This document shows positions 1 to 64,000 of a DNA stretch of 64,000 nucleotides, piece after piece. The stretch is from the IMG/VR virus record IMGVR_UViG_3300031951_000015, positions 1 to 64,000 of that record; one strand, given 5' to 3'. The DNA is from a virus. Positions within the stretch are counted from its first letter, which is position 1. Each line of letters starts with the position of its first letter. Below the pieces are notes generated by a model. That model had not been told where the DNA came from and did not search any database. It saw only the letters and a list, made by a program, of their open reading frames with translations. The translations under genes and the position numbers were made by a program.

Positions 1-739
1 AAAGTTTTGTCATTATAGATACTAATGACTTTGATTTAAACTGGTGTGCTTCATCTCCAACGACCACATTAAATCTTGAGAAATATTGTCGGGGAAGTTT
101 GTAGATGGACTGCCAGGTTGTAATGATCACCTGAGAATCCGTTTCTCTTTCTTTTCCCGCATAGATCTTGTGGCAGTATGAACCCACGTCCCACCCATAA
201 TCTGCAAAGTCTTTATACATCTGCTCTACAAGGGATGTCGTCGGAACGACTATCAGAATATTTTGTCCTTTCTCAACGTAATATCTCACAATCGAGTATA
301 TCATCAACGACTTTCCAGAAGCAGTTGGAGATATCAACAACTTTCGATTATGTTTTAAAGCGTCGTATACTCCCTCAACTTGGTATTCGCGGGGAGCATA
401 CTTGCAAATAGAAGTCATATAGTCTTTAACTCCTTCTTTTGAAATCATATCATTGACTTCAAATGGGAGACCATAATATTTGTTATTTCTAAACTCATAA
501 GTGTAGTTGTGTTGTTCACAAAATCTTATGAGTTTATCTAATAAACCAACGTATATTTCTTGCGTATTGACATTAAACAGATAAATGAATCCATCCCACC
601 ACTTATTTTTATAAGCGGGAGCAAACTTGGCATTCGGAACTTCAAATTGAAATGCGTCTCTTAATTCATAGTAGACGTGTGGTTCTGCTTCAACCTGAAG
701 ATATACCTCATTCTTTTTTGAGATAATCAAATGTGACAT
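1..739 (-). CDS. uvsW: UvsW-like DNA/RNA helicase, N-terminal part (cut by window edge)
   Basis: The first 246 residues of a superfamily 2 helicase are visible; the rest lies beyond position 1. Residues 137-144 form a Walker A motif (SPTASGKS) and residues 229-232 the DEAH box. The N-terminal ~100 residues (KWWDGFIYLF region) fit the small UvsW N-terminal domain. In T4, UvsW unwinds branched recombination intermediates and R-loops and helps switch replication from origin- to recombination-dependent initiation. The ATG at 739 is chosen because it opens the helicase frame; an ATG three nucleotides upstream is out of frame. It lies just downstream of uvsY, as in other T4-like cyanophages. Confidence 0.93.
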   Translation of the reverse strand, partial: MSHLIISKKNEVYLQVEAEPHVYYELRDAFQFEVPNAKFAPAYKNKWWDGFIYLFNVNTQEIYVGLLDKLIRFCEQHNYTYEFRNNKYYGLPFEVNDMISKEGVKDYMTSICKYAPREYQVEGVYDALKHNRKLLISPTASGKSLMIYSIVRYYVEKGQNILIVVPTTSLVEQMYKDFADYGWDVGSYCHKIYAGKERETDSQVIITTWQSIYKLPRQYFSRFNVVVGDEAHQFKSKSLVSIMTKL

Positions 740-761
740 TCATAACATATCAGTTATGAAT
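738..761 (-). promoter_or_regulatory. Perfect hairpin covering the uvsW start codon
   Basis: Two 9-bp perfect inverted arms (738-746 and 753-761) with a 6-nt loop include the first base-pairs of the uvsW ATG. No clear Shine-Dalgarno is seen. In mRNA the stem would hide the start, so translational control is possible. This is inference. Confidence 0.4.
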
Positions 762-767
762 ATTTAT
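761..767 (-). promoter_or_regulatory. Possible late promoter (ATAAATA) upstream of uvsW
   Basis: ATAAATA on the minus strand in the uvsY-uvsW gap, about 22 nt from the uvsW ATG. It matches the T4-like late -10 element but overlaps the hairpin arm. Confidence 0.4.
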
Positions 768-772
768 TTCGA

Positions 773-1204
773 TTAATTAAACCCTGCCTGGAATCTGTGC
801 CATTCCACTGCGTTCTTGATTTGAAATGTTCTATTTGATATGCACTTAATTACTTCTTCAAGAAACTTAAGCATAATGTCATAATATCGAATCTTGAGAT
901 CAATTTTATTCAACCTCTCATCGGCATCCAGGTGCCTCTGTAGTGCTTCTTTATCTCTGACTTTATATGGGAAAGGATCTTCCTCATAGACCTCTGCTGG
1001 TGCCTTTCCCGTGTAGTAGTTGTATCTCTCAAGTCTCACCTTACTATAGGTCTCTCTTGCCTTTTCTCTAAGTAGGGTAATTGTATTGTAGATGGTATAA
1101 TACTTTGCGTGAAGTTGAGGAATTTTTAAAGATTCATCATGTAAGTTATCAGGGTCGATAACAGAATCTCTCTGCCACATCTCCTGGATTTCATCAAGAT
1201 TCAT
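773..1204 (-). CDS. uvsY: UvsY recombination mediator
   Basis: 143 residues, close to the T4 UvsY length (137). It starts MNLDEIQEMW and is rich in charged helices, as in UvsY. The family loads UvsX recombinase onto ssDNA coated with gp32. Its ATG overlaps the stop of the upstream tail-tube-like gene by 4 bp, so the two are translationally coupled. Its position between that gene and uvsW is the standard cyanomyovirus order. Identification rests on size, context and the recognisable N-terminal sequence. Confidence 0.9.
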   Translation of the reverse strand: MNLDEIQEMWQRDSVIDPDNLHDESLKIPQLHAKYYTIYNTITLLREKARETYSKVRLERYNYYTGKAPAEVYEEDPFPYKVRDKEALQRHLDADERLNKIDLKIRYYDIMLKFLEEVIKCISNRTFQIKNAVEWHRFQAGFN

Positions 1205-1755
1205 AAGGGAGTTCTACCGTCAGAGGAAAGGATATTATACACAGTATACTTGAAAGACGCCTGTGCTGTAAAGTATTGAATATCTGTGGCAGTTGAATTA
1301 AATTCTAACGATGATAAAGAAACTGGAAATAAGTCTTTAAATTTTACAATAGCACTCGTATTGTAATTGCTGTTAAGAATATATAAACTTCCATCACTGA
1401 ATGCTTCCTTTGAATCTCTTAAATTATCCTCATTTGTGGTTAAATTTTTATATTGCTCTGCTGTTTCTGGAAATCCAAGTCCTGTAATCCAATTGTGAAT
1501 CGCCATATAATTTTGCAATTTTTCATCAATTAAAAATGTTATTGTAAAATCTTCATATGTAATTTTATCGCCAGGAACATCAATATCTTTCAAATAGTTT
1601 GATTGCAATTCAGTTCCTAATGTAATTTGTGGAATTTGTGCATTATTACAAAAAAACGCTACCTTTGGTTCTTTTGACAACGTGAATTTAAATCCAACTG
1701 GAGATAAAAAATTCCTGTTTTGGATTTGATTTGCAAATGCGTTCGTAGTCGCCAT
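1201..1755 (-). CDS. Tail-tube-fold virion protein (gp54/gp19-like; possibly annotated gp3 elsewhere)
   Basis: 184 residues. The middle segment (ITYEDFTITFLIDEKLQNYM, then AIHNWITGLG) resembles the beta-strand plus helix seen in T4 gp54 and gp19, where a strand is followed by a W-containing helix. The family makes the tail tube or its baseplate junction. In T4-like cyanophages the gene between gp23 and uvsY is usually assigned a tail completion role, and I cannot tell gp3 from gp54 by eye. A terminator just upstream separates it from gp23, so it likely has its own late promoter (CTAAATA at 1768). Confidence 0.65.
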   Translation of the reverse strand: MATTNAFANQIQNRNFLSPVGFKFTLSKEPKVAFFCNNAQIPQITLGTELQSNYLKDIDVPGDKITYEDFTITFLIDEKLQNYMAIHNWITGLGFPETAEQYKNLTTNEDNLRDSKEAFSDGSLYILNSNYNTSAIVKFKDLFPVSLSSLEFNSTATDIQYFTAQASFKYTVYNILSSDGRTPL

Positions 1756-1767
1756 TATTTTTATTTT

Positions 1768-1774
1768 TATTTAG
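1768..1774 (-). promoter_or_regulatory. Late promoter motif CTAAATA
   Basis: CTAAATA on the minus strand, 13 bp before the ATG of the 184-aa gene and immediately after the gp23 terminator. The same variant recurs upstream of gp20, of the 599-aa gene and of a capsid-targeted gene at 57.5 kb. Confidence 0.5.
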
Positions 1775-1802
1775 ATAAAAAAAGACCCCCTTGCGGGGGT
1801 CT
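1775..1802 (-). terminator. Rho-independent terminator of gp23
   Basis: Minus strand: an 8-bp GC-rich stem (1783-1790 with 1795-1802), a 4-nt loop and a run of seven U. It starts 20 nt after the gp23 stop. This is the clearest terminator in the structural region. Confidence 0.92.
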
Positions 1803-1822
1803 GATGGATATGTGAATCGAAA

Positions 1823-3244
1823 TCACATAAGATTTGAAACCTTAACTCTTCTGTAGTATACGTTAGAGTTGGTAGCAATGTTACCACTTGTTGCATCTGG
1901 AGCAGTAGCTCCCTTAGCAAATGGATTGTTAACGACTCCATAACGAGTCTTAAATCCGATTTTTGGTTGGAAGGTTTGCTCACCAACAGCACGTACCATC
2001 TGGAGAGGTACGTATGGGCAGTAGAAGAGACCTGCATCGTAAGGCGAGGTGCCCTTATAACCGACAACGTAGAACTGGTTAGCAGCAACGTTTGCCGAAT
2101 ATGGGTCAATATAGACTCTGTACTTACCTTGAAGGACACCAGCAAAGGTGTTGCCAGTATCATCAACGTTCAGATTAGCGTTAAGTGCAGGGGTGTAATC
2201 GAGAACACCAGCCATGGTTAGTGCTGAAGCAACGTCTGCCGAGCACAGGATAGTGTTACCCTTTCCTCTACGAGTTTGCTGTGCAATTGCGTTTGCATCG
2301 CGCTCGATTTGGAAGATGAGACCCTTGAACTTCTCAACCGACCAACGACCGTTAGAGTCAACATCAAGGTCAAAAGTACCTTGGGTTGCAGTGTTAACCT
2401 GAGCACCAGGAACAGCAATCTTATAGATGGTACGGATGATTTCTCTGTTGATTTCAGCGAGGATCTCAGTGCTGAGGATGTTTGCAAGCTCAGCTTCTGC
2501 ATTCAGACCGTGAATTGCCTTCAGGTCTTGTGCAAGTTCGAGTGAGTACTCAGCTTTCAGAGCACGTGACTTAGCAGTAACGGTGAGCTTCTCGATTGAG
2601 AAAGCCATCTCGTTAAAGTAGTTGGTATTGCCGTCGCCAAGTGCTTCAGCATTACCAGTGGTCATTGCTTCACCAACGTTATACTGGTTAGCACCAGCAG
2701 CAGCGTTAGTTGATTGATCAGTTGGGCTGAGAAGTGCTGGGTTGCGGTTGCTATCTTGAGTTGTAGTACCTAAACCAACAGCTCCATCGATGAATCCTGC
2801 ATTGAGGTTACGGGAGTTATTCTGACCAGAGAATGCAGAATCAGCTTCGTTGTAGAATGCTTCAGTTCCAGATTGATTCTGATAACGTGAACGCATTGCG
2901 AAGATGAGTCCAGTAGGACCATTCATTGGTTGAACACCGCACAGATCATAAGCGATCAGGTTGGGCATTGAACGTCTGATCAGTGAGATCAGAACTGGAT
3001 CGAAACCAGCAACAGGTGAACCTGTAGTATTTGATGCGCTACCACCAAAACCGCCGGTACCGGCAGAGTTGGTTGGGGATGCTTCGTAAAGGAATGAACG
3101 CTCTTCACGAAGTTCTCTTTCTTGGTTTTCGAGCAGGATAGCGGTTACCGATCTACGATGTGAATCTTTGATTGGATCCATTCCTTGATAATCAAGGATT
3201 GGTGCCCACTTCTCCTGCAGATATTCGGAGTTGTACATCTGCAT
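1823..3244 (-). CDS. gp23: Major capsid protein gp23
   Basis: 473 residues, within the cyanophage gp23 range. N-terminal sequence YLQEKWAPILDYQGMDPIKD and the acidic region up to residue 54 are typical of gp23. Residues 52-55 (LYE followed by A) fit the gp21 protease rule (hydrophobic-X-Glu, cut after Glu), so the mature protein likely starts at A55. It forms the hexamers of the capsid shell. The Shine-Dalgarno AGAGG lies upstream in an AT-rich leader with a host-like TATAATATA box. It is followed by a strong terminator, as expected for a very highly expressed gene. Confidence 0.97.
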   Translation of the reverse strand: MQMYNSEYLQEKWAPILDYQGMDPIKDSHRRSVTAILLENQERELREERSFLYEASPTNSAGTGGFGGSASNTTGSPVAGFDPVLISLIRRSMPNLIAYDLCGVQPMNGPTGLIFAMRSRYQNQSGTEAFYNEADSAFSGQNNSRNLNAGFIDGAVGLGTTTQDSNRNPALLSPTDQSTNAAAGANQYNVGEAMTTGNAEALGDGNTNYFNEMAFSIEKLTVTAKSRALKAEYSLELAQDLKAIHGLNAEAELANILSTEILAEINREIIRTIYKIAVPGAQVNTATQGTFDLDVDSNGRWSVEKFKGLIFQIERDANAIAQQTRRGKGNTILCSADVASALTMAGVLDYTPALNANLNVDDTGNTFAGVLQGKYRVYIDPYSANVAANQFYVVGYKGTSPYDAGLFYCPYVPLQMVRAVGEQTFQPKIGFKTRYGVVNNPFAKGATAPDATSGNIATNSNVYYRRVKVSNLM

Positions 3245-3292
3245 TGGGAATTACCTCTTTAAAAAGTTTTGTTTGACTATATTATATAAAAA

Positions 3293-4471
3293 TCACTTTT
3301 TAGCGACTCTACTGAGAGTTTGAAGATATGCTTCCATGACAGGGGAAACTGAAGTTAATTCAGATCCATCATGCGACACTTCTTCAGATAGGTTCTCAGA
3401 GAAATCTCTTTGAGTACCAGTATTTGTTGGGAAATATGATTCCCTCAGAGTTACCAGTTTCTCACGATAGTTTGCTTCACTATCAAACTCAACATTTTCG
3501 GCAAGAGAAGCGAGTTTGTCTTTCTGAGAAAGTGCAAGACCTTCAGCGACATCTGCAAAAATTACATCAGCAACTGACTCTGCTAATCTTCTATTGAGAG
3601 CAACGTTTCTTTCGATTTGCTCGTTGAGTTTTTCTTCCATTTCATCAAGTTTATCTACCATACTCTCGATAACATCATATCTATCTTCAGGGATTGAAAC
3701 ATAATGATCTTCAAAAAGACTCTTCATTCCTTGAAGGAATGATTCGGTCATTTCAGTCTTAAGACCGTGCTCGATAGCGAGTGCATTTTCTTGAATCCAC
3801 TCGTCGGCAACGTACTCAAGATAAGTATCTACACGCTCAGTTAATTCTTCTTTGATAAACTGAACTTCTTCAATAAGTGCATTTTCATAAGTTTGCTGAA
3901 GTTCTTCTTTAATTTCAGAAACTTTTGAACGAATAGCAGCTTCGAAGATGGTGCGGGCTTTCTCTTGGAATTCCTCAGAAAGCTCTTCACCAGCAAGGAG
4001 AGCGTTGACATCTTCTTCGATGTCAAACTCTTCTTCCATTTTCTTCTTACCTTTTTTCTTACCACCTTCTTCTTCTTCCTCCTCTTCTTCTTCCTCTTCT
4101 TCTTCCTCTTCTTCGTGCTTCTTGCCTTTCTTGCCTTCAGCAACTACCTCTTCATCTTCGTCGAGTTCTTCTTCATCGACAAGATCCTCATCCTCTTCAG
4201 TTTCTTCTGCAGCCATGGTTTTCATGGGTTCAGCAGCAGCTGCTTTAGCATTAACTACATTTCTTACCTGAGCAAGAGTTGATCCAGGTGTTTTAAGTGC
4301 AGCGGAATCGTCATCTGGACGATAATTTTCTGGAGTAGGACCACCTAAATCTTCCCAAGCGCCAGTTTGACCTGGAGTAATGGCTCCAGTTCCAGTTTGC
4401 ATTGGTTCGGCAGGTGCAGCCCCTTTGGTTACTACGTTTTCCATTTCTTGTAAATTTCTACCAACGGACAT
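3293..4471 (-). CDS. gp22: Prohead core scaffold protein gp22
   Basis: 392 residues, larger than T4 gp22 (about 270). The family forms the internal scaffold of the prohead and is degraded by gp21. The C-terminal half is long, charged and helical (coiled-coil like). Residues ~90-150 contain a run of about 16 glutamates followed by lysine/glycine clusters, a low-complexity insertion not present in T4. The position between gp21 and gp23 confirms the assignment. A perfect TATAAATA late element lies 31 bp upstream. Confidence 0.9.
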   Translation of the reverse strand: MSVGRNLQEMENVVTKGAAPAEPMQTGTGAITPGQTGAWEDLGGPTPENYRPDDDSAALKTPGSTLAQVRNVVNAKAAAAEPMKTMAAEETEEDEDLVDEEELDEDEEVVAEGKKGKKHEEEEEEEEEEEEEEEEGGKKKGKKKMEEEFDIEEDVNALLAGEELSEEFQEKARTIFEAAIRSKVSEIKEELQQTYENALIEEVQFIKEELTERVDTYLEYVADEWIQENALAIEHGLKTEMTESFLQGMKSLFEDHYVSIPEDRYDVIESMVDKLDEMEEKLNEQIERNVALNRRLAESVADVIFADVAEGLALSQKDKLASLAENVEFDSEANYREKLVTLRESYFPTNTGTQRDFSENLSEEVSHDGSELTSVSPVMEAYLQTLSRVAKK

Positions 4472-4501
4472 TTGTTTAGATATTTGGATATAATCTATAT
4501 T

Positions 4502-4509
4502 TATTTATA
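4502..4509 (-). promoter_or_regulatory. Late promoter TATAAATA for gp22
   Basis: Exact T4 late -10 consensus on the minus strand, in the short gp21-gp22 gap. Confidence 0.65.
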
Positions 4510-4511
4510 AA

Positions 4512-5162
4512 TTATAGATTTGAAAGAAAATCGTTGAAAAGATTGAGTTTATGCTCTTCAAGTTTTCTTTGATCAACGAGAGTATTAATTCTTCTTTGAG
4601 TCTGTTCGGCAAGTTTTTCACGAAGAATTCCACCTTCCCAAACCCACTCTTTTCCTTCCATAATTCCTTGCACAAAAGCATCAGGTGCAGAAGGATCGGC
4701 AACAATGTCAGCAGCAGTCGCAAGCATGAAATCTTCACCAACAATTTTATGACCTTCATTGGTCATCTTTAGTGAACCAACACCACGAGAAGAAACACCA
4801 AGACAAACTCCCTCACCAATAAGAGATTTTGCAATCTTACCCATTGGCGTTTCAAGAAGTTGTGCCTTACCTCTAAAATTTGATCCTTCACAAGTAAGAG
4901 AAACAATCTTGTGAGAAACACGATCAAGATTTACAGTTGGACCATCAGGATGTCCAAGTTCTCCAAGAGCACGACCTTTATTGACAAATGCTTCCGTGTA
5001 TCTTTTCACCTCTCTGGAAAGAGTTTCCATAGGATACATTCTTCCGTTACGGTTACAAATGTCACCCTGAAGGAAAATACCTTCAATAAACATTTTTTTA
5101 TCAGCACCTTTTCCTTCGGTGATGAATTTTACTTGTGATACTTCTTCTGTGATGAGTTTCAT
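4512..5162 (-). CDS. gp21: Prohead core protease gp21
   Basis: 216 residues, matching T4 gp21 (212). H71 in ELGHPDG and S124/S125 in GVSSRG are the expected catalytic His and Ser of the phage-T4-type serine protease (herpes assemblin-like fold). It matures the prohead by cutting after Glu in scaffold, capsid and internal proteins. Candidate substrates in this window are gp23 (after E54), gp22 and the MKTF-leader proteins at 56.3-57.5 kb and 13.9 kb. The ATG lies two bases after the upstream stop. Confidence 0.95.
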   Translation of the reverse strand: MKLITEEVSQVKFITEGKGADKKMFIEGIFLQGDICNRNGRMYPMETLSREVKRYTEAFVNKGRALGELGHPDGPTVNLDRVSHKIVSLTCEGSNFRGKAQLLETPMGKIAKSLIGEGVCLGVSSRGVGSLKMTNEGHKIVGEDFMLATAADIVADPSAPDAFVQGIMEGKEWVWEGGILREKLAEQTQRRINTLVDQRKLEEHKLNLFNDFLSNL

Positions 5163-5164
5163 TT

Positions 5165-5692
5165 TTATTCGGAAACTAGTTGAACTATTTCGGTAATACT
5201 AATATTTGTCGTTGCTCCATCTGCAAGTGCCGCAACTTTTACACTTCTTGATAGGGTCGCATCAGTAACAGTAATTACTCCAACAACTGATGAGGTATTT
5301 GCTGAGATTGTAACACTAGATTCAGTTAAATTTGTAATCAATTGATGGACAGTATTAATTCCAGCTGGTTGAGCATTTTCAATTGTTACATAGTCCCCAA
5401 TCAAAAATGGATTTCCTGCATTTTCTGGAAGACTGATTACTGTGCTTGTTCCAGTTGTAATCCCAGATATTCTTTGTCTAGCTATTCTCTCTTTTAAAAC
5501 TTCATTAGCATATGGGGAAATATAAAAAGAGTTCGTTGTTACTGTGGGATTACCTCCAGTTTCAACATAAACTGCGGTTAATCCAGCAGCAACTCTGATA
5601 TAACCACTCTTTAAAGCAATTGGATTACTTGTTGCAGCAACAGAAACTGTTGGAGAAATTCTATTTACATTTTGGACAACTTTAATTGCCAT
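5165..5692 (-). CDS. Cyanophage virion protein between gp20 and gp21 (function unknown)
   Basis: 175 residues, predicted mainly beta strands (many T/V/S/I, few long helices), no recognisable enzyme motif. N-terminus MAIKVVQNVNRISPTVSVAA. Its place inside the head operon and its beta-rich composition suggest a head or neck structural protein, such as a decoration or fibre-like protein. Its start shares one base with the stop of the upstream 55-aa gene. I do not recognise the family. Confidence 0.7.
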   Translation of the reverse strand: MAIKVVQNVNRISPTVSVAATSNPIALKSGYIRVAAGLTAVYVETGGNPTVTTNSFYISPYANEVLKERIARQRISGITTGTSTVISLPENAGNPFLIGDYVTIENAQPAGINTVHQLITNLTESSVTISANTSSVVGVITVTDATLSRSVKVAALADGATTNISITEIVQLVSE

Positions 5693-5859
5693 TATTCTTC
5701 ATCTCCTATTTGATCGGCATCACCGAACATCATCGCTGCAATTTCTGGACGAGCAGAATCTACTCTTTCAGAAGCTTTAGCATATAGTAATTCTTTAATT
5801 TTGGTGGAAACATCTGAAGGTGCTCCATCAGTTGCAATCAAATCGATAAGTTCTTCCAT
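5692..5859 (-). CDS. Small acidic protein in the gp67/gp68 position (prohead core candidate)
   Basis: 55 residues, start MEELIDLIATDG, end FGDADQIGDEE. Acidic and helical. In T4, gp67 and gp68 (small prohead core proteins) sit between gp20 and gp21, so position and acidity suggest a core protein; sequence similarity could not be judged. A TATAAATA late motif lies 26 bp upstream. Its stop overlaps the next ATG (TAATG). Confidence 0.75.
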   Translation of the reverse strand: MEELIDLIATDGAPSDVSTKIKELLYAKASERVDSARPEIAAMMFGDADQIGDEE

Positions 5860-5884
5860 AAAATTTAGTTTATAATTATAAGAT

Positions 5885-5892
5885 TATTTATA
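5885..5892 (-). promoter_or_regulatory. Late promoter TATAAATA inside the gp20 stop
   Basis: Exact late consensus overlapping the end of gp20, driving the small core-protein gene, the 175-aa gene and gp21. Confidence 0.6.
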
Positions 5893-7567
5893 TCTTCCCA
5901 CCTTTGGGTTCTGGTATTTCTACTGCTGTAGCATTTACAGTTGGTTCAAGTGGAACTTCTCCACTAACACCTTGTTCTATTCCTTGTGCTTGATCTTGAG
6001 GAATGGGATTACCCATTTCATCAACAGGAGCATTTGGATCTGGTAAAATGCCCTTAGCAATTTCATCTTCAATTTGAAGATCAATCTCAATAATTTCAGA
6101 ATCTGTTTGACGAAGAATTTTCTTACGAACATACTCAGTAGAATAGTATTTGCCAATGTATGGTTCAATCGTTGTTGCAAGAGTCAAGCGATTTGTTAAT
6201 AATTCTGCTTCTTTTAATTCTGCAAAATGATTGTCATATAAGAAATCATATTGAATATGATCACTCATCTTCTCCCAATCTTCTGGAGAAACAATGTTCT
6301 TAAGAAGTAACTGAGTGCGAAGAATATCATTGAAAAGATTAGCAAATCTTTTTCTAAGTCTTCCAACAAATTTAGAAAACATTAATTCATCACGAAGAAT
6401 TTCTGATGATCTACCTAAATTAAATCCATCACCACCACCAGCAATTCTTGTTTCTGGAACTCCAAGTGCTCTATAAAGTTTCTTTTGGAAGTATTCAATA
6501 TCCGAAAGTTCTCCAAGATTTTGTCCACCGGGAAGAGTAGTAATTTCAGTCCCTCTACCACCTTCTCTTCTTGGAAGCCAAAAATCTTCAAGCATACTCA
6601 TAAATTTACGATCATCACGAACTTCGCCTGTATTAGCATCATAAACAAGTTTATTCCTATAGCGAGACATAACCTCTTTGAGGTACTGTTCTGCTTTTAC
6701 TTTTGGAAGATTTCCTACATCAATGTAGAATATTCTACGTTCTGGAGCTCTAGATAGTCTATAAATTACAAGAGAATCCTCAATCATTCTTAACTGATTG
6801 AGTCCTTTAATTGCTTTGTGAAGATATGAAAGAACGGTTCCTTTATTTCTATCTACTAAACCCGATGTGCAATAAGTTACAGAATCTTTTGCGATTTTGA
6901 TTCCTTTTTTTGAACCACCACTGATTGTCCCCGTTGGGAAATTTGGCATAGGAGTATATACAAAATACTCCTCAATTTCTGGAAAGTTGAATTGATCAGC
7001 ATCATTTCCAGTTCTTAAATTTAAATTTCTATATCCATTTAATCCATTTTCCGTCTTTTTTTCCTGACGGACATGTTTCATTTTCATTGGATCAATATAT
7101 CTAATTTCCTGAATTCCTGCCTCAGGATTTTTTTGATCGATGACTTTTAAATAAAATAGTCTACCATCAATATACCAATTTCTGAAAATTTCATGACACT
7201 TTTTATCAAAGTCCATGACTTCTTTAATATATTTAAATTCTGCTCTAATAACATCTTTCAATCTATCACTTGCATTCAAATTTGAAAGTTCAATCTCAAC
7301 AGGAGAATCATAAAGATCACTAACAATTGCTTCATTAACAATGTTTTCAATTGCACTGTCACACTCTGGATGAAGTGCCATTTCACGATAACGACGAATT
7401 AAATCGTACTCTGTTCTGTAAACACCTTCAATATCTACATATTGTCCATAAAATCCAGACTGAATAAAATAGTCAACCCCGTCCTCATTACTGGGAGGAA
7501 CGGGGGCAACAACAGATTTCGATTTTTTTACATTATCCTCAATCGAAAAACCAAAAAGTTTCGCCAT
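5888..7567 (-). CDS. gp20: Portal vertex protein gp20
   Basis: 559 residues, close to T4 gp20 (524). Conserved portal segments are visible: EYDLIRRYREMALHPECDSA near the N-terminus, the MKMKHVRQEK region, and the helical stem region SRYRNKLVYD followed by a long RRxGGRGTEITTLPGGQN loop. It forms the dodecameric portal at one vertex, where DNA is packaged by gp16/gp17 and the neck (gp13/gp14) attaches. Widely used marker gene of cyanomyoviruses. A CTAAATA late element lies upstream at the end of gp19. Confidence 0.97.
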   Translation of the reverse strand: MAKLFGFSIEDNVKKSKSVVAPVPPSNEDGVDYFIQSGFYGQYVDIEGVYRTEYDLIRRYREMALHPECDSAIENIVNEAIVSDLYDSPVEIELSNLNASDRLKDVIRAEFKYIKEVMDFDKKCHEIFRNWYIDGRLFYLKVIDQKNPEAGIQEIRYIDPMKMKHVRQEKKTENGLNGYRNLNLRTGNDADQFNFPEIEEYFVYTPMPNFPTGTISGGSKKGIKIAKDSVTYCTSGLVDRNKGTVLSYLHKAIKGLNQLRMIEDSLVIYRLSRAPERRIFYIDVGNLPKVKAEQYLKEVMSRYRNKLVYDANTGEVRDDRKFMSMLEDFWLPRREGGRGTEITTLPGGQNLGELSDIEYFQKKLYRALGVPETRIAGGGDGFNLGRSSEILRDELMFSKFVGRLRKRFANLFNDILRTQLLLKNIVSPEDWEKMSDHIQYDFLYDNHFAELKEAELLTNRLTLATTIEPYIGKYYSTEYVRKKILRQTDSEIIEIDLQIEDEIAKGILPDPNAPVDEMGNPIPQDQAQGIEQGVSGEVPLEPTVNATAVEIPEPKGGKI

Positions 7568-7595
7568 TTTATAATTTTAGACTGCTTGTATATTT

Positions 7596-7602
7596 TATTT
7601 AG
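7596..7602 (-). promoter_or_regulatory. Late promoter motif CTAAATA for gp20
   Basis: CTAAATA overlapping the last codons of gp19, 29 bp before the gp20 ATG. Confidence 0.5.
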
Positions 7603-8189
7603 TTGATGTCTGTTCCACCTGCTGCAGGTGAATTACCCTTCATTGCTTCCCACCAGAGAATTTGGAACTCTGCAGTAAATTCTTGAATTGTACTAGTATT
7701 GTAATCAAGAGTAATTGCACCGATAGAAGTTGGGAAAATATCATAGAAATGATATGCTCTCAAAGTTGATCCATCACGATCAAGTTGATAAACAAAAGCA
7801 TCTGCAGTATATGCAGTTGGATCGGTTTCGCCAGTATTATCAGAAACTCTGTTAATTTTGTTCATCCAGTTTTCCATAGCGGAACGGATTGCAAAATCGG
7901 TATCATTGATAACTGTCACAGTCCAACTTTCGAAAGATCTGTCTCCAGCGACTTTCAAAGTTCTTCCCCTAAAGGGAACATCAATTGCTGCCACATTAGA
8001 TGCCGGTAAGTTTGCACCCTTAACTAAGAATCTTGCTTTATCAAGAACATTAGTATCTGCAGGTGCAATATCGGGAAATGAAAGAACAACTTCAAAAAGA
8101 TTACTTCTTGCACCACCACCAGTTAACTTACTTTTGAAGTCAGTAATCTTTCTTAGGGGAGGTGGATTTAATTGTTGTCTAGTTGCCAT
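7599..8189 (-). CDS. gp19: Tail tube protein gp19
   Basis: 196 residues versus 163 in T4. The strand-helix pattern around SFESWTVTVINDTDFAIRSA and the following NWMNKIN helix are typical of the tail-tube family (Phage_T4_gp19). Hexameric rings of gp19 stack to form the inner tail tube. It lies between gp18 and gp20 as in T4. Confidence 0.95.
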   Translation of the reverse strand: MATRQQLNPPPLRKITDFKSKLTGGGARSNLFEVVLSFPDIAPADTNVLDKARFLVKGANLPASNVAAIDVPFRGRTLKVAGDRSFESWTVTVINDTDFAIRSAMENWMNKINRVSDNTGETDPTAYTADAFVYQLDRDGSTLRAYHFYDIFPTSIGAITLDYNTSTIQEFTAEFQILWWEAMKGNSPAAGGTDIN

Positions 8190-8208
8190 AGTTTTTTAAA
8201 CCTCTAAA

Positions 8209-10635
8209 TTAAAAGTTTCCGATTACTTCTTCAAAATCAACACCAGTCTTGGTGGCAACAAAATTCAGACCAATGAAGTTAATTGATCTTGCTGGTTTGA
8301 CATAAATGTCCGCAACAAATTCATTATTATCAATCACAGCAGCAGTGTTATTTGTTTCATCACAAATCACGACATAATCAAAAATACCTCTCTTAGATTG
8401 AATATCACGTAGGAAAGGTTCAATTGTATTTACAAAGTTTGTTCTTGTAATTTCATCATTAAATTCAAAAAGTGCATCTTTCGCTGCTTGAGAAATTGCA
8501 TCTTCAAGATAAACAAATAGACGACGGACGTTAATTCTATCAAATGCAGATGCTTTAGCAAGACCAGTTTTATCACCAAAGAGAACAATTCCAGATCCAG
8601 GTGAGAAAATGACAGGATTAACTCTATTAGAATAAAGTCTGTCTCTTTGATTTTTTGATGGATTATATGCTAACTTAACTGCATTTAAGATCGCACCTCT
8701 TGTTGTTCCTGCTGGCGAATACCATGCAAAATTATTAATGTCATTACGAGCACAAAGACCAGCAATATCGCCATTTAATGGAACATATCTGAATGTATTT
8801 GAGAATCTATCATACATGTACTTGTATCCACTATCAAATACAGCGTATGAAGAAGAGGAAACTGGTGCATAGAATTCTATTACTTTATCAGTAATATCTG
8901 TAGCAGAATAAATGTTTACTGCTGTATCTGTTGATGTATCTGTAAGTGCAGCACCTCTATATGGTGAAATAAATGCAATTGCATCTTTTCTTAACTCTGC
9001 AACAGAAATTAATTTGTTAGCAAGAGCCTGAGCAGTTGTAATATCATATGCAGCAGACCCCATAAGGAGAAAATCTACCTTAAAGTTTTCTGTATTTTCA
9101 AAAAGATCATATCCATCAGAAAGTTCTGATAGTGATGCTGTTAAAGATCCAGTAGTTCCAATACCTGCTTTTCGATTGTAATCTAAACCACCAGAAAGAA
9201 CACTCGTTGAGGATCCTGTTGCTCCAAAAATAATACCATCAGTTTCTTGATTCCAGTCATTATCAGATGCAAGAGTAAAACCAGAACTGTAACCAGTAGT
9301 TACAATACCTGATGGTTGATTTAATCCAAAAATGTATTGTGAATTATTTACTAGATATTTTCTCCAGTAAGATGGACTTCCTACAGAAAATTCTGCATCT
9401 TTTCCTTTTGAAAGTGATAAGTGCTTTTCAACAATTGTACCTGCATTACCAGTTACTGTTCCAAGAGCATCAATAACAACCACATGAACCTCATCAAATC
9501 TTGAGTTTCTTGCAGCAGCAAAAGCAGAAGTTCCAGGTCTTTGTGCAACAGTATTCCAATTAATTGAAGATGATGTTGTTAACCCAATGGTTTGCTGATC
9601 AAACCAATCTCTACTCGCAGAATATGTTGTTGTTCCATATGCAACTGCCTGATCATTAGTATGAATACCAACAGTTCCAGAACTAGAAAATGCCCAAACA
9701 CCTGATGGTTGATAATCTACTTGAGTCTCTGTTCCAGCAGCGGAAACATGAGAAAGAACTTTAACATCAATTGTAGATGCTCCAACACCCGTAATTATAC
9801 CTTTTAGATAACCATTTAAAATTGCTGTAGTGCCTATGCCAGGATTAACTCTACCTGCTACAGACTGTTCGACTCCATAACCAATTTGAAGTGGAGCTGA
9901 TGTAGTTGATGATATTCCAAACTGAATATTCAGTGTTAGTTGATCTACATTTAATGAAGTATTTGAAAATACAATTGTACTGACTCCTCGTTCTAATACA
10001 GTGGTATTTTCTGGGAAAATTCCACTAATTGCAGGAGTTCTTATAACTTGTCCAACACTAATACCAGTTGTAGTAATACCTGTTACTCTATCAGTAGTGA
10101 CTCCTAAGTTTGGTGTTTTAGTAGTTTGTACCGTAAAGGTTGCTACTTCACTAGTATTAATTCCGGTTAAAGTTTGATCTGCTTTACCATCAATAATTGC
10201 TACTCTTAAACCATTTGACCAAGAACCTGGATTTCGTGCTGCAACAACAACACCTGTAAGAGTATTTTCATCATATTGTAGTGATTCATAATGATCTAAA
10301 CTTTTAATTTTTACACTAGCAGCTGCACCCACAGTTGTTGGAACGAATCCATTTTTTAATTCTTGATCGTCCGATCTTACAACTCTAAGAGATCCACCAT
10401 ATGCAAGATATGACGAAGCAGTTAACCAATGCTCATAATGCTTATCAGTTGCATATGGTTCTCCAAAATTAATCAATAAATCATTTTCATTTTCTACTAA
10501 AGTTGGAGAGTCTACTGGTCCTTTTGCAAATGGTGCTACAATTGCACCAACTTTATTTGACGAAGGAGATACTCTTCCAAGTGTTAAATCAATTTCCTTT
10601 ACTACAATTCCAGGAGATGCTAAATTTAGCGGCAT
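8209..10635 (-). CDS. gp18: Contractile tail sheath protein gp18
   Basis: 808 residues, larger than T4 gp18 (659). N-terminus LASPGIVVKEIDLTLGRVSP is the typical sheath start. The C-terminal third (NRVNPVIFSPGSGIVLFGDK, RRLFVYLEDAISQAAKDALF) carries the conserved core domain that makes the handshake between sheath subunits. The extra length lies in the central beta-rich domains, which face outward in the T4 sheath. A CATAAATA late promoter precedes it. Confidence 0.96.
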   Translation of the reverse strand: MPLNLASPGIVVKEIDLTLGRVSPSSNKVGAIVAPFAKGPVDSPTLVENENDLLINFGEPYATDKHYEHWLTASSYLAYGGSLRVVRSDDQELKNGFVPTTVGAAASVKIKSLDHYESLQYDENTLTGVVVAARNPGSWSNGLRVAIIDGKADQTLTGINTSEVATFTVQTTKTPNLGVTTDRVTGITTTGISVGQVIRTPAISGIFPENTTVLERGVSTIVFSNTSLNVDQLTLNIQFGISSTTSAPLQIGYGVEQSVAGRVNPGIGTTAILNGYLKGIITGVGASTIDVKVLSHVSAAGTETQVDYQPSGVWAFSSSGTVGIHTNDQAVAYGTTTYSASRDWFDQQTIGLTTSSSINWNTVAQRPGTSAFAAARNSRFDEVHVVVIDALGTVTGNAGTIVEKHLSLSKGKDAEFSVGSPSYWRKYLVNNSQYIFGLNQPSGIVTTGYSSGFTLASDNDWNQETDGIIFGATGSSTSVLSGGLDYNRKAGIGTTGSLTASLSELSDGYDLFENTENFKVDFLLMGSAAYDITTAQALANKLISVAELRKDAIAFISPYRGAALTDTSTDTAVNIYSATDITDKVIEFYAPVSSSSYAVFDSGYKYMYDRFSNTFRYVPLNGDIAGLCARNDINNFAWYSPAGTTRGAILNAVKLAYNPSKNQRDRLYSNRVNPVIFSPGSGIVLFGDKTGLAKASAFDRINVRRLFVYLEDAISQAAKDALFEFNDEITRTNFVNTIEPFLRDIQSKRGIFDYVVICDETNNTAAVIDNNEFVADIYVKPARSINFIGLNFVATKTGVDFEEVIGNF

Positions 10636-10671
10636 CTTTATTCTCCGTGCTATCCAGAATTATTCTAGAAA

Positions 10672-10679
10672 TATTTATG
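10672..10679 (-). promoter_or_regulatory. Late promoter CATAAATA for gp18
   Basis: One mismatch to TATAAATA, 37 bp before the gp18 ATG in the non-coding gap after the small zinc-finger gene. Confidence 0.6.
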
Positions 10680-10719
10680 AAAACGGGTATTTACAATGGG
10701 AAAACGATGCATGAACACT

Positions 10720-10947
10720 TTACCAGTCAGGATATTCCCACTCAATTAAATATGGTTTTCTTTTTCTAGATTCTTGAACTCTTTTTATTGAACAATCTTT
10801 ACATTCATACGAATATGATGATGAAATTGTATTATTTTTTCTAATTCTATAAAAACCATCTATCAAATTTTTTCTTATTTTGCATGTTCTACATTTTCGT
10901 TCTGATAAAAATAAATGTTCTATTTCAAATTGATCATCTAAATCCAT
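10720..10947 (-). CDS. Small double-CxxC zinc-finger-like protein downstream of gp17
   Basis: 75 residues. Two CxxC pairs (CRTC near residue 18 and CKDC near residue 49) separated by about 27 residues suggest one zinc site. The tail is basic then aromatic (RKRKPYLIEWEYPDW). It abuts gp17 with no gap, so it is probably co-transcribed. Similar fingers occur in homing-type or nucleic-acid-binding phage proteins; no HNH catalytic histidines are seen. Function unknown. Confidence 0.75.
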   Translation of the reverse strand: MDLDDQFEIEHLFLSERKCRTCKIRKNLIDGFYRIRKNNTISSSYSYECKDCSIKRVQESRKRKPYLIEWEYPDW

Positions 10948-12645
10948 TTAATGATATTCCCACATATAAGAACGATCACCATATTCATCCACGTTCCAAA
11001 CTTCAAGTGGATTATTTTCACTTTTTTGTCCAGCAAATATCCATCGATCTCCAGTCTCTTCATCAATAGTAATGCCAAAATCATCTAACCCATCGGAAAT
11101 AAATCCAAAAGGCGACATATCTTGTTCAATTTGATTTTTCTGCTCCTCATAAATTCTTTTACGAACATCATTATCCGTCATCTCTTTGAAATAATCTTGA
11201 GCAACCAACCAAGAGAAGATAACTAAACACATTGCCAAATCGTCATTACAACCTTCTTCTGCTTCAAAGGAATTGTGTTTCTGTGCAAATGTTGTAAGTT
11301 CTGAGATAATATCATAATCAACAGTTAATAACTTATCATCTTCCATTAAAGTTTTTAAGTTAGAGCACCCTAATTTTTTAACTGCTGCAGTAGTTCTCAC
11401 ACCAAGTTGAGATTTTTTACCACTAAATCCTGACCCTACAATTTGTCCAGCACGACCACGCATTGCACACATAAGAACATTATCATATTCAAGATCAAAA
11501 TGTAAAATATTTGCTACCTGATCTCCAATATCATTAACTTCAACTAACAACCAAGCATCATTATAACCTTTTGCAACTTCATGAATAACGCTTGGAAATA
11601 GCATTGGTTTGATTTCATTGTTTCTATATTTTGCAACTACTTTATATGGAAAGTTAGTAATATCAAAAACTATGAATGCTGAATAGTCATTACCCAAACC
11701 GCGAGCAACGTCAACTGTGATTAGATAATTATTTTCTTCTTTTGGATGTTCATAAACATCAAGACCAGCATTTCTTTTAATTGGATTTTCATAGACAAGA
11801 TTTCTCAGTTTTGCTGGATTGATTAGAGTATTAACCGATCCTAAAAATTCACATTCAAACTCAACCTTAAACTGCTGTTCAGAAGTGTTAGCAATCGTCT
11901 GCTCCTTCCACGCAGCGTCCCTTCCGGGCACTTCAGACCAATGAACATCTGTGGGCACATATTCGTTCTTGCCGCGTTCAGCGTCATGCCACATACGGTA
12001 GAAGTGGTTCATACCGCGTGGTGTAGATACAATGATTACCTTCGTGCTTTGTCCAGAAGAAATAGTAGGATAAACAGAGGCAAAGAAGTCATCAGCAATG
12101 TGATTCGGGATGAAAGCGAACTCGTCAAGAAAGATGACATTATAGGATCCGCCTCGGACAGCAGATGACGAAGTAGAGTTAGATGAAATTTTGGAGCCAT
12201 TTTCTAGTTCTAAAGATCCTTTGTTCCAAGATATAATACCTTGTTGCATCCACTTGGGAAGGTTTTCATAAGCAAGTTGTAGTCTTCCAAGAAGGTCTCT
12301 TGCCGTGGATGCTTTGTTCGCTAGAATAGCTATATTAACGTTATCGTTGAATACGGCATAATGTAACAAATATGAAACACAAGTCGTAGATTTACCCGTC
12401 TGGCGAGGCATCTTACAGATATTAAATCTATTCTCGTGGAAGTTCTTTACAAGTTTCTCTTGAAATGGATACATCTCAAAAGGAACCAGACCGTGATCCA
12501 GAGAAACAATCTTAATATAATTTTTTGCGAAATATACAGGGTCTTCTTTACATTTTAAGAACTCGATGATTTGTTCTTCAGTAAATTGAATCTGTGTATT
12601 TGCTTTTTTTAAATTGGGGTTACCAAGATATACATTATCAGACAT
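10948..12645 (-). CDS. gp17: Terminase large subunit gp17
   Basis: 565 residues, near T4 gp17 (610). Walker A at residues 80-87 (PRQTGKST), Walker B at 170-175 (VIFLDE), and the C-terminal nuclease domain begins with the TVDVARGLGNDYSAF motif near residue 312, where the first catalytic Asp sits. It is the ATPase-nuclease motor that packages DNA through gp20 and cuts concatemers. Its Shine-Dalgarno (AGAGG) resembles that of gp23. It is separated from gp16 by three other genes, a cyanophage arrangement. Confidence 0.97.
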   Translation of the reverse strand: MSDNVYLGNPNLKKANTQIQFTEEQIIEFLKCKEDPVYFAKNYIKIVSLDHGLVPFEMYPFQEKLVKNFHENRFNICKMPRQTGKSTTCVSYLLHYAVFNDNVNIAILANKASTARDLLGRLQLAYENLPKWMQQGIISWNKGSLELENGSKISSNSTSSSAVRGGSYNVIFLDEFAFIPNHIADDFFASVYPTISSGQSTKVIIVSTPRGMNHFYRMWHDAERGKNEYVPTDVHWSEVPGRDAAWKEQTIANTSEQQFKVEFECEFLGSVNTLINPAKLRNLVYENPIKRNAGLDVYEHPKEENNYLITVDVARGLGNDYSAFIVFDITNFPYKVVAKYRNNEIKPMLFPSVIHEVAKGYNDAWLLVEVNDIGDQVANILHFDLEYDNVLMCAMRGRAGQIVGSGFSGKKSQLGVRTTAAVKKLGCSNLKTLMEDDKLLTVDYDIISELTTFAQKHNSFEAEEGCNDDLAMCLVIFSWLVAQDYFKEMTDNDVRKRIYEEQKNQIEQDMSPFGFISDGLDDFGITIDEETGDRWIFAGQKSENNPLEVWNVDEYGDRSYMWEYH

Positions 12646-12652
12646 AATTTAT

Positions 12653-13927
12653 TTACCTCTGTTCAATCCAGTTCAGAACTGCAAGTGCCTTTTTACCAGT
12701 GTTGGGACTTGCACAAGCAAGAGTATAAGTATCACTAATTGTTCCAATACCACTTCTACCTAACTGAAGTGCTGCTTTAATATCGAGATCAACTAATGTT
12801 CCATTACCATCAATCACAAAACCACTCAAGAGATCACTTCCACCTGTTGTTGCAGTTTCAGTAATATTGTACTGCATAAAAGAGTTTGGATCTGGATGAT
12901 TTACCCAAGTTCCGCCAGTATTTGTTGCATTCAAAAGAAGTTTCCAATAAACATTGGTATTATCGTTTGTTGCTGCCTGCAATGATCTCAAAAGCATTAC
13001 ACCAGTTAAACTACTAGACTTTAGACGAATACTTATAATTGGATAAAATATATCATTCGATGTCATCGTTGTCCCTGTGATGGGATTGGATATACTCAAA
13101 AGAGTTCCAAGTTTCTCTGGTTCTCCTTCCTGAATCAGAGAATTAGAACCCTGATACATGTAATGAGTTCCTGCAACACCAGTTACATTTTCTATCTCAA
13201 GTCTAATAGGTAAGAATGGAGTAGAACACCACACTCCTGGATTTGTATTTGAGTTCTCAAAAGTATGGGATACAACAGTCTCATTCTTCATCAACCAAGC
13301 AAATTCTACAATGCCAGCACCATACCATTCATAATTGATTGAAATCATTTGTTGTTTTGTTGGATCCGCAGTTACTCCAGTCCAACCATTACCATCAAAC
13401 TTTTCACCATTCCAATCATCTCTGTATACTCTGGTTTCTGTAACAATTCCAGTTACACTACTGCGGAGCACATAAGAATATGTTCCTCCATCATCCTCAA
13501 AATAAACGCCATTATTTTCATCAAATAATCCAAATCTTCTACGAATACCTACCTGTGGATTATCAAGACGAATTGCAAATGCAAGAGTTGCACCTCTACC
13601 AGGAATGTATCTCATCACATTCTTGGTTTGGCGAATGATTTTGCTTCCTGTAGTGGAACCAACTTGCATCACTACATTACTAGATGCTACATTATGAGTT
13701 GCAGTTGCTATTCCAACTATTCTTTCATCCCATACATCAGTTTCTTTACCATACTGGAAAGTGTTGAAGAAGACTGTTTGGAATGGAGCAATTTTGAGAC
13801 GATTGTTATTGGTGAATTGAGGTCTCCAGTCTGTCTGGTTTCCCCAGTGATCTGCGATCATATTTACTTCAAAAAGAGTTCTTTCTTGATCTAAGAAGTC
13901 TTGTGTTTTCTTATTCCACTGTGCCAT
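12653..13927 (-). CDS. Cyanophage virion structural protein (beta-rich)
   Basis: 424 residues, N-terminus MAQWNKKTQDFLDQERTLFE, followed by a long beta-rich region (lectin/concanavalin-like composition with WYGAG, RRFGLFDENNGVYFEDDGG). The layout suggests a jelly-roll or laminin-like domain used in fibres or decorations. It lies between gp16 and gp17, where several cyanomyoviruses carry a virion protein of this size. No enzyme motif seen. Exact role unknown. Confidence 0.75.
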   Translation of the reverse strand: MAQWNKKTQDFLDQERTLFEVNMIADHWGNQTDWRPQFTNNNRLKIAPFQTVFFNTFQYGKETDVWDERIVGIATATHNVASSNVVMQVGSTTGSKIIRQTKNVMRYIPGRGATLAFAIRLDNPQVGIRRRFGLFDENNGVYFEDDGGTYSYVLRSSVTGIVTETRVYRDDWNGEKFDGNGWTGVTADPTKQQMISINYEWYGAGIVEFAWLMKNETVVSHTFENSNTNPGVWCSTPFLPIRLEIENVTGVAGTHYMYQGSNSLIQEGEPEKLGTLLSISNPITGTTMTSNDIFYPIISIRLKSSSLTGVMLLRSLQAATNDNTNVYWKLLLNATNTGGTWVNHPDPNSFMQYNITETATTGGSDLLSGFVIDGNGTLVDLDIKAALQLGRSGIGTISDTYTLACASPNTGKKALAVLNWIEQR

Positions 13928-13930
13928 TAA

Positions 13931-14245
13931 TCAATCACTCCAGGTTAAACTTTCTGGTCTATATCTTTGTGCATTTTTAATCTTTAAGGAATTGTTTGTT
14001 GATGGATAAATGTTGTGAACAATTGCTCCAGGATATTCACCCTGCAATTGTTCAGCAAGTGCATTTTTATCCATCATCTTACCTTCAACTTCCATACGAT
14101 ATAATTTTCCTTGCCAAACAACATCGGCAAGAAAAGATTCACCAACTGGTTCTGACTGTGATTCAGAACTATTTACATAGAGATTTCCATTGAAGTCTCC
14201 TGCAATATTTACGCTTTCTGAAAGAAACTCTTTGAATGATTTCAT
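13931..14245 (-). CDS. Putative capsid-targeted small protein (MKSFKEFLSES leader)
   Basis: 104 residues. Starts MKSFKEFLSES, which matches the T4 capsid-targeting sequence pattern MKTYQEFIAEA found on internal proteins and Alt; LSE followed by S fits the gp21 cleavage rule. The rest is a compact alpha/beta domain ending RYRPESLTWSD. The gene sits within the packaging operon, four bases from its neighbours. I infer it is packaged in the head and trimmed by gp21; the remaining domain is unknown. Confidence 0.7.
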   Translation of the reverse strand: MKSFKEFLSESVNIAGDFNGNLYVNSSESQSEPVGESFLADVVWQGKLYRMEVEGKMMDKNALAEQLQGEYPGAIVHNIYPSTNNSLKIKNAQRYRPESLTWSD

Positions 14246-14246
14246 T

Positions 14247-16046
14247 TTAGTTACAGTTCCAACGACGGAGTGCTTTGTTGATTCTTGAATCTGGGTCTCT
14301 TGCAGTTTTTGCTGAAGTAAGTTTTGAACGCATTCCTTTCATACGACTACAAAAATTCTTACGTCTTTTTGCTCTTTTACCTTTTGGTTTTTTTTCAGTT
14401 ACTGCGGTTTGAAGTTTAGAACCTGGATTTTCTTTGCGATAAGCATTAACTGCTGCTTGACTTAATCCATCAGTTTTATCTTTACGATTTACTGATTGCC
14501 AATCTTCCGATAATCCAAAATCTGCTCTCCAATTAGAAAACTCTTCCGCCTTAACACAGTTTGGATGTCTCTTTCCAAACATTGTTTTCATTCCTTTCTT
14601 TTTATAACCAGGCCAACACTTCTCATCAATTACTTCACCTTTTGGTTCATAATGTGCAACTTGTACCTTTGTTTCTTTTTTTGCTAGTGGAAGTTGTGGT
14701 CCAGTTCTTTTTAAGAAAATTTCCTTTTCATATGGATTGTCTGTACTGGATCCTTTATTATAAAGTTTTTGTCTTTTTTGCAAATCCTTATGCTTTTGTG
14801 GATCAATAGGTGGAAGCATTTGCTCTTTCATTTCTCCACTGTCAACATAATCTGCAGCAGAATCTAAGTAGTCTGCTGCTTTAGTAATTTTTGATTGTAC
14901 CCATGCTTCAATATTACCTTCACCATTCTTCATTTTTTTGCGAAGTCTTTTTGCCGCAGAAATAATTGTAGAAATTTCTGATCGAGCCATTGAATACTCA
15001 TGATCATATCCTTCTGGCATATTTCCAGGATGTGGTGTATTTGGAGTGTATTTTTTACCTAAACCGATTGGAAGAGAATACATATCCCAGTAATTTTTAC
15101 CATACTTGCACTCATCACGAGTTTCATCCTTTTGACATTTTGGGCAATATCTAATCATTTGAGCCTCCTCTGATTTAGTTCCCCAATTAGAAGCACCAAC
15201 TTTACGACACTTGACCAGTGCTCCAGATGCATATGCACTTGGCCAGACATCATATCTTGCTTTAACTTTGTGATAACAAGCATCTTTGGAACCACTACCT
15301 TTTCCTGGTTTATCTTTTTGTGCTTCGTTAAGTTCCATTGCTTCTTTAATTCCTGGTTCTGCTTTTACGTAATTTGGATCTTTTTTACCCTTAGCAAAAG
15401 TTGGAACATTAGTTGGTGCCATCGCTCCAGATTTTGCTTGTTGCCCCTTATCTTTCTGTCTTTTTCTACGAATTGCTGATCTAATTAACGATTTTCCTTT
15501 TTTACCCTTTTTCTTCAATGATCTCAATCTGGCGCTACTAAAACATTTAGGTGTTTTAGTTTCTCCAGGTTCATTAGCACAGGGTGAACCATCTGCTTGA
15601 ACCCATCCAGGTTTTCCACCTTTCGATTTTGAACCTCTGAACCAATGATGAAGAGTTCCTTCAGAAACAGAAACATCTTTGAACTTTTTATGTTCTTTCT
15701 TTGCTTTTGCTTCCATCTTTTTCAAGCGAGTATAATAATCGGGAATCTCATCTAAATGTTGAAGAGCAATATCAATTGCAAGGTCTTTGTCTTTTGTGTG
15801 TTCATGCTCAATAGGAACTCCCATTTTGAGTTGATTTTTTATAAAAGAAACTTCCATACGATGTTTCTTTGCAATTTGTTCAACTGTTTTATGAGACTTA
15901 ACTTCATGCATTTCACTAAATGGTGATTTTGATTTAATATCTTCACCCTTTGCTCTTTTTTTACGAGCAGCACAATGAGATTTCTGTGAGAATCCACTGG
16001 GATTCTCACAGTTTATTGATCGTTTATATTTGTCAGACCAACTCAT
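14247..16046 (-). CDS. Large basic cyanophage protein with DUF5661-like segment
   Basis: 599 residues, strongly basic with scattered Cys pairs. Residues ~52-110 (HKTVEQIAKKHRMEVSFIKN onward, then DIALQHLDEIPDYYTRLKKM) look like the DUF5661-type helical domain. Residues ~130-200 hold a GKPGWVQADGSPC module followed by a Lys/Arg-rich tail. A CYHKVKARYDVWPSAYASGA module follows. The C-terminal RMKGMRSKLTSAKT segment resembles the N-terminal basic module. Proteins like this are common in T4-like cyanophages between gp16 and gp17; DNA binding or head association is inference. Confidence 0.75.
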   Translation of the reverse strand: MSWSDKYKRSINCENPSGFSQKSHCAARKKRAKGEDIKSKSPFSEMHEVKSHKTVEQIAKKHRMEVSFIKNQLKMGVPIEHEHTKDKDLAIDIALQHLDEIPDYYTRLKKMEAKAKKEHKKFKDVSVSEGTLHHWFRGSKSKGGKPGWVQADGSPCANEPGETKTPKCFSSARLRSLKKKGKKGKSLIRSAIRRKRQKDKGQQAKSGAMAPTNVPTFAKGKKDPNYVKAEPGIKEAMELNEAQKDKPGKGSGSKDACYHKVKARYDVWPSAYASGALVKCRKVGASNWGTKSEEAQMIRYCPKCQKDETRDECKYGKNYWDMYSLPIGLGKKYTPNTPHPGNMPEGYDHEYSMARSEISTIISAAKRLRKKMKNGEGNIEAWVQSKITKAADYLDSAADYVDSGEMKEQMLPPIDPQKHKDLQKRQKLYNKGSSTDNPYEKEIFLKRTGPQLPLAKKETKVQVAHYEPKGEVIDEKCWPGYKKKGMKTMFGKRHPNCVKAEEFSNWRADFGLSEDWQSVNRKDKTDGLSQAAVNAYRKENPGSKLQTAVTEKKPKGKRAKRRKNFCSRMKGMRSKLTSAKTARDPDSRINKALRRWNCN

Positions 16047-16057
16047 TGAAAAATAGA

Positions 16058-16480
16058 TTACTCTTTATTATTTAGAAAACCTTGTTTGAGTAATTTTGAT
16101 AACTCAGATGTAGATCCCACAAAGATAGCATTATTTGTTGTATTATTTGTAGTTTTATTAGAATCTTCCTCCACTTCTTTTAATTTCTTTTGCAAATCAA
16201 TAAGTTTATCAGTAACATCACCTACACTTTTAATTAACTGTCCGGCAACTTCATATGCTCTTGGTGAACCTCCCTCACCTGCAAGTTCCATGATGCCATT
16301 AATTGCTTCTTGACCTTTTTCAATTAATGAATAAAGATTTGCTCTTGTATATTCATAGTCCTTTTGTATATCATCAGGTTTAATAGGAGTTACACTTAAC
16401 TCTTCTTTAACTTTTTCTACTTCTACAATACTACTCTCAATGTTTAGAGAAGAATTCAAACCGTCATAATTATTTTTCAT
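16058..16480 (-). CDS. gp16: Terminase small subunit gp16
   Basis: 140 residues, close to T4 gp16 (164). The central region (YTRANLYSLIEKGQEAINGI, then a long helix to LKEVEED) forms the coiled-coil helical hairpin typical of small terminases. It regulates gp17 and binds the packaging start. It lies directly after gp15, as in T4. Confidence 0.9.
   Translation of the reverse strand: MKNNYDGLNSSLNIESSIVEVEKVKEELSVTPIKPDDIQKDYEYTRANLYSLIEKGQEAINGIMELAGEGGSPRAYEVAGQLIKSVGDVTDKLIDLQKKLKEVEEDSNKTTNNTTNNAIFVGSTSELSKLLKQGFLNNKE
16069..16075 (-). promoter_or_regulatory. Late promoter motif CTAAATA inside the end of gp16
   Basis: CTAAATA on the minus strand, 23 bp before the ATG of the 599-aa gene. 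Confidence 0.45.
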
Positions 16481-16485
16481 AAAAC

Positions 16486-17280
16486 TTATATATCCTTTTG
16501 TTGTGTAGGACTATATTCTTTACCATCAAAGAACATATCTAAAGATTCCGTAAATCCAAAATCATCATCAGGACTAGCAGTAATTGGATCTGGAACTACC
16601 GTGTATCTCATCTCCCTCTTTGCTGTTGTTTCTGTTCCAGTATAATAATCAACTTGAACCTTACGAATTAATCCATCCGTACTATCGGCAATTGGTCCGA
16701 ATAGATACGTTTTTGCAGTGAAATTAAAAGTGTAAATTAAAGTTCTTCTTGTGGAAAAATCACCTTCATAGTCATCAGTAAAAGAAACACTATCTAAAAC
16801 AACTGGAATATCCCTCTTTTCTCCAATGGAATCGACTAAATCTATTGTCAAATTAAATGCTGGTTGGAAGTATGGTAAAATTTGCTCAACCACTTGAAGG
16901 GCATCATCGTTTAATTTAGACATCAAATTTAGTTGAAATCCTATATTATATGGAACAGGTAAAAAAACTTTTTTTAAATTTGATCCATCTACAGCCTTAA
17001 AAGATTGAGTTATATTAGATTTTCTTGTAGAATCATATTGAATAGATGTCATTTCAAATGACATTCGAGGTAGAGTAATTGCAATTGGTTTATTTAAATC
17101 TGCTTGCTGTTCTATTCTTGCTAGAAATTTTTGAATTGGACCATATGCTAAAGGAACTCTCATCTCATTATAAACATCACCATCTCCATCCAGATGTTTA
17201 ATATGAATTTGGTTAAAAAGAGTACCAAAAGCAATTATAGTTTTTCTGATAATTTGATGATAATAATAAGTTCCTAACAT
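16486..17280 (-). CDS. gp15: Tail sheath stabiliser / completion protein gp15
   Basis: 264 residues, near T4 gp15 (272). N-terminus MLGTYYYHQIIRKTIIAFGT and the internal FKAVDGSNLKKVFLPVPYNI stretch are typical of gp15. It forms the hexameric terminator on the tail that meets gp13/gp14. Its ATG overlaps the gp14 stop (TAATG). Confidence 0.95.
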   Translation of the reverse strand: MLGTYYYHQIIRKTIIAFGTLFNQIHIKHLDGDGDVYNEMRVPLAYGPIQKFLARIEQQADLNKPIAITLPRMSFEMTSIQYDSTRKSNITQSFKAVDGSNLKKVFLPVPYNIGFQLNLMSKLNDDALQVVEQILPYFQPAFNLTIDLVDSIGEKRDIPVVLDSVSFTDDYEGDFSTRRTLIYTFNFTAKTYLFGPIADSTDGLIRKVQVDYYTGTETTAKREMRYTVVPDPITASPDDDFGFTESLDMFFDGKEYSPTQQKDI

Positions 17281-18671
17281 TAATAGTTACCAAATGGATT
17301 TGACTCTGAAAAATCGATAATTGAATCTGCTTCTATTTCAATTTGATCATTATCATCATATTTATCTTCAAACTTTGCGTCATTTATTCTTTCTAGAGAA
17401 TAAATAGCAGACGATCCTTGTCCTACAATAATATCTCCTGGTAAGAAAGTCCCATCAGTTGTACCAACTTTAAGAATATTAGTATCTTTATTCCATGTTT
17501 TAACTCTTGCAGTTGCATTTGATATAGATCCAGTTACAACTTCATTGAAAATAAATGTTCCGATTCCTGTTAAAATTGGAGGAGGTGAGATTGTTACTGA
17601 TGAATTTGAGGTATAACCAATTCCGGCGTCATAAAGTAATATTTGAGAAACATTACCAACACTACTAATTGATACTTTTCCGACTGCAGTTATAGCTAGA
17701 CCTACAGTTGGTGCTCCAAATGTGATTGTGGGACTAGTTGGATATCCAATTCCACTATTACCTATACTTACGGATGATATTCCAGCATAGTTTGAAACTA
17801 AAACGCAGGTTGCTGCAGCACCAACACCTACTCCCGTTATCGTTACTGATGGTGCTATAGTATATCCTGCTCCAGTATTTGTTAATAGAATCTCTTTAAC
17901 TGAACAAACACCATTAATACACTGGGTTATAGCAACCGCAGATGCATTGACTCCTCCTGCAGGAGCTGAAGAAATTGCAACTGTTGGTATAGAAGTATAT
18001 CCATGACCATCATTATTTAAAATAATTTTTCTAATATATCCAGTTGTTGTTATAGCAATACCAGTTGCTTGCACACCCAAAGAAATTAGTTTTAATGCTG
18101 TAATATATCCTCTATTTTCAAGAGTTGAATCTATTTCATCAACTGTTGTATTAAGATTATTCCAACCACCCATTTCATCTTCATATTCAAATAGTTCACA
18201 TTTTAACTCATAAACATATAGTTTACCTAATTGATAAAAGGGATTTTCATGTTCTACAAACTTAACTTCAAATAGTCTTTGACCTAAAGGAAAATAAATT
18301 AAATCCCCTTCTCTTGGTCTAGAAGCAATTTCAATTTCTGGATCATTTGAGTCAAGAAACGGAGAAATAAAATCTTCAAATCTTTCTCTGGAAATGACTA
18401 AACTTACTTCATCTTTTAAATTCATTCCAAATTTTGTTAGAATGTCTCCCTGACCACTATAACCATCATAATTATTAATGTATGCTTCAATTGCAAAATT
18501 GTCGTCAAATTTTGAAGCAGAAACTTCCTTTATAATAGTTTCTTTTCTAACAAATTTTCTTGGAATATAGATAACTTCAACTCCATAAATACGAAGTTGT
18601 TCATTTATCAACTCTTGAACTAATCTTTGTTCGTTAGGTGATCCTTGTAAAAAGAAGGGATTTAGTGCCAT
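17280..18671 (-). CDS. gp14: Neck protein gp14 with inserted beta-repeat domain
   Basis: 463 residues versus 256 in T4. The first ~190 residues (PFFLQGSPNEQRLVQELINE, EVIYIPRKFVRKETI) and the C-terminal EDKYDDNDQIEIEADSIIDF match gp14. Between residues ~195 and ~400 there is an insertion of repeated units of the type GxGYTSxPTVxIxxxxxGGA. The same repeat appears in gp8, in the giant gp7-position protein and in the 2408-aa tail protein, so it is probably a surface-exposed beta module acquired by several virion proteins. Confidence 0.93.
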   Translation of the reverse strand: MALNPFFLQGSPNEQRLVQELINEQLRIYGVEVIYIPRKFVRKETIIKEVSASKFDDNFAIEAYINNYDGYSGQGDILTKFGMNLKDEVSLVISRERFEDFISPFLDSNDPEIEIASRPREGDLIYFPLGQRLFEVKFVEHENPFYQLGKLYVYELKCELFEYEDEMGGWNNLNTTVDEIDSTLENRGYITALKLISLGVQATGIAITTTGYIRKIILNNDGHGYTSIPTVAISSAPAGGVNASAVAITQCINGVCSVKEILLTNTGAGYTIAPSVTITGVGVGAAATCVLVSNYAGISSVSIGNSGIGYPTSPTITFGAPTVGLAITAVGKVSISSVGNVSQILLYDAGIGYTSNSSVTISPPPILTGIGTFIFNEVVTGSISNATARVKTWNKDTNILKVGTTDGTFLPGDIIVGQGSSAIYSLERINDAKFEDKYDDNDQIEIEADSIIDFSESNPFGNY

Positions 18672-19513
18672 TATCCAATAAAATCGTAAGGAGGAAGTTC
18701 GTAATCTGTGGACATTTTTTGTATAATATCATCTAATTCTTTTTGCCCATCTTCATAAAGTTCTCTACCATTTAATTCAATACCACCTGGAAGTCTAACT
18801 CCCCTGAATTTAATTAAATTTTGACCCCACTGTCTTTTCATCAATGCAGTCAAATATTTTTTTAGAAAACTATCATTATATACTTTAGTAAAAGTATTTG
18901 GATCTAAAATTCTATAACAATCAATAACTATAAATGTATCTTTTGCTTTTGCATTCCAATCAATATCCAAATATAATCTATTTTGCCTCTTATTGAATCT
19001 TATTTGCTTATCAGTTGAAAGTAAAAAATCAATATCTTCAAGATATGTCTTTACCATTGCATATTGTAGAAGTTCAACAGAATTGAAGTAATATAAATCA
19101 TTCAAAAATAATTGATATTTGATACTCCACATTCCAGCAGAGATGGAACTAGTATCAAATTTGAATACTTTTTCTATACCAATAATAGAATCGGGAACTT
19201 GAATAAAATTTGAATTTTCATAGAAATTAAAAGTAGTGGTTCCTATTCCTGAAATATTTGCAGATCCTGTAGTTGTTACAATACCTACACCATTTGTATA
19301 TTGTGCTTTTCCTCTGTTAACATCTTCATCGGTAATTTTATATTTTAAGTACATTCTTTCAACACCATCAAAATGACGTTCTTGAAAATATTGAAGGGCA
19401 TCGTCAACTAAATCATCTATTTGATCATCTGCCAGATTAATTTCCAAAACAGGAGCGCCCAAACGTCTTAAACAATAATCTATCAATTCTTGTCTAGTTG
19501 TAGGTTTTGACAT
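18671..19513 (-). CDS. gp13: Neck protein gp13
   Basis: 280 residues, near T4 gp13 (309). N-terminus TRQELIDYCLRRLGAPVLEI is the standard gp13 start; MKTYLEDIDFLLS and KRQWGQNLIKFRGVRLPGGI are also conserved-looking. It forms the neck ring below the portal with gp14. Start and stop overlap both neighbours by one base, giving a tight gp13-gp14-gp15 unit. Confidence 0.96.
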   Translation of the reverse strand: MSKPTTRQELIDYCLRRLGAPVLEINLADDQIDDLVDDALQYFQERHFDGVERMYLKYKITDEDVNRGKAQYTNGVGIVTTTGSANISGIGTTTFNFYENSNFIQVPDSIIGIEKVFKFDTSSISAGMWSIKYQLFLNDLYYFNSVELLQYAMVKTYLEDIDFLLSTDKQIRFNKRQNRLYLDIDWNAKAKDTFIVIDCYRILDPNTFTKVYNDSFLKKYLTALMKRQWGQNLIKFRGVRLPGGIELNGRELYEDGQKELDDIIQKMSTDYELPPYDFIG

Positions 19514-20250
19514 TAATAGGATCCTCCGTCTATTACATTTGACCAGGTTGGAATTCCTGATGCATTAGTTGAAAGTATATAGTTAGTTTCACTAATTGCA
19601 GATGATGTTGTTCCCGTAGATACTAACTGATCATTAGCATCAAAATATGCAATTCCATATGCTTGACCTGGTGAGTAATAAATTGATTGCGCTACTGTAA
19701 GAATGCCAGAAATATAACCATTTCTTGCATTAAACTCATCAAATACTAAGTCATTGCTAACATATAAATCTCCATCAACATATAAATTGTTAAGAAAAGT
19801 TGCAACTCCAACAAAAGTTGAAACTCCACTTACATAAAGTTGACTTATAGATGAAATGCTAATATTTGCATTACTTATATCGGCATTTGATAATGTAGTA
19901 ATTCCAGAAACATTTAAATTAGTATTACTAAGGTTAGTAATAATCCCTACAGTTGATTGTAGAGTTGAGATAGTTCCAATTCCTGAAATAATAATATTTC
20001 TACCAAAAATCTCATCTAAACTAACGTCATTAGTTACATATAAATTAGCGCCGATATAGAGATCATTTGCAAATGATGATATACCAGTAAAGGTTGAAAC
20101 ACCGCTGACACTTAACTGTGTAACTGATGCTATACCACCTATTACATTAACTGAGTTAGTTGCGTTATCCGCAAAAACAGAACCACCAGCAACTGATGAT
20201 AATATCTTGACAGTATTTTGTTGACCAACTCTAACTTTTATGTCGGGCAT
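19513..20250 (-). CDS. Repetitive fibre-like virion protein
   Basis: 245 residues made of near-repeats: SVSGVSTFTGISSFANDLYI and YVSGVSTFVGVATFLNNLYV are two copies of one unit, followed by similar NDVSLDEIFGRN / NDLVFDEFNARN segments. Beta-helix or fibre-like organisation is likely. The C-terminal YYSPGQAYGIAYFDANDQLV resembles repeats in cyanophage tail fibres. It sits between gp13 and an Ig-like gene, so it may be a neck or collar fibre. Confidence 0.75.
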   Translation of the reverse strand: MPDIKVRVGQQNTVKILSSVAGGSVFADNATNSVNVIGGIASVTQLSVSGVSTFTGISSFANDLYIGANLYVTNDVSLDEIFGRNIIISGIGTISTLQSTVGIITNLSNTNLNVSGITTLSNADISNANISISSISQLYVSGVSTFVGVATFLNNLYVDGDLYVSNDLVFDEFNARNGYISGILTVAQSIYYSPGQAYGIAYFDANDQLVSTGTTSSAISETNYILSTNASGIPTWSNVIDGGSY

Positions 20251-20591
20251 TATCGAGTGACTCCCTCTCTGACAAGGACCATCCCCTCAATCACTCTACT
20301 TTTAATTGAGTTTCTAGTAATTACTACATCATACACGTATCTACCAGGTTTTAAATTAGTTGTTTGTGCAGATGATAAACTAACTATTATTTTTCCTAAA
20401 TTAGATGGTGTAGAAATTGAAGTGGTAAAATCAGTAGCCGTTGAACTTCCAGCATATTTTCGCATCTGAGCAGTTGCTGTATATCCAGTAAGATCGAGAG
20501 CAGAATTTGTGTCACTGGTTTCTAAATTAAAGGTCTGAGAAAAATCAGACCCAGCATTGATTACAAGATTATTGACATATACAGCTGCCAT
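20250..20591 (-). CDS. Ig-like virion protein
   Basis: 113 residues. The pattern NLVINAGSDFSQTFNLETSD, LDLTGYTATAQMRKY, and KPGRYVYDVVITRN is a small Ig-like beta sandwich like those at the N-terminus of phage fibres (BppU-type). It is co-transcribed with the fibre-like gene (one-base overlap) from a TATAAATA late promoter. Confidence 0.75.
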   Translation of the reverse strand: MAAVYVNNLVINAGSDFSQTFNLETSDTNSALDLTGYTATAQMRKYAGSSTATDFTTSISTPSNLGKIIVSLSSAQTTNLKPGRYVYDVVITRNSIKSRVIEGMVLVREGVTR

Positions 20592-20613
20592 CTATTTTAT
20601 AAGCTCTACTTTT

Positions 20614-20621
20614 TATTTATA
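20614..20621 (-). promoter_or_regulatory. Late promoter TATAAATA before the Ig-like gene and gp13-gp16
   Basis: Exact late consensus 23 bp upstream of the Ig-like ATG. It probably drives the neck operon. Confidence 0.65.
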
Positions 20622-20622
20622 C

Positions 20623-20793
20623 CTATATCAAATCGAGAGATGCTATTACCTCTTGCTGTTTAAGATACAATTTGCAATACAACTTTGCAAAATTTTTTAG
20701 TTCATTTTCATTCATTTCATCAATAACACGAACATGCTTTTCATACTCAAATAATTTATCAATCGTCTCTAAAGCAATTTTACTTGGATCCAT
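20623..20793 (-). CDS. Small conserved helical protein, 56 aa
   Basis: 56 residues, MDPSKIALETIDKLFEYEKH onward; one amphipathic helical pair. Its ATG overlaps the upstream 66-aa gene by 14 bp. Function unknown. Supported by the tight packing in the operon and a clean open frame. Confidence 0.65.
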   Translation of the reverse strand: MDPSKIALETIDKLFEYEKHVRVIDEMNENELKNFAKLYCKLYLKQQEVIASLDLI

Positions 20794-20980
20794 TTACTAT
20801 TTCTCTCAATAAAGATTTAATTTCGTCAATGTCTTTTTTCATTTGTTCTATTTCATATTTTTGTATCTCCCTATTATTTTTTGCATTCATATATTGATTA
20901 TATGATTGATTATCCACATTAAGAATAGCACCGCTATTCTCATCACGATATAAATTAGGAAAACCTTTTACTGGAATCAT
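20780..20980 (-). CDS. Small protein with C-terminal coiled coil, 66 aa
   Basis: 66 residues. N-terminal half MIPVKGFPNLYRDENSGAIL, C-terminal half a charged helix (REIQKYEIEQMKKDIDEIKS) likely forming a coiled coil. Start shares one base with the stop of the 2408-aa gene. Similar small proteins sit beside tail genes in cyanophages; function unknown. Confidence 0.75.
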   Translation of the reverse strand: MIPVKGFPNLYRDENSGAILNVDNQSYNQYMNAKNNREIQKYEIEQMKKDIDEIKSLLREIVNGSK

Positions 20981-23900
20981 TATGCTAAAGCAATACTTCT
21001 TAAATCTTTAAATCTTGGAGAATATGCTTGATTTGTTCCAGACATCACTATTTTAATCGTATAACCAGTAAAACTTCCAAGATTATTAGCGGTAAATTCA
21101 TATTCTAAAAATTGGTCATTTAAACTTTCTGGAACAAAAACATCTGGAAGACCATTATTATTTGCTGGATTTATAATATCTAAATAACCATCTTGATTGT
21201 TATCCACTGTTAGATTGTTGTATCCAGGAAATAAATCAAATGAAGGTGTTATTTCACTTGAATCTGGACGTATCAAACTATATAATACTCTAAAGTCTGC
21301 TGAAGAGTGTCTATAAGCACTTACAATCACTTTGAGCGCAGATGCTGGTTGTGCTAGTCTTATTGTGTTAGAAACGTAAACAGCAGCGTGTGGATCCTCT
21401 ATTATATTATTAGATCCATTTTCTCCAGCATAATCTTGAATTGGTTTATTTAATCTATTGCTTAATAGCTCTACAGAAGATTCTTTCCAGAAAACTAATG
21501 GGGAAAGATTTGAATCTGTGGTAGATAAATCAACCTTCATGGTAAATGATTTATTTCTCAAGAATGATGGTGTATTCAAATATTGTAATTCGTTTACATT
21601 TGAACATACAATTCTAGTAGAAGATAGTTTATTTTCAACTCCAAGTTGTACGTTTTCATAAGTTTGGTCAATAAATGATGATTCATTACCATCAACGCTA
21701 GTTCCACTAACTGTTCTAATTTGACCAGTTACTGATGTAGAAGAACCGGGATTTAAAATTGCAAGATGTGGAGTTATACTATTAAATTGAATATTTTCAG
21801 TTGCCTTCACAATGTTTCCACCACACGATAATTCACCATTGAATGAAAGTTGTGGAAATCCTGTTGGGGAATTATCTGAATTTCTATTGATTGCATTTGA
21901 GTCAAAATTTGTTCTATCTACTTCAACATAATAAGTATCAATATCATTTTTACTATCACTTATTGTATGTGTTTTGTTTATTCTTCTTAGAGATACTCCT
22001 CCAAGTTCATACTTATATACTAATGAATTTATATTATGAGTACTGACTAAAGTAGAATCTATGCCTCTTCCAGTAAGATTGAGAATTCCGACTCCAACAG
22101 TATATTTCATAATTTCATCATCAATTTTTATATAACCTGGATTGGTAACACCATCGACAGGCATACCTTCAAATGTTGAGAAATTAGATGTCGAAGCAAC
22201 GCTAATTGTTACATCTGTTAATGTAACAGGTAAAGTTAATTGAGATGGAGATACATCACTTTCAACATTTGATAGTGAAACTTTATTACCACTAGAATAC
22301 ATACCATGATTATAATGATTAACTTTAAAGAAGTTTCCTGAATATACTCCACCTACTGAAGTAGATGAAGTAATTGTAGTATTTGCAAGAGAAACTAAAT
22401 TTCCAGAAAAATCATAATATGACAAAGTTGCTATTCCAACGTTAAATGAATTTCCCTGAACATTTGATAAGTATAATGTATCAATACCAGTTCCTATTCC
22501 AGTGATTGTAATACGAGCATTACTTCCTCCAACAGGACTTACTGATGATGTAACAATTCCAACAACATCACCAACCTTGTAACCATTTCCTGGATATGGT
22601 GTAGATACAGCAACTCCAGTTATAACTCCACCAGAAGCAATAATGTTCAATCTCAAACCACTTCCATTTCCGGTAATATTATAAGTTTGAACTCCAGGCG
22701 TTGTAGTATAATTAAATCCTCCCGTAGTTAATCCAACAGAAGTAACAGAACTTCCAGTTCCAACAACATAACCATAATTATATGTTGCAGATTGAACAGA
22801 AATTTTTCTACCACTTGTTAATATTCCAATTATACTAGAGTCGGTAATTGTAGTTATGCCTAAATTAACTTTTCTAGGTAAAATTGTTATTGGATTTGAA
22901 CTTAATGTTGGAACATAACTATTACTTTGATCTAATGTTGGATTTTGAAATAATATGCTACCAATTTTTGATGTGAAATTTGCTTTGTATAATTTAAATT
23001 TCAGATCCTGATAATCATTTGGAGTCCACTCTCCACCATTTTGAGATTTATACAATCTACCAATTGCAAATTGTCTAGAATATCTTACTGCTTGAGAATC
23101 GGGCAGAGTCCTAGTTTCTATGGTCTTCTCTCCCATTTCTGCAATCCAAACTTCATACTCATCACTCTGAGGGGCAAGGAGGACAATTGCATATTGCAAT
23201 CCTGCTTCTAGATAAATTGGATATTCAAAAGTAACTCTTGTAGGTATAGATGCATTTGTAGATGTATTAATATCACTTGGCCTTAAAGTTACTGATTTTC
23301 CAACAATAGTTCTTGTAGGAGTACCTAATTCTACGGTTCTTACTTCAACTGTTAATGGAGCATTTCCACTATCTTTATTTGCAAAAAACAAATCAACTGC
23401 AGTTAAATAAGCTCCGTTAGCATCATCATTTGGTTTTAAACCATTTCCAGATTCTGCTACTCCACCAACAGTAAAAGATTGAGCAAGAGGATCAACATAA
23501 TAAATTGATGTTGTAGTTGTTATAACTCTTTGTCTTTCTTCCCAAGTTCCTTCAGATTTATAAATGGTTTCTGCTGAAGAAATTAAAGTGCTTCCTGGTA
23601 ATGGAATTTGATTTGTTGAACTTGATGATAATTTATAAACCTTTGAACCAGTTGTTATTCTGACTGATGGTGGTGGAGTTGTATTTGGATCTTTTAAGAA
23701 GAAAGATCCTGATAAAAATCCATTAACATCAGTGATTAATCTTAGATCTTTTACATATGCTTCTGCACCACTAGTTTGTCCAACTAATTTCATACCAATA
23801 TCCAAGTATCCAGAATATAATCCCTGAGTTTGGGCACATAAAGATGAGATATCAATATTCAAAGTTTTTGATGATGCACTATATGCTGAAGGAATAGTTT

Positions 23901-26900
23901 CTGAAATTGCGTATGGATTGGTTGTATATGTAATTGATGGATTGTTAAATGCACCTTCTTTATGATTTGACGATGCAACTCTGAATGAAATTGCTTGTTT
24001 TAGTGTTCCAGAACTTGAATTTGTCCATCCAATTACAGTTTCTCCAACTTGGAAAGCAGCGGAAGATCCATAATTTTGAAGATTACTATCAGTGGAAATT
24101 TCAACAAGTTTTGGAATAAATTGAACACCACTATTTCCATCTAAAAATTGATAAACTCTAGTTAGTGGTTTCATGTTTACCGCAGTGAATCCAGTGTTTC
24201 TGGATCTCATATAAAGTTCTGCCCCAGTATTTCTTAGTACATCTTCAACATTTCTATTAACTGATGATCCAACAACTCTAAAAGTTCCGGTTGCTCTTAA
24301 CCAAATCCAATTTGTTTGATTGATGTTAACATCTTCTAATCTAATTGTTCTGACCCAACTATCACTGGATGGATTTAATTTGATAGTTCCACTATAAGAA
24401 ATAACGTTAAACGGATTTACATTTTCCACCTTTGTAGCAAATGTTTGTTCAATCCAATCTATCTGTTGATATTTTAATGTAATAGCATCGCCACTTTTTT
24501 GAACATTCGAATCATATAATTCAAAATTAGTTTCTAGATCTAAATTTTGATCTGTAACATTTTGAGATGGGACAGGTCTAAGATTTAAACTATTTTTTGA
24601 TATTCTTGTGATTAATTCATCATTATCACTATCAATTTCAATCTTTGATAGTTGAGTATTAATCAGACTAGTATCCTTAAAATCGTCTACAAAAAATCCC
24701 GTTTTAAATCTGTTGAGACCCTGTGCATCTTGTATTTGTAATGTTTGAGTATTAATCTCAAGTAAAGATAATGATGTTACTCTTTCTAGATTTTCAACTC
24801 TATCTTCAATTTTGCCAATATCCCGCATAGTATATCTTCTATTATCTGCTAAAGATACTAATGCATCTTTAGGATTATAAAGATATGGTGGCAATGTAAT
24901 AGTAGCAATTTCCATTACATCATTTGGTTTATTTGGTTCTTTTGGTGTAATTGATGGTATCCCCTTAAGAACGGTAAATACTCCAAATTTATCCAGATAT
25001 AGCTTATCAATTCTTCCAAGATAATATTGATAACCAATTACTGCACTTTCATTTGGAGACATAATAATCTTTGGTTCTATTCCAAAAGATCTAGAAGCAA
25101 AATCAAATGGTGATGAAGTTATTGATGTAAATGGCGATACTCTTGGTCTAAAGTCCAAAGTATCAGATGCTCTTATGTTACTTTTATCAATATATGGAAT
25201 ATCTGAAGAAAATCTTTCTGCAGCATAACTATTAACAGTAAATACATCTCCAGTATCATTAGATGGAACTGAATAATGGTCAAATACTATTAAAAGTTGT
25301 TTAGAAGGAGGTGATTCTTCATTTCTTCTTACAATTCTTGAATAATCATAATATTGCTCTTTTTGTCCCTTATCTAAAGTATACTTTGAAGTAATATTTC
25401 TGTAAGTGCCAATTATAATCGATGAAATATTTGTATTAATATTTGATTCTTCAAAAGTTACAATTTCATTAGTTACAAATTTACTATCATTTAAATAAAC
25501 AATTCCTAATGTATTTGCTGCTGGTTTTGATACTATTCTCGCTATTGCATCGCTAGTTCTGCCTATAATATTTTCCCCAATAATTGCATTAGTATCGACA
25601 TTTGCAATTGAACTAAATGTAAGTCTATCTAATGAAGGTGAATTTGCATCTAAAGACTCATATATTGCAATAACTTTGACAACATCAGGATAATTTAAAC
25701 TTATTTCTTCATCTTGAATGCGTAAACCATAGTAAGGATTATAAGTAAGTCCATCATTAATTGATGTATTAACACCAACTCCAGATCTAGGATCTTTTGA
25801 TAATGTTACACTAATAGTTTGTGATCTGTTAAATTGTTTTATCTTACTTTGAATTTTATTTTTTACAAAAGTTGCATTGATTACTGAAATATTTTTGTTT
25901 TGAATATTTGAAAATGTAATTTGATTTGATCCTGCATTTAAAGTAACTTTGTCAGAAGTTAATGATTCAATACTTCCATCTTCATAAAAAATAGAATATC
26001 TTTCTTCATCAAAAACCTGAAATTGTGCAGTTGTTGAATTAATTCCTAAATTAAATTTTCCAGTATCTACAGTTAATGTACTGGCAGATATTCCAGTAAA
26101 TGATGTATTAGATTGTGCAGTAAAAGTAATTGTAGATGTGCTTAAGTCTGTTGAAGAAATGTTAGAGTTTGGTATCTGAGCATATAAAAATCCTTGCTGA
26201 TCATTTTTAATTTTAGATAAACCAATAGAATATGGAACGCTAATCGTTAGACCTATACCAGGAAGAGATCCATCGCAAACTCCAGAAATAGTTGGAACAG
26301 CTTCCAACGTCATTGAATTTAAAGCAGGAGAAATTGAAACTACGCGATTATAAATCTCTGTAGATATTCCAGGTCTCTGATATCTAATAATATTATCAGT
26401 TTTTATTCCACTAAAAGTTGCTGGTGCTGCTACAGTTGCTGTACTAATTCCATTTCCAGCAGCAGTAATTGTAATAATCTCTGATCGTAATCCTCTATCT
26501 AATTGAGTATCACATATAAATGCTGTTGTAAATCCTGAAACAGAAGTTGGTTGATGGATAGACTTTACATCTTCAATTTCAAATGTTTTTACTGCAGCAA
26601 TTGTCCTTGAAATATTATCTGAACCATTTATTAAAATTTGTTCTCCTATTGAAAAAGTTCCGGATGTTTGGCGAATGTTAATTAGATTTGTTCCTGATCC
26701 AGCAGAAACTGTATACCCACTTGCCCCGCTGCTTTTACCTTTGATAAAAGAAGTCGCTGGAATTTCTATAGACGAGACTGATTGATTTAATCTAAGTTCT
26801 GTATATGTTTGAATGTCATACAAATACAAATCCCAGTTTGTAGATGCTCCACTATATGCAGCATCTGTTACATTAAAACTATAAACTCTTGCAGATCCAA

Positions 26901-28206
26901 TTGTTGTCCCAGCAGCAACTATATTTCCCGAATTACCAATACTACTTTTTCTACGATTCTGAAAGAATATTTCTTGCCTTTGTTCTGGCGATCCACTTAC
27001 ATTATTAACTCTTAACAAATTTCCCATTTCAAATGGAATATTTGCAGAAGAAACAGATTGTTTTGTTCTTGGTTTTTCTACATCTATAATTTCAATACCA
27101 GTTTTTTCAATATCATATCCTCTAACATACGCTTTACCTGGAGAAAACTTAACACACATCAAATCATCTGATGGTGTTGCATCCTGATCTGTTTTTTCTG
27201 TTGCGAAAAATAATCCATCATTTCCTAATCTATCATTTAGCGAATTATTTAATGAAAATTGAAATGGATTAACAACATAATCCCCAGATTCATCATATGT
27301 TCTCTGGGCTAAGTAATCTTTAATTAATGAGTAACTTGATTTTATTTCTATTTTCTTGATTGCACCATCTTTTACTCTTAGTAATTCAATAAAATCAGTA
27401 TCATTAGTATCTGTTAGTAGTTTTTTAGATAGTGTTGTAGAAATTTTAAATCTATCTGCTCCAGGAGCAGCGTAATTTGTAAAACCTTTTGCATTGTCAT
27501 ATAATGCAGAATCATCTTTAGCGGTAATAATTTGTTCAGTTACTTTTAGACCAACTCTATAAGATGGAGTATTGGTGTAATAGTCTAAAATTATTGTTTG
27601 CTTTGGAACTCTTACAAAAGTGCCTCTAATAAAATATACACCATCATTAATTGATACTGCAGATCCAGTTACAGTTGCATTTGAAGAAATGGTCGTAGCA
27701 AAAGGTGTATTTGCTATTATTGATCCTACATTTTCAGATGCAGTTAATAATTCATTATCACTAAAAGGATTAATTTCAAAATTTGAATCAGAATTTAAAT
27801 ATTTTACATAAAGAGTTGGGTATTCAACATCAGAATTAGGAAGTTGAACTAATTGAACTACCGCTGTAACACCTGATATTTGACCTGTTATCTTTTTACC
27901 AACAAAATTTGACAAATAAGAAGTTAAATTAACTCCATATTGTTGTGTATTTAATTTTACTGCAGTAAATTGATCATCAAAGGTAATATTTCCTGGAATA
28001 ACCAAAGATCCTTCTTTGAAAATATGACTCCCAAAAGTTTCTACTTGATCTTGTAATATAGATTGAAGAGTATTTAACTCTCGTGCTTGTATTGGTTTGC
28101 CTGGATTAAAAAGAACTTTATAATAATTTTTATCTCTTGCACCGATATTTTGTTCGGCAAAGTCATCAAAATATGGACTTACATTGAGATTAGTTTTTTG
28201 AGCCAT
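20980..28206 (-). CDS. Large tail/baseplate structural protein, DUF4815-type
   Basis: 2408 residues. The N-terminus (NLNVSPYFDDFAEQNIGARD, then NPGKPIQARELNTLQSILQD) matches the DUF4815-type domain found in cyanophage tail proteins. The middle is a chain of beta domains; around residues 1270-1420 a domain with TQGLYSGYLDIGMKL appears; residues ~1780-1900 carry GxGY beta repeats and an IDDEIMKYTVGVGIL unit also seen in the giant protein. No catalytic motif. By position after gp8 it replaces T4 gp9/gp10 as a wedge-to-fibre connector or long-fibre component; that role is inference. Confidence 0.85.
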   Translation of the reverse strand: MAQKTNLNVSPYFDDFAEQNIGARDKNYYKVLFNPGKPIQARELNTLQSILQDQVETFGSHIFKEGSLVIPGNITFDDQFTAVKLNTQQYGVNLTSYLSNFVGKKITGQISGVTAVVQLVQLPNSDVEYPTLYVKYLNSDSNFEINPFSDNELLTASENVGSIIANTPFATTISSNATVTGSAVSINDGVYFIRGTFVRVPKQTIILDYYTNTPSYRVGLKVTEQIITAKDDSALYDNAKGFTNYAAPGADRFKISTTLSKKLLTDTNDTDFIELLRVKDGAIKKIEIKSSYSLIKDYLAQRTYDESGDYVVNPFQFSLNNSLNDRLGNDGLFFATEKTDQDATPSDDLMCVKFSPGKAYVRGYDIEKTGIEIIDVEKPRTKQSVSSANIPFEMGNLLRVNNVSGSPEQRQEIFFQNRRKSSIGNSGNIVAAGTTIGSARVYSFNVTDAAYSGASTNWDLYLYDIQTYTELRLNQSVSSIEIPATSFIKGKSSGASGYTVSAGSGTNLINIRQTSGTFSIGEQILINGSDNISRTIAAVKTFEIEDVKSIHQPTSVSGFTTAFICDTQLDRGLRSEIITITAAGNGISTATVAAPATFSGIKTDNIIRYQRPGISTEIYNRVVSISPALNSMTLEAVPTISGVCDGSLPGIGLTISVPYSIGLSKIKNDQQGFLYAQIPNSNISSTDLSTSTITFTAQSNTSFTGISASTLTVDTGKFNLGINSTTAQFQVFDEERYSIFYEDGSIESLTSDKVTLNAGSNQITFSNIQNKNISVINATFVKNKIQSKIKQFNRSQTISVTLSKDPRSGVGVNTSINDGLTYNPYYGLRIQDEEISLNYPDVVKVIAIYESLDANSPSLDRLTFSSIANVDTNAIIGENIIGRTSDAIARIVSKPAANTLGIVYLNDSKFVTNEIVTFEESNINTNISSIIIGTYRNITSKYTLDKGQKEQYYDYSRIVRRNEESPPSKQLLIVFDHYSVPSNDTGDVFTVNSYAAERFSSDIPYIDKSNIRASDTLDFRPRVSPFTSITSSPFDFASRSFGIEPKIIMSPNESAVIGYQYYLGRIDKLYLDKFGVFTVLKGIPSITPKEPNKPNDVMEIATITLPPYLYNPKDALVSLADNRRYTMRDIGKIEDRVENLERVTSLSLLEINTQTLQIQDAQGLNRFKTGFFVDDFKDTSLINTQLSKIEIDSDNDELITRISKNSLNLRPVPSQNVTDQNLDLETNFELYDSNVQKSGDAITLKYQQIDWIEQTFATKVENVNPFNVISYSGTIKLNPSSDSWVRTIRLEDVNINQTNWIWLRATGTFRVVGSSVNRNVEDVLRNTGAELYMRSRNTGFTAVNMKPLTRVYQFLDGNSGVQFIPKLVEISTDSNLQNYGSSAAFQVGETVIGWTNSSSGTLKQAISFRVASSNHKEGAFNNPSITYTTNPYAISETIPSAYSASSKTLNIDISSLCAQTQGLYSGYLDIGMKLVGQTSGAEAYVKDLRLITDVNGFLSGSFFLKDPNTTPPPSVRITTGSKVYKLSSSSTNQIPLPGSTLISSAETIYKSEGTWEERQRVITTTTSIYYVDPLAQSFTVGGVAESGNGLKPNDDANGAYLTAVDLFFANKDSGNAPLTVEVRTVELGTPTRTIVGKSVTLRPSDINTSTNASIPTRVTFEYPIYLEAGLQYAIVLLAPQSDEYEVWIAEMGEKTIETRTLPDSQAVRYSRQFAIGRLYKSQNGGEWTPNDYQDLKFKLYKANFTSKIGSILFQNPTLDQSNSYVPTLSSNPITILPRKVNLGITTITDSSIIGILTSGRKISVQSATYNYGYVVGTGSSVTSVGLTTGGFNYTTTPGVQTYNITGNGSGLRLNIIASGGVITGVAVSTPYPGNGYKVGDVVGIVTSSVSPVGGSNARITITGIGTGIDTLYLSNVQGNSFNVGIATLSYYDFSGNLVSLANTTITSSTSVGGVYSGNFFKVNHYNHGMYSSGNKVSLSNVESDVSPSQLTLPVTLTDVTISVASTSNFSTFEGMPVDGVTNPGYIKIDDEIMKYTVGVGILNLTGRGIDSTLVSTHNINSLVYKYELGGVSLRRINKTHTISDSKNDIDTYYVEVDRTNFDSNAINRNSDNSPTGFPQLSFNGELSCGGNIVKATENIQFNSITPHLAILNPGSSTSVTGQIRTVSGTSVDGNESSFIDQTYENVQLGVENKLSSTRIVCSNVNELQYLNTPSFLRNKSFTMKVDLSTTDSNLSPLVFWKESSVELLSNRLNKPIQDYAGENGSNNIIEDPHAAVYVSNTIRLAQPASALKVIVSAYRHSSADFRVLYSLIRPDSSEITPSFDLFPGYNNLTVDNNQDGYLDIINPANNNGLPDVFVPESLNDQFLEYEFTANNLGSFTGYTIKIVMSGTNQAYSPRFKDLRSIALA

Positions 28207-28209
28207 CTT

Positions 28210-29784
28210 TTAAAATTCCAGGATAATTTTAACGTCTTCTTTTTGTCTAGAATTTCGAGAAACTGTTGATCTATTATCAATATAAATTATATCTCCCGAC
28301 TTATTATTTATCTCTGGATTTGCAAGTCCATTAGTAAATTCAACTCCAAGATTTATAACTTTATTTGAAATAGTTGTAGTTATTCCAGAAAATCCACTAA
28401 TTGTTCCATTCCATCCACTGGGGAATTTATTGACACTTGTAATTGTATTAAATCCAACTGATTTTCCGGAAGAATTGAAAAACGTAGACATGCCTACAAA
28501 ATCAGTATGTCCAATTCCACCGCCACCACTAAAATATATAGATCTATCCGAATAATATTTCAAAACATTTGTTTCAGAGTCATAAGAAACAACATAACCT
28601 AATGCTTTTTTTCCATCCGATTGAATTTGCTGTATCTTATCACCTACTGCTGGTGTTCCACCAGTAATAGAACTAAATCTCATAGAATAAACACCAGAAA
28701 AATCACTTTGAGTATAAACTGAAGTGTTTATCCCTGTTGAATCAAATACAGTTGGATTCTTTATGATTCCAACTTGAGAAAATTTAGAATCTACTGGAAA
28801 ATCTTTTGTTGAATCATCAAACCTTGCATAGATTAAAATTTTATCTGCACCAAGTTCTTTATATAAATCAAATCCATGACCCTTTGAAGGTGGGATGATT
28901 GGAATTAATTCTGCAAAAACTCCATCATTTCCAAGAGCACCTTGTTGAGTTGCTAAATCAACTAAAGCAAAAGTATAATTTTTTCCACCAGATGTAACAG
29001 TAACATCTGTAATTTTAGTTGATGCGTCTACAGTGACTAAAACTGTTCCATTAGATCCATCACCAACTAAATTGCAAGATCTAGTTCCTGAAGCATATCC
29101 AAGACCTTGATTTTTAATATAAACTTTTTTAATCTGATTTTCGTTAAGATCAGAATTTCCATTTTCTCTTACTGATACAATTTGAGAATTAGTGGAAGTT
29201 TGCCAATCATTAGGAAGAGTTATATACTCTGTTGAATCGAACTTAATAATGTCTGATGGGGAAATTGTGTAAAGATATTTCCAAGAATATCCATCACTTA
29301 ATTGTGTTGGTTCTAAATCTGTAAAAGTTGGTTCTATTTGAGAAGCATTCCCTGTACTATTAATTCCAGAAGAACCATTGTCAATGCAAATATAAATTCT
29401 ATAATCAGAATTTATAACATAATAATTTGTATCATATAATCTTAAAGAACCTGCTACTGGAGAACGATTTAAATCACTATAATCTGGGCGATACATCTCA
29501 TATTTTTGTCCAGAATTCCAATCAACTTTTCTAATTACTCTTCTTATATTTGCACTTGTTATTTTTTTACCAAATAGAATAGTTGAATTATAATGATTTA
29601 AATAATCAATATTATCAGTTGGATTTGGTGGTATAGTATCCCAAGTAGCACTTCTTCCAAATCCAGATGCTGTTGGGTTGGATAATCCAACAAAAACATA
29701 ATAAGAATTTGAAGAGTCGTTAACAGAATCTACAAAATTAGATGCATTAAGTATTCTAAACTGATCTGTTACAATTGCAGGCAT
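28210..29784 (-). CDS. gp8: Baseplate wedge protein gp8
   Basis: 524 residues versus 334 in T4. PPNPTDNIDYLNHYNSTILF, VIRKVDWNSGQKYEMYRPDY, LSDGYSWKYLYTISPSDIIK and the C-terminal GDIIYIDNRSTVSRNSRQKE align by eye with T4 gp8. The extra ~190 residues include one GxGYASGTR beta repeat near residue 225. gp8 is part of the wedge with gp6, gp7, gp10, gp25 and gp53. A perfect TATAAATA lies 20 bp upstream. Confidence 0.93.
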   Translation of the reverse strand: MPAIVTDQFRILNASNFVDSVNDSSNSYYVFVGLSNPTASGFGRSATWDTIPPNPTDNIDYLNHYNSTILFGKKITSANIRRVIRKVDWNSGQKYEMYRPDYSDLNRSPVAGSLRLYDTNYYVINSDYRIYICIDNGSSGINSTGNASQIEPTFTDLEPTQLSDGYSWKYLYTISPSDIIKFDSTEYITLPNDWQTSTNSQIVSVRENGNSDLNENQIKKVYIKNQGLGYASGTRSCNLVGDGSNGTVLVTVDASTKITDVTVTSGGKNYTFALVDLATQQGALGNDGVFAELIPIIPPSKGHGFDLYKELGADKILIYARFDDSTKDFPVDSKFSQVGIIKNPTVFDSTGINTSVYTQSDFSGVYSMRFSSITGGTPAVGDKIQQIQSDGKKALGYVVSYDSETNVLKYYSDRSIYFSGGGGIGHTDFVGMSTFFNSSGKSVGFNTITSVNKFPSGWNGTISGFSGITTTISNKVINLGVEFTNGLANPEINNKSGDIIYIDNRSTVSRNSRQKEDVKIILEF

Positions 29785-29803
29785 TTGAATATTGTTTTTT
29801 CTA

Positions 29804-29811
29804 TATTTATA
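29804..29811 (-). promoter_or_regulatory. Late promoter TATAAATA for gp8
   Basis: Exact late consensus between the giant gene and gp8. Confidence 0.65.
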
Positions 29812-29816
29812 CTATG

Positions 29817-32800
29817 TTATAGATCCTTTTTAATTGCACCAGTATTTCTTAATCCATAATTTCTTCTTTGGATGGTTGGGAACGTGGTTAATCCTGAATT
29901 AACCGTAAATCCAGAAATACCAATTGAAATTGGAGTTAACGATCTTGTTAGTGAAGATAATTTACCCCAAGAAAACTTACCAACATTATCACCCGTAGTT
30001 GCAATTCCAACTATTGAAGTTTGAGAATGAATATTACATGTAACCACACCCGCAGAAATTGCACTTATTCGGTAAATGTTATCTACGCATATAGTACCAA
30101 TCCCGATCACATCAGTATTTGAATTTATAATAGAAGTAACACCATTTCCAACTATTGTATCATAAACAAAAATATAATCACCAATAGAGAGAGATGGTAC
30201 TAATGAATCAAAGTTTTGTGCAGTAAATCTAAGGGCCAAATCTGTTCCAATACCGACTGTTGTTCCAATACCAGTTAGATTTCCAGATTTACCTGCTACT
30301 GCGGTAATGTTGGTGATATTTTCATAAGTTGGATCTGGTAAAGGAACAAGAACTTGTGGTGGATTTGACGTTGTATAACCAAATCCCGGATTATTAATTG
30401 TAACTGCAGATAAAGAACCGTTAACTATACTAATTGATGCATTTGCTGTAGTCCCAATCCCAACACCTATTCTCATTGGAGACGAAATGCTTACATTTAT
30501 AGACGCACCTACATAACCACCACCAGCATTATTAATTGATAATGACTGAATTGTTCCTGCAATAGAAACAACAGCAGTAACAGCAGCAGATACTGGATCT
30601 GGAGTGCCAGAAATAATTAATGCATTAAAATCTGGAGTTATTTCCGATTCATAGTTAAAGAATTCTGAATTATCGACATATATTGTACCATCTGTCGATG
30701 TCAAGTCTTTAATAATTTTAGCAGTTGGATAAATTTGAGGTTCAATAGAATCTCTAGATTTAGAAATTAATTCACCATCGATGACCTTATCTACTTTTTG
30801 TTTTGTCCAATTTAGTGGTTTGAAGTTACTAGCATCAATACCTTGAAAACCATATGGTGATGTTTCTATAATATCTGATGTTACTATTCCAGAAATTACT
30901 CTAGAATTTTGTGTAGTTGTAATTCCAGAAAGTAAATTGTTACTTAAAATTTGAATATCATCACCAGGTTTAAGAGTTTCAAAAACTGTTATATATTCAC
31001 TATCTAAAGAACTTCCCCTATAGAAATAAATTGATATATTATCTTCTACTTTAGGTGGTTCAGTAAATGTAAACGAGGTTCCTCCATTAAATTGATATGC
31101 AACACCTGGTTGCTGAAGAATTCCATTGATAAAAATTACTAATAATGTATTAAAATCGATTAATTGAGAGTCTTGATCTTTTGAATTTTTCTCAAAACTT
31201 AATAACTGTGAGTTGTAATAAAGTGGGAATCTAACTCTTAGTCCGTCTTGTAAATTTTTAATTGAATCAATGTAATCTAATTCACCAAACTGCCAAGCAG
31301 AGAATGAGTCTGTAAAAGTATCAACAACTGTTAATTTAAATTCCGAAATAGGTGAAGATAAACCATATGCAGTTACAAGTCCAACGACCTTAACAACATC
31401 TCCAGGTTTAAATCCATATCCATTTCTTACAATTTCAAAATTAGTTACTTCAAAGAGTGTTGATCCAATTCCTGTAGTTGAACATGCACCAACATCAACA
31501 TTTACTAATAATCCTGTTCCACAACTAGTTGTTGTCCCTATTCCTAATCTAGAAACTCCAATTACTGTTAAATTACTATAACTTGGAGCAGAAACATTAA
31601 TTGTTGGATTTGTGTATCCACTCCCACCATTAACAATAGTAAATGAAAGAGTTCCTCCAGCACCTACGTTTGCTGAAATTATTGATCCATTACCAGTAGA
31701 GTCGGTAACCGCTACAGAAACTGGATTTGTATATCCAGATCCCCAATTACCTGTTGTTCCTATTCCAATAGATGTAATTATACCTCCAGAAATAATAGAT
31801 GTAACAGATGCTCCAACTAAAGGAGCATAACCTAATCCAGGAGTTGATCCTAAAGATACAATTACACCACCTCTTGGAAGTTGATTTAAATTTATATCTG
31901 ATTCTGAAACTATAAGTGACCCATTTGTTGATGTAATTCCTGAAAATACTATACTACTAACACCAACTACAGTATCCTCAAAAATTCTGAAGTTATTGTT
32001 TATATTATTTTCTGTGGTTGGAGTTTGATAAATTCCATTAATTAAAACAATTCCATTTCCACCTATAGTTCCCAATCCAATAGTGTTTCCTCCACCAACA
32101 GTTAATTTATAAGTCTGTCCTATTCCTGTGAAATTTTCAGAAATGTTATCATAAACTACATTTGAAGTATAATCTTTTCTTAAAAATACTCTACCATTAA
32201 AGTATGATTTTGCCTCAGGAAGTTCATCAAAATCGACAAGTAATTGATCTTCTAAACTTCCTTGTGGAGGATATGTAAAATAAATAGCACTCTTTGAAAT
32301 ATTAAAAGATCCTCTATAAACAGACGCAATTCCCGAGTTTGAATGTGAAGTTGCCGAAGATCCAACAAAACCTCTTTTAACGCCAACTAATGGGAATGTC
32401 CCTGCAAAAGAAATTGGTCCGGAGTATGTTGTGCCAAATCCAACATTTTCAACTTTCATATATTCGTTATCAATCTTAAGAATATCTCCAATAAGAATTG
32501 AAGATATACCACTTAATGCAAAGAATGTAGTTGCTGCACCAATAGAAGTACCATTATTAACGGTATAATTTAATAAAGAGTATGATATTGGAGATTGAAT
32601 TATATTATCAATTGTAATAATTGATTTTTCATTTTTCTTGACCATTTCCAATTCATGTGCATTACCAAGACCAACTGAAGTAAATGTTACCGCTATTCCA
32701 GCTGCGGCATATTCTTTTCTGGTTGCTATTTTAAATTTATCATTATTAATTTTAATTGCATATACAACTGGAGGAAGAAGATTGGTAACGACTCCAACAT

Positions 32801-35800
32801 AATTTAAAGTAGATCCAATTCCAACTGAAGTTGCAGCAACTCCAATAAAAGTTGAATTTGGTCTGTAAATTAATTCTTCACCTGTACTAAAGAAATGATT
32901 TGAAATATTAAAGTTTCCAGTTGATGGTTCTAATACTAAAGAATTTGAGGGATCAAAAGTTTTCATGAAAATTGGCACGCCATTATATTTAAGATCAAAT
33001 TGAAGAGTATTAATATCATCATCATTAATAGCAAAGTACTTAGAAACTCCAACTGATTCTAAAACATTACTATATTCTAAATTTGGAGCAATATTTACAT
33101 AATCATTTTCTCTATAAAAACTTTGATTAAAACTTAAAATTTCAAAAGTTCCTGAGAATCCTGCATCAGGATAAAATTTCAATGATACTGTTGATCCAGA
33201 TATTTCACCACCAAAAGTTCCTATTCCAGAAGTGCTTCCTATTGATAAGAATGGATATTGAGTTGTATAAACATTATTAGAATCTGAAATAAGCATTACT
33301 TGATGTAATGCACTTGTTTGACCAATACTTACCTTTAAAACTGATTTTACTGCATTAAATTGTGTAGACTGATATGAAATAATAGTTGATGCTGATGAAA
33401 CATTTGTATATAATGAATCATATTTCACAGTATTTTCATATCCTTCAAGTTGAGCTGGTTGTTTAAATCTATATGTCCCTATACCAGATCCAGATGCAGT
33501 TGTTCCAAATCCAATATTTTTGGATCGAATTGTTATACTATTGGTTGAAGTATTTGTGCAGGTTAATGATAAAATACCACTTGGACTAATGGAAGCTCCA
33601 AATGATCCAATAAAATTAGAACTCATTCCATCTTCACTATCAAAATAAAATTCTGATATATTTGTATCTGTACCATTATGATCTACAAAAAGTTCAACAT
33701 AATTCATTTCATTAGTTACATTATCAATTAAATGAATTTCAGAATGAATAGATTCTATTACTGCAGCACTTGATTCTAATAAAATTGCAGTTGAACCTGA
33801 AGAAACTGTAGATGTTGTTCCAGTGAGATTAATAAATCCTATAGAAGCAGTGCCTACACCTGAAGTGTAATTTGTAAAGGTGGTATTTAAATATTTTATA
33901 TTATAAGATGTATTGTATCCTTCTCTAGGAGTAAACTTAAGATAGTAATCTCCAGTGCTATCATCAATGTATCCATAAACATCTCCAATACTATTTGAAA
34001 TATAACCAGTTTCAATTGAAGATCCTACAGATATTGTTCCTTTTTCTAACGTAATAATATTGGAATTATCATTTAAGACTATTACTTCATTAAATTGAGA
34101 TTGGGAATAGTCCTTACTTGATATTTGTACGAGATACTTATTATACTTTCTAGAAGAAATGATATCTACAATTTTTGCAGAAGTATCTAAATCAAGTGCC
34201 TGGTCGGAGGTTGAAAATTCAGAACTAATATCATCAATTTCAAGAACTCTGTTTGTTCTGCATTCAAAATAATTTGATAGTCTTTTATTTTGGAGTTTTA
34301 CAAATCTAGAAATATTTTTAGTTTGATTCACATCAAAATCCTGAACAAAATCAAAATTATTAATTGTATCTACTCTATTTTCATCTATAATATTGTAGTA
34401 AGAATTGACATACTCTTCTACATTTGTTGTTCCAACACCAACATTCTGAATAATTTGAGTATCTGCAAAGTTTTTGAGACCACTTGGATGAAGTATTCCA
34501 TTTACAGGACTTACTATATCAATCCATTCTTGATTACTTTTTACAGTATATGATAAATTTTGATAATAATCATTATCAGATATGACTTGAGTATCTTCAT
34601 CTAATTTACCAATATTATCTGACCATCCAATATTTTGAACTGATGAATAATCAATGATAAATTGTCCGGTTGATTCTTTAACTTCATTAATTGTAGCGAT
34701 TGAACCAGATTGAGTTCCGCGTATAATTTGACCTTTTTCTAATTCATATGATCCCGAAGTCTTAATATAATTATTATTTGATTCTGAAATTTTTAAATCT
34801 TTTTCAATAAAATTACTTTGTTCTTTTATTTCTAGCGATTCTCCAATAATAAAATTTGAAAAAACTTGATTAAAGTTAAATGATGGATAATCACTGTAGT
34901 TAATAATTCTTCCATAATTATTATCGAGTGTTTTTGCAATTCCTGGATTTGTTGTTAAACCTGATAAATTAAATCTTACAACTGCTGGGGTACTTGATGT
35001 TGATGCAGTATAACTAGAAACTGTAAAAAATTGATAACCATAATTTTCAGAATTTAGTCCATCTCCTTCAGTTCCATACTTTTCAATTCCCTCTACATAA
35101 ATTTTATCACCAACTGCAAATGGTTCTACACTAAAACCAGATGATGGTGATAGTAAAGAACAAGTTACTATTCCAGATGATGAAGATTGTATAGAACTAA
35201 TACCAACTCCATTTGAATTATTAATTACTTTCATAGTAACAGGATTTTCAGGCAATCCCTTTGGTTCAATAATAACATTGACTGATGTAATTACATTTGC
35301 GGATAAATTTGCTAGAATTAATCCCGAATCAATTTTTTCTCCAGTATCAGAATTTACTAAAATTATATCTGGTGCTGAAATATAATTTTTTCCACCATAT
35401 GTAACATTAACTTCCTCAATTGTTTTTGAATTTTCAATAGTTAAAAACTTAGGAATAGATGCTTCTGGTCGCAAAGTTTTATCTGAAGAATATTCAAAAC
35501 CTTCATTTAGAATTCTAATTTCATTAATTTGTCCAACATAATCTGATTTTGGTATAATATATGCACCTGTTCCTGAAATTGAATCAATTCCTTCGAATAC
35601 TGGTAACTTTTTAAAATTGGATCCTGCTGAAATTGTCCTAACCTTAGAAACTCCACCAGAAGCACTTGCAGAAGTTGTAGTGTATTCTAAACTATCACAA
35701 TCACTTTGAGTATAATAATTTTTCTCTGGTGATTTTGTTAATGAAATACTAAATGTTGTTGTCCCAACTCCAGAAATATTGTAAGAACCATTATAATAAC

Positions 35801-38800
35801 TATCAATAAAATTAATTTGAGAATAATTTTGAACTTCTTTATCAGCAGTGCTAATGTAACCAGATTTCTCTAAGGCATAGAATAGTTGAGTTGGTAAACC
35901 TTCACTATAATTAATTGTTAGCGAAGCATTGGTTGATATCCCAACAGTTCCTAGACCACTTACAGAGAATGTGGATGTAGATCCTATAGAAATAAATTCA
36001 TCCTTAAATTCCTGATCATAGAATATTTTAAACTTATAACCAGATAGAGAAGAATCCGTTAAATTGAATACAAGGTTATTATTTTTGATTGTAGGAATTG
36101 CTGGATTGATTTGAGCAAAAGTTGCAGTTGTAAAAGAAAAATTATTGACTATGAGAGGAGGATTTGAAATTGAATCAAGATACGTTTCACAAATATTAAT
36201 GGTATCTTTATCAATTTTATAAACAAAGTATTCTTTTTTATTGTTTACAAAATAATCTAAGAAAATTTTATTGCCCGTTTCGAGTCCATGATTTGGAATA
36301 TATAAAACATTTCCATAATTTTTAACAGCTGGAGCTACATTAAATCCTAAAGCACCAGGAGATATATCTCCTGGTGCAGAGGCAAATCTTGCAATTAAAA
36401 GACCATCTCCAAGAGGTTGTACTAATCCACTACCATCAACATCAAAATAAGAACTGACTATTCCACATCTTGCGTAACATGTTGCATGTGTTGTTCTAAT
36501 TGCATTTTGTGGGAATGTAATTCCAGTTGCAATATTCGGAAAAGATGCAAGTCCAAATAGATATCTTGTAATTAATACTCCATCATTATAACTTACAACT
36601 CCATCCCCATCAATATCAAATTGAGTGTAGTTATCCCAAATGTAATCATATATTTGTTGAGCATTTCTAGTTGCTGTGGGAGAAATTGCACTACTAGTCC
36701 AAGCTATTCCAACTGCAGTATCTAAAGTTACAACTCTAGTTGGGTATGTGTAACTAAATTCGGAAGCACTACCAACTCCTGATACATTACTTCCTGTAAG
36801 TGATAATGAATTAATTAGTAATTTGTTATATGCTTGATTATATTTTAATCTAACAGCAGTAGAAGTTCCAATACCAACGGAAAGATTTGGTTTTACTGAA
36901 AGATTAATTATATCTCCAGAAATGAGTTCGTGAGATGTTGAAACTGAAACTTGAGTTACAATTTTTTCAATATCACCCTTTACTTGTGTAAAGTTTGATT
37001 GTAAGGAATATTGATAATCATTAGAACCATTATTGATAAAGAACAAACCACTTGTTGATGTTGTCAATCCAATTTGAGTGACAATACCAATATGATCTAC
37101 TGATTTTTTAATTATATAAACAGTTTGACTATCTCCACTTGAAGGTAAATTAAATGCCGTGCTTCCTTCAGTATTCGCAACAGAAATTGCAGATGCACTT
37201 GAAGGTTTTGTGAAAGTTACTGCTTGATTTGTTTTAAATGAATGATTTGGTAAATAAATTGATTGAGTTGGAATTGAGATGAGATTATTAGTTTGAACTC
37301 CAATGTTGTTAATAACTTTAACATCAATACCAGAAGTAGTGCCTACACCAATAGATTGATTTGCATTAAAATAAATTAAATCATTAATTTTAGATTCAAA
37401 ATAATCTACAGATTTATTAACTATAAATGTGTCTGTATTGAAATATATTGGTGTTGTTGCAGTATGAGCAGCGCCAGTTGTTTCTCTAACAACTCTAAGT
37501 ACATTTTGAACCGGAAAAATATTTAATACTGATAATCTTTCTGATTCTATTGTTAAACTACTTCCTATAGAAATATTTTCAGGGATATTAGAAACATAAA
37601 CATCAGTAACAATACCAGCTGCTGAATATGATGGAATTTCTTGAATAATAACTGATGTATATGAAGTTACTCCTATTTGTTGAAATCCATTTAATGAAGA
37701 AAGTGATGTGGAAAAACCAGAAATGTTTACATAATCTAGATTTTCAAAATTGTGTTTTGGACTAACTTTAACTTCAACTTGATTTCCATTTTTCCAAGTG
37801 AAAATTGCATCATTATATGATGTTATTGAAGTTTGTAAGTTTGAAATTTCTTCACCTTTAATTTCAGATACTTGTGCTATTAGTCCTCCACCATTTGTAT
37901 TTTCTTCATTGAATTGTAAAGTATTCCCAATTTTATAGTTATATCCAGAATTTATGATATCAAAACTATCAATTGAACCAAAAGTGACTGATTCAACAAC
38001 TGCAGTTTGATTAACAATTTCGTTTGATTCAATTATAAAATCATTATCAGCATAGTTATCATTAACTTTATATGGAAATGTATTTCTGACTAAATTAGAA
38101 TTATTAAAATCAAATGATTGATTTAAAGTTTTGTTTTCTGCTATAAATTTGGATCTATATCTGTCTCCAATAAAATATGGAAAACTGCCAACTACATTGT
38201 TTTCATCATCAATTATTGATGTTGCAAAATAAGCATATACTCCATTTGGAAATTCTGGAGTTATACAGTATCTTCCATTATATTCATCTAAATCTCCAGA
38301 ATTTGTAAATTTGTAGTCTTCTACAAAAAATCCAGAGTTAAATCCAGATGGTCTGTTTAAAATATTTGCAGTATTTAAAGTATAACCAGATACTAATTTT
38401 TTAAGTGTTGAATTATCTTTTGGATTTTCATAACCATATGGTCCATAAATTGGATTACCATCATATGCCCATCCAATAATAGGTGAGTGAATTGTTCCAT
38501 CATCAAAAAATTGAGATTGCCCCTCATACCTTTTAAATTCTGATTGAAGCGTTTGAGAATATGAAAAAACTCCATATTGCAAATTATTATATGATGATGT
38601 TACTAGATCTACTGCCTCTAAAGAAGTATCATCTATATCTTTATATAAAACATTTTTTTTAACTGTAATAGATCTTACTTGAGGATCAAGTAAAACATTT
38701 TTGCCTGCAGGGATTACTGAAATAGTGGTATTTGCAGTGGAGTATCCTGTACCAGGATTTACAACAATCACGTCAGTAATTTTATTATTAACCACAATAG

Positions 38801-41800
38801 CTCTCAAAGCAGCACCAGTTCCTGTGCCAGTTACAATAATATCTGGAGTTGAATAGTATTCAGTTCCACCATATTGAACAAAAACATCTTGTATTGATCC
38901 ATTAATAATGTTTGCTTTAAGTTGAGCATCTTTACCATTTTTAATGGAAATAGATGGTTTTTTATGGTAGTTTAAAATTGTAGATCCATAGTCAGATCCT
39001 TTCTCATAAACATAAACATCTACAATTTCTCCACGTATAGTTGGAGTTGCATCAATAACACCTGTAATTTGAGTGCTACCAAAACCAACTGCAGAATATT
39101 CTACTTTTAAATAAATATCTGGATAATTGAAAACGTGATAACCAGAACCTGTAGATCCTAAACTAATATAATTTTTTCTTAAATAATTTGTTCTTACTGT
39201 TCCTCCAATGCCAGCATTAGATAATTTAAAAGTATCATTATCAACCTTAAGAACATAGTATTGATTTGTTGTAGTCAATCCTGATATTAAATTACCTGTA
39301 CTTGAATATACAATTAATTCACCATCTTTAAAACCGTGATTTGAAAATGAGATTGTATGATTGATTGTAGAAATTCCAGTTGGAACAACTCTTAATTTTC
39401 TATTTGTATATCCACTTCCTTGATTTATGATCTTAATTTCAGATAGAGTATTTTTTGGTTCTGTAGCAAACTTATGAATACCACTTGTACCAATTGTTGT
39501 AAATCCTACAGTATTAATTCCAGATTTAAAATCCTCAAATGACTCATAAAGTTGAATTGTATTATTACTGATAAATTTGCTATAATATAATGACTCATTT
39601 TTAAGTGTCCTTCCAGTATTAGCATCTGATCCATAATAAGTGCCAATACCCAATGGAGAATTTCCACCCTGTCTATAAAGAATAGGTTGACCATCATATA
39701 AATTATGATCACTAAGAAATGTAATAGTTTCAAAAGTTGTACTTATTCCACCACCATTTGATATTTCTCTTGCATCAAATGCAATCTCTCTTCTTTTTCT
39801 TTCTACAATTGGTTCAAAAGTAGCATCTGTCCCATTTCCACCGGTTAAAGCAACTGAAACAATAACGTCAATATCAAAATCTTGAGGATCAACATAAATT
39901 TTTTCTACTGAACCACTAATGACTGGTTGAACAAGAGCAGATCCAGAGGACAGTGATAGTAATGGGGGGTTAATAACATCATAACCAGTTCCCCCACTTA
40001 GTACATTTACAGACTCTAGGGGTCCATAGTAAATTTTTTTATCAGATTTATAATTAAAAATTTCAACTCCATTAACTAAAATTCCAACTGCTCCAGGAAG
40101 TGTTAAATCAGATTTACCATCACCAATATTATTGGAAATAGGAAATTTTCTAAGTATTTTTTGTGGTGATAAAACTTTTTGTTTTTGAGAATCTAAAATA
40201 AAATTATGTGTACCATCCGTTAAAGTGCCAAAAGACACATAGTTTTCAGTTCCAACTAAACTCTTAGAAAGATATAGTTTAATTTGTTGATTATTTGTTC
40301 CTGAAACAACTTCGACATAATATAATCCTTCACTCAATCCTGAGATTGGGGTATCTGAAGCAGTATAGTATATTTCACTACCTGTCAAAAAAGAAACTCT
40401 TTCTGAAAAAGTAATGGTTGAATATAATTGTGTGATTGAGTTTTTTCCACTAACTCCAGAAGCATTATAAGAAAAGAGTGAATTTGAAATTTGATATGAT
40501 GGCAATGAGTTTGAGGCAACATACATGTGCTCATTATTTTCATCATAAACATTTTGAACGTCTGAAGTTGTAGGATTATATTCAAATTCTACATTAGAAG
40601 CATTAGCATTTTTAATCTTTCTTCTAATATCATATTTTAAATCTGGTAAAAGACTAAAACCCTCTGCAATTGTTATTTGATTTTCAAAAATTGAAGTTAT
40701 TTCTAAATTAGAATTTATTATAGTTTGGGAATCACGAGTTAAAATGTCAATATAATCACCGACTTTAAGACTAGATTTATCAATATTACTTTTTAGAGTA
40801 ATTTGTGGAGTTGAAAAAGAATCAATTTGATATCTTGAGCTGGTATTGTAAATCCAACTATTTGCAAAAATTTCTTTATAAGTTTTTTGAATTGGTAATT
40901 GTGGATTTTTTATAATTGTTCCAATATTTTTAACTTTTATTTGTTCACCTATGGAAATTGAAGAATTTGTAGTGATTGGTTTATAATTTGATATAACTCC
41001 AGTAATTCTAATTTCGACTTTTTTAGATTTATCTCCTTCAGCATACCCATAATATGTTTCATCTGAATAAATGGTAGAAGCAGTTGCAATACCAGATGTA
41101 ACTCCGGAACATCCAAAAAATTGGTTAATACTTTTATCAATATATGTAATTTTATTATTTCCAGAATAAATTGTTCCAGATTGTGGAAATCCTAATGTTG
41201 AATCTACAGTAATGACTGAATCACCTTCACTTACATAATTTAAATTTTTTGTGTTCCCTGTAATATTGAAAGTTCCTGTTATTGTTGGGAATGCATCATC
41301 ATAACCAATAAAAAGTAAAAGTTTGTAATATGTTTTATTTTTTCTTCGAATTATCTCAACTTCTGATACCGAAGCTGATGTTGTAATATCATTGTTTTTA
41401 AATATTGTTTGACCTTTTAATTGTAAAGGATCTCCTGAAATTACATCAGCAATAACAACCGCTCTCCTTACATAAGTTGATGATGATGGTTTTAACAAAA
41501 ATTGTTCAAGATCAATTACCTTTGGAGTTTCACCAAATAAAACATTAAAAAGAATTTTAAATGATTCTTCAGTCCCTTTAGATTCATAAAGAGTTCTTGC
41601 TTCTTTAATGAAATTGCCAACATTCAAATCTGAAACAAAATCTTTGTTTTCTAGATCTGGAGTTAAAGAATATTTAATTTTTTTATAAAATTCTTTTAAA
41701 AATAAAGAGCTTAAATTTTGTACGGTCGATAATCCTACATGTGATGCTGAGTTTGATGTAGAAAATACCAGTTCTTCAGATTGGAGATCATGATGATAAT

Positions 41801-42188
41801 TTGTAATTCCAGAAAAACCACGAACACAACCGGTGAAGGTATTTGTAGTTAATCCAGTATATGTAATAATTTCATCATCAATTTTTAAAAGACCATAATT
41901 TTGAGGAAATCCTTTGGTTGTTGAAACTTCAATAGTAGTTGTGGACGAAGAAATATCAGTAGAAAGAGTTGTAAATCCAACTATTACTTCCGGAGTTAAG
42001 TTATCAAGTTTTAAATATTGATCTAGATTTTCAGCAATGTCAACTGTTGCTCCTTGATTTTCTAGAGAAATATAATATTGCTTCAGAAAGTCTACAACTT
42101 TTGGACTCTCATCTAAAATAAATTCAGGAAGTTGACTATCAATTATTTGTTGTACTTTTATCCTAGAGTCAAAACCTGTTTGTATCAT
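29817..42188 (-). CDS. Giant baseplate wedge protein in the gp7 position, with YHYH-like and dockerin-like segments
   Basis: 4123 residues in one frame, four times T4 gp7 (1032). The N-terminal ~250 residues (SQLPEFILDESPKVVDFLKQ, FIKEARTLYESKGTEESFKI) look like the gp7-type wedge domain; gp7 is the expected gene between gp6 and gp8. The rest is a string of beta modules. GxGYxxxP repeats recur throughout. Residues ~1236-1323 match the YHYH domain pattern (WAYDGNPIYGPYGY, later LDEYNGRYCITPEFPNGVYA). Residues ~1856-1937 hold two dockerin-like EF-hand loops (DIDGDGVVSYND and DVDGSGLVQPLGD), each followed by a hydrophobic helix. No enzyme motif. Such giant proteins are known in T4-like cyanophages and are probably surface-exposed. 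Confidence 0.85.
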   Translation of the reverse strand: MIQTGFDSRIKVQQIIDSQLPEFILDESPKVVDFLKQYYISLENQGATVDIAENLDQYLKLDNLTPEVIVGFTTLSTDISSSTTTIEVSTTKGFPQNYGLLKIDDEIITYTGLTTNTFTGCVRGFSGITNYHHDLQSEELVFSTSNSASHVGLSTVQNLSSLFLKEFYKKIKYSLTPDLENKDFVSDLNVGNFIKEARTLYESKGTEESFKILFNVLFGETPKVIDLEQFLLKPSSSTYVRRAVVIADVISGDPLQLKGQTIFKNNDITTSASVSEVEIIRRKNKTYYKLLLFIGYDDAFPTITGTFNITGNTKNLNYVSEGDSVITVDSTLGFPQSGTIYSGNNKITYIDKSINQFFGCSGVTSGIATASTIYSDETYYGYAEGDKSKKVEIRITGVISNYKPITTNSSISIGEQIKVKNIGTIIKNPQLPIQKTYKEIFANSWIYNTSSRYQIDSFSTPQITLKSNIDKSSLKVGDYIDILTRDSQTIINSNLEITSIFENQITIAEGFSLLPDLKYDIRRKIKNANASNVEFEYNPTTSDVQNVYDENNEHMYVASNSLPSYQISNSLFSYNASGVSGKNSITQLYSTITFSERVSFLTGSEIYYTASDTPISGLSEGLYYVEVVSGTNNQQIKLYLSKSLVGTENYVSFGTLTDGTHNFILDSQKQKVLSPQKILRKFPISNNIGDGKSDLTLPGAVGILVNGVEIFNYKSDKKIYYGPLESVNVLSGGTGYDVINPPLLSLSSGSALVQPVISGSVEKIYVDPQDFDIDVIVSVALTGGNGTDATFEPIVERKRREIAFDAREISNGGGISTTFETITFLSDHNLYDGQPILYRQGGNSPLGIGTYYGSDANTGRTLKNESLYYSKFISNNTIQLYESFEDFKSGINTVGFTTIGTSGIHKFATEPKNTLSEIKIINQGSGYTNRKLRVVPTGISTINHTISFSNHGFKDGELIVYSSTGNLISGLTTTNQYYVLKVDNDTFKLSNAGIGGTVRTNYLRKNYISLGSTGSGYHVFNYPDIYLKVEYSAVGFGSTQITGVIDATPTIRGEIVDVYVYEKGSDYGSTILNYHKKPSISIKNGKDAQLKANIINGSIQDVFVQYGGTEYYSTPDIIVTGTGTGAALRAIVVNNKITDVIVVNPGTGYSTANTTISVIPAGKNVLLDPQVRSITVKKNVLYKDIDDTSLEAVDLVTSSYNNLQYGVFSYSQTLQSEFKRYEGQSQFFDDGTIHSPIIGWAYDGNPIYGPYGYENPKDNSTLKKLVSGYTLNTANILNRPSGFNSGFFVEDYKFTNSGDLDEYNGRYCITPEFPNGVYAYFATSIIDDENNVVGSFPYFIGDRYRSKFIAENKTLNQSFDFNNSNLVRNTFPYKVNDNYADNDFIIESNEIVNQTAVVESVTFGSIDSFDIINSGYNYKIGNTLQFNEENTNGGGLIAQVSEIKGEEISNLQTSITSYNDAIFTWKNGNQVEVKVSPKHNFENLDYVNISGFSTSLSSLNGFQQIGVTSYTSVIIQEIPSYSAAGIVTDVYVSNIPENISIGSSLTIESERLSVLNIFPVQNVLRVVRETTGAAHTATTPIYFNTDTFIVNKSVDYFESKINDLIYFNANQSIGVGTTSGIDVKVINNIGVQTNNLISIPTQSIYLPNHSFKTNQAVTFTKPSSASAISVANTEGSTAFNLPSSGDSQTVYIIKKSVDHIGIVTQIGLTTSTSGLFFINNGSNDYQYSLQSNFTQVKGDIEKIVTQVSVSTSHELISGDIINLSVKPNLSVGIGTSTAVRLKYNQAYNKLLINSLSLTGSNVSGVGSASEFSYTYPTRVVTLDTAVGIAWTSSAISPTATRNAQQIYDYIWDNYTQFDIDGDGVVSYNDGVLITRYLFGLASFPNIATGITFPQNAIRTTHATCYARCGIVSSYFDVDGSGLVQPLGDGLLIARFASAPGDISPGALGFNVAPAVKNYGNVLYIPNHGLETGNKIFLDYFVNNKKEYFVYKIDKDTINICETYLDSISNPPLIVNNFSFTTATFAQINPAIPTIKNNNLVFNLTDSSLSGYKFKIFYDQEFKDEFISIGSTSTFSVSGLGTVGISTNASLTINYSEGLPTQLFYALEKSGYISTADKEVQNYSQINFIDSYYNGSYNISGVGTTTFSISLTKSPEKNYYTQSDCDSLEYTTTSASASGGVSKVRTISAGSNFKKLPVFEGIDSISGTGAYIIPKSDYVGQINEIRILNEGFEYSSDKTLRPEASIPKFLTIENSKTIEEVNVTYGGKNYISAPDIILVNSDTGEKIDSGLILANLSANVITSVNVIIEPKGLPENPVTMKVINNSNGVGISSIQSSSSGIVTCSLLSPSSGFSVEPFAVGDKIYVEGIEKYGTEGDGLNSENYGYQFFTVSSYTASTSSTPAVVRFNLSGLTTNPGIAKTLDNNYGRIINYSDYPSFNFNQVFSNFIIGESLEIKEQSNFIEKDLKISESNNNYIKTSGSYELEKGQIIRGTQSGSIATINEVKESTGQFIIDYSSVQNIGWSDNIGKLDEDTQVISDNDYYQNLSYTVKSNQEWIDIVSPVNGILHPSGLKNFADTQIIQNVGVGTTNVEEYVNSYYNIIDENRVDTINNFDFVQDFDVNQTKNISRFVKLQNKRLSNYFECRTNRVLEIDDISSEFSTSDQALDLDTSAKIVDIISSRKYNKYLVQISSKDYSQSQFNEVIVLNDNSNIITLEKGTISVGSSIETGYISNSIGDVYGYIDDSTGDYYLKFTPREGYNTSYNIKYLNTTFTNYTSGVGTASIGFINLTGTTSTVSSGSTAILLESSAAVIESIHSEIHLIDNVTNEMNYVELFVDHNGTDTNISEFYFDSEDGMSSNFIGSFGASISPSGILSLTCTNTSTNSITIRSKNIGFGTTASGSGIGTYRFKQPAQLEGYENTVKYDSLYTNVSSASTIISYQSTQFNAVKSVLKVSIGQTSALHQVMLISDSNNVYTTQYPFLSIGSTSGIGTFGGEISGSTVSLKFYPDAGFSGTFEILSFNQSFYRENDYVNIAPNLEYSNVLESVGVSKYFAINDDDINTLQFDLKYNGVPIFMKTFDPSNSLVLEPSTGNFNISNHFFSTGEELIYRPNSTFIGVAATSVGIGSTLNYVGVVTNLLPPVVYAIKINNDKFKIATRKEYAAAGIAVTFTSVGLGNAHELEMVKKNEKSIITIDNIIQSPISYSLLNYTVNNGTSIGAATTFFALSGISSILIGDILKIDNEYMKVENVGFGTTYSGPISFAGTFPLVGVKRGFVGSSATSHSNSGIASVYRGSFNISKSAIYFTYPPQGSLEDQLLVDFDELPEAKSYFNGRVFLRKDYTSNVVYDNISENFTGIGQTYKLTVGGGNTIGLGTIGGNGIVLINGIYQTPTTENNINNNFRIFEDTVVGVSSIVFSGITSTNGSLIVSESDINLNQLPRGGVIVSLGSTPGLGYAPLVGASVTSIISGGIITSIGIGTTGNWGSGYTNPVSVAVTDSTGNGSIISANVGAGGTLSFTIVNGGSGYTNPTINVSAPSYSNLTVIGVSRLGIGTTTSCGTGLLVNVDVGACSTTGIGSTLFEVTNFEIVRNGYGFKPGDVVKVVGLVTAYGLSSPISEFKLTVVDTFTDSFSAWQFGELDYIDSIKNLQDGLRVRFPLYYNSQLLSFEKNSKDQDSQLIDFNTLLVIFINGILQQPGVAYQFNGGTSFTFTEPPKVEDNISIYFYRGSSLDSEYITVFETLKPGDDIQILSNNLLSGITTTQNSRVISGIVTSDIIETSPYGFQGIDASNFKPLNWTKQKVDKVIDGELISKSRDSIEPQIYPTAKIIKDLTSTDGTIYVDNSEFFNYESEITPDFNALIISGTPDPVSAAVTAVVSIAGTIQSLSINNAGGGYVGASINVSISSPMRIGVGIGTTANASISIVNGSLSAVTINNPGFGYTTSNPPQVLVPLPDPTYENITNITAVAGKSGNLTGIGTTVGIGTDLALRFTAQNFDSLVPSLSIGDYIFVYDTIVGNGVTSIINSNTDVIGIGTICVDNIYRISAISAGVVTCNIHSQTSIVGIATTGDNVGKFSWGKLSSLTRSLTPISIGISGFTVNSGLTTFPTIQRRNYGLRNTGAIKKDL

Positions 42189-42189
42189 A

Positions 42190-44130
42190 TTATGACCTCG
42201 TTAAATCCCCGTTCGAATAGCTTGATCTATAGTAGTCGTTTGTAGAAAAGACGACTCCAGATACATCATCACCAGAAGCAATGACATCCTTAACCATATT
42301 TATTTTACTTTTAGAAATGCTAAAAGATAAGTATAAATCTTTTAATCCTACAATATCATTTGACTCTGGAAATGCTTGAATTTCAATAATATTTTGTTCT
42401 AAACTTGTAGATGCAACAGTTAAAGAACTCAATAAAATTTCTCCAGTTTCATAATTAACTGTTCCTGCAGATTGAACAATTACAGGAGTTTGGAATGTTT
42501 TGGTAGAACCTGCTCCGACTAAAACAGGTACATTTTTTACAATTGAAATTGTACCTTCAGTATAAGATCCATCAGAATTTTTAATTGGAGTATCTGTAAA
42601 ATAAACAGTATCTGTTTCATTCAAAATATTAAATCCTGTTGACTTAATATTTTTTCCTGCTGGATTAACATGAAATTTATTTCCAAAACAAATTTCATAC
42701 TGTGTAGGAGTGTTAATATTTACCTTTAAGTCTCTTCTTAGTATAACTTTTGTAATGTTTGAAGTCACTGCCTTATCTGTATTATCAATAACTTGTAAAA
42801 CTTTACTATACTTAAATCTACCACCAAAAGCATTTAGATCAGGAGATTGTGCATAAGAATTTAAAGACTTGATGATATTTGTTTTTAAGTTTTCAACACT
42901 GTTTATTTGAGAATAATTATAATAAACTGTTGAATCTATTTCAACATAGAGTATCTTTAAATCTGTAATTTGAGGATTAATTCCTGCAACTGTATATTGT
43001 TTTAATTTATTTTTAATCTGTTGTTTATTAAAATCAGAAACAAAAGTTCCATTCTTTGGTTTGATACTAATAATCACTGTTCCATACTGTGGTGGTGATA
43101 ATTCTTCCCCACCCACAACAGACACTGACTCAGTTTCTGGATATATTATTGATTTTATAATTGCCTCATAGTCTCTTGGCGTTACCGCTCTATATTGAGA
43201 AGAGTATAGTCTAGGAGCAAAATTACGAACCGAATCAATAGACTCTATCTCAGACCCATTTTGAGACGACTGAACAGTTGCAATTGATACAGCAGGACCA
43301 TTAATAAGTTCAACTGCATCATTCTCATTTTTAAAAGTCCCTGCAAATGCAAAGGAACTTGCACCATTACCATCTTTCCCATCTGTTACAATATAGGTAA
43401 CCGTGATGATTGCACCATTTTCAAGTTTTTTTCCAAATCTACCATCACCAAATAATAGTTCATACTTTTCATCTTTAACTTCTTGAATTAGGAAAATTTT
43501 TGAAGTTGAATCAATATCAAAAATATTATCAACAAGAGTATAAGTTTGCCCAAGTCCAGTATCACTTGTTCCTTTTACATAAACACGAATTGTAGATGTA
43601 TCAATAAAAGAATTATCAAGTATAAATTTTTGATCTAAAGAACCATCGACTGTAAATTTTTTAGTTAGAAAAATTCCTTGCTTAACTGTAAGATTATTAA
43701 ATGTTGCTATACCATTTACAACAGATGCTGTTGTATTTTCTGGAATTGAAAAGACATAAGATGTTCCACTTGCAGATCCAGTGCAGACAAGACCAGATTG
43801 TAACGTTAATGTTGATGTAGAACTTGTTGGTTGTGCAGTGAATGAAACTACAGCACTCGCCGCTGTTCTAGATCTAGGAACATAACCAATATTACGTGCT
43901 AATGAAACAACGTTTTCTCTAACTGTTGCAGAATCCAAAAAGGATTCATTCACAACCATGTTAGAGTTAAATGCGGTGATATATGTATTATACGCTAAAG
44001 TATCAATTAAGATAGAAAAATTAGATCCTTCAAAATCAAAGTCAGTAAAATTTGAATTTGCACGCAAATAATCTTTGATTGAAGTTCTAATCTGATCAAA
44101 ATCTAGATTAGTAAATTTAGTAAAAGGCAT
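42190..44130 (-). CDS. gp6: Baseplate wedge protein gp6
   Basis: 646 residues, matching T4 gp6 (660). N-terminus FTNLDFDQIRTSIKDYLRAN, then FEGSNFSILIDTLAYNTYIT and TVRENVVSLARNIGYVPRSR, are the Baseplate_J-like hallmark. AVTPRDYEAIIKSIIYPETE in the second half is also characteristic. gp6 dimers form the ring that holds the wedges together around the hub. Confidence 0.96.
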   Translation of the reverse strand: MPFTKFTNLDFDQIRTSIKDYLRANSNFTDFDFEGSNFSILIDTLAYNTYITAFNSNMVVNESFLDSATVRENVVSLARNIGYVPRSRTAASAVVSFTAQPTSSTSTLTLQSGLVCTGSASGTSYVFSIPENTTASVVNGIATFNNLTVKQGIFLTKKFTVDGSLDQKFILDNSFIDTSTIRVYVKGTSDTGLGQTYTLVDNIFDIDSTSKIFLIQEVKDEKYELLFGDGRFGKKLENGAIITVTYIVTDGKDGNGASSFAFAGTFKNENDAVELINGPAVSIATVQSSQNGSEIESIDSVRNFAPRLYSSQYRAVTPRDYEAIIKSIIYPETESVSVVGGEELSPPQYGTVIISIKPKNGTFVSDFNKQQIKNKLKQYTVAGINPQITDLKILYVEIDSTVYYNYSQINSVENLKTNIIKSLNSYAQSPDLNAFGGRFKYSKVLQVIDNTDKAVTSNITKVILRRDLKVNINTPTQYEICFGNKFHVNPAGKNIKSTGFNILNETDTVYFTDTPIKNSDGSYTEGTISIVKNVPVLVGAGSTKTFQTPVIVQSAGTVNYETGEILLSSLTVASTSLEQNIIEIQAFPESNDIVGLKDLYLSFSISKSKINMVKDVIASGDDVSGVVFSTNDYYRSSYSNGDLTRS

Positions 44131-44131
44131 T

Positions 44132-44533
44132 TTATCTTGTTGCCTCTAATATAAATGAAAATTGTTGTGTTGGAATGTCTTGCCCAATAATATTAAAAGT
44201 AACTGTAATTTCAAACTCATTTAGATCTGGTTTTGGATCTACTTGAACAATCGTATTATTTACCCTAGGTTCATAATTAGAAATCACTTCATAAATTTGA
44301 TCTTCAATGGCAGATGCAGTTCCATAATCAAAAAAATCAAACAAACTACTTCTTACATTTGAACCAAGTGTTGAATTAAAAAATCGTTCAGTTGGAATGG
44401 TTTCAACTAAATTGCGAATAGAACGAATGATTGCTCTTTCATTAGTTAAAATTGCCAAATCTTTTGTCACCGGATGTGGATCAAAAGATAAACTAATATC
44501 TTTAAAAGATCTAGATATCCGAGTAACTGCCAT
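44132..44533 (-). CDS. gp25: Baseplate wedge protein gp25
   Basis: 133 residues, as in T4 (132). Contains the core NYEPRV motif of the gp25/lysozyme-like wedge family and VRSSLFDFFDYGTASAIEDQ. It is part of the gp6-gp25-gp53 core that nucleates sheath attachment. A CATAAATA late element lies 22 bp upstream. One base separates it from gp6. Confidence 0.95.
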   Translation of the reverse strand: MAVTRISRSFKDISLSFDPHPVTKDLAILTNERAIIRSIRNLVETIPTERFFNSTLGSNVRSSLFDFFDYGTASAIEDQIYEVISNYEPRVNNTIVQVDPKPDLNEFEITVTFNIIGQDIPTQQFSFILEATR

Positions 44534-44554
44534 TGTTAAATAAATTTCTTTACT

Positions 44555-44562
44555 TATTTATG
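44555..44562 (-). promoter_or_regulatory. Late promoter CATAAATA for the gp25-gp6-giant operon
   Basis: One mismatch to the late consensus, overlapping the stop of the 82-aa gene. Confidence 0.55.
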
Positions 44563-44806
44563 ACAATTTCCAGGAAGATCCATACGTTGGTTCTGTCCCA
44601 TAATCCCAATCGTTATAATCTTCATCATTTCTAATCTTCTCATGCAATTCAAGTTGTTTTTTGAAGTCATGTCTTGGTGCAACATCATGCATAACTTCTT
44701 GAATTACTCGTTTTTGTGGTGTTGAAGTATAATCAGTAATTAATTGAGTGGTTCCCCACATTTCATACATGTAATTTTTGTCTCTATCGACAGGTAAATT
44801 AGACAT
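44558..44806 (-). CDS. Small conserved protein upstream of gp25
   Basis: 82 residues, acidic and tryptophan/tyrosine-rich, MSNLPVDRDKNYMYEMWGTT. No domain recognised. It has a Shine-Dalgarno (AGGAG) and follows the speD terminator, so it may start the baseplate operon. It is too short for gp53 (196 aa in T4). Confidence 0.75.
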   Translation of the reverse strand: MSNLPVDRDKNYMYEMWGTTQLITDYTSTPQKRVIQEVMHDVAPRHDFKKQLELHEKIRNDEDYNDWDYGTEPTYGSSWKLS

Positions 44807-44845
44807 TTTAGCTCCTGTTTTAAGTAATAAAACAGAACTTTTATA

Positions 44846-44865
44846 AAGGAGGTTGCTATCTCCTT
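44846..44865 (-). terminator. Possible terminator after speD
   Basis: A 6-bp stem (AAGGAG with CTCCTT) and 8-nt loop followed by a weak U-rich tract on the minus strand. Confidence 0.5.
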
Positions 44866-44873
44866 ATGTCTAT

Positions 44874-45215
44874 TTAACGTTCAACTTCTCTCAATGAATA
44901 TGAGTCTGAATCAAGGTATTTTAAAATTTCAAGAGCAATCAATCTAGGATTTCCTTCACCACATGTGTAAACATCAACCGCTAGACACCCATTTTCTGGC
45001 CAAGTATGACAAGAAACGTGACTTTCTGCCAGTGCAATGACCACTGTACACCCCTGAGGAATAAAACAATGGGAAAAAGTGTTTAAAATCGTCATCTTTG
45101 CACGATTTATACCTTTGATCATGGCATTTTGAAGCGATTCTACATCATTAATCGCTTCAAAATCGACATCATACACCTCTAAGAGCAGGTGTTTACCCAT
45201 TGAGTACTGTTTCAA
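44874..45215 (-). CDS. speD: S-adenosylmethionine decarboxylase SpeD (phage auxiliary metabolic gene)
   Basis: 113 residues. The AESHVSCHTWPE motif is the proenzyme self-cleavage site: the chain breaks between E64 and S65 and Ser becomes the pyruvoyl cofactor. The GKHLLLEVYDVDFEAINDVE start matches bacterial class 1 SpeD. The enzyme makes decarboxylated SAM for spermidine synthesis and is a known auxiliary gene of cyanophages; polyamines may help DNA packaging or host physiology. The frame opens with TTG at 45215; an in-frame ATG at 45200 (MGKHLL) is the likelier start in my view. Confidence 0.95.
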   Translation of the reverse strand: MKQYSMGKHLLLEVYDVDFEAINDVESLQNAMIKGINRAKMTILNTFSHCFIPQGCTVVIALAESHVSCHTWPENGCLAVDVYTCGEGNPRLIALEILKYLDSDSYSLREVER

Positions 45216-45237
45216 TTCAATTATTGTAAAAATTTAT

Positions 45238-45837
45238 TTATTTGACCCAAAAACCCTTACGTTCGTAACTGGAGTCTTCAATAAATCGATATCCTTCACG
45301 ATTTTCGTCATTTCTACCCTCCCAGACTGGTATTGCAACAGTGTTTCCATATCTAAAATTTGGATTTCTACGAAATTGTACCTCTATCAGGTGTCCATCA
45401 ATGAATTCACAATTTATCCATTCATAATTTTTGTTCAAATTCTTCAAAATATTAGGGAAATCGACTTTTCTATCTACTTTTTCCCATTTAGACCACTGAT
45501 GAATAGAGTCAATTTCTGTTTTTGTGCCCAAAATCACTAAATCTTGTTGTTGGTTGTGATAATCAACACTTAAATGTTCTCCTTCAAAGATTTCACACCA
45601 AAACTCTGATGGGTGTATGTTATCTGTTTCTTTTTCTATCCATTCTTTACGAGCAAAAAGGCTCATTCCAAATAAATTAAACGATGGTCGAACAATATAA
45701 AAGTCGGGTTTTGGAACTGTGGTTCCCGCTGGACCACAAGTATAACCTAAAACCCGACTTAAAAAGAGTTTATTGTAAATCCAGAGGTCTGATGGATGTA
45801 TTTGATTCCATTCATCATCACACTCTAGGTAATACAT
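45238..45837 (-). CDS. Unknown accessory protein, 199 aa (weak ATP-grasp resemblance)
   Basis: 199 residues. IVRPSFNLFGMSLF followed ~70 residues later by CEFIDGHLIEVQFRRNPNFR recalls the ADP-binding and metal-binding strands of ATP-grasp enzymes, but the protein is short and the match is only by eye. Start overlaps the stop of the 51-aa gene (TAATG). It lies between speD and the glycosyltransferase-like gene, so a metabolic or modification role is possible. Confidence 0.7.
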   Translation of the reverse strand: MYYLECDDEWNQIHPSDLWIYNKLFLSRVLGYTCGPAGTTVPKPDFYIVRPSFNLFGMSLFARKEWIEKETDNIHPSEFWCEIFEGEHLSVDYHNQQQDLVILGTKTEIDSIHQWSKWEKVDRKVDFPNILKNLNKNYEWINCEFIDGHLIEVQFRRNPNFRYGNTVAIPVWEGRNDENREGYRFIEDSSYERKGFWVK

Positions 45838-45992
45838 TATCCTTTACCTTGACCCCTATACTTTTTACGTGCTCCATTGCGAGAAGACGCAGCATATTTA
45901 GTTCCACCACCTTGTCCTTGACGAGACTTTTTCGGAGGACCCGCAATATAAGAACTATTCTTACTCAATCCACCTTTTGCTTTTGTAGCCAT
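45837..45992 (-). CDS. Small basic Gly/Ser/Lys-rich protein, 51 aa
   Basis: 51 residues: MATKAKGGLSKNSSYIAGPP then KKSRQGQGGGTKYAASSRNG and a basic end. Disordered and strongly basic, which suggests nucleic acid binding. Overlaps the upstream gene by 28 bp and the downstream one by one base. No family recognised. Confidence 0.7.
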   Translation of the reverse strand: MATKAKGGLSKNSSYIAGPPKKSRQGQGGGTKYAASSRNGARKKYRGQGKG

Positions 45993-46162
45993 ACATTATT
46001 CTCCACTAAAATTTCAGTTTCAAGATCTTCAGGTTTTGGAGAACCTGTCTGATAATACTCAATTGACAGATCCTCCATTGCATTGAAATATTCTTCTTCT
46101 GTAAGACTTGTGTAAATTCTACGTCCCTTACAAAGAATATTATAGCGTTCGTTAGACATCAA
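45965..46162 (-). CDS. Small protein, 65 aa, unknown
   Basis: 65 residues, YNILCKGRRIYTSLTEEEYF onward; an acidic helix-rich protein like many small cyanophage proteins. Starts with two Met codons; the ATGA overlap with the glycosyltransferase-like stop supports translational coupling. Confidence 0.7.
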   Translation of the reverse strand: MMSNERYNILCKGRRIYTSLTEEEYFNAMEDLSIEYYQTGSPKPEDLETEILVENNVWLQKQKVD

Positions 46163-46914
46163 ATAATCCTTGTTTTTTCGTGCCCTACGCGAATGCGAGG
46201 ATCACACCAAATCTCAAATCCTGCTTCCTTTGCATCCAAACAGAATGATACGTCTTCTCCACACATATCTTGTACATCACCAGACTCAAAGACTTGCATC
46301 TTTGGTGCAAACCATGGATACTTCATCTCAGAATGCTCGAAGACTCCATTTTTAATCAACAACCATCCAAATCCAGTGTAGTCAACAGTAAATGGTTTAC
46401 GACGCTTTGAGATACTCTCAACGGTTTCATGATTCATGACACCGCCATTATTGCGGAAATCATCTTCTTCTAACCAGTGAGCAACAGAGGTCGTGTGCCC
46501 GTCTTCAGTTGCATACCAACCAGCAGCGATGTCTTTATCCATCAAAACTAATTGCCAGAAATTGTTTGAATTGAATACAATATCAGAATCAATCCAAAGT
46601 TGCCAATCATAATTCAGTTTGCCGTCCCAAGGAATCTGATCAGGTCCACGCAGTACATTCGCTCCTAAACATTTGCAACGAGCAAAGTTTACCATTGAGG
46701 AATAGTCCTGCGAGATCTGGATACTTGCTCCTGATTGTACAAGATCAAAACAGAGTTGTACAAAGTTCTTTAGATATGTGTAAGAAACTCCTCTGCCAGG
46801 AAGACAAAAGACAATAGACTTGCCTTTTACCATCTCTCTTGCTAGGTTATAATCCCATTCTTGTTGCTGCGAAACAGTTGGTGCTTTTGCTTTTACGGTA
46901 AATCCTTTAGCCAT
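46159..46914 (-). CDS. GT-A-fold glycosyltransferase-like protein
   Basis: 251 residues. LWIDSDIVFN near residue 113 is the DxD-type metal and sugar-nucleotide motif. GEDVSFCLDAKEAGFEIWCD near the C-terminus is the typical acceptor-side motif (ED, then a strand and a final His). Such proteins transfer sugars from UDP/GDP donors. In cyanophages they may modify virion proteins or host surface glycans; the target is unknown. First gene of the speD operon. Confidence 0.8.
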   Translation of the reverse strand: MAKGFTVKAKAPTVSQQQEWDYNLAREMVKGKSIVFCLPGRGVSYTYLKNFVQLCFDLVQSGASIQISQDYSSMVNFARCKCLGANVLRGPDQIPWDGKLNYDWQLWIDSDIVFNSNNFWQLVLMDKDIAAGWYATEDGHTTSVAHWLEEDDFRNNGGVMNHETVESISKRRKPFTVDYTGFGWLLIKNGVFEHSEMKYPWFAPKMQVFESGDVQDMCGEDVSFCLDAKEAGFEIWCDPRIRVGHEKTRII

Positions 46915-46961
46915 AATAGAAAGTAGTTACTTCAGTATCATACAATATTATCTATGCTTTG

Positions 46962-47132
46962 TCAATCTGCCTCTGTCAGAATAACTTCACCGCCTTCGAT
47001 GGAAAATTTAATCTTTGTGTCCTCATACCATTCTAATTCATTCATAATCTGCTCAGGAATCTGAATGAAATACTGCCCGCTAATTGGATCGACTTGTACG
47101 GACTCAAAAATATCTCCGGAATTTTTTCTCAT
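46962..47132 (-). CDS. AbrB/MazE-like small DNA-binding protein
   Basis: 56 residues. QYFIQIPEQIMNELEWYEDT then IKFSIEGGEVILTEAD follows the swapped-hairpin AbrB pattern (IP near the start of the second strand, a turn at GD/ED, closing IxL). Members bind DNA as dimers, either as transition-state regulators or as antitoxins. No toxin gene sits next to it, so a regulator role is preferred. Same family types recur in cyanophages. Confidence 0.7.
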   Translation of the reverse strand: MRKNSGDIFESVQVDPISGQYFIQIPEQIMNELEWYEDTKIKFSIEGGEVILTEAD

Positions 47133-47358
47133 TATTGTGAATATAAAGGTTTATTTTGTTTTTATATAGCGGGGAATTTTTTTATTTTGTTTGGGTCTTA
47201 TATTCGATTTCCTTTGAGTCTTATATTTAACTAGCGAAAGCAAGACTTTATAGCTTATGGGGACCCATTGATTTTATATCGCATACCCCCGACCCGCCCA
47301 TCAGGATCGCTTAACTGTCAAACACGAACGCATAAGGTATTCTCATCAGTCACGATTA
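47133..47358. other. AT-rich intergenic region with a direct repeat
   Basis: No gene seen. Two copies of GTCTTATATT at about 47205-47230 form a direct repeat, and several TATA-like boxes face the AbrB-like gene. The stretch AACACGAACGCA near 47322 recurs at about 54970 beside the palindrome cluster. Probably the control region of the speD operon and the boundary to the accessory region. Confidence 0.4.
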
Positions 47359-47387
47359 GGGCGGCAGAGTATAAAGAACTGCCGCCC
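47359..47387 (-). terminator. 9-bp GC hairpin with TATACT in the loop
   Basis: Perfect 9-bp stem (47359-47367 with 47379-47387) just after the stop of the 104-aa gene. The 11-nt loop contains TATACT on the minus strand, so a terminator and a promoter -10 box overlap. Confidence 0.6.
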
Positions 47388-47400
47388 ACGAAAGACTAAC

Positions 47401-47715
47401 TTAGTCGCGCAATCCTAAGTGCTTCGCTACAGTGTACGCCATAAGTGTGACATCCACGCCATAATCGAACTCCTCAGATTCTGACGGGAAAAATGTTACA
47501 TACCATCCGCCGGTTCCTGTTATAGTTGGAACTGTACCCTCTAATTGACACTTAACCGCATAATTGTAGGCGATCGTTCTAATGTAAGACGCCATACTTT
47601 CGGCGTTAGTGTGACCGTTGCGGTTGATTTGCATCAGAACTTTAACAGTATCCTCCAAACCAGAGTATTCCCAATTGATGCGAATTTGGTTGGTGAGAGT
47701 AGCAGTCATGATCAA
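47401..47715 (-). CDS. Hypothetical protein, 104 aa
   Basis: 104 residues (or 102 from the second Met). Contains GTGGWYVTFFPSESEEFDYG; alpha/beta, no known domain. A good Shine-Dalgarno is not visible. It lies between two GC-rich hairpins that isolate it as a single-gene unit. Confidence 0.7.
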   Translation of the reverse strand: MIMTATLTNQIRINWEYSGLEDTVKVLMQINRNGHTNAESMASYIRTIAYNYAVKCQLEGTVPTITGTGGWYVTFFPSESEEFDYGVDVTLMAYTVAKHLGLRD

Positions 47716-47743
47716 AAGTGCAGTGGTGAAAGTGTAAAGAATG

Positions 47744-47763
47744 GGGGCGGATCTTGCCGCCCC
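47744..47763 (-). terminator. GC hairpin terminator of the 74-aa gene
   Basis: 7-bp stem GGGGCGG/CCGCCCC with 6-nt loop, ten bases after the stop at 47774. Confidence 0.6.
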
Positions 47764-47773
47764 TAATTATAGT

Positions 47774-47998
47774 TCAATCCTCCCAGATCATACCCCAGAA
47801 GGAACCCTTACCGTAGGTCGATTCGCACCATGCTTCTGCACTTTCAGTGAGCAGATCCTCCCATTCTGACTGATCACAATCCATCCATTCTGCAGGCACG
47901 GTCAATTCTACAGTGGCGACACCGTTAGGAATCCAGTGCCGAGCATCGGTAGGTAGGAAGTAGGAAATGCAAACCTCAGCGGTGGTGGTGGCGGTCAT
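47774..47998 (-). CDS. Hypothetical acidic protein, 74 aa
   Basis: 74 residues, VATVELTVPAEWMDCDQSEW onward, Trp- and acid-rich. No family recognised. Preceded by a TAATCT -10 box and a dyad element (48059-48082) of the recurrent type. Confidence 0.7.
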   Translation of the reverse strand: MTATTTAEVCISYFLPTDARHWIPNGVATVELTVPAEWMDCDQSEWEDLLTESAEAWCESTYGKGSFWGMIWED

Positions 47999-48022
47999 GA
48001 GTCAGTGGCGTTTGACTCCCAT

Positions 48023-48082
48023 AGATTAACCCCCAGCACTGACCCTGCCTAGGGGGATCAGGACAGTCTGCCGATTGGCACA
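48023..48082 (-). promoter_or_regulatory. Dyad-type promoter 1
   Basis: 24-bp dyad at 48059-48082; -10 candidate TAATCT at 48023-48028, 30 bp away on the minus strand. Drives the 74-aa gene. Confidence 0.5.
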
Positions 48083-48094
48083 AGACCCCAGTTT

Positions 48095-48181
48095 GTATAA
48101 AGAATAAGACAGGGATGAATGTAAAGAATAAACCACACCACTGACAATAAATTACATTCAACCCTGAGTTATTCTTTATAC
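48095..48181. repeat. Long imperfect inverted repeat (30-nt arms)
   Basis: Arms 48095-48124 and 48152-48181 match at 27 of 30 positions as inverted repeats, with a 27-nt loop. Each arm starts with GTATAAAGAATAA. A third copy of GTATAAAGAAT follows at about 48192. The transcript would form a long stem; it lies in the 210-bp gap between two genes. Confidence 0.85.
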
Positions 48182-48208
48182 TCAGTGGTAAGTATAAAGA
48201 ATTAAAAA

Positions 48209-48334
48209 CTACTTTTTCTTCTTTCTAGTATTCGCTGCCTTCTTTGCCCCATTAGTTTTTGCTTGAGACTTTACATTCTTGAATCTTTTATCAGGACGGG
48301 ATTTGCCATCCTTGTGAATCCATCTACCAAACAT
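48209..48334 (-). CDS. Small very basic protein, 41 aa
   Basis: 41 residues, MFGRWIHKDGKSRPDKRFKN then many Lys, Arg, Ala. About 40% Lys/Arg. Likely binds nucleic acid or ribosomes. Short but with clean frame and Shine-Dalgarno-like AGGAAG upstream. Confidence 0.6.
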   Translation of the reverse strand: MFGRWIHKDGKSRPDKRFKNVKSQAKTNGAKKAANTRKKKK

Positions 48335-48343
48335 TGTTCTTCC

Positions 48344-48508
48344 TCAGATAAACTTAGCAGGTGAACCACAAGACTTATAGAATGCAATCATTCTTTCTGC
48401 CTCTTCTTTAGTGGTGAAAGATTGTGTTCTCCATTCACAATCATTGTATGGTGATTGATAAGTAATTGTGAACCCGATTGAATTGATTTGTTGTTGATTG
48501 TTGTACAT
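48344..48508 (-). CDS. Small conserved-type protein, 54 aa
   Basis: 54 residues, GFTITYQSPYNDCEWRTQSF then TTKEEAERMIAFYKSCGSPA. A small alpha/beta fold (strand-strand-helix). Two TCTCGWCGAGA palindromes lie in its leader. Confidence 0.65.
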   Translation of the reverse strand: MYNNQQQINSIGFTITYQSPYNDCEWRTQSFTTKEEAERMIAFYKSCGSPAKFI

Positions 48509-48533
48509 GAATCTAGATGTGTTAGGTGTGTGT

Positions 48534-48571
48534 ATCTCGTCGAGATGTATGTATGTGTGTCTCGACGAGAT
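48534..48571. repeat. Two TCTCG(A/T)CGAGA palindromes upstream of the 54-aa gene
   Basis: Exact copies at 48534-48546 and 48560-48571, plus a degenerate copy near 48583. They lie 26-63 bp upstream of the ATG at 48508, an operator-like position. Same element at 52.05-52.14 kb and 54.73-54.93 kb. Confidence 0.7.
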
Positions 48572-48593
48572 AATGTGTGCGCTCTCGACTAGA

Positions 48594-48752
48594 TTATTCT
48601 TTTCGAGATCTAATCTTTGCTTTTCTCATTTCACGAATGAGTGAAAGATAATTTTGTCGTGCAGTTTTTTCTAATTCTGCACATTCATCAGTACGATGAA
48701 GATGCCACTCAGCAAAAGCAGTTTGCCACTCAGAATGTAAAGATTTAATCAT
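48594..48752 (-). CDS. Small helical basic protein, 52 aa
   Basis: 52 residues, MIKSLHSEWQTAFAEWHLHR then a Lys/Arg-rich helix. Stop/start overlap (TGATG) with the upstream 51-aa gene indicates coupling. Function unknown. Confidence 0.6.
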   Translation of the reverse strand: MIKSLHSEWQTAFAEWHLHRTDECAELEKTARQNYLSLIREMRKAKIRSRKE

Positions 48753-48907
48753 CAGTAGTGGTGGTGTGACATAACATTGTTGGGGTCATTGTACCAATCA
48801 GAATCCTCATAAGATTCAGTCATTCGAATCATCAACTCATCAGTAAGTTCAACGACTCCGGTTGTAACTAACTGTAGGATTTCTTCAGCGGTGAGGAATG
48901 TTTGCAT
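48752..48907 (-). CDS. Small acidic protein, 51 aa
   Basis: 51 residues, MQTFLTAEEILQLVTTGVVE onward, ending NNVMSHHHY. Helical, acidic. Follows a GC-rich terminator, so a new unit starts here; no dyad found within the expected distance. Confidence 0.6.
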   Translation of the reverse strand: MQTFLTAEEILQLVTTGVVELTDELMIRMTESYEDSDWYNDPNNVMSHHHY

Positions 48908-48928
48908 GGTTCTGTAGTGTGGTTAAGA

Positions 48929-48947
48929 GGGGGGAATGTTACCCCCC
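48929..48947 (-). terminator. GC hairpin after the 50-aa gene
   Basis: 6-bp GGGGGG/CCCCCC stem with 7-nt loop, 8 nt after the stop at 48955. Confidence 0.6.
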
Positions 48948-48954
48948 GTGAATG

Positions 48955-49107
48955 TTACTTTTGAATGCAGTATCCGTACTCATCAATCGGGAAATCTTCA
49001 TGATTCCAGTGTTCCTGAAGATCCTCCCAATTCTCTTGAATGTATTCATGAAGATCAAGTGCCCGATCTTCTTCCAGTTGGCGGCAGTTGGTGATGGGGT
49101 AGTTCAT
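48955..49107 (-). CDS. Small acidic protein, 50 aa
   Basis: 50 residues, MNYPITNCRQLEEDRALDLH then EYIQENWEDLQEHWNHEDFP. Helical. Leader contains CACACCACACCACTGA instead of a Shine-Dalgarno, as in several neighbours. Promoter TAGACT with dyad 30 bp upstream. Confidence 0.65.
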   Translation of the reverse strand: MNYPITNCRQLEEDRALDLHEYIQENWEDLQEHWNHEDFPIDEYGYCIQK

Positions 49108-49133
49108 TCAGTGGTGTGGTGTGAACTGAGAGA

Positions 49134-49193
49134 AGTCTACAGGGTCAGTGGCGCACCATCTCAGCAGCGGTGGACAGTGCATCCGCTGTCACA
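49134..49193 (-). promoter_or_regulatory. Dyad-type promoter 2
   Basis: Dyad 49170-49193, -10 TAGACT at 49134-49139, gap 30 bp. The dyad lies inside the 3' part of the 38-aa membrane gene. Confidence 0.6.
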
Positions 49194-49261
49194 GTGCGGA
49201 TCGGGCGAATCGGTTCCCAGAGAATCCAGAGCAGTAGGGTTGCGATCATCAGGCGGAGCAT
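49145..49261 (-). CDS. Short membrane protein, 38 aa
   Basis: 38 residues; MLRLMIATLLLWILWEPIRP is a single membrane helix, the rest polar. Short, so moderate confidence. Leader shares CATCCTACCATG with the next gene, suggesting duplicated start regions. Confidence 0.5.
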   Translation of the reverse strand: MLRLMIATLLLWILWEPIRPIRTVTADALSTAAEMVRH

Positions 49262-49293
49262 GGTAGGATTGGCAGTTGCTTTGCTGAGTGCTT

Positions 49294-49431
49294 TCACTTG
49301 AGACCACAGGCAGATGGACGGGTGATGCAGATGCGATCGGCGGCGGATTCTGTGCTAGTATTGACGGTTGCCAATGCCATTTGAGCAACGCCACACGCGA
49401 ACAGGCAGAACAGGAGAGGGAATGCTTTCAT
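49294..49431 (-). CDS. Small exported protein with signal peptide, 45 aa
   Basis: 45 residues. MKAFPLLFCLFACGVAQMALA is a signal peptide ending in an AxA-type site, leaving a mature peptide of about 24 residues with two Cys (ICITRPSACGLK). A disulfide is possible. Function unknown. Confidence 0.6.
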   Translation of the reverse strand: MKAFPLLFCLFACGVAQMALATVNTSTESAADRICITRPSACGLK

Positions 49432-49440
49432 GGTAGGATG

Positions 49441-49456
49441 GGGGGTTGGTGCCCCC
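49441..49456 (-). terminator. GC hairpin after the winged-helix gene
   Basis: 5-bp GGGGG/CCCCC stem directly after the stop at 49465. Confidence 0.5.
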
Positions 49457-49464
49457 GTATTGTA

Positions 49465-49725
49465 TCACCCGAACAGGGCAGCGGCAAGACGATCACGCTT
49501 GCGGATCTTATCGGGAAAAATGCTCCACTGATCACGCTTGCCATCAGGGCGCAGTGTGGCGGTGAGAATGCCCTCCCGCTCCATCTCCACCATAATGGCG
49601 TGAACAGTGCCCTTATGCTTACGGGGGTCCATTCCCATGCCGCGCACAATGTCGCTGCATGTTTGCTCGCCGTTCTGAATCAGTGTGGCGCGGACGGCGG
49701 TGCGGATGGCGGTTCGGAGGTTCAT
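49465..49725 (-). CDS. Winged-helix DNA-binding protein
   Basis: 86 residues. RTAIRTAVRATLIQNGEQTC, then SDIVRGMGMDPRKHKGTVHA and MVEMEREGILTATLRPDGKR follow the helix-helix-recognition-helix-wing order of winged-helix regulators. It is the only clear transcription-factor-like gene inside the GC-rich segment and is itself driven by a dyad promoter, so it is a candidate regulator of that promoter class (inference). Confidence 0.75.
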   Translation of the reverse strand: MNLRTAIRTAVRATLIQNGEQTCSDIVRGMGMDPRKHKGTVHAIMVEMEREGILTATLRPDGKRDQWSIFPDKIRKRDRLAAALFG

Positions 49726-49750
49726 CGGAGTGGTGTGGTGAACTGATACC

Positions 49751-49846
49751 AGTATGGGGGCAGATGGGGGGCAGATCCATCCAGGTTGTGCCAGTGGTCA
49801 GACTGTCCACCGATGCGGGTTTTGCGGGGGATCGGATGCTTATAAT
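49751..49846. promoter_or_regulatory. Bidirectional dyad promoter 3
   Basis: Central dyad 49787-49810. Minus side: CATACT at 49751-49756 (gap 30), driving the winged-helix gene. Plus side: TATAAT at 49841-49846 (gap 30), driving the ncRNA candidate. Symmetric spacing on both sides supports a symmetric activator bound at the dyad. Confidence 0.65.
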
Positions 49847-49852
49847 ACGGGG

Positions 49853-49964
49853 ACAATCAAGAGAGGGGCAGGGTCGCCCCGTTGACGCAAACGGTCGCCA
49901 CCGAACCTGCCTGCCGGTATTATAAAAAAAAGTATAAAGAAAGGGGGCGGATTGTGCCCCCTCT
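49853..49964 (+). ncRNA. Candidate small RNA A, paralogue of 51653-51740
   Basis: Begins just after the plus-strand TATAAT with GGGGACAATC. Contains a stem GGGGC/GCCCC (49865-49880). It ends at a GC hairpin followed by a U-rich tract near 49964. No conserved reading frame. A similar sequence with a compensated stem lies at 51.65 kb. Transcription is inferred. Confidence 0.45.
49943..49961. terminator. Bidirectional GC hairpin terminator
   Basis: Stem GGGGGC/GCCCCC with U-rich sequence on both sides (TTTT on plus, TTTCTTTATAC on minus). Ends the KTSC-like gene on the minus strand and the candidate RNA on the plus strand. Confidence 0.65.
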
Positions 49965-49978
49965 TTTATACTTTAGGA

Positions 49979-50251
49979 TCAGACTTCGATCTGTTCAATG
50001 TCACCATGCTTCAGAGCACGGTTAAACAACTGACCCCAAGATGTTGCCGCTTTGTCTTCATCATTGGAGAGAAGTGCAAACCAACGCTCACACTCACCTT
50101 CATCTTCCCAAGCGTAGCGATAAACTTTATCGCTGCTGTTAAATGTCACCAGCAGATCGTAACAATCCCCATCGGCGCGAACAATAGCAAGATGGGCGAT
50201 GGCGCTGGATTGAACGCTGGCGCTGATCGTGAAGTCGGTTGCGGTTGCCAT
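49979..50251 (-). CDS. KTSC-like domain protein
   Basis: 90 residues from the ATG at 50251 (MATATDFTISASVQSSAIAH). VTFNSSDKVYRYAWEDEGE, then SWGQLFNRALKHGDIE fits the KTSC domain (strand with YRY, helix with S-x-G-x-xF-N). KTSC domains occur alone or fused to RNA-related enzymes; function open. The upstream extension of the frame is excluded because the promoter lies inside it. Confidence 0.7.
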   Translation of the reverse strand: MATATDFTISASVQSSAIAHLAIVRADGDCYDLLVTFNSSDKVYRYAWEDEGECERWFALLSNDEDKAATSWGQLFNRALKHGDIEQIEV

Positions 50252-50276
50252 AGTGTCGTTTGCGGTTGACTCTGTA

Positions 50277-50337
50277 AGTCTACAGGATAGGTGGGGGGCA
50301 TCCGCGCCCCCCGTGTGCATCTTAACGATCTGTCACA
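50277..50337 (-). promoter_or_regulatory. Dyad-type promoter 4
   Basis: Dyad 50314-50337 overlaps the stop of the DUF7227-like gene; -10 TAGACT at 50277-50282 (gap 31) or TATCCT at 50284. A 7-bp GC hairpin (50293-50312) lies in the gap. Confidence 0.55.
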
Positions 50338-50999
50338 ATGGCGTCAACTGCCTTCTTAGCAGTCCCGTGTGCAGGAAATGCTATAATAAACTCACGGTCG
50401 GATTGTTGACACAAACCGCAGGTGCTGCAGTTAACTTTACCCTTGTGAATCTTAGCAGGGCAAACAACAACCTTACGACCGCTCTCAGTGTTAAAGAACC
50501 GCCGCGATTCTGTGGAAGGAACAACAGCAACCGCAGGGATTCCGTGCTCTGACATAACCGAATCAGCAACCTCTACGGATTCTGTGCTCACGTTGACTGT
50601 GAACCCGTTAGCGTTAGCGTTCTGAATCACTTTTAGGTTGTGATCATTCAGAACGTGGTGAGTGTAGGTGAAACCTTTCTTGCCACGATTTGCCCGCACA
50701 AGTGCATCAACCATCAGCGGATTGATGTCACCTAAGAGATGCGGGAGATCCCCAGTTACGTTATGACGCCATAAAGAATTGGGGGCAAATTTACGAACCT
50801 TGGAGATAAACTCATCCCAAGATACGCCGCGCTCGTGATTAGAAACCTTGCGCCAATGTACACCCTGTAGATGATACTTACCGTAGCACCCTGTTTCATA
50901 AAAAGGGCAGGCAGTTGAGCAGGATGCCCGTTCTGTGACGGTGGTGGGGATCGGTCCCGTGTTGCTGTTGCCTGAGGCGGTGGTGATGGCGACTTGCAC
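50322..50999 (-). CDS. Cysteine-rich DUF7227-like protein
   Basis: 225 residues from a GTG at 50999. CSTACPFYETGCYGKYHLQG near the N-terminus and CPAKIHKGKVNCSTCGLC near the C-terminus supply seven to eight Cys that could hold a metal or Fe-S cluster. The central HNVTGDLPHLLGDINPLMVD and YTHHVLNDHNLKVIQNANAN suggest an alpha/beta barrel-like core. The family is found in phages and plasmids; its activity is, to my knowledge, not established. The GTG follows a CACCACACCACC leader. Confidence 0.75.
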   Translation of the reverse strand: MQVAITTASGNSNTGPIPTTVTERASCSTACPFYETGCYGKYHLQGVHWRKVSNHERGVSWDEFISKVRKFAPNSLWRHNVTGDLPHLLGDINPLMVDALVRANRGKKGFTYTHHVLNDHNLKVIQNANANGFTVNVSTESVEVADSVMSEHGIPAVAVVPSTESRRFFNTESGRKVVVCPAKIHKGKVNCSTCGLCQQSDREFIIAFPAHGTAKKAVDAIVTDR

Positions 51000-51025
51000 G
51001 GTGGTGTGGTGCGGTTGACCTTTTA

Positions 51026-51084
51026 AGTATAGGGGTTGGGGGCACCCTGTCGATGCCCCCTGTGCCACCTTGCCAACTGTCACA
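51026..51084 (-). promoter_or_regulatory. Dyad-type promoter 5
   Basis: Dyad 51061-51084 overlaps the stop of the 140-aa gene, -10 TATACT at 51026-51031, gap 29. A GGGGGCA/TGCCCCC hairpin (51038-51060) fills the gap and may terminate the upstream gene. Confidence 0.7.
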
Positions 51085-51502
51085 CCTTCCAGAGTTTCTC
51101 TTCAATCAGGCGATCAATCAGTGCCTTAGAGAGTGAACCACAGTGCTCACAATGCGATTCCAGGTTGATACGTTCATGCAGAGAATTACGATAGCAGTAA
51201 TGCTGAAAGGATGCAAAATGCCAGCGATAAACTGCACTCAGAGTCTGCAGATACTTACGGAAGACAACATAATCCGAATAATCTGAGAACCTTCTGATTG
51301 TATGATAAACAGAGTTAAATCCCCGAAAATCTGTAGTGTGGCGATTGCGACCACGACAATACTTAAGAGTATTCATAATCACCTCAGTGTAATGCTCATT
51401 GAAAAACTTTGAGGTGACTTCTTGACAAATACGATCCAAATCTTTGATCTGGTTGGAGTTAAGATCCTGATCCAGGGAAGGATTAAAGAAAGGGGTGTTC
51501 AT
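51080..51502 (-). CDS. Hypothetical protein, 140 aa, with C-terminal CxxC
   Basis: 140 residues from MNTPFFNPSLDQDLNSNQIK. Helical with many aromatic and basic residues; HCEHCGSLSKALIDRLIEEK near the end is a possible half zinc site. The long upstream frame is unlikely to be coding: the ATG at 51502 follows the C-rich leader typical of this region. Confidence 0.65.
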   Translation of the reverse strand: MNTPFFNPSLDQDLNSNQIKDLDRICQEVTSKFFNEHYTEVIMNTLKYCRGRNRHTTDFRGFNSVYHTIRRFSDYSDYVVFRKYLQTLSAVYRWHFASFQHYCYRNSLHERINLESHCEHCGSLSKALIDRLIEEKLWKV

Positions 51503-51587
51503 GGTGGTGGGGTGGTGTGTGGTCGGCGTCAGTGGTGCGCCGTTGACGGAATGATGAACGATGAGAACCTGCCACCACAAGCGGGTT

Positions 51588-51646
51588 TGTGCCACCTTTA
51601 GAACTGGCACAACCCACCGGGTTTTGATGCGGTCTGGCAGTATCCT
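51588..51646 (+). promoter_or_regulatory. Dyad promoter 6 (plus-strand side)
   Basis: Near-perfect dyad 51588-51611 (TGTGCCA and TGGCACA ends). TATCCT at 51641-51646 on the plus strand, gap 29, followed by the candidate RNA. On the minus side only a weak CATCAT lies at the expected place. Confidence 0.55.
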
Positions 51647-51652
51647 ATGGGG

Positions 51653-51740
51653 ACAATCAGATGAGGGGAGGGGTATCCCTGTGGACGACAACACATCGCC
51701 ACCGCCCCTGCCATAAAATAATAGAATGTGAAGAATAGTA
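51653..51740 (+). ncRNA. Candidate small RNA B, paralogue of 49853-49964
   Basis: Starts with GGGGACAATC after TATCCT. Shares GAGGGG, GACG, TCGCCACCG and CCTGCC blocks in order with candidate RNA A. The stem GGGGA/TCCCT replaces GGGGC/GCCCC, a compensatory change. 3' end not defined. Confidence 0.45.
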
Positions 51741-51744
51741 AAAA

Positions 51745-51766
51745 GGATCAGGCACCACCCTGATCC
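51745..51766 (-). terminator. Terminator of the 62-aa gene unit
   Basis: 8-bp stem GGATCAGG/CCTGATCC, 6-nt loop, five U on the minus strand. Confidence 0.8.
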
Positions 51767-51793
51767 TCAGCGTCCACATCACCTTAACCATGC

Positions 51794-51869
51794 TAGAATT
51801 ATCTGTTCGCTTCGTGGGTGACTTTCTTTTAGCGGAGGCAAACCCCTTCCTCCTTGTCTTATAATTCTA
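51794..51869 (-). other. Possible structured RNA at the 3' end of the 62-aa gene
   Basis: 9-bp perfect outer arms (51794-51802, 51861-51869) enclose two smaller hairpins (GGAGG/CCTCC and CGCT/AGCG). It would form a three-way junction overlapping the stop codon. Could be chance in AT-rich arms. Confidence 0.3.
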
Positions 51870-52047
51870 CCATCCAGTCTGGGTCATTGTCAAGTGTTGC
51901 CCAGAAATGATTGCGACCGTTCAATGATGTGAGAAACACTTTGTTACCTTTGTGTTGCTCAATGATGCAGATCTCGATGCGATTCATGATGTTCGAGAAT
52001 CTGTTCTTTGCTTTCTTCGAGATTGGTGTAACAGATGCAGTTTGCAT
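51859..52047 (-). CDS. Small protein, 62 aa
   Basis: 62 residues from MQTASVTPISKKAKNRFSNI. RIEICIIEQHKGNKVFLTSL then NGRNHFWATLDNDPDWMVEL looks like a small beta sheet with a C-terminal acidic tail. The ATG at 52047 is chosen because the upstream frame is built from palindrome and promoter sequence. Confidence 0.7.
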   Translation of the reverse strand: MQTASVTPISKKAKNRFSNIMNRIEICIIEQHKGNKVFLTSLNGRNHFWATLDNDPDWMVEL

Positions 52048-52052
52048 GATGG

Positions 52053-52139
52053 TCTCGTCGAGATGTGCATAATCTAGTTGATCTTGCTGATCTCGTCGAG
52101 AGAGGTGTACCACTAGATGAACTGGCACACCTCGACGAG
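52053..52139. repeat. Three TCTCG(A/T)CGAGA palindromes around a dyad promoter
   Basis: Copies at 52053-52064, 52091-52101 and 52131-52139, with a degenerate one near 52152. They flank the -10 box (52071-52076) and the dyad (52106-52129) of the 62-aa gene, so two regulatory elements are interleaved. Confidence 0.7.
52071..52129 (-). promoter_or_regulatory. Dyad-type promoter 7
   Basis: Dyad 52106-52129, -10 TAGATT at 52071-52076, gap 29. Confidence 0.6.
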
Positions 52140-52141
52140 TT

Positions 52142-52288
52142 TCAGAACTGGATCTCGTCTAGTGTTGGAACATTATCTTGACTAGATTCACTGCTGTCCA
52201 CCCCATCACAGAGTACATCAAGAATGTGAAGGATGTCGTTCCCATTTTTGCCTTGGCGAAGTTGAGAGATCAGAAGTTGTTTGGTCAT
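52142..52288 (-). CDS. Small conserved cyanophage protein, 48 aa
   Basis: 48 residues, MTKQLLISQLRQGKNGNDIL then HILDVLCDGV. The TKQLL-GNDIL-HILD pattern is familiar from small cyanophage proteins. Overlaps the upstream gene by 4 bp. Confidence 0.7.
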   Translation of the reverse strand: MTKQLLISQLRQGKNGNDILHILDVLCDGVDSSESSQDNVPTLDEIQF

Positions 52289-52467
52289 TGTGCAGATTCC
52301 TCCAGCAGTTCGGGATAGTATTCTTCACACTCAGTAATCAATTCTTCATCCGAATACTTTGCATAACCCTCATCCAGATAATCATAACAAAGTTGGGTCA
52401 TTGTCTTGAGGTCCATGTCATCCAACATCTGCTGAATGAGTTGATCTTGAAGTTCAGTGCGGTTCAT
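52285..52467 (-). CDS. Small acidic cyanophage protein, 60 aa
   Basis: 60 residues. LCYDYLDEGYAKYSDEELIT followed by ECEEYYPELLEESAQ is a familiar small-cyanophage-protein pattern. First of a row of tightly packed small genes up to 53.5 kb. Confidence 0.75.
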   Translation of the reverse strand: MNRTELQDQLIQQMLDDMDLKTMTQLCYDYLDEGYAKYSDEELITECEEYYPELLEESAQ

Positions 52468-52469
52468 AA

Positions 52470-52739
52470 TCAGTTAGCGTAGAGGGGCAGTTTCTTACGG
52501 AGGCGGATTGCGTCCTCCAATACATCACCAATCTGTTCGTAGATGTAGTCGCAACCTCCCACATCACAGAGAACATCTTGAGTGAAAAGTTCAGGAAAAC
52601 GATGCTCTTCTGTCATTTCCTCATTATACTCAAAAACATCGTTTTGAGTGAATACAAACGCAGCACAACCTGCGTCCTCACCTTGACTCTCAATCAGTTG
52701 GTTGATAGAGTCACGAAGTTCAGAAAGAGTGCGGTACAT
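52470..52739 (-). CDS. Hypothetical protein, 89 aa
   Basis: 89 residues, LSELRDSINQLIESQGEDAG then AAFVFTQNDVFEYNEEMTEE. Two-layer alpha/beta appearance, acidic. Function unknown; co-directional with 2-bp spacing to neighbours. Confidence 0.75.
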   Translation of the reverse strand: MYRTLSELRDSINQLIESQGEDAGCAAFVFTQNDVFEYNEEMTEEHRFPELFTQDVLCDVGGCDYIYEQIGDVLEDAIRLRKKLPLYAN

Positions 52740-52741
52740 AA

Positions 52742-52918
52742 TCAGAAACGAATTACAGGGTGGTCAACATCAAGGACATCACATTCATCAGTTGTAAATG
52801 CAAGATCTACATCAAGTTGAATGTGTTGATCTTCCCAACTGTTGTAGATGCAAACATCCTGATTCAGTTGTTCTTCATTCAGTTGTTGCAACTGTTGCAG
52901 AAGTTCCTTGTAAGTCAT
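52742..52918 (-). CDS. Small acidic protein, 58 aa, Gln-rich N-terminus
   Basis: 58 residues, MTYKELLQQLQQLNEEQLNQ then DVCIYNSWEDQHIQLDVDLA. N-terminal helix and C-terminal strands. It resembles the 89-aa neighbour in layout, so both may come from duplication. Confidence 0.65.
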   Translation of the reverse strand: MTYKELLQQLQQLNEEQLNQDVCIYNSWEDQHIQLDVDLAFTTDECDVLDVDHPVIRF

Positions 52919-53091
52919 CAGTCGTCTCCGAAGTTGTTGGTGAGGAAGTCTTCAAGTTCAATGAGTTTGCTGTCACTTAGAGAGACAATGTACTCATCGA
53001 CAATCATAGCAAGAAGGTCGTGATCTTCCCTGCATTTAGCATACAAAAACTCAAAGAGTTCTGTGCCCGTAGAGTAACGAAGGTCAGTCAT
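52918..53091 (-). CDS. Small acidic protein, 57 aa
   Basis: 57 residues, MTDLRYSTGTELFEFLYAKC then IVSLSDSKLIELEDFLTNNF. Helical. One-base overlaps (TGATG) on both sides. Confidence 0.65.
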   Translation of the reverse strand: MTDLRYSTGTELFEFLYAKCREDHDLLAMIVDEYIVSLSDSKLIELEDFLTNNFGDD

Positions 53092-53240
53092 CAGAAATCG
53101 TTGAGACAGTGACGGTAGGTTTGATTCAAACGAATGAGAATGTCATTCCAAAACTCTACATCCTCATCATCATTGTATTGGTTGTTCTCTTCAACCAAAC
53201 GAATCAGATTGTTGAGATCGTGAGGAGTGAGATAGTTCAT
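53091..53240 (-). CDS. Small acidic protein, 49 aa
   Basis: 49 residues, MNYLTPHDLNNLIRLVEENN then VEFWNDILIRLNQTYRHCLN. Helical, Asn-rich. One-base overlap with the next gene. Confidence 0.65.
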   Translation of the reverse strand: MNYLTPHDLNNLIRLVEENNQYNDDEDVEFWNDILIRLNQTYRHCLNDF

Positions 53241-53389
53241 CAAACTTCATCCCGCATTTCAGAGAGTTTGTCATAGAGTGCGGAAACATCGCACCCCACA
53301 ATTTCACTCACTTCATCCCAATCATCATGAAACTCTATCAGCGCCAGAAGCGCATCCAGTTCTTCAAAAGTCAGAGCAGTGAGAGTCAT
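53240..53389 (-). CDS. Small acidic protein, 49 aa
   Basis: 49 residues, MTLTALTFEELDALLALIEF then SEIVGCDVSALYDKLSEMRD. It shares the layout of its 49-aa neighbour (helix, acidic middle, helix), suggesting a small family. Confidence 0.65.
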   Translation of the reverse strand: MTLTALTFEELDALLALIEFHDDWDEVSEIVGCDVSALYDKLSEMRDEV

Positions 53390-53523
53390 TTGTCTTTAGA
53401 GCGACGGTGACGGTCAGAAGCGGTAGGGTCAGGATCATAAACCCCCAACCCCATCCGATCCTCATAGTAGAACATGGCACCGAACATTGTCAAGATGCCA
53501 GCACCCAGAATCAGAGTAACCAT
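53386..53523 (-). CDS. Small membrane protein, 45 aa
   Basis: 45 residues; MVTLILGAGILTMFGAMFYY is one membrane helix, then a basic soluble tail (SDRHRRSKDK). Overlaps its neighbours by 1-4 bp. Confidence 0.65.
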   Translation of the reverse strand: MVTLILGAGILTMFGAMFYYEDRMGLGVYDPDPTASDRHRRSKDK

Positions 53524-53663
53524 CAGAAATCCCAATCAGAGTTCAGAAAAGCATTCCAGGTTGCCTCATCATTCTGGTATTCTTCATCCAATTCCCGCAT
53601 CTCAGGAATGTCGAAGATCTCACCAGGAGCATCAGCAATTTCGATCCAGAGTGTGTCTTCCAT
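53523..53663 (-). CDS. Small acidic protein, 46 aa
   Basis: 46 residues from MEDTLWIEIADAPGEIFDIP. Start placed at 53663 because the dyad promoter and CACACACC leader lie directly upstream. First gene of the six-gene small-protein operon that runs down to 52742. Confidence 0.65.
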   Translation of the reverse strand: MEDTLWIEIADAPGEIFDIPEMRELDEEYQNDEATWNAFLNSDWDF

Positions 53664-53689
53664 GTGGTGTGTGGTTGGTTGACTCTTGT

Positions 53690-53748
53690 AGTATAAGGGG
53701 CACCAGAGGCGCTTCCAGTGCCCTTGTGACACTTCTTAAACTGCCAGG
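53690..53748 (-). promoter_or_regulatory. Dyad-type promoter 8
   Basis: Dyad 53725-53748 overlaps the stop of the 133-aa gene; TATACT at 53690-53695, gap 29. The gap contains a GGGCAC/GTGCCC hairpin. Confidence 0.7.
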
Positions 53749-54137
53749 TTACCAGCAGGAATCTCCACCAGTGAAGGTTTTTTCTTCTCAAACTGGTGCA
53801 TGTCATAACATACCCATTCACCCTTACGGTAAAGGTATGCAAACTCTTCACCTGCTGAGAGATACTCTTTCAGTGAAGAATCATAACGGGGAGGAGTATC
53901 TTCCCCACGCTGAGAATAGTATTGAGCACCGTATTCTTGTGCTTTACTATCCCAGCGATCTTCAGTCCAGCAGGATGACATGTCGCCACCATCAATCAGT
54001 GCAGCGACCTTATCCCTGTTGTGATAATGAGTGCGAAGAATCCTACCCAACCATTCAGGATAACCATCCCAGTGGTGATAGGCAGAAAGAATCGAACCGT
54101 CTGCCAGTTCGATGCCAATGCGTGATCTGGTTGCCAT
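53736..54137 (-). CDS. Conserved phage protein, 133 aa (SRIGIE-type)
   Basis: 133 residues. MATRSRIGIELADGSILSAY then HHWDGYPEWLGRILRTHYHN is a familiar motif set of a protein family present in many large phages and some bacteria. Later YLYRKGEWVCYDMHQFEKKK is also conserved-looking. Possible metal ligands are the HHxD and the two Cys, but no activity is known to me. Confidence 0.75.
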   Translation of the reverse strand: MATRSRIGIELADGSILSAYHHWDGYPEWLGRILRTHYHNRDKVAALIDGGDMSSCWTEDRWDSKAQEYGAQYYSQRGEDTPPRYDSSLKEYLSAGEEFAYLYRKGEWVCYDMHQFEKKKPSLVEIPAGNLAV

Positions 54138-54161
54138 TGGTGTGTGGTGTTGAACAATGTC

Positions 54162-54220
54162 AATTTACGGGATTCTCAGCAGTCCGTCAAGACCCTTGTG
54201 CCACTACAGAAACTGGCATA
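54162..54220 (-). promoter_or_regulatory. Dyad-type promoter 9
   Basis: Dyad 54197-54220, TAAATT at 54162-54167, gap 29. Confidence 0.6.
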
Positions 54221-54405
54221 AGCAGATCCCGAATCCGCAGGAGTTGTGCTTCATCCTCTGGCGTCTCACAGTCTGCCAAATCTACAGGAGCACATTCCTC
54301 CAAGTCAACCATCCCATACACATTGATCGGTGCAAAGAACAACTCATGGTTGTCCACAAAGTATAAGCAACCGTGACCGTTCTCAATGTAAAACTTGGTG
54401 GGCAT
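54187..54405 (-). CDS. Small acidic protein, 72 aa
   Basis: 72 residues from MPTKFYIENGHGCLYFVDNH. Mixed alpha/beta, ends LLRIRDLLMPVSVVAQGS. The dyad of the downstream gene lies in its last codons. Function unknown. Confidence 0.65.
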   Translation of the reverse strand: MPTKFYIENGHGCLYFVDNHELFFAPINVYGMVDLEECAPVDLADCETPEDEAQLLRIRDLLMPVSVVAQGS

Positions 54406-54429
54406 GAGTTCTAATGTTTCAACGCAACC

Positions 54430-54488
54430 AATATAAGACAAAAGCGGCACTTGGATTGTCTCCTTGTGCCGCTTTTTTATGTGTCACA
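54430..54488 (-). promoter_or_regulatory. Dyad-type promoter 10 merged with a terminator
   Basis: TATATT at 54430-54435; 29 bp upstream a degenerate dyad (TGTGCC...GTCACA, 54465-54488). Its centre is a T-run that also serves the hairpin terminator at 54440-54476. Confidence 0.5.
54440..54476. terminator. 11-bp stem terminator
   Basis: Perfect 11-bp stem AAAAGCGGCAC/GTGCCGCTTTT with 15-nt loop, U-runs on both strands. It ends the 50-aa gene upstream on the minus strand. Confidence 0.75.
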
Positions 54489-54489
54489 A

Positions 54490-54642
54490 TCAATAAAGAT
54501 CAGAGTAATCTTTGATTCTACAGTCTACCTCTTCACCACCTTCCAATTGCAGGACTTCCCTCCAATTGATATCTTCTAGATCTAGATCATCATAACATCT
54601 AATGTCCAGCGTGACTCGAACTAGTCTCTTTTGTGCAATCAT
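54490..54642 (-). CDS. Small acidic protein, 50 aa
   Basis: 50 residues, MIAQKRLVRVTLDIRCYDDL then DLEDINWREVLQLEGGEEVD. Strand-helix-strand; resembles small phage proteins with a VRVTLDI start. Function unknown. Confidence 0.65.
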   Translation of the reverse strand: MIAQKRLVRVTLDIRCYDDLDLEDINWREVLQLEGGEEVDCRIKDYSDLY

Positions 54643-54673
54643 AAGATCCTCGTGCGTTGTGTTCTAGATTCTA

Positions 54674-54814
54674 TCATGCATAATGGCGATATGCAAGATC
54701 TTGATAATCTTGCCCATCTCGTGCATAATCCTCGTCGAGATCTTGTGTATACTCGTCGAGATCGTATGAATAGTCTGATGCGTATGTATAGTCGAGATCG
54801 TAGTCGTCGTACAT
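54674..54814 (-). CDS. Asp/Tyr-rich 46-aa frame built on the palindromic repeats (uncertain)
   Basis: 46 residues, MYDDYDLDYTYASDYSYDLD then EYTQDLDEDYARDGQ. The palindrome in this frame reads as DLDE. A canonical promoter (TTGCAA, 18-bp spacer, TATAAT) lies 30 bp upstream and supports transcription. It may be a real acidic peptide or a by-product of operator repeats. No family. Confidence 0.35.
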   Translation of the reverse strand: MYDDYDLDYTYASDYSYDLDEYTQDLDEDYARDGQDYQDLAYRHYA

Positions 54815-54934
54815 AATGCTCGTCGAGATTGTGTAACTGAATGAATTATAGCATAATCCTCGACGAGATTGCAAGCTTTATGATGCACCGTCTCGTCGAG
54901 ATCATGCTAATATATATGCACTATCGTCGAGAAT
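54731..54934. repeat. Cluster of at least six TCTCG(A/T)CGAGA palindromes
   Basis: Copies at 54731-54740, 54752-54760, 54819-54828, 54859-54868, 54891-54902 and 54923-54934, with degenerate copies near 54791. Several are followed by ATTATGC. The densest cluster in the window. Confidence 0.8.
54845..54874 (-). promoter_or_regulatory. Sigma70-type promoter with an operator palindrome in the spacer
   Basis: TTGCAA at 54869-54874, TATAAT at 54845-54850, 18-bp spacer. The palindrome copy 54859-54868 lies between them. A protein bound there would block polymerase. Confidence 0.6.
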
Positions 54935-55043
54935 TGTGTGCTTTTATAAACATGAGATCTCTGAGTATCATAACACGAACGCACAAGACTGTCAAGGTCT
55001 CTGAGTCTTATGTGTGGGTCTCATGGGAAATTTTTGGAGGCGC

Positions 55044-55072
55044 TTGACTTTTTTGAGTTCTTGTGATAGACT
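55044..55072 (+). promoter_or_regulatory. Plus-strand sigma70-type promoter
   Basis: TTGACT, 17-bp spacer, TAGACT. It faces the repeat array and the plus-strand zinc-ribbon gene. Confidence 0.55.
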
Positions 55073-55096
55073 GCTCGCCTAACTCACAAGACCTAG

Positions 55097-55251
55097 AAGG
55101 TTTTAATGAGTATTACATAAGGTTTTAATGAGTATTACATAAGGTTTTAATGAGTATTACATAAGGTTTTAATGAGTATTACATAAGGTTTTAATGAGTA
55201 TTAGTAGAAGGATTTAGAGAGTATTACATAAGGTTTTAATGAGAATAAACA
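55097..55251 (+). repeat. Seven tandem 22-bp direct repeats
   Basis: Unit begins AAGGTTTTAATGAGTATTAC. Units 1-4 are identical, 5 differs at its last bases, 6 has four changes, 7 diverges at its end. Contiguous without spacers, so iteron-like and not CRISPR. Confidence 0.95.
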
Positions 55252-55275
55252 CACCTATTCTCAACTAATACCCTT

Positions 55276-55313
55276 ATTGATTCTCAATAACAATCACCTT
55301 ATTGAGAATCAAT
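55276..55313. repeat. 15-bp perfect inverted repeat
   Basis: Arms 55276-55290 and 55299-55313, 8-nt loop, AT-rich. Lies directly after the 22-bp repeats and 44 bp before the plus-strand ATG. No U-run after it on the plus strand, so not a simple terminator. Confidence 0.85.
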
Positions 55314-55356
55314 ATATGTTTTTTAATACCTTTTTTAATTAAATTTAAGTTAAAAT

Positions 55357-55542
55357 ATGTCTAAAATCACAAAAAGACCACAAAATATGTGTTATTCCTG
55401 TTGGTATACATGGTATCCAAGAGGTAAGAACATTTCGAATGTTTGTCCTAATTGCGGAAGTCGTAATACAGGAATTGATCTCAGTGGGTTAATACTCTTT
55501 GTGATTATACTGATTATGATCTTGATCTTTGCGACGATCTAA
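55357..55542 (+). CDS. Zinc-ribbon membrane-anchored protein on the plus strand
   Basis: 61 residues. CYSCWYTWYPRGKNISNVCP then NCGSRN forms a CxxC/CPxCG zinc ribbon; the C-terminal LSGLILFVIILIMILIFATI is one membrane helix. It is the only credible plus-strand protein gene in the window and is preceded by a 280-nt leader with repeats. Its last 54 bp overlap the 3' end of the converging minus-strand gene. It might be a membrane-tethered regulator or host-takeover factor; the function is unknown. Confidence 0.7.
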   Translation: MSKITKRPQNMCYSCWYTWYPRGKNISNVCPNCGSRNTGIDLSGLILFVIILIMILIFATI

Positions 55543-55674
55543 TTCATTTTGAAGTTGTTGCACATAGTCTTGAGTGTTTGGAAAGAACATACAATCTGCA
55601 ATCTCACACCATAGATCTTCTGATGGAATATCTGCAAGTTCTTCATCAGACCAGTAACAAGGAGGAAAAATCAT
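55489..55674 (-). CDS. Small acidic protein, 61 aa
   Basis: 61 residues from MIFPPCYWSDEELADIPSED. The ATG at 55674 follows a strong GGAGG Shine-Dalgarno and overlaps the stop of the upstream gene, which argues against the longer frame. Ends DRRKDQDHNQYNHKEY. Confidence 0.65.
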   Translation of the reverse strand: MIFPPCYWSDEELADIPSEDLWCEIADCMFFPNTQDYVQQLQNELDRRKDQDHNQYNHKEY

Positions 55675-55675
55675 T

Positions 55676-55921
55676 TCAACCTCCACCATAAACATAAGAC
55701 ACAACACCAGCAGGATGATTGACATTCTCAATCACCTTGATTTCTGCAGTATTGAAATCTTTTTGCAGTTCTTCATTTCGCATTTTTGAATAATCAGAAC
55801 CACCATCGCTACTAAAGTGTTCCATAAAGATCTGTTCACAATGAGGCATCGATTCCGCTGCGATTACACACATTCCAGAAGTGTAATCATAAAGAACATC
55901 ATTGATAATGTAGAGATTCAT
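55676..55921 (-). CDS. Hypothetical protein, 81 aa
   Basis: 81 residues from MNLYIINDVLYDYTSGMCVI. Ends with VSYVYGGG, a pattern seen in small cyanophage proteins with a glycine-rich C-terminus. Alpha/beta. Function unknown. Confidence 0.7.
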   Translation of the reverse strand: MNLYIINDVLYDYTSGMCVIAAESMPHCEQIFMEHFSSDGGSDYSKMRNEELQKDFNTAEIKVIENVNHPAGVVSYVYGGG

Positions 55922-56102
55922 GATCGAGTGAGGAAACAAGTGAAGTGAGTGAATTTAGAACTTTAAGAGTAAACCGTTCAACAATGGGTTCATCATTCTC
56001 AGTATACAATTGATGACACCAATCGTCAAACAGATACTCATTCAGATAAGAGAGATCATCAAGTTGCTGTTCAATACAGCGAATCAGTTGGTCTTGATTC
56101 AT
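55899..56102 (-). CDS. Small acidic protein, 67 aa
   Basis: 67 residues, MNQDQLIRCIEQQLDDLSYL onward; helical with WCHQLYTEND. Same N-terminal style as the 60-aa gene at 52285. Overlaps the next gene by 23 bp. Confidence 0.7.
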   Translation of the reverse strand: MNQDQLIRCIEQQLDDLSYLNEYLFDDWCHQLYTENDEPIVERFTLKVLNSLTSLVSSLDHESLHYQ

Positions 56103-56105
56103 GAT

Positions 56106-56261
56106 TCAGTTCCAGTTGTAGTAAGTTTGATCAGGATAAAGACCCATTTCTTCACAGCGGCATTCGTAGGCGATTCGCTTGAGCATTTCAAGATCCATAT
56201 CCTCAATGGATTTCAGAATGGAACGACGGATCTGAGCGTCTTGAGCAGTGTCGGTAATCAT
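56106..56261 (-). CDS. Small protein, 51 aa
   Basis: 51 residues, MITDTAQDAQIRRSILKSIE then MLKRIAYECRCEEMGLYPDQ. Helical; two Cys (CRC). First gene after a dyad promoter. Confidence 0.7.
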   Translation of the reverse strand: MITDTAQDAQIRRSILKSIEDMDLEMLKRIAYECRCEEMGLYPDQTYYNWN

Positions 56262-56286
56262 GAGAGGTGGATTGGATTACCCCTGT

Positions 56287-56345
56287 ATTATAAGGGTGCT
56301 ACAGGCGATTCTGATGGGGCGTGTGACAGTTCTTCAAGTGTCAGT
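56287..56345 (-). promoter_or_regulatory. Dyad-type promoter 11
   Basis: Dyad 56322-56345 overlaps the stop of the ART-like gene; TATAAT at 56287-56292, gap 29. Confidence 0.7.
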
Positions 56346-56991
56346 CTGCCAGTCCAACTCCTGCAATTCCAAATCTTCCACCTGCTCCAGGAGTGTATGA
56401 TGTTGAGTTGGTTCTAGAGTTTGTATTTGAAAGAGATCCTGACATGCGAGTTTGTGTTCTTCTTTCTTTACCTTTTGCTCGAATTGTTGGTTGAGGATTG
56501 GTTACAATAGACTTATTTGCAACATCCTTATCCATCATCACATAAGATCCTTGTGCCTGTCCTGGTCTTGGAGTAAATCCTCCATGTGCATTTGGAACTC
56601 TAACTACTTTAGCACCTTGTTTGAATGCTGCTTTTGCCTGATCAACAGAACTGGTTGGTTTACCTTTCTTATCAGCAATATCTTCATCAGATGCTGATGC
56701 CATCCAACGTTTGATGTTTTTACCAAAATCTCTTGGTGAATCTGTGTTTGTCATTCTTGGATTGACAACTCTTAGATTCACTCTTGATCCACCATAATCA
56801 GAACCAACTCTGGATGATGGAGTAGTATAAACAACTCCTTTTCGTTCATCAGGATGATAGGTTCCAGTGGATGGTGAGTCCTGGAATCCAGTTTTGAGGA
56901 TATTTTCCTTATTTGAAGCAGAAGTATAATGTGCTGTGCGAAGAACTCTCATTCTTCTTGCTTCTGCAATAAATTCAGAAAATGTCTTCAT
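56341..56991 (-). CDS. Capsid-targeted putative ADP-ribosyltransferase-like protein
   Basis: 216 residues. MKTFSEFIAEA is almost the T4 capsid-targeting leader (MKTYQEFIAEA on IPI-III and Alt); gp21 would cut after E10. Residues 20-60 (AHYTSASNKENILKTGF, then GVVYTTPSS) resemble the first two strands of the ADP-ribosyltransferase fold: H-Y-[T/S]-S with a following helix, and a V-x-Y-x-T-P strand. A third catalytic Glu/Gln is not clear. The C-terminal third is basic and disordered. T4 Alt is an internal ADP-ribosyltransferase injected with the DNA, so this could be an analogue. A GATAAATA late element lies upstream, as expected for a virion protein. Confidence 0.7.
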   Translation of the reverse strand: MKTFSEFIAEARRMRVLRTAHYTSASNKENILKTGFQDSPSTGTYHPDERKGVVYTTPSSRVGSDYGGSRVNLRVVNPRMTNTDSPRDFGKNIKRWMASASDEDIADKKGKPTSSVDQAKAAFKQGAKVVRVPNAHGGFTPRPGQAQGSYVMMDKDVANKSIVTNPQPTIRAKGKERRTQTRMSGSLSNTNSRTNSTSYTPGAGGRFGIAGVGLAD

Positions 56992-57006
56992 GACTCTTTT
57001 AAAAAT

Positions 57007-57014
57007 TATTTATC
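57007..57014 (-). promoter_or_regulatory. Late promoter GATAAATA for the ART-like gene
   Basis: One mismatch to the late consensus, 16 bp before the ATG. Confidence 0.5.
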
Positions 57015-57303
57015 TTCCAGGACGATCTTGATTCAGCATATAAGTCAGTTTTGCTAGATCTGGATCTGCTCTCTTTTCTGCTGGTGTTCTGCGTCGTTGT
57101 TGACGTTCAGTTTGATACTGTTTTAGTTTGTTAATATCTTCCTTAACTGCTTTTGCTAACTTAACTGGTGGTTTCTTTAATGGTTCCAGATACCTTTCCT
57201 TCCAACCTGGTGGTGGTGTTGATGGTTCAGGTTGTGGTGCTGGTTTATAAGGTTGATACGGAGATCCACCGCTTTCGGACATGAACTGTGAAAATGTCTT
57301 CAT
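57010..57303 (-). CDS. Capsid-targeted basic protein, 97 aa
   Basis: 97 residues. Leader MKTFSQFMSES, then a Pro-rich stretch (PYQPYKPAPQPEPSTPPPGW) and a basic helix (KLAKAVKEDINKLKQYQTER). gp21 could cut after E10. Resembles T4 internal proteins in leader, size and charge. No enzyme domain. Confidence 0.75.
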   Translation of the reverse strand: MKTFSQFMSESGGSPYQPYKPAPQPEPSTPPPGWKERYLEPLKKPPVKLAKAVKEDINKLKQYQTERQQRRRTPAEKRADPDLAKLTYMLNQDRPGR

Positions 57304-57307
57304 GATT

Positions 57308-57514
57308 CTACAGTGGTGAGAGCATCGTGTTGATTCTCATTCTTTGAATGAATTGTCTCACACGATCTGGATCTTTTGTTGGTTTTGGTGCTTGAGTTGG
57401 TTGTCTCATGGCACTTCTGAGATTTCTTTGAACTTCTGGATCTTTGAGTGAGATCACCTGTGCTGGTTTAATTGGATCACCCACTGCTTCCAGAAATTGT
57501 GCAAAGGTTTTCAT
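57308..57514 (-). CDS. Capsid-targeted small basic protein, 68 aa
   Basis: 68 residues. Leader MKTFAQFLEAVGD; cut possible after E9. The mature part (DPEVQRNLRSAMRQPTQAPK onward) is basic. Preceded by CTAAATA (57525-57531). First gene of the internal-protein cluster. Confidence 0.75.
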   Translation of the reverse strand: MKTFAQFLEAVGDPIKPAQVISLKDPEVQRNLRSAMRQPTQAPKPTKDPDRVRQFIQRMRINTMLSPL

Positions 57515-57523
57515 GTTTTATTT

Positions 57524-58417
57524 TTATTTAGACCATGCCTTTTGCATCGTGAAGTTCGCATGACTGAAGAACTCTCTGTTGACCAGTTTATAAGTGCCAT
57601 ACTCATTGGACATTACATAACCTTCGGCATCAATCCGATCATATCCAATATAAGCAGCAGGGCCATCATTGCGACACAGGAACAGACAATCTTCCTTGAT
57701 GGATTTGACCAACTTCCACAGGCGAATCAGATTGGCATCACAATCAAATGCATCATCCTCAATCTTACGCTGTTCCCGAATACACGCATTGATCGCTTTC
57801 TTCAATTCAGTCAGTTGTTTACCAGACACAAAGGTGCAAGTAGTAGACATTTGACGGGCAAAGTCACAGATTTCTTCCACATCAGCAAAAGAGATCTGAT
57901 TGTGTTGAATATATGCTTTGGGTTTCACAAACAACACTTCATCAGTGCTGTTCAGATTAACTGTAAGTGGAATTGCCCAACTGTCACGCAGATCATCATT
58001 TGCCTCATAACGAGTATGAGGAGCAAGAATCACCTTGTGTGTGATGACATCAGGAAACTGATAAGTGATGGTATTAGGAGTGTATTCAGTGTCTCCACCA
58101 AAACCAATGAAATCACCTTGAATAATATCTTCGGTACGTGGCAGAACATCAAAACACTCATGCAAAATGTTTGCCACATTGCCTTCATAGAATTGATCAA
58201 TCTCTTCATGAGAATGTGCAATGCGAATCTTTACCTTGTTGAAAACCGCTTTGGTGCCAACAAAGAATTGACCATTAGCAGGATTGGTTCCCCATACAAT
58301 CGCAGGAGCACCATCAATCTTCAGAGACAATGTGCCTGCAGCAGTGAACCAATCCAGCACATTCAGATCACCATTCAGAATGGTGTCTTCAGGATGCTCA
58401 ATGTGAAGGTTTTGCAT
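57524..58417 (-). CDS. Nucleotidyltransferase/ligase-like protein with KxDG motif
   Basis: 297 residues. K33-I-D-G in LSLKIDGAPAIVWG is motif I of the covalent nucleotidyltransferase superfamily (ATP-dependent DNA/RNA ligases). GDFIGFGG near residue 103 could be motif III, EGYVMSNEYGTYKLVN near the C-terminus motifs IV and V. It lacks an obvious C-terminal OB domain of DNA ligase, so an RNA-ligase-like or nick-sealing role is possible. It is a known-looking cyanophage family, which I believe is often labelled DUF6267. It is expressed from a dyad promoter and its last codons hold the late promoter of the next gene. Confidence 0.75.
   Translation of the reverse strand: MQNLHIEHPEDTILNGDLNVLDWFTAAGTLSLKIDGAPAIVWGTNPANGQFFVGTKAVFNKVKIRIAHSHEEIDQFYEGNVANILHECFDVLPRTEDIIQGDFIGFGGDTEYTPNTITYQFPDVITHKVILAPHTRYEANDDLRDSWAIPLTVNLNSTDEVLFVKPKAYIQHNQISFADVEEICDFARQMSTTCTFVSGKQLTELKKAINACIREQRKIEDDAFDCDANLIRLWKLVKSIKEDCLFLCRNDGPAAYIGYDRIDAEGYVMSNEYGTYKLVNREFFSHANFTMQKAWSK
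57525..57531 (-). promoter_or_regulatory. Late promoter motif CTAAATA for the capsid-targeted cluster
   Basis: CTAAATA overlaps the stop of the ligase-like gene, 11 bp upstream of the 68-aa ATG. Confidence 0.5.
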
Positions 58418-58442
58418 GAGTTGGTTTGTTTGGTATGCAATC

Positions 58443-58502
58443 AGTATAAGGGCAGAGTGTGAGCAGAGTCAGGGCAGAGTGGACAGTTGTTCGACTGTCA
58501 CA
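58443..58502 (-). promoter_or_regulatory. Dyad-type promoter 12
   Basis: Dyad 58479-58502 (GACAGT/ACTGTC core) overlaps the stop of the 108-aa gene; TATACT at 58443-58448, gap 30. GCCCTTATACT is the same junction as in promoters 8 and 11. Confidence 0.7.
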
Positions 58503-58824
58503 CCCCCAGCAGTTCTCTTTGCTCTGGTGTGAGAGATTCAATCAGTTCTTTACGCTTTTGTGCCTTGATTTCTTTCTCTTGTTGTTTCGTAATCATTTCA
58601 TCCAGAATGTTATCCATTGTGTAGAAATCATAATCCCCAGTATCCCAACTGGATTCACCTTCGTTGTCAATGAAAATGGATTGTTTATAGTTATTGCCAT
58701 CATCGTGCCAATCACAATACAGAGTGATTTTATAACCTTCATCAGTTTGACGAAAGGTTGCTCCACAAGGAGAAACTCTTTGTGCTTTGGTGAGAAAATT
58801 AAGAAGTTCAGTTGCAGTAATCAT
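58498..58824 (-). CDS. Hypothetical protein, 108 aa
   Basis: 108 residues. SPCGATFRQTDEGYKITLYC then SIFIDNEGESSWDTGDYDFY, followed by a Lys/Glu-rich helix (KQQEKEIKAQKRKELIESLT). Beta sheet plus coiled helix. Function unknown. Confidence 0.75.
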   Translation of the reverse strand: MITATELLNFLTKAQRVSPCGATFRQTDEGYKITLYCDWHDDGNNYKQSIFIDNEGESSWDTGDYDFYTMDNILDEMITKQQEKEIKAQKRKELIESLTPEQRELLGV

Positions 58825-58825
58825 T

Positions 58826-58999
58826 TCAGTTGCACTCAGAGTGAAGAATGTCTAGCATTTGTTGATGATAGTTGTCAGCATCACGAATCACATTTGCTGC
58901 CTCTGATACATCTTCAATTTCGTATTGTGTCATCTCCAGAGAGTGAATCACATTGGAGAGAAGTTCAGTCAGAGCATCAATCTTTTGTGCGTCGGTCAT
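58826..58999 (-). CDS. Small helical acidic protein, 57 aa
   Basis: 57 residues, MTDAQKIDALTELLSNVIHS then EDVSEAANVIRDADNYHQQM. Helical bundle likely. Overlaps the upstream membrane gene by 23 bp. Confidence 0.7.
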   Translation of the reverse strand: MTDAQKIDALTELLSNVIHSLEMTQYEIEDVSEAANVIRDADNYHQQMLDILHSECN

Positions 59000-59213
59000 T
59001 GCCATTCCACTTCAAAGTTTTGGGGTTCAGATACTTGCGACCATAATAACTTGCGTTCTGATAAGGTTCATAGAACAGACCTGCAAAGGCATAAACTTGA
59101 TACACAAAGAACCAATGAATACCCTTCCAAATCGAATCAATTGCAAGTAAAACAAGAGTAATGCCCACATAGACAATGATCTTTGTTCTGTGAAGAATTA
59201 TATTGCGGGTCAT
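58977..59213 (-). CDS. Membrane protein, 78 aa
   Basis: 78 residues; IIVYVGITLVLLAIDSIWKG and HWFFVYQVYAFAGLFYEPYQ are two likely membrane segments, then a charged tail. Overlaps both neighbours by a few bases. Confidence 0.7.
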   Translation of the reverse strand: MTRNIILHRTKIIVYVGITLVLLAIDSIWKGIHWFFVYQVYAFAGLFYEPYQNASYYGRKYLNPKTLKWNGNDRRTKD

Positions 59214-59386
59214 TTGATTGTTCTCAGTTGGTTGAGTTGGTAAGCAATTCTACATGCTTCAAGTGTACTCTCACACTCACTGCAACAATATGAAAGTCCG
59301 AATGGAAGATTACGATAGATTCGATTCTCTTCCACCCGATAAGATCCTGATGCTTTGATTAGATTGTTCAACAAAAATCTAGTCAT
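59210..59386 (-). CDS. Small Cys-containing protein, 58 aa
   Basis: 58 residues from MTRFLLNNLIKASGSYRVEE. Contains GLSYCCSECESTLEACRIAY, four Cys in 14 residues, which may bind a metal. The start at 59386 overlaps the stop of the previous gene by 8 bp. Confidence 0.65.
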   Translation of the reverse strand: MTRFLLNNLIKASGSYRVEENRIYRNLPFGLSYCCSECESTLEACRIAYQLNQLRTIK

Positions 59387-59648
59387 TGTTGTAAGGAGGA
59401 TTATCAAAACGATGCATCCAAAGAGCATGAGACCGCTCTCGCAATTCCAGAATCATATTATACTTCTGTTTGACTGGAGAATCATCAGGCAAATCATAGA
59501 TTTCACTGTAACCAGTAAAATCATAGGCATCAAGAGCATGATTTAGAATATTATTGATTACATCATGCTCTTCAAATGAAAATTGCATTGTGACTGGTTT
59601 TTGATCACAATAGTTGGTTTCATTGAGTTCAATCATTGGAACGTCCAA
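59379..59648 (-). CDS. Hypothetical protein, 89 aa
   Basis: 89 residues from a TTG at 59648, placed 6 nt after a perfect AAGGAGG Shine-Dalgarno; an ATG four codons later is the alternative start. EEHDVINNILNHALDAYDFT then LELRERSHALWMHRF. Function unknown. Confidence 0.7.
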   Translation of the reverse strand: MDVPMIELNETNYCDQKPVTMQFSFEEHDVINNILNHALDAYDFTGYSEIYDLPDDSPVKQKYNMILELRERSHALWMHRFDNPPYNND

Positions 59649-59674
59649 GAGAATCCTCCTTGTGGAATACATGT

Positions 59675-59733
59675 ATTATACAGCAGATTATCCTGCTTTA
59701 GATTGGCAGTGTGCCAGTGTTTAAACTGTCTAC
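59675..59733 (-). promoter_or_regulatory. Dyad-type promoter 13
   Basis: Dyad 59710-59733 overlaps the stop of the 20-aa frame; TATAAT at 59675-59680, gap 29. Confidence 0.7.
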
Positions 59734-59792
59734 CGATTTGACACAAATGCCAGAATGACACCAAAAATAAGACCAGTAGCGAACAGTTTCAT
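59730..59792 (-). CDS. Tiny membrane peptide, 20 aa (uncertain)
   Basis: MKLFATGLIFGVILAFVSNR is a single membrane helix with clean start and stop between two genes. Such mini membrane proteins are frequent in cyanophages, but the length gives little statistical support. Confidence 0.4.
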   Translation of the reverse strand: MKLFATGLIFGVILAFVSNR

Positions 59793-59793
59793 T

Positions 59794-59943
59794 TCAGAAG
59801 ATCGGAACAATTTCAACATTAGTGAATCCTTCTTGAATGACATGTTTTTCCCAAAATGATGCATCCTCAATTTTATAGAATGTTGCAACTTGTTTGGATT
59901 GTTTGTTCTTTTTGTTTTTCAGGTAAATCACTTGGTACTTCAT
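59794..59943 (-). CDS. Small basic protein, 49 aa
   Basis: 49 residues, MKYQVIYLKNKKNKQSKQVA then EDASFWEKHVIQEGFTNVEI. Strand-helix-strand. Overlaps the upstream membrane gene by 71 bp. Confidence 0.6.
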   Translation of the reverse strand: MKYQVIYLKNKKNKQSKQVATFYKIEDASFWEKHVIQEGFTNVEIVPIF

Positions 59944-60163
59944 AAAAATGTAAATGAATGGTTTCTCCGTCGTTCCAGTGTCTTAAGACTCCTGCAACAA
60001 TGAAAATATTAGTAAGAAGATAAGTGAGGAATATAACAGTCCGTATACTAGCAATGTAATCTGATTCGTTGTCATTTTTAGACGCTTTCTCCCCCAATGC
60101 TTTTGCCCACCAACGCCACAACGTTTTTCTCTTCTTCGTATACTGATTTTCTAGTTGTGACAT
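59873..60163 (-). CDS. Conserved cyanophage membrane protein, 96 aa
   Basis: 96 residues. Basic N-terminus NQYTKKRKTLWRWWAKALGE and a membrane segment TVIFLTYLLTNIFIVAGVLR followed by HW. The KKRKTLWRWWAKALGEKASK motif is familiar from cyanophage genomes. Overlaps the upstream gene by 86 bp in another frame. Confidence 0.75.
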   Translation of the reverse strand: MSQLENQYTKKRKTLWRWWAKALGEKASKNDNESDYIASIRTVIFLTYLLTNIFIVAGVLRHWNDGETIHLHFYEVPSDLPEKQKEQTIQTSCNIL

Positions 60164-60365
60164 ACTTTAATTCATTCCATTGATTATGGTAACATAAAAC
60201 TAACAATCTGTCATTACGATGAAGACGACAGGCATTGTAATTTTGCAAATCCTTTGGTTGAACAGATGCTTCAATTGTAATATATTCATCACTCTTAAAG
60301 TATACCCATCCCTCAACACCTTTTGTCCATGTTACATAATCATTGACTTCAGGGATATAATTCAT
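60078..60365 (-). CDS. Conserved cyanophage protein, 95 aa
   Basis: 95 residues from MNYIPEVNDYVTWTKGVEGW. The VTWTKGVEGWVYF and EYITIEASVQPKD segments are familiar from cyanophage genomes. Beta-rich. Start at 60365 overlaps the upstream gene by 4 bp (ATGA). Confidence 0.75.
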   Translation of the reverse strand: MNYIPEVNDYVTWTKGVEGWVYFKSDEYITIEASVQPKDLQNYNACRLHRNDRLLVLCYHNQWNELKYVTTRKSVYEEEKNVVALVGKSIGGESV

Positions 60366-60649
60366 ACAAAACATGACTCCAATGCGGTTAGTTTTGGCAC
60401 CATTGCACTATAAGGTGTTGTATTTCTTATGTCCACCGATTGTCCAACACTTTTGGAGTTGATGGGGGAATGATAGGTTCTAGTTTTGGTGTTGTAGAAT
60501 CCCCAGATACAACAAACGGGATCACCACCATTGTAAATAAACCTACGCTGATAATGAATCCAAATTGCAACAACATTCTGTTTAAAGTCTGTCTGCTCAT
60601 AATAGTAACCTTTAGGTGCTTTATGTGGAAAATCAGTAATCATCTCCAT
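60362..60649 (-). CDS. Conserved cyanophage protein, 95 aa
   Basis: 95 residues. APKGYYYEQTDFKQNVVAIW, then CCIWGFYNTKTRTYHSPINS and the TTPYSAM end are familiar small-cyanophage motifs. Function unknown. Confidence 0.75.
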   Translation of the reverse strand: MEMITDFPHKAPKGYYYEQTDFKQNVVAIWIHYQRRFIYNGGDPVCCIWGFYNTKTRTYHSPINSKSVGQSVDIRNTTPYSAMVPKLTALESCFV

Positions 60650-60932
60650 ATTCTAATCCAGATTCAGCATTCATCATTTCAACAGTCGTTTGGAATTTTT
60701 TTGCGATGGTAAGATCATGAGTCTTTCCAATGTCGTAGATTGCTTCAACATCGTAGGTTGGTGCAGTAATCCAACTAAATCCCTTGCCAAAAGTATTATC
60801 AGGGTTGACCACATACCAATGGCAAGCAGTGTCAGGGACGAATACAGAACATTTTTTCCAGTCATTGTCCCATTGTGGCACTTGTACAAATGATAATGCA
60901 GCAAACAGAAAACCAAAAAGACTCAGAAACAT
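60633..60932 (-). CDS. Exported protein, 99 aa
   Basis: 99 residues. MFLSLFGFLFAALSFVQVPQ is a signal peptide or membrane anchor. The rest (WKKCSVFVPDTACHWYVVNP) has two Cys that could form a disulfide, consistent with export. Overlaps the next gene by 17 bp. Confidence 0.7.
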   Translation of the reverse strand: MFLSLFGFLFAALSFVQVPQWDNDWKKCSVFVPDTACHWYVVNPDNTFGKGFSWITAPTYDVEAIYDIGKTHDLTIAKKFQTTVEMMNAESGLEYGDDY

Positions 60933-61093
60933 CAGTTGTCAATAACAGCACGAAGATTATTGGGGTTATGTCCCAAAGAAAGATAATTATTCAACATAAG
61001 ATCACACTGTTCTTTTGTTAGTTTTTGTGCCTCATCATCAATCAAGGTCCATCCAGTGGTATACAATTCTTCAATACGATAGAGTTTTGTCAT
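60932..61093 (-). CDS. Small conserved cyanophage protein, 53 aa
   Basis: 53 residues. YRIEELYTTGWTLIDDEAQK then LTKEQCDLMLNNYLSLGHNP and NNLRAVIDN is a familiar small-cyanophage pattern. Function unknown. Confidence 0.75.
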   Translation of the reverse strand: MTKLYRIEELYTTGWTLIDDEAQKLTKEQCDLMLNNYLSLGHNPNNLRAVIDN

Positions 61094-61320
61094 GTGGTAA
61101 ATGCCTCCAGAATACCCGATTCATACTCATCAACAAGTGCAAACTTCTGAGAATTGACAACACGTTCCATAATACGATCTGTGTAACGATCATCAAATGA
61201 TTGTTCTTTTGAGAGAATCTCAAATGCTTCAGTGTCGTTACTTGCAATTAAATTGATTAGACCACCATATTCACTAGAAGGAAATGGCACCCAGTAATCA
61301 ATAATGTAAAGATACTTCAT
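61090..61320 (-). CDS. Conserved cyanophage protein, 76 aa
   Basis: 76 residues. YIIDYWVPFPSSEYGGLINL then ASNDTEAFEILSKEQSFDDR. Alpha/beta. Overlaps the downstream gene by 4 bp. Function unknown. Confidence 0.75.
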   Translation of the reverse strand: MKYLYIIDYWVPFPSSEYGGLINLIASNDTEAFEILSKEQSFDDRYTDRIMERVVNSQKFALVDEYESGILEAFTT

Positions 61321-61333
61321 CGGTTTTTGTAAA

Positions 61334-61504
61334 TTACTTTTTTATTTTAGAGGAATGATTCAAATTTGTCAACTGACGTTGAAGTTCAATTTGAATTGAC
61401 ATTAGATGAGAATATAGAAATTGTTGATACTCATTATCCTTTATCAATGATGTCAGATTATCAATTTGCATTAATGCGAGAATGAGTTTTGTTTGTTGAT
61501 TCAT
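61334..61504 (-). CDS. Small helical protein, 56 aa
   Basis: 56 residues, LILALMQIDNLTSLIKDNEY then QQFLYSHLMSIQIELQRQLT. Helical hairpin typical of small cyanophage proteins. ATGA overlap with the upstream gene. Confidence 0.7.
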   Translation of the reverse strand: MNQQTKLILALMQIDNLTSLIKDNEYQQFLYSHLMSIQIELQRQLTNLNHSSKIKK

Positions 61505-61683
61505 ATAAATTCTGCCATATAATAATCAACAGTTACTTCTAACTCGCTTGCTTTTTGTTCATAAAACAATTCAGTATACTTTTCTGCTTCTTGCCATTTC
61601 TGATGTGAATCAATTTCGGTTTCAGAATGTTTCATGAAATCTTCAAAAGCAGACATAAATTGCTGAATATCTTTTTCGTTCAT
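61501..61683 (-). CDS. Small acidic helical protein, 60 aa
   Basis: 60 residues, MNEKDIQQFMSAFEDFMKHS onward, helical and acidic. Overlaps neighbours by 4 and 1 bp. Function unknown. Confidence 0.7.
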   Translation of the reverse strand: MNEKDIQQFMSAFEDFMKHSETEIDSHQKWQEAEKYTELFYEQKASELEVTVDYYMAEFI

Positions 61684-61931
61684 CAGCAGGCACCGTTCAT
61701 AGGATTGACATTTTTAACTTCAGTGTTGAACCCAGTCACTTCCCAACCCAATCCAATGCGTTCATCCATCTCACGTTGAAAGTCACGCATCGTGATACAC
61801 TTGTAAGACATAGCATCAACACCACGAAACTTGAGCACTTTGAACATGTGACGAGTGCTATCTTTGACAGGAAAGTAATCCACAGTCATGGAGGGTTCAC
61901 CGTCAATCTTGGAGAAGGTAGACAGTTGCAT
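61683..61931 (-). CDS. Hypothetical protein, 82 aa
   Basis: 82 residues, MFKVLKFRGVDAMSYKCITM then RDFQREMDERIGLGWEVTGF. Alpha/beta; first gene of the operon after dyad promoter 14. Confidence 0.7.
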   Translation of the reverse strand: MQLSTFSKIDGEPSMTVDYFPVKDSTRHMFKVLKFRGVDAMSYKCITMRDFQREMDERIGLGWEVTGFNTEVKNVNPMNGAC

Positions 61932-61956
61932 CAGAGTCTCTCTCGATTACCTCTGT

Positions 61957-62015
61957 ATTATAGGTCAGAAAGAGGGCACCACATCGTTGCGTAGACCAGT
62001 TTGCGAACTGTCCAT
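61957..62015 (-). promoter_or_regulatory. Dyad-type promoter 14
   Basis: Dyad 61992-62015, TATAAT at 61957-61962, gap 29; the leader GAGGTAATCGAGAGAG resembles the start of the two candidate RNAs. Confidence 0.7.
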
Positions 62016-62168
62016 TTGTTCAAAAACTGAATAGAGTTTGTTATACAGTGCTGGAACACTTCCGTATTCCCGTGCAATCTGATGTTCCTCACGCAAAGTT
62101 AGAGTCTGTAGTGCAGATAGAATTACACCGATTTCATGCACATTCAGATTTACAATAGTTTCAGTCAT
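61965..62168 (-). CDS. Small protein, 67 aa
   Basis: 67 residues, MTETIVNLNVHEIGVILSAL then REEHQIAREYGSVPALYNKL. Two helices. The stop lies inside promoter 14. Function unknown. Confidence 0.7.
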   Translation of the reverse strand: MTETIVNLNVHEIGVILSALQTLTLREEHQIAREYGSVPALYNKLYSVFEQMDSSQTGLRNDVVPSF

Positions 62169-62318
62169 TTAATTCTCCATCATTGAATTAATTTTGTCAA
62201 TAATAATACTACATTCATCAGCATAATCTTCTTCTTCTAACATTCCTTCTTGCTCAACAGCGTCCAGAATGATCTCCCACTCACGTTCGGTAAAAAACTC
62301 TTTGATTGATTGTTTCAT
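62169..62318 (-). CDS. Small acidic protein, 49 aa
   Basis: 49 residues, MKQSIKEFFTEREWEIILDA then VEQEGMLEEEDYADECSIII. Helical, acidic. One-base overlap with the upstream exported gene. Confidence 0.7.
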   Translation of the reverse strand: MKQSIKEFFTEREWEIILDAVEQEGMLEEEDYADECSIIIDKINSMMEN

Positions 62319-62683
62319 CAGTCCCAAGATACATTTTCAAGAAGAACTCCAGGCATTACATAAGTCCAACCAGTTCCACCAGGTTTGTAATCCCACTTGT
62401 ATTCATATTTGTTGTGACTATCCCAAGTCATATATCCTTTTTCTTTATCAAATCGCCCCTTGATCGTCAGAGCAAACTTATTAGAGAAAATATTGCGAGT
62501 GCGAAGCGCACCGCTCTTTTCCCGAGTTTCAATCACAACACAAGTATCCTCAAAGAACTCAGTACCAGACTCAATTCCACAGGGAGTTTCATAGCGAAAC
62601 GGACGATACGTTGAAGTTTGCTGCTGTTGTGCGAATACAGGAGACGCAAGAAGAAAAAAGGAAAGAAAAATAGATTTCATCAT
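62318..62683 (-). CDS. Secreted protein with signal peptide, 121 aa
   Basis: 121 residues. MMKSIFLSFFLLASPVFAQQ is a classical signal peptide with an AxA-type site before QQQ. The mature part (CGIESGTEFFEDTCVVIETR) has two Cys and beta strands. It would act in the periplasm or thylakoid lumen. Driven by dyad promoter 15. Confidence 0.75.
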   Translation of the reverse strand: MMKSIFLSFFLLASPVFAQQQQTSTYRPFRYETPCGIESGTEFFEDTCVVIETREKSGALRTRNIFSNKFALTIKGRFDKEKGYMTWDSHNKYEYKWDYKPGGTGWTYVMPGVLLENVSWD

Positions 62684-62718
62684 TTGTGAGTCTGCTTGTG
62701 TCGGATAATGACCTTCAT

Positions 62719-62777
62719 ATTATACTGCCTGAGTCAAGCGGTTAGGAAAAAACTGTACCACTTCTGGAACTGGTACA
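62719..62777 (-). promoter_or_regulatory. Dyad-type promoter 15
   Basis: TATAAT at 62719-62724; dyad 62754-62777 with TGTACCA/TGGTACA ends, gap 29. Found by looking for a dyad at the distance set by the others. Confidence 0.7.
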
Positions 62778-63196
62778 TTCAGTTCGTCAAACAAATACTC
62801 AAGATATAGGGTTTCTTCTTGTTCCCGTGCCTCAATTTCGTGTGGTTGATGCCAATACTCATACTTCTCTACGGGTTCTTTAGAATAACACAATTTTCCA
62901 TAACGAACCCGCAACGAACCATCTACCCACTGCCGCATATGCGTCAGTTCATGCAAAAGAGTTTTTATATACAATTCCTCATTCATGTAAGTATCAAGTT
63001 CAATTTGAAATTCACGAGGACGATACTGCTTATCTATTATATCACAATATCCATTGACACCTTCACGTTTCAAACCACGATGAATAATATCAATGACAAT
63101 CTTATGGCGTGGAAAGAATTTATTCAGAAACCAAGCGGTAACATCCTCACAGACCCGTTTGCGATAACCGTATCCACAATGAATGAAGTAAGACAT
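62720..63196 (-). CDS. SprT-like zinc metalloprotease domain protein
   Basis: 158 residues from MSYFIHCGYGYRKRVCEDVT. H82-E-L-T-H86 is the HExxH zinc motif, followed by MRQW and a later HEIEA (near residue 123) that could give the third ligand. Layout and size fit SprT/minigluzincin-like proteases. Target unknown; in phages such proteins may degrade host or virion proteins. The longer frame to 63217 adds seven residues but no better start context. Confidence 0.8.
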   Translation of the reverse strand: MSYFIHCGYGYRKRVCEDVTAWFLNKFFPRHKIVIDIIHRGLKREGVNGYCDIIDKQYRPREFQIELDTYMNEELYIKTLLHELTHMRQWVDGSLRVRYGKLCYSKEPVEKYEYWHQPHEIEAREQEETLYLEYLFDELNVPVPEVVQFFPNRLTQAV

Positions 63197-63260
63197 TGCC
63201 CCCAATGCAAAAACCAAATGAAACTTGAAACAAACAGAAGTTTTTCTTTAGCAGTCATAC

Positions 63261-63719
63261 TCAACGAGCATAGAGATAAGAACCACACCAATCTGCATTC
63301 TCAAGCAACCATTCACGATCACTGATCAAACGCAGATCATAGCGAACACCTTTGGCGGGCGCTTTCCAACTGGAACTTTTGTAAACTTCACCAGTCTTCT
63401 TGTCAATGAAGCAGTGAACACTCCTGCTCCCATTTGCAACCATAATGATTTTGTGATACTTGCGACCCGTTTCAGGGTAGAACTCATAACCACAATTGCC
63501 GTTCTTCAGGTCAGTGATACATGCTTTGTGATACTCAACAGAGGTAACAGCACCAGCAAGAGAAAAAGTCAAAACAGACTGCTCATGAGACTTGATGCTG
63601 TAATCAATAAAGTTCTGACGCAGTGCCTCACAGAGAGCATAGGTGTGACCCAGAACTGCCTCTGCGATGTTCTTCCGTGCCTCTGCTTGGGCGGAGTAAT
63701 CAGCGAAGGTGGTCGTCAT
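63261..63719 (-). CDS. Conserved cyanophage protein, 152 aa
   Basis: 152 residues from MTTTFADYSAQAEARKNIAE. HCFIDKKTGEVYKSSSWKAP followed by AKGVRYDLRLISDREWL is a familiar motif set in T4-like cyanophages. Alpha/beta. Start at 63719 chosen because the -10 box lies just upstream. Confidence 0.75.
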   Translation of the reverse strand: MTTTFADYSAQAEARKNIAEAVLGHTYALCEALRQNFIDYSIKSHEQSVLTFSLAGAVTSVEYHKACITDLKNGNCGYEFYPETGRKYHKIIMVANGSRSVHCFIDKKTGEVYKSSSWKAPAKGVRYDLRLISDREWLLENADWCGSYLYAR

Positions 63720-63740
63720 CGGTTCGTTGCGTATGTGCTT

Positions 63741-63799
63741 ATTATAGGGCACCCAGAGGGGTCTGGGATGCCCCGTGTGCCAGTTGTTAGAGTGTCACT
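63741..63799 (-). promoter_or_regulatory. Dyad-type promoter 16
   Basis: Dyad 63776-63799 overlaps the stop of the prohibitin-like gene; TATAAT at 63741-63746, gap 29. A GC hairpin (63747-63775) fills the gap and may end the upstream gene. Confidence 0.75.
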
Positions 63800-64000
63800 T
63801 ATTCATTTGAAGAGTGGGCACAGGCATACCACCTTCTGTTGGAACATAAATGGTCACATTGCCTTTGTTGCTACCTTCTTCCAGTCCAGTAATGTAAAGA
63901 TACTGAAGATATTCACGATTATCTTTCAAACTGTTACCAATGATTTGGTTTGCTTTTGCAACACCTTGAGCACGAATCACCTCAGCATCAGCAAGTTGTT
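63795..64000 (-). CDS. Prohibitin/SPFH-like protein, C-terminal part (cut by window edge)
   Basis: 68 residues of the C-terminus are visible. LADAEVIRAQGVAKANQIIG followed by REYLQYLYITGLEE and a VTIYVPTEGG end is typical of SPFH/Band7 (prohibitin/stomatin) proteins: A-E-A-rich helix, then IxxY. Such genes occur in T4-like cyanophages. The membrane anchor and SPFH domain must lie beyond 64000. Confidence 0.75.
   Translation of the reverse strand, partial: QLADAEVIRAQGVAKANQIIGNSLKDNREYLQYLYITGLEEGSNKGNVTIYVPTEGGMPVPTLQMNK

Follow-up and report, generated by a model that had tools for sequence, protein, structure and literature searches.

The accessory region carries sixteen palindromic elements

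The window is the 64,000-nt stretch at positions 1 to 64,000 of the IMG/VR virus record IMGVR_UViG_3300031951_000015, and from 48000 to 64000 it consists of an accessory, early region of small minus-strand open reading frames that reaches as far as about 81 kb in the record. When ten of these frames were tested against Pfam, the only matches were to DUF7227, GP88, DUF6267 and DUF7717. An earlier note on this DNA listed sixteen 24-bp dyads here, and we confirmed all 16 at their coordinates. They share their transcription orientation with the minus-strand genes, and the protein families encoded downstream of them are nearly all uncharacterised. The half-site consensus is TGTGMCAGTT, or TGTG(A/C)CAGTT. 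The note also placed most dyads across the stop codon of the preceding gene, which is true for about half of them (7 of 16, counting reading frames of at least 60 codons).

The note placed a TATAAT-like box 29 or 30 bp from fifteen of the dyads and 31 bp from one. For the window this is somewhat overstated: it holds for nine of the 16, which have a minus-strand box matching at least five of six letters at either gap. The perfect TATAAT stands at gap 29 from the dyads at 56322–56345 (predicted +1 at 56280), 59710–59733 (59668, with a GGAGG and start codon 20 nt past +1), 61992–62015 (61950), 62754–62777 (62712) and 63776–63799 (63734). TATACT is found at gap 29 from 51061–51084 (51019) and 53725–53748 (53683) and at gap 30 from 58479–58502 (58436), and TATATT at gap 29 from 54465–54488 (54423). 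Another five dyads have boxes with four matching letters only, at gaps of 29–31. On the minus strand these are a weak TAGACT at gap 30 from 49170–49193, TAGACT at gap 31 from the weak dyad at 50314–50337, TAGATT at gap 29 from 52106–52129 and TAAATT at gap 29 from 54197–54220; the dyad at 51588–51611, to which no strand is assigned, has weak boxes on both (minus, CATCAT at gap 31; plus, TATCCT at gap 29). The weak minus-strand dyad at 48059–48082 lacks a convincing −10 box at 29–31. The dyad at 49787–49810 fits the spacing with a perfect TATAAT (49841–49846, gap 30), but this box lies on the plus strand, and the minus strand offers only CATACT.

The dyad is held in a single phase relative to a sigma70-like promoter

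We built a symmetrised position-weight matrix from the 16 window sites and scanned the 174,667-b genome, a check proposed in the earlier note. Fifteen positions scored at least 20, compared to 0.07 expected from dinucleotide shuffles, and in a leave-one-out test all 16 dyads still scored at least 12.2. Beyond the window are at least five more copies absent from the earlier list (64437, 70153, 73425, 74467 and 79027); they were found by the dyad matrix alone, and every one has a TATAAT-like box (at least five of six letters) at gap 29 or 30.

The same spacing dominates among other phages. IMG/VR stretches chosen by the dyad alone yielded 194 sites, with a TATAAT-like box at gap 29 in 76 and at gap 30 in 46, compared to 2.3 per other gap; the corresponding counts in Syn9, P-HM2, S-PM2 and P-SSM2 are 26, 12 and 0.6. 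The further claim that no −35 hexamer is present holds within the window; across relatives, TTGAC-like hexamers occur. In gap-30 members the hexamer lies exactly 7 bp past the dyad, followed by a 17-bp spacer to the −10 box, and gap-29 members have a weaker hexamer and a 16-bp spacer. Because the hexamer is constantly 7 bp from the dyad, the dyad's position is fixed relative to the −35, and the alternation between gaps of 29 and 30 is the alternation between 16- and 17-bp −35/−10 spacers. The predicted +1 is a purine in 88–93% of cases. The dyad's near edge is at about −41/−42 and its centre at about −54, upstream of a weak −35 and a near-consensus −10, and in phages the proximal half-site is the stronger one (13.9 versus 10.3 bits).

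The palindrome acts as DNA

Some copies also carry a separate stem. Within the spacer, GGGGGCAT...GTGCCCCC follows the dyad at 51061, AGGGCAC...GTGCCCCT the dyad at 53725 (z = −3.1) and GGGGCATCCCAG...CTGGGTGCCC the dyad at 63776 (z = −4.3); a GGGGGGC...GCCCCCC stem comes after the dyad at 50314. Strong in-spacer stems occur at about five of the genome's own 21 sites and about 20% of 111 IMG/VR sites, and they are not a general feature, the mean z being only −0.6 to −0.9.

The dyad itself could be read as an RNA stem-loop at which the preceding gene's transcript is terminated or processed, in the manner of the stem-loop in a T4-type PeSL cassette. Its ten-bp arms, 4-nt loop and location at gene ends suit such a structure, and T4-like phages are known to have PeSLs (cited in a passage of PMC4503421). 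Against this, the variable pairs do not covary: among 101 oriented sites, positions 5 and 20 pair in 57, no excess over independence, while positions 8 and 17 pair in only 20 and are G-G or C-C in 81. Consequently, the dyad acts as DNA and not as an RNA hairpin. The real terminator stems sit apart from it in the spacer, and host yfr2 genes, discussed below, have the element upstream of their promoter. The lack of covariation refutes the stem-loop reading, to which we give almost no credence.

The unit recurs in many cyanophages

The dyad-N29/30-TATAAT unit is present in more than 100 IMG/VR stretches and in S-PM2, P-SSM2, P-HM2, S-CRM01 and S-SRM01, and the Microcystis siphophage Mic1, from an unrelated lineage, has about 50 copies (49 dyads). 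Phage genomes contain about 6–50 near-palindromic copies ahead of protein genes. Nearly every strong dyad in the myoviruses has its own −10 box; Mic1 has tandem arrays of 57–58 bp, in which many dyads have none. No dyads were found in P-SSP7, and that phage's MarR regulator was rejected as a candidate binder on this ground and because the MarR protein binds downstream of a transcription start site. The gene psbA was uninformative as a marker of cyanophage origin when applied to IMG/VR fragments (3 of 21 positive).

The many copies in a hypervariable region, together with the Mic1 arrays, would also be expected if the dyads were iteron-like repeats marking a recombination site or replication origin, the promoter being incidental. 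Their fixed distance and orientation to the −10 box speak against such a role, and the endpoints of the spontaneous ‘ORFanage’ deletion in S-PM2 (5799 and 15339) lie away from dyads, leaving this explanation highly implausible.

The element is shared with host yfr2 promoters

We assembled 52 Cyanobiaceae yfr2 upstream regions, picked by their RNA only (Rfam Cyano-1, RF01701). The motif found de novo in them is nTGTGACAGTTGAAnTAgcGnCC, located mostly at 41–46 nt. When this host motif was scanned over the phage genome it re-found the phage dyads, which account for the top eight hits and 25 of the top 30 (17 distinct dyads); its best match genome-wide is the dyad at 58479. The distances agree as well, with 41–47 nt from dyad edge to GTGAGGAG in yfr2 and 41–42 nt from dyad edge to +1 in the phage. 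Across the wider cyanobacterial class, 17 of 25 yfr2 promoters scored at least 15 at the matching position, compared to none of 167 control windows, and Nostoc, Cyanothece and other genera have full palindromes upstream of their Cyano-1 RNAs. The dyad is thus the host yfr2/Cyano-1 promoter element and is not phage-specific.

CGRE1 was reportedly defined by Lambrecht in 2018. Yfr2/Cyano-1 promoters with CGRE1 have the same half-site at the same distance to the transcript start as the phage dyads and, since the element is common to yfr2 promoters, the dyad most likely corresponds to CGRE1, the site of the GntR-family regulator PlmA. The two settings differ in that a host genome has one to five yfr2 copies driving an sRNA, whereas the roughly 6–50 phage copies precede protein genes. 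Picocyanobacterial yfr2 promoters conserve the distal half-site and have a degenerate proximal one, a bias opposite to that of the phages, which weighs against the identification. Yfr2 is itself an abundant RNA in the host. The yfr2a promoter equals psbA2 in strength (PMC2662882).

Dyads mark early genes in Mic1

The early genes of Mic1 were identified by RNA-seq as gp49–gp73 (PMC11237433), and this block is where all 49 of its dyads are located. Of 23 early genes, 13 have a dyad no more than 130 bp upstream, compared to none of 75 others (Fisher P = 2e-10); the remaining 10 early genes lack a dyad of their own, a point against the proposed class. Five of the six immediate-early E1 genes have one, and the dyad genes include some that peak at 0.5 h. 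The earlier note proposed an activator-dependent early or middle promoter class with a symmetric binding site. An early class of this kind is favoured by these genes, by the fixed single-phase spacing seen across many phage sequences of unrelated origin, by the weak or absent −35 and by the purine at the predicted +1.

These data also bear on whether the activator could be phage-encoded, an analogue of MotA or Ogr that binds the dyads and turns on a delayed-early or middle class. The centre near −54 resembles the sites of phage activators like P2 Ogr, and the region's mostly uncharacterised genes could include an unrecognised DNA-binding protein. However, the same element stands at the same position ahead of host yfr2 across cyanobacteria, some Mic1 genes with dyads are already at their peak at 0.5 h, and the element is common to Mic1 and unrelated T4-like myoviruses, neither of which has a GntR gene. 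We consider a phage activator improbable.

Host PlmA is the candidate activator

The GntR regulator PMM1637 (PlmA) binds yfr2 promoters containing CGRE1 (PMC6778093). PlmA is found in all cyanobacteria and only in them (PMC7344720); it is a partner of the PII-PipX complex and is targeted by thioredoxin (PMC7344720, PMC5083789). Of five picocyanobacterial genomes searched, four have a single GntR gene, and no GntR gene was found in 30 dyad-bearing viral records (21 from IMG/VR, including this phage, and nine named phages). As the dyad is the host yfr2 element, the activator is most likely host PlmA and not a phage protein, and the phage probably borrows it to turn on its first genes. Both the binding of PlmA to phage dyads and its action as activator rather than repressor are predictions. 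Perfect palindromes also occur in acidobacterial genomes, where to our knowledge PlmA is not expected, so the motif by itself does not identify the protein. PlmA autoregulation was considered as a further link and set aside, the region upstream of plmA having weak dyad-like sequences only and the literature giving no autoregulation.

GntR proteins are frequently repressors. The host regulator might accordingly repress from the dyads, or the phage copies might act as a sponge that draws PlmA off host promoters, the −10 boxes being served by plain sigma70; the Mic1 arrays, with their many dyads lacking a −10, suit titration. Yet the dyad lies upstream of the −35 and clear of the footprint of core polymerase, a single-phase spacing with a weak −35 suits activation, strong myovirus dyads nearly all have a −10, and Yfr2 induction has been described as PMM1637-mediated (PMC6778093). 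Repression or titration is, in our judgement, unlikely.

We therefore favour, with a probability of roughly 75%, an early promoter class activated by host PlmA through a dyad, most likely CGRE1, centred near −54. Upon infection, pre-existing host PlmA dimers would occupy the phage dyads and, from this upstream position, recruit the host's sigma70 RNA polymerase through contacts with sigma region 4 and/or alpha-CTD, so that many small early genes could be transcribed ahead of any phage protein synthesis. At copies with a terminator-like stem in the spacer, one unit may both end the upstream transcript and start the next.

Implications and comparison with known systems

Cyanomyoviruses must regulate their early and middle transcription in the absence of MotA, AsiA, Alt and Mod, and how they do so has been a puzzle (PMC2984593). 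For many abundant marine and freshwater phages, the answer offered here is a host sRNA promoter element that each genome carries many times over, together with a specific host protein as candidate, and the proposed class would account for strong early genes despite weak −35 boxes. Light and nitrogen dependence of infection may trace to one host regulator. A broader, speculative and rather doubtful extension is that this host nitrogen/carbon and redox sensor gates all cyanophage early transcription: because PlmA binds PII-PipX and is targeted by thioredoxin, the first phage genes would respond directly to the nitrogen, light and redox status of the host, with dense Mic1 arrays also draining PlmA from yfr2 and rewiring the Yfr1/Yfr2 network.

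The earlier rejection of a MotA, NtcA or CRP identity stands. The GTA-N8-TAC of an NtcA promoter, near −41.5, is absent from the dyad consensus, and a 24-bp dyad with half-site TGTGMCAGTT has the wrong spacing for TGTGA-N6-TCACA. A T4 MotA middle promoter, with a box near −30 and a motA gene, does not match a centre near −54; the two share a sigma70 −10 and an activator site in place of the −35 and differ in the site and its position. Cyanomyoviruses are without motA (PMC2984593).

As in the P2 Ogr and P4 delta late promoters, the dyad is near −55 on a sigma70 promoter with a poor −35. Those promoters differ in using a TGT-N12-ACA site and a phage-encoded zinc-finger activator for late genes. 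PeSL promoter/stem-loop cassettes of T4-type phages were reportedly described by Arbiol in 2010 and Comeau in 2014, and we know of no symmetric activator site in them. They are likewise compact intergenic promoter units repeated in a hypervariable region, consisting of an early promoter and a stem-loop as a passage in PMC4503421 cites them, while dyad units with a terminator stem are a minority. Use of a host transcription factor has a parallel in PhoB, which acts through Pho boxes on genes of S-PM2d and on P-SSM2 pstS (PMC10976474); that case involves a few stress-responsive metabolic and replication genes, whereas the dyads serve a whole early class under another regulator.

The dyad class across the phage record

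The DNA comes from a T4-like cyanomyovirus whose IMG/VR record (IMGVR_UViG_3300031951_000015) totals 174,667 bases, with the window covering bases 1–64000, psbA-family genes at 150–153 kb, and the Synechococcus phages S-SRM01 and S-SKS1 as its closest named relatives (~77–79% identity over short stretches). We examined the record beyond the window as stretches L005–L010. An earlier note had listed 16 dyads, 24-bp near-palindromes named here by their start coordinates, and all 16 were found where it had placed them. Using a symmetrised matrix built from these dyads, 15 positions in the whole genome scored at least 20 and 23 scored at least 16 (0.07 and 0.4 expected in shuffles, respectively); leave-one-out scores of the 16 dyads ranged from 12.2 to 27.6.

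The dyads had been described as lying 29 or 30 bp, measured from the proximal edge (the gap), upstream of a TATAAT-like −10 box. Within the window, this spacing is clean at nine minus-strand sites, but five others have 4/6 boxes and dyad 48059 has none. Against the leftward orientation assigned to dyad 49787, a perfect plus-strand TATAAT at gap 30 (49787–49853) indicates that its promoter probably points rightward. The spacing rule succeeded out of sample: a scan of the unseen 110 kb yielded five further dyads (64437, 70153, 73425, 74467 and 79027), each with a TATAAT box of at least 5/6 matches at gap 29 or 30. Weaker copies at 80208 and 171434 have gaps of 27 and 24, and the matrix matches in other regions of the genome, which have no box, look chance-like. 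The same record carries a group I intron near two tRNA genes (91117–91303; L006 7117–7303) and a wcaG RNA motif (170536–170633; L010 6536–6633).

Spacing and copy number across phages

We scanned IMG/VR for TGTGMCASTTNNNNAASTGKCACA, without using the −10 box as a criterion, and obtained at least 120 stretches. Among the 194 unique sites in the matches listed, a TATAAT-like box is located at gap 29 in 76 and at gap 30 in 46, compared to 2.3 per other gap. The data show the same geometry in four isolates outside the matrix (Syn9, P-HM2, S-PM2 and P-SSM2), with 26 boxes at gap 29 and 12 at gap 30, compared to 0.6.

Counting dyads with at most three mismatches, there are 50 copies in the Microcystis siphophage Mic1 (MN013189), 22 in S-CRM01, 18 in S-SRM01, 13 each in S-PM2 and P-SSM2, 11 in P-HM2, 7 each in Syn9 and P-SSM4, and 6 in S-RSM4; coliphage T4 has 1 copy (control 1), and the podovirus P-SSP7 and the Microcystis myovirus LMM01 have 0. 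A spontaneous 'ORFanage' deletion in S-PM2 (AJ630128, 5799–15339) takes out dyads 8573, 9853 and 11347, and a stem-loop noted in the literature (11369–11391) immediately follows a dyad.

Promoter anatomy

When the oriented phage promoters were aligned on their −10 boxes, gap-30 members have TTGAC(T) exactly 7 bp past the dyad with a 17-bp spacer, and gap-29 members have a weaker form of it and a spacer of 16 bp. Therefore, the dyad's position is fixed relative to this −35-like hexamer. Placing TATAAT at −12 to −7 puts the dyad at about −42 to −65, with its centre at about −54. A purine occupies the predicted +1 in 88–93% of these promoters and a T occupies +2 in 83–88%; the start site is often RTAA, which goes beyond a simple purine start. 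The promoter-proximal half of the phage dyads is the more informative (13.9 bits compared to 10.3 bits for the distal half), whereas in picocyanobacterial yfr2 promoters the distal half-site is conserved.

The dyad was also considered as an RNA hairpin and rejected (in 101 oriented sites, positions 5/20 vary independently and positions 8/17 are mostly unpairable G-G or C-C). Separate strong stems lie inside the spacer at 51061, 53725, 63776 and 64437 and, by energy, at 50314. They are reminiscent of the PeSL promoter-terminator cassettes of T4-type phages, but such stems are not general.

The same element in host yfr2 promoters

The exact palindrome occurs in 44 stretches of GTDB genomes, compared to about 4 expected by our own rough letter-count estimate, and at least 13 of the 44 are cyanobacterial. 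In five (Nostoc, Cyanocohniella, Cyanothece, an uncultured cyanobacterium and a Synechococcales MAG), the dyad is located upstream of an Rfam Cyano-1 RNA; in four of them a −10-like box follows, at gap 30. We take Cyano-1 to be the Yfr2 sRNA family, as the two have in common a GTGTGTGAGGAG 5′ end and a GAAACA loop; this comparison used the primers for Yfr2 and its description in PMC2662882.

As a reciprocal test, we collected yfr2 genes from 61 Cyanobiaceae genomes, picked by RNA model only, giving 52 unique upstream regions. The de novo motif nTGTGACAGTTGAAnTAgcGnCC is present in 78% of the 52 and sits mostly 41–46 nt ahead of GTGAGGAG. In a blind scan of the phage genome with this host motif, the top 8 matches were all phage dyads, as were 25 of the best 30 (17 distinct dyads). 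Applied to class-wide yfr2 promoters, the phage matrix scored at least 15 in 17 of 25, at 42–47 nt, compared to 0 of 167 control windows. Because of this reciprocal scan and these class-wide scores, we identify the phage dyad, at the sequence level, with the host yfr2 element: one element in the same location. Elsewhere in 15 picocyanobacterial genomes, dyads are little above chance (1–10, compared to 1–7 in controls). In L153, L160, L171 and L172, from Fischerella, Westiellopsis, Cyanocohniella and one Nostocales genome, a dyad lies directly 5′ of an ORF that has a repeated N-terminus (MGTEFPTREQNFPPEN...), rather than of yfr2.

A probable host-supplied regulator

According to PMC6778093, the GntR regulator PMM1637 is shared by all cyanobacteria and binds those yfr2 promoters that contain CGRE1, an element confined in MED4 to these promoters; under high light and nitrogen starvation it mediates the induction of Yfr2. 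PMM1637 is PlmA. A GntR domain (PF00392) search found none in our phage, in 20 other dyad-bearing IMG/VR records or in nine named phages; exactly one such gene is present in four of five picocyanobacterial genomes searched, the fifth (1.1 Mb) being probably partial. Because two unrelated phage lineages share one element, a dyad-binding factor supplied by the host is also favoured. We propose that the phage dyads, centred at about −54, would be bound by host PlmA, which would recruit sigma70 polymerase and make up for the weak −35. With a strength on par with psbA2 and stimulation by light (PMC2662882), the very strong yfr2a promoter gives phages a reason to copy its element.

Shortly upstream of plmA, three picocyanobacteria (L273 1390–1413, L271 1390–1413 and L275 1386–1409) have a weak dyad, one half of which (ATTGTCAC) is conserved; it could mediate weak autoregulation, though the literature says there is none. 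Perfect TGTGACANTT-N4-AANTGTCACA palindromes also occur in Pyrinomonadaceae SSF56 (L133, L140, L144, L150, L162 and L165) and other Acidobacteria, six of them within one acidobacterial genome. PlmA being unexpected there, another regulator may share the motif.

Cyanophage use of a host transcription factor is already known for PhoB (PMC10976474), and NtcA sites have been predicted in cyanophages (PMC3037559). What we add is an entire early promoter class that draws on a single sRNA promoter element of the host and recurs in many copies and in several lineages of phages. Our literature search, with the primary CGRE1 paper outside its reach, found no link between PlmA/CGRE1 or yfr2 promoters and phages. 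The abstract of that paper is reportedly silent on phages.

Dyads and early genes

RNA-seq of Mic1 defined 23 early genes (gp49–gp73 minus gp61 and gp67), with gp49 and gp69–gp73 peaking at 0.5 h (PMC11237433). All 49 Mic1 dyads above the matrix threshold are located at this early-gene block, the last four just past gp73. Thirteen of the 23 early genes have a dyad no more than 130 bp ahead of the start codon, at distances of 68–80 bp, compared to 0 of the other 75 genes (Fisher 2e-10); the 13 include five of the six immediate-early genes. The dyads of P-SSM2, S-PM2, P-HM2 and Syn9 are clustered among small unknown genes.

Tandem 57–62-bp dyad arrays are present in Mic1 (65948–72125) and in stretches L041, L046 and L084, many of their dyads having no −10 box and some having TTGACA 7 bp downstream. 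These arrays are possibly a cooperative promoter or a PlmA sponge. The gp69–gp70 interval of Mic1 holds up to 19 dyads.

What the first reader, a model, noticed from the sequence alone, without database searches (positions are those of the whole stretch)
56341..57514. Cluster of three T4-type capsid-targeted proteins, one with an ADP-ribosyltransferase-like start
Three adjacent genes begin MKTFSEFIAEA, MKTFSQFMSES and MKTFAQFLEA, nearly the T4 leader MKTYQEFIAEA of Alt and the internal proteins. All have a Glu where gp21 would cut, as does gp23 (LYE-A). Late-type motifs (CTAAATA, GATAAATA) precede two of them, although they lie among genes with dyad promoters. The 216-aa member carries HYTS and VVYTTP strands resembling the ART fold. 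These may be proteins injected with the DNA to modify host proteins, little described in cyanophages.
Basis: partly seen in the sequence, partly recalled or inferred. Interest (0 to 1): 0.78.

Follow-up and report, generated by a model that had tools for sequence, protein, structure and literature searches.

The report
Cyanophage capsid-loaded enzyme gene array
In a virus of cyanobacteria, three neighbouring genes carry the same short tag that makes phage T4 pack proteins inside its head, and one of them has the fold of an ADP-ribosylating enzyme; in related viruses the same spot holds other tagged enzymes, so these viruses probably deliver a changeable set of enzymes into the host together with their DNA.

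Summary
Confirmed. Three tandem minus-strand genes (57514 to 56341) begin MKTF..F..E. The same leader pattern, searched blind in T4, returns ipI, ipII and ipIII. G000 (174,667 bp; gp21-22-23, portal, psbA/psbD) has five leader ORFs where shuffling expects 0.02. The only two late-type motifs on the coding strand between 46 and 64 kb lie 10 and 15 bp before leader ATGs; across relatives 32 of 94 leader genes have the motif against about 2.6 expected. The 216-aa protein is ART-like: AlphaFold/Foldseek puts ART-superfamily members in the first 49 PDB places, and named viral hits are PARP-like or ART-PolyVal. Its class is H-Y-x (H21, Y55 invariant in 27 relatives), not the R-S-E class of T4 Alt/ModA; Ser149 appears to sit where the catalytic Glu would be, so activity is uncertain. 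At least 42 IMG/VR contigs carry relatives; none was found in cultured phages or 84,980 prokaryote genomes. The locus is a swappable late array in freshwater-type Kyanoviridae (ART-A, a second ART, GNAT, zincin-like protease, Pro-rich proteins), sometimes fused with an internal leader/cleavage site. Best reading: head-packaged, injected host-modifying enzymes. Packaging, cleavage and catalysis are inferred.

The parts
56341..56991 (-). 216-aa leader-tagged ART-like protein (here called ART-A); residues 12-165 folded, 179-216 disordered tail ending GGRFGIAGVGLAD
   Evidence: ORF; 42+ related contigs; AF2 model; Foldseek; invariant H21, Y55
56959..56991 (-). leader MKTFSEFIAE|A of the ART-like protein (predicted gp21 cut after E10)
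   Evidence: T4 IPII/IPIII leader MKTYQEFIAE|A; residues 4, 7, 8, 10 conserved
57007..57013 (-). late-promoter-like ATAAATA, 15 bp before the ART-A ATG
57010..57303 (-). 97-aa Pro-rich leader-tagged protein; its C-terminus (..YMLNQDRPGR) resembles S-SRM01 gp165 (..YMLNLDRPGR); family recurs in relatives
   Evidence: no cultured-phage tblastn hit
57271..57303 (-). leader MKTFSQFMSE|S
   Evidence: pattern search
57308..57514 (-). 68-aa leader-tagged protein; family recurs as first gene of the array in L008 and L012
57485..57514 (-). leader MKTFAQFLE|A (Glu at position 9)
   Evidence: pattern search
57525..57531 (-). late-promoter-like CTAAATA, 10 bp before the 68-aa ATG; conserved at the same place in relatives
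57524..58417 (-). 297-aa DUF6267/phrog_455 protein, the syntenic gene immediately upstream of the array
   Evidence: synteny
4512..5162 (-). gp21 prohead maturation protease, predicted to cut the leaders
   Evidence: phrog_207 E 7.5e-81
1823..3244 (-). gp23 major capsid protein with putative gp21 site LYE|A at residue 54
   Evidence: 91% identical to S-SRM01 MCP
13931..14245 (-). 104-aa leader-bearing protein (MKSFKEFLSES, phrog_1742) in the virion gene cluster

Best explanation
The three genes are cargo genes of a T4-style capsid-targeting system in a cyanophage. Shown by sequence: T4-like leaders, late-type promoter motifs, a gp21 protease gene, an ART-like core in the 216-aa protein, and a swappable array of leader-tagged enzyme genes at the same locus in relatives. 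Inferred: late in infection the leaders carry the proteins into the prohead core; gp21 cuts after Glu9/10; the mature proteins stay in the head with the DNA and enter the next host at injection. There the ART-like protein, a PARP/ART-PolyVal-type H-Y enzyme rather than an Alt-type one, modifies (or, if inactive, binds) a host component to disarm defence or redirect the host before phage transcription begins.
For: Leader: the pattern finds ipI, ipII, ipIII (plus 61.1) in T4; G000 enrichment 5 versus 0.02; F7 and E10 invariant, F/Y4 and I/L8 in all 27 ART-A members, matching T4 mutagenesis (PMC9026906); PHROG 'internal head protein' (phrog_2667) is matched by 8 of 27 members. Late expression. 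Protease. Fold: with L018 linking ART-A to a second ART family whose best solved-structure sequence hits are KptA/Tpt1 RNA 2'-phosphotransferases and which has a sub-threshold Pfam ART-PolyVal hit. Array context. Fusions keep an internal F..F[I].E[AS] leader without its Met.
Against: No virion proteomics for this phage or its relatives was found. Foldseek PDB E-values are marginal (best 3.7e-3, TM about 0.3) and no Pfam ART family matches ART-A itself. The canonical catalytic Glu position appears to be an invariant Ser149, so catalysis may be lost or differ. The leaders of the 97- and 68-aa proteins deviate from T4 at position 8 or in the spacing to Glu.
Confidence: 0.72

Rival explanations
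1. The 216-aa protein is packaged, but is a catalytically dead ART-fold protein: it acts by binding (NAD, DNA, an RM or other defence enzyme, or scaffold) rather than by ADP-ribosylation, as T4 IPI acts by inhibiting a restriction enzyme.
For: Ser149 is invariant at the position aligned by eye with the ART catalytic Glu; the second ART family has Tyr/His there; relatives end in basic tails (KRRTKTQPKKK) suited to DNA or scaffold binding.
Against: H21 and Y55, the NAD-binding residues of H-Y ARTs, are invariant in 27 of 27; D154 is kept in 25 of 27 and position 156 is acidic in 26 of 27; polyvalent ARTs use Asp in strand 5 (PMC5512222); some mono-ARTs lack the Glu (own knowledge).
Confidence: 0.25
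2. The leader is not a capsid-targeting sequence but a conserved translation-initiation or interaction motif shared by host-takeover genes made after infection.
For: The genes lie in an early-type region next to a non-virion gene (DUF6267); the leader is absent or rare in several marine cyanophages (S-PM2, syn9, S-T4).
Against: The same pattern in T4 picks ipI, ipII, ipIII; the motif is conserved at protein level (F4, F7, I8, E10) and survives at internal junctions without its start codon in four fusion ORFs; late-type promoter motifs precede the arrays.
Confidence: 0.08
3. The ART-like protein works as an NAD-consuming or nucleic-acid-modifying enzyme (NatT/RES-like or KptA/DarT-like) rather than as a protein modifier.
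For: NatT ranks 9-10 in Foldseek with the highest TM of the top ten (0.37); KptA/Tpt1 are the top PDB hits of the second family.
Against: Most structural neighbours are protein-modifying PARP/diphtheria-type ARTs, and gene neighbours are GNAT-type acetyltransferases.
Confidence: 0.15

Closest known systems
T4 internal proteins IPI, IPII, IPIII (capsid targeting sequence, gp21 processing)
   Same: Leader residues F/Y4, F7, I/L8, E10; gp21 gene; late-type promoter motif; small basic cargo; adjacent tagged genes
   Different: Cargo includes recognisable enzymes (two ART families, GNAT, zincin-like) and fusions with an internal leader; host is a cyanobacterium; packaging not shown
T4 Alt (packaged ADP-ribosyltransferase)
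   Same: Predicted function: ART carried in the head and injected
   Different: Alt is R-S-E clade with a 7-residue propeptide; this is H-Y type with the IPII/IPIII-type leader and no detected sequence relation
ART-PolyVal / Tox-ART-HYD2 domains of polyvalent proteins (P1 DarB-like, PLxRFG)
   Same: H in strand 1, Y in strand 2; the GNAT domains of the same array are related to domains inside DarB-like/PLxRFG proteins; likely co-injected
   Different: Here each domain is a separate small gene with its own head-targeting leader instead of one giant polypeptide; third catalytic residue uncertain; Pfam ART-PolyVal matches only the sister family, sub-threshold (0.023)
S-SRM01 gp165/gp167/gp168, S-CRM01 'acetyltransferase' g185, Synechococcus phage B23 gp252/gp253
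   Same: Same leader; S-SRM01 has the same locus behind DUF6267; late-type motif before S-CRM01 g185
   Different: No ART-A in these genomes; annotated hypothetical or acetyltransferase without mention of capsid targeting

Membership tests
T4-type capsid-targeted internal head protein | Leader M-K-[TS]-[FY]-x-x-[FY]-[IL]-x-E with residues 4/7 (targeting) and 8/10 (processing) | tested here: met
   27/27 ART-A members F/Y4, F7, I/L8, E10; T4 control. The 97-aa (M at 8) and 68-aa (E at 9) proteins fit less exactly
T4-type capsid-targeted internal head protein | gp21-type prohead protease in the same genome | tested here: met
   4512-5162, phrog_207 E 7.5e-81
T4-type capsid-targeted internal head protein | Late expression | tested here: met
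   Motif level only: late-type motifs 10 and 15 bp before ATGs; 32 of 94 leader genes versus 2.6 expected
T4-type capsid-targeted internal head protein | Present in virions, leader removed, ejected into host | not testable with these tools
   Needs virion proteomics; none found in papers searched
ADP-ribosyltransferase superfamily | ART fold | tested here: met
   AF2 core pLDDT mostly 75-93; top 49 PDB neighbours all ART superfamily, best E 3.7e-3; BFVD E 9e-6 to 7e-4, named hits include PARP/ART. Prediction, not experiment
ADP-ribosyltransferase superfamily (H-Y-E/D class) | His in strand 1 and Tyr in strand 2 | tested here: met
   H21 in strand 16-23, Y55 in strand 53-57, both 27/27
ADP-ribosyltransferase superfamily (H-Y-E/D class) | Acidic third catalytic residue in strand 5 | tested here: inconclusive
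   Glu position appears to be Ser149 (27/27); D154 at the end of that strand 25/27; position 156 acidic 26/27
Alt/ModA/ModB (R-S-E) family | R-S-E active site and sequence or fold similarity to Alt | tested here: not met
   H-Y site instead; no Alt family hit; structural neighbours are PARP/diphtheria/KptA types
Polyvalent proteins (ART-PolyVal) | ART domain inside a large multidomain polypeptide; match to PF18760 | tested here: not met
   Window protein is a single 216-aa domain with no Pfam hit; sister family 0.023, sub-threshold

The most novel reading that the evidence does not exclude
Freshwater-type Kyanoviridae carry, behind the DUF6267 gene, a swappable late operon that loads the capsid with several separate single-domain protein-modifying enzymes (two H-Y-type ART families, GNAT acetyltransferases, zincin-like proteases), each with its own T4-type leader and sometimes made as a gp21-cleavable two-domain precursor: a disassembled polyvalent protein delivered the way T4 delivers its internal proteins.
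Probability: 0.6. Interest if true: 0.75.

Novelty: new variant of a known kind. Interest (0 to 1): 0.64.

Why it matters
Whether cyanophages inject host-modifying proteins at time zero, as T4 does with Alt and the IPs, is little studied. This gives a sequence rule (leader plus late motif) that predicts which hypothetical genes are head cargo, a cultured phage with the same locus (S-SRM01 on Synechococcus KCZYC6) to test it on, and a new H-Y-type ART-like family found so far only in uncultured phage contigs. It also links two delivery themes known separately: T4 leader-tagged internal proteins and polyvalent-protein enzyme domains.

Tried and rejected
Pfam and PHROG scans of the three proteins gave no assignable family. 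tblastn of ART-A against cultured phages gave only chance-level Vibrio capsid matches at E 0.1 or worse; the other two proteins gave nothing useful. No relative in prokaryote genomes. Profile search of ART-A against PDB sequences gave only chance ribosomal hits. The first profile comparison of the two ART families shared one member and the leader, so it was redone without both: direct ART-A to ART-B support is then weak (probability 49%) and the link runs through L018. Rejected: membership of the Alt/ModA family; that Alt carries MKTYQEFIAEA. The family around L015:4600 gave only a weak GNAT-like structural signal and is reported as suggestive. Sigma-70 scans of the region were at chance level.

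Full report
Observation. The three ORFs exist as described on the minus strand: in order of transcription 57514-57308 (68 aa, MKTFAQFLEA), 57303-57010 (97 aa, MKTFSQFMSES) and 56991-56341 (216 aa, MKTFSEFIAEA). G000 is a 174,667-base virus record with two photosystem II reaction-centre genes (psbA/psbD type), a capsid protein 91% identical to that of the freshwater cyanomyovirus S-SRM01, and T4-type gp23, gp22, gp21, portal, tail tube, sheath and terminase. It is a freshwater-type cyanophage of the Kyanoviridae; the exact host is not known.

The leader is real and specific. In G000, 5 of 315 minus-strand ATG ORFs of at least 50 aa start with M[KR][TS][FY]xx[FYLM]x(1-3)E; shuffling the N-termini gives 0.02 on average and at most 1 in 2000 trials. 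The other two are a conserved 104-aa protein in the virion cluster (13931-14245, phrog_1742) and a Cys-rich 67-aa protein outside the window. As a positive control the DNA form of the leader was searched in T4: apart from a few hits that lack the downstream Glu, it returns ipI, ipII and ipIII, the three experimentally known internal proteins, plus 61.1. Reversed-pattern controls give none for the strict form. In T4 the first ten residues of IPIII suffice for head targeting; residues 4 and 7 matter for targeting, 8 and 10 for processing by gp21 (PMC9026906). In 27 ART-A members these are F/Y4, F7, I/L8 and E10 without exception. phrog_2667, 'internal head protein', is matched by 8 of the 27 (E down to 0.0075).

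Late expression. In G000 the motif NTAAATA lies 12-36 bp before the ATG of gp20, gp18, gp22 and many virion genes. Between 46 and 64 kb, a stretch of small early-type genes, the only two minus-strand copies lie 10 bp before the 68-aa gene and 15 bp before the 216-aa gene. Across related loci 32 of 94 leader genes have TAAATA within 60 bp upstream, against about 2.6 expected from background; those without are mostly downstream, overlapping genes of the same array.

The 216-aa protein. The AlphaFold2 model made with 27 sequences has mean pLDDT 75, mostly 75-93 over residues 1-165, and a disordered tail. The first 49 Foldseek PDB hits are all ART superfamily (diphtheria toxin, exotoxin A, NatT, PARPs, KptA/Tpt1), although none passes 1e-3 and TM-scores are about 0.3. 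Among viral models seven pass 1e-3, and the named ones include PARP-like proteins; an NAD(+) ADP-ribosyltransferase and ART-PolyVal follow at 2e-3 and 7.6e-3. H21 (strand 1) and Y55 (strand 2) are invariant, as in the H-Y classes; ARTs of polyvalent proteins have H, Y and D in strands 1, 2 and 5 (PMC5512222). By eye, Ser149 takes the position of the usual Glu; D154 (25/27) ends that strand and position 156 is acidic in 26/27. Activity therefore cannot be called. T4 Alt/ModA are R-S-E enzymes, so the shared theme is delivery, not descent.

The locus is a swappable array. DUF6267/phrog_455 lies immediately upstream in the window, in S-SRM01 and in many ART-A contigs, usually 13-28 bp before the first leader ATG. 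Behind it relatives carry one to four leader genes, often overlapping by ATGA, drawn from: ART-A; a second family, ART-B (HGT...I...G; best solved-structure sequence hits are KptA/Tpt1 at 0.016-0.37; sub-threshold Pfam ART-PolyVal at 0.023); GNAT acetyltransferases (Acetyltransf_7 9.6e-7); a zincin-like protease (phrog_87 metallo-protease 4.6e-5); a 228-250-aa family with a weak GNAT-like structural signal; and Pro-rich proteins like the 97-aa one. L018 carries the same leader on a divergent core and links ART-A (7.6e-11) to ART-B (4.8e-8) with leaders removed. The GNAT domains are related to domains inside DarB-like and PLxRFG polyvalent proteins. Cultured phages with leader genes include S-CRM01 ('acetyltransferase' MKTFDEFLTEG), B23 and S-SRM01.

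Fusions. In four loci the ART domain is the C-terminal half of a 420-460-aa ORF. At the junction the leader survives without its Met (RSFLLFITEA, RSFLMFITEA, TFQEFIEES, KTFEEFINEA); in three of them the only two [LIVMF]xE[AGS] sites are at residue 10 and at the junction. This argues that the motif is kept as protein sequence, as expected for a gp21 site separating two cargo proteins, and not as a translation signal.

Mechanism and limits. The best explanation is packaging through the leader, gp21 cleavage, and injection, followed by modification of host targets by the ART-like protein. The leader, promoter motif, protease, fold and array are sequence or prediction results; packaging, cleavage, injection, catalysis and target are inference. 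The 97- and 68-aa proteins may be structural or inhibitory cargo like T4 IPs; nothing here shows their function. In the papers searched no description of such arrays in cyanophages was found, but most subscription literature is not held.

Noticed in passing
57524-58417: DUF6267/phrog_455 protein contains LSLKIDGAPAIVWG ... IIQGDFIGFGGD, a KxDG-type motif reminiscent of nucleotidyltransferases/ligases; relatives in 461 phage records, mostly cyanophages, and it marks the insertion site of the leader arrays.
   Followed up: partly
G000 75408-75611 (outside window; L020 12408-12611): 67-aa protein MKSYQEFIAEEEKSSKETAKYQNHPKGNEKCSNCNMWRPPNACTAVKGKIAADGWCKWHQYDRKNKD: T4-type leader followed by a Cys pattern resembling high-potential iron-sulfur proteins; family not tested.
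   Followed up: no
13931-14245: Leader-bearing 104-aa protein (phrog_1742) in the virion cluster beside a virion structural protein; S-SRM01 gp208 starts with the same leader at the same place.
   Followed up: partly
L089 462 onward (S-SM2 SSM2_161): Annotated 'cytidyltransferase' of a marine cyanophage begins MKSFFQFLSEA, so it may also be head cargo.
   Followed up: no
L085 367-531 (T4 gene 61.1): T4 61.1, a 54-aa hypothetical protein, begins MKTFKEFIKED, like a capsid-targeting leader.
   Followed up: no
L054 2752-3126, L055 5215-5589: Leader-tagged zincin/SprT-like small protein at the head of the array in two relatives.
   Followed up: partly
56341-56991, C-terminus: The C-terminal peptide [YF]TPGxGGR[FY]GI[AG]GVGLAD is kept in ART-A proteins with different cores (L004, L007, L012, L037) but replaced by a basic tail in others, as if the tail were exchanged as a module.
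   Followed up: no
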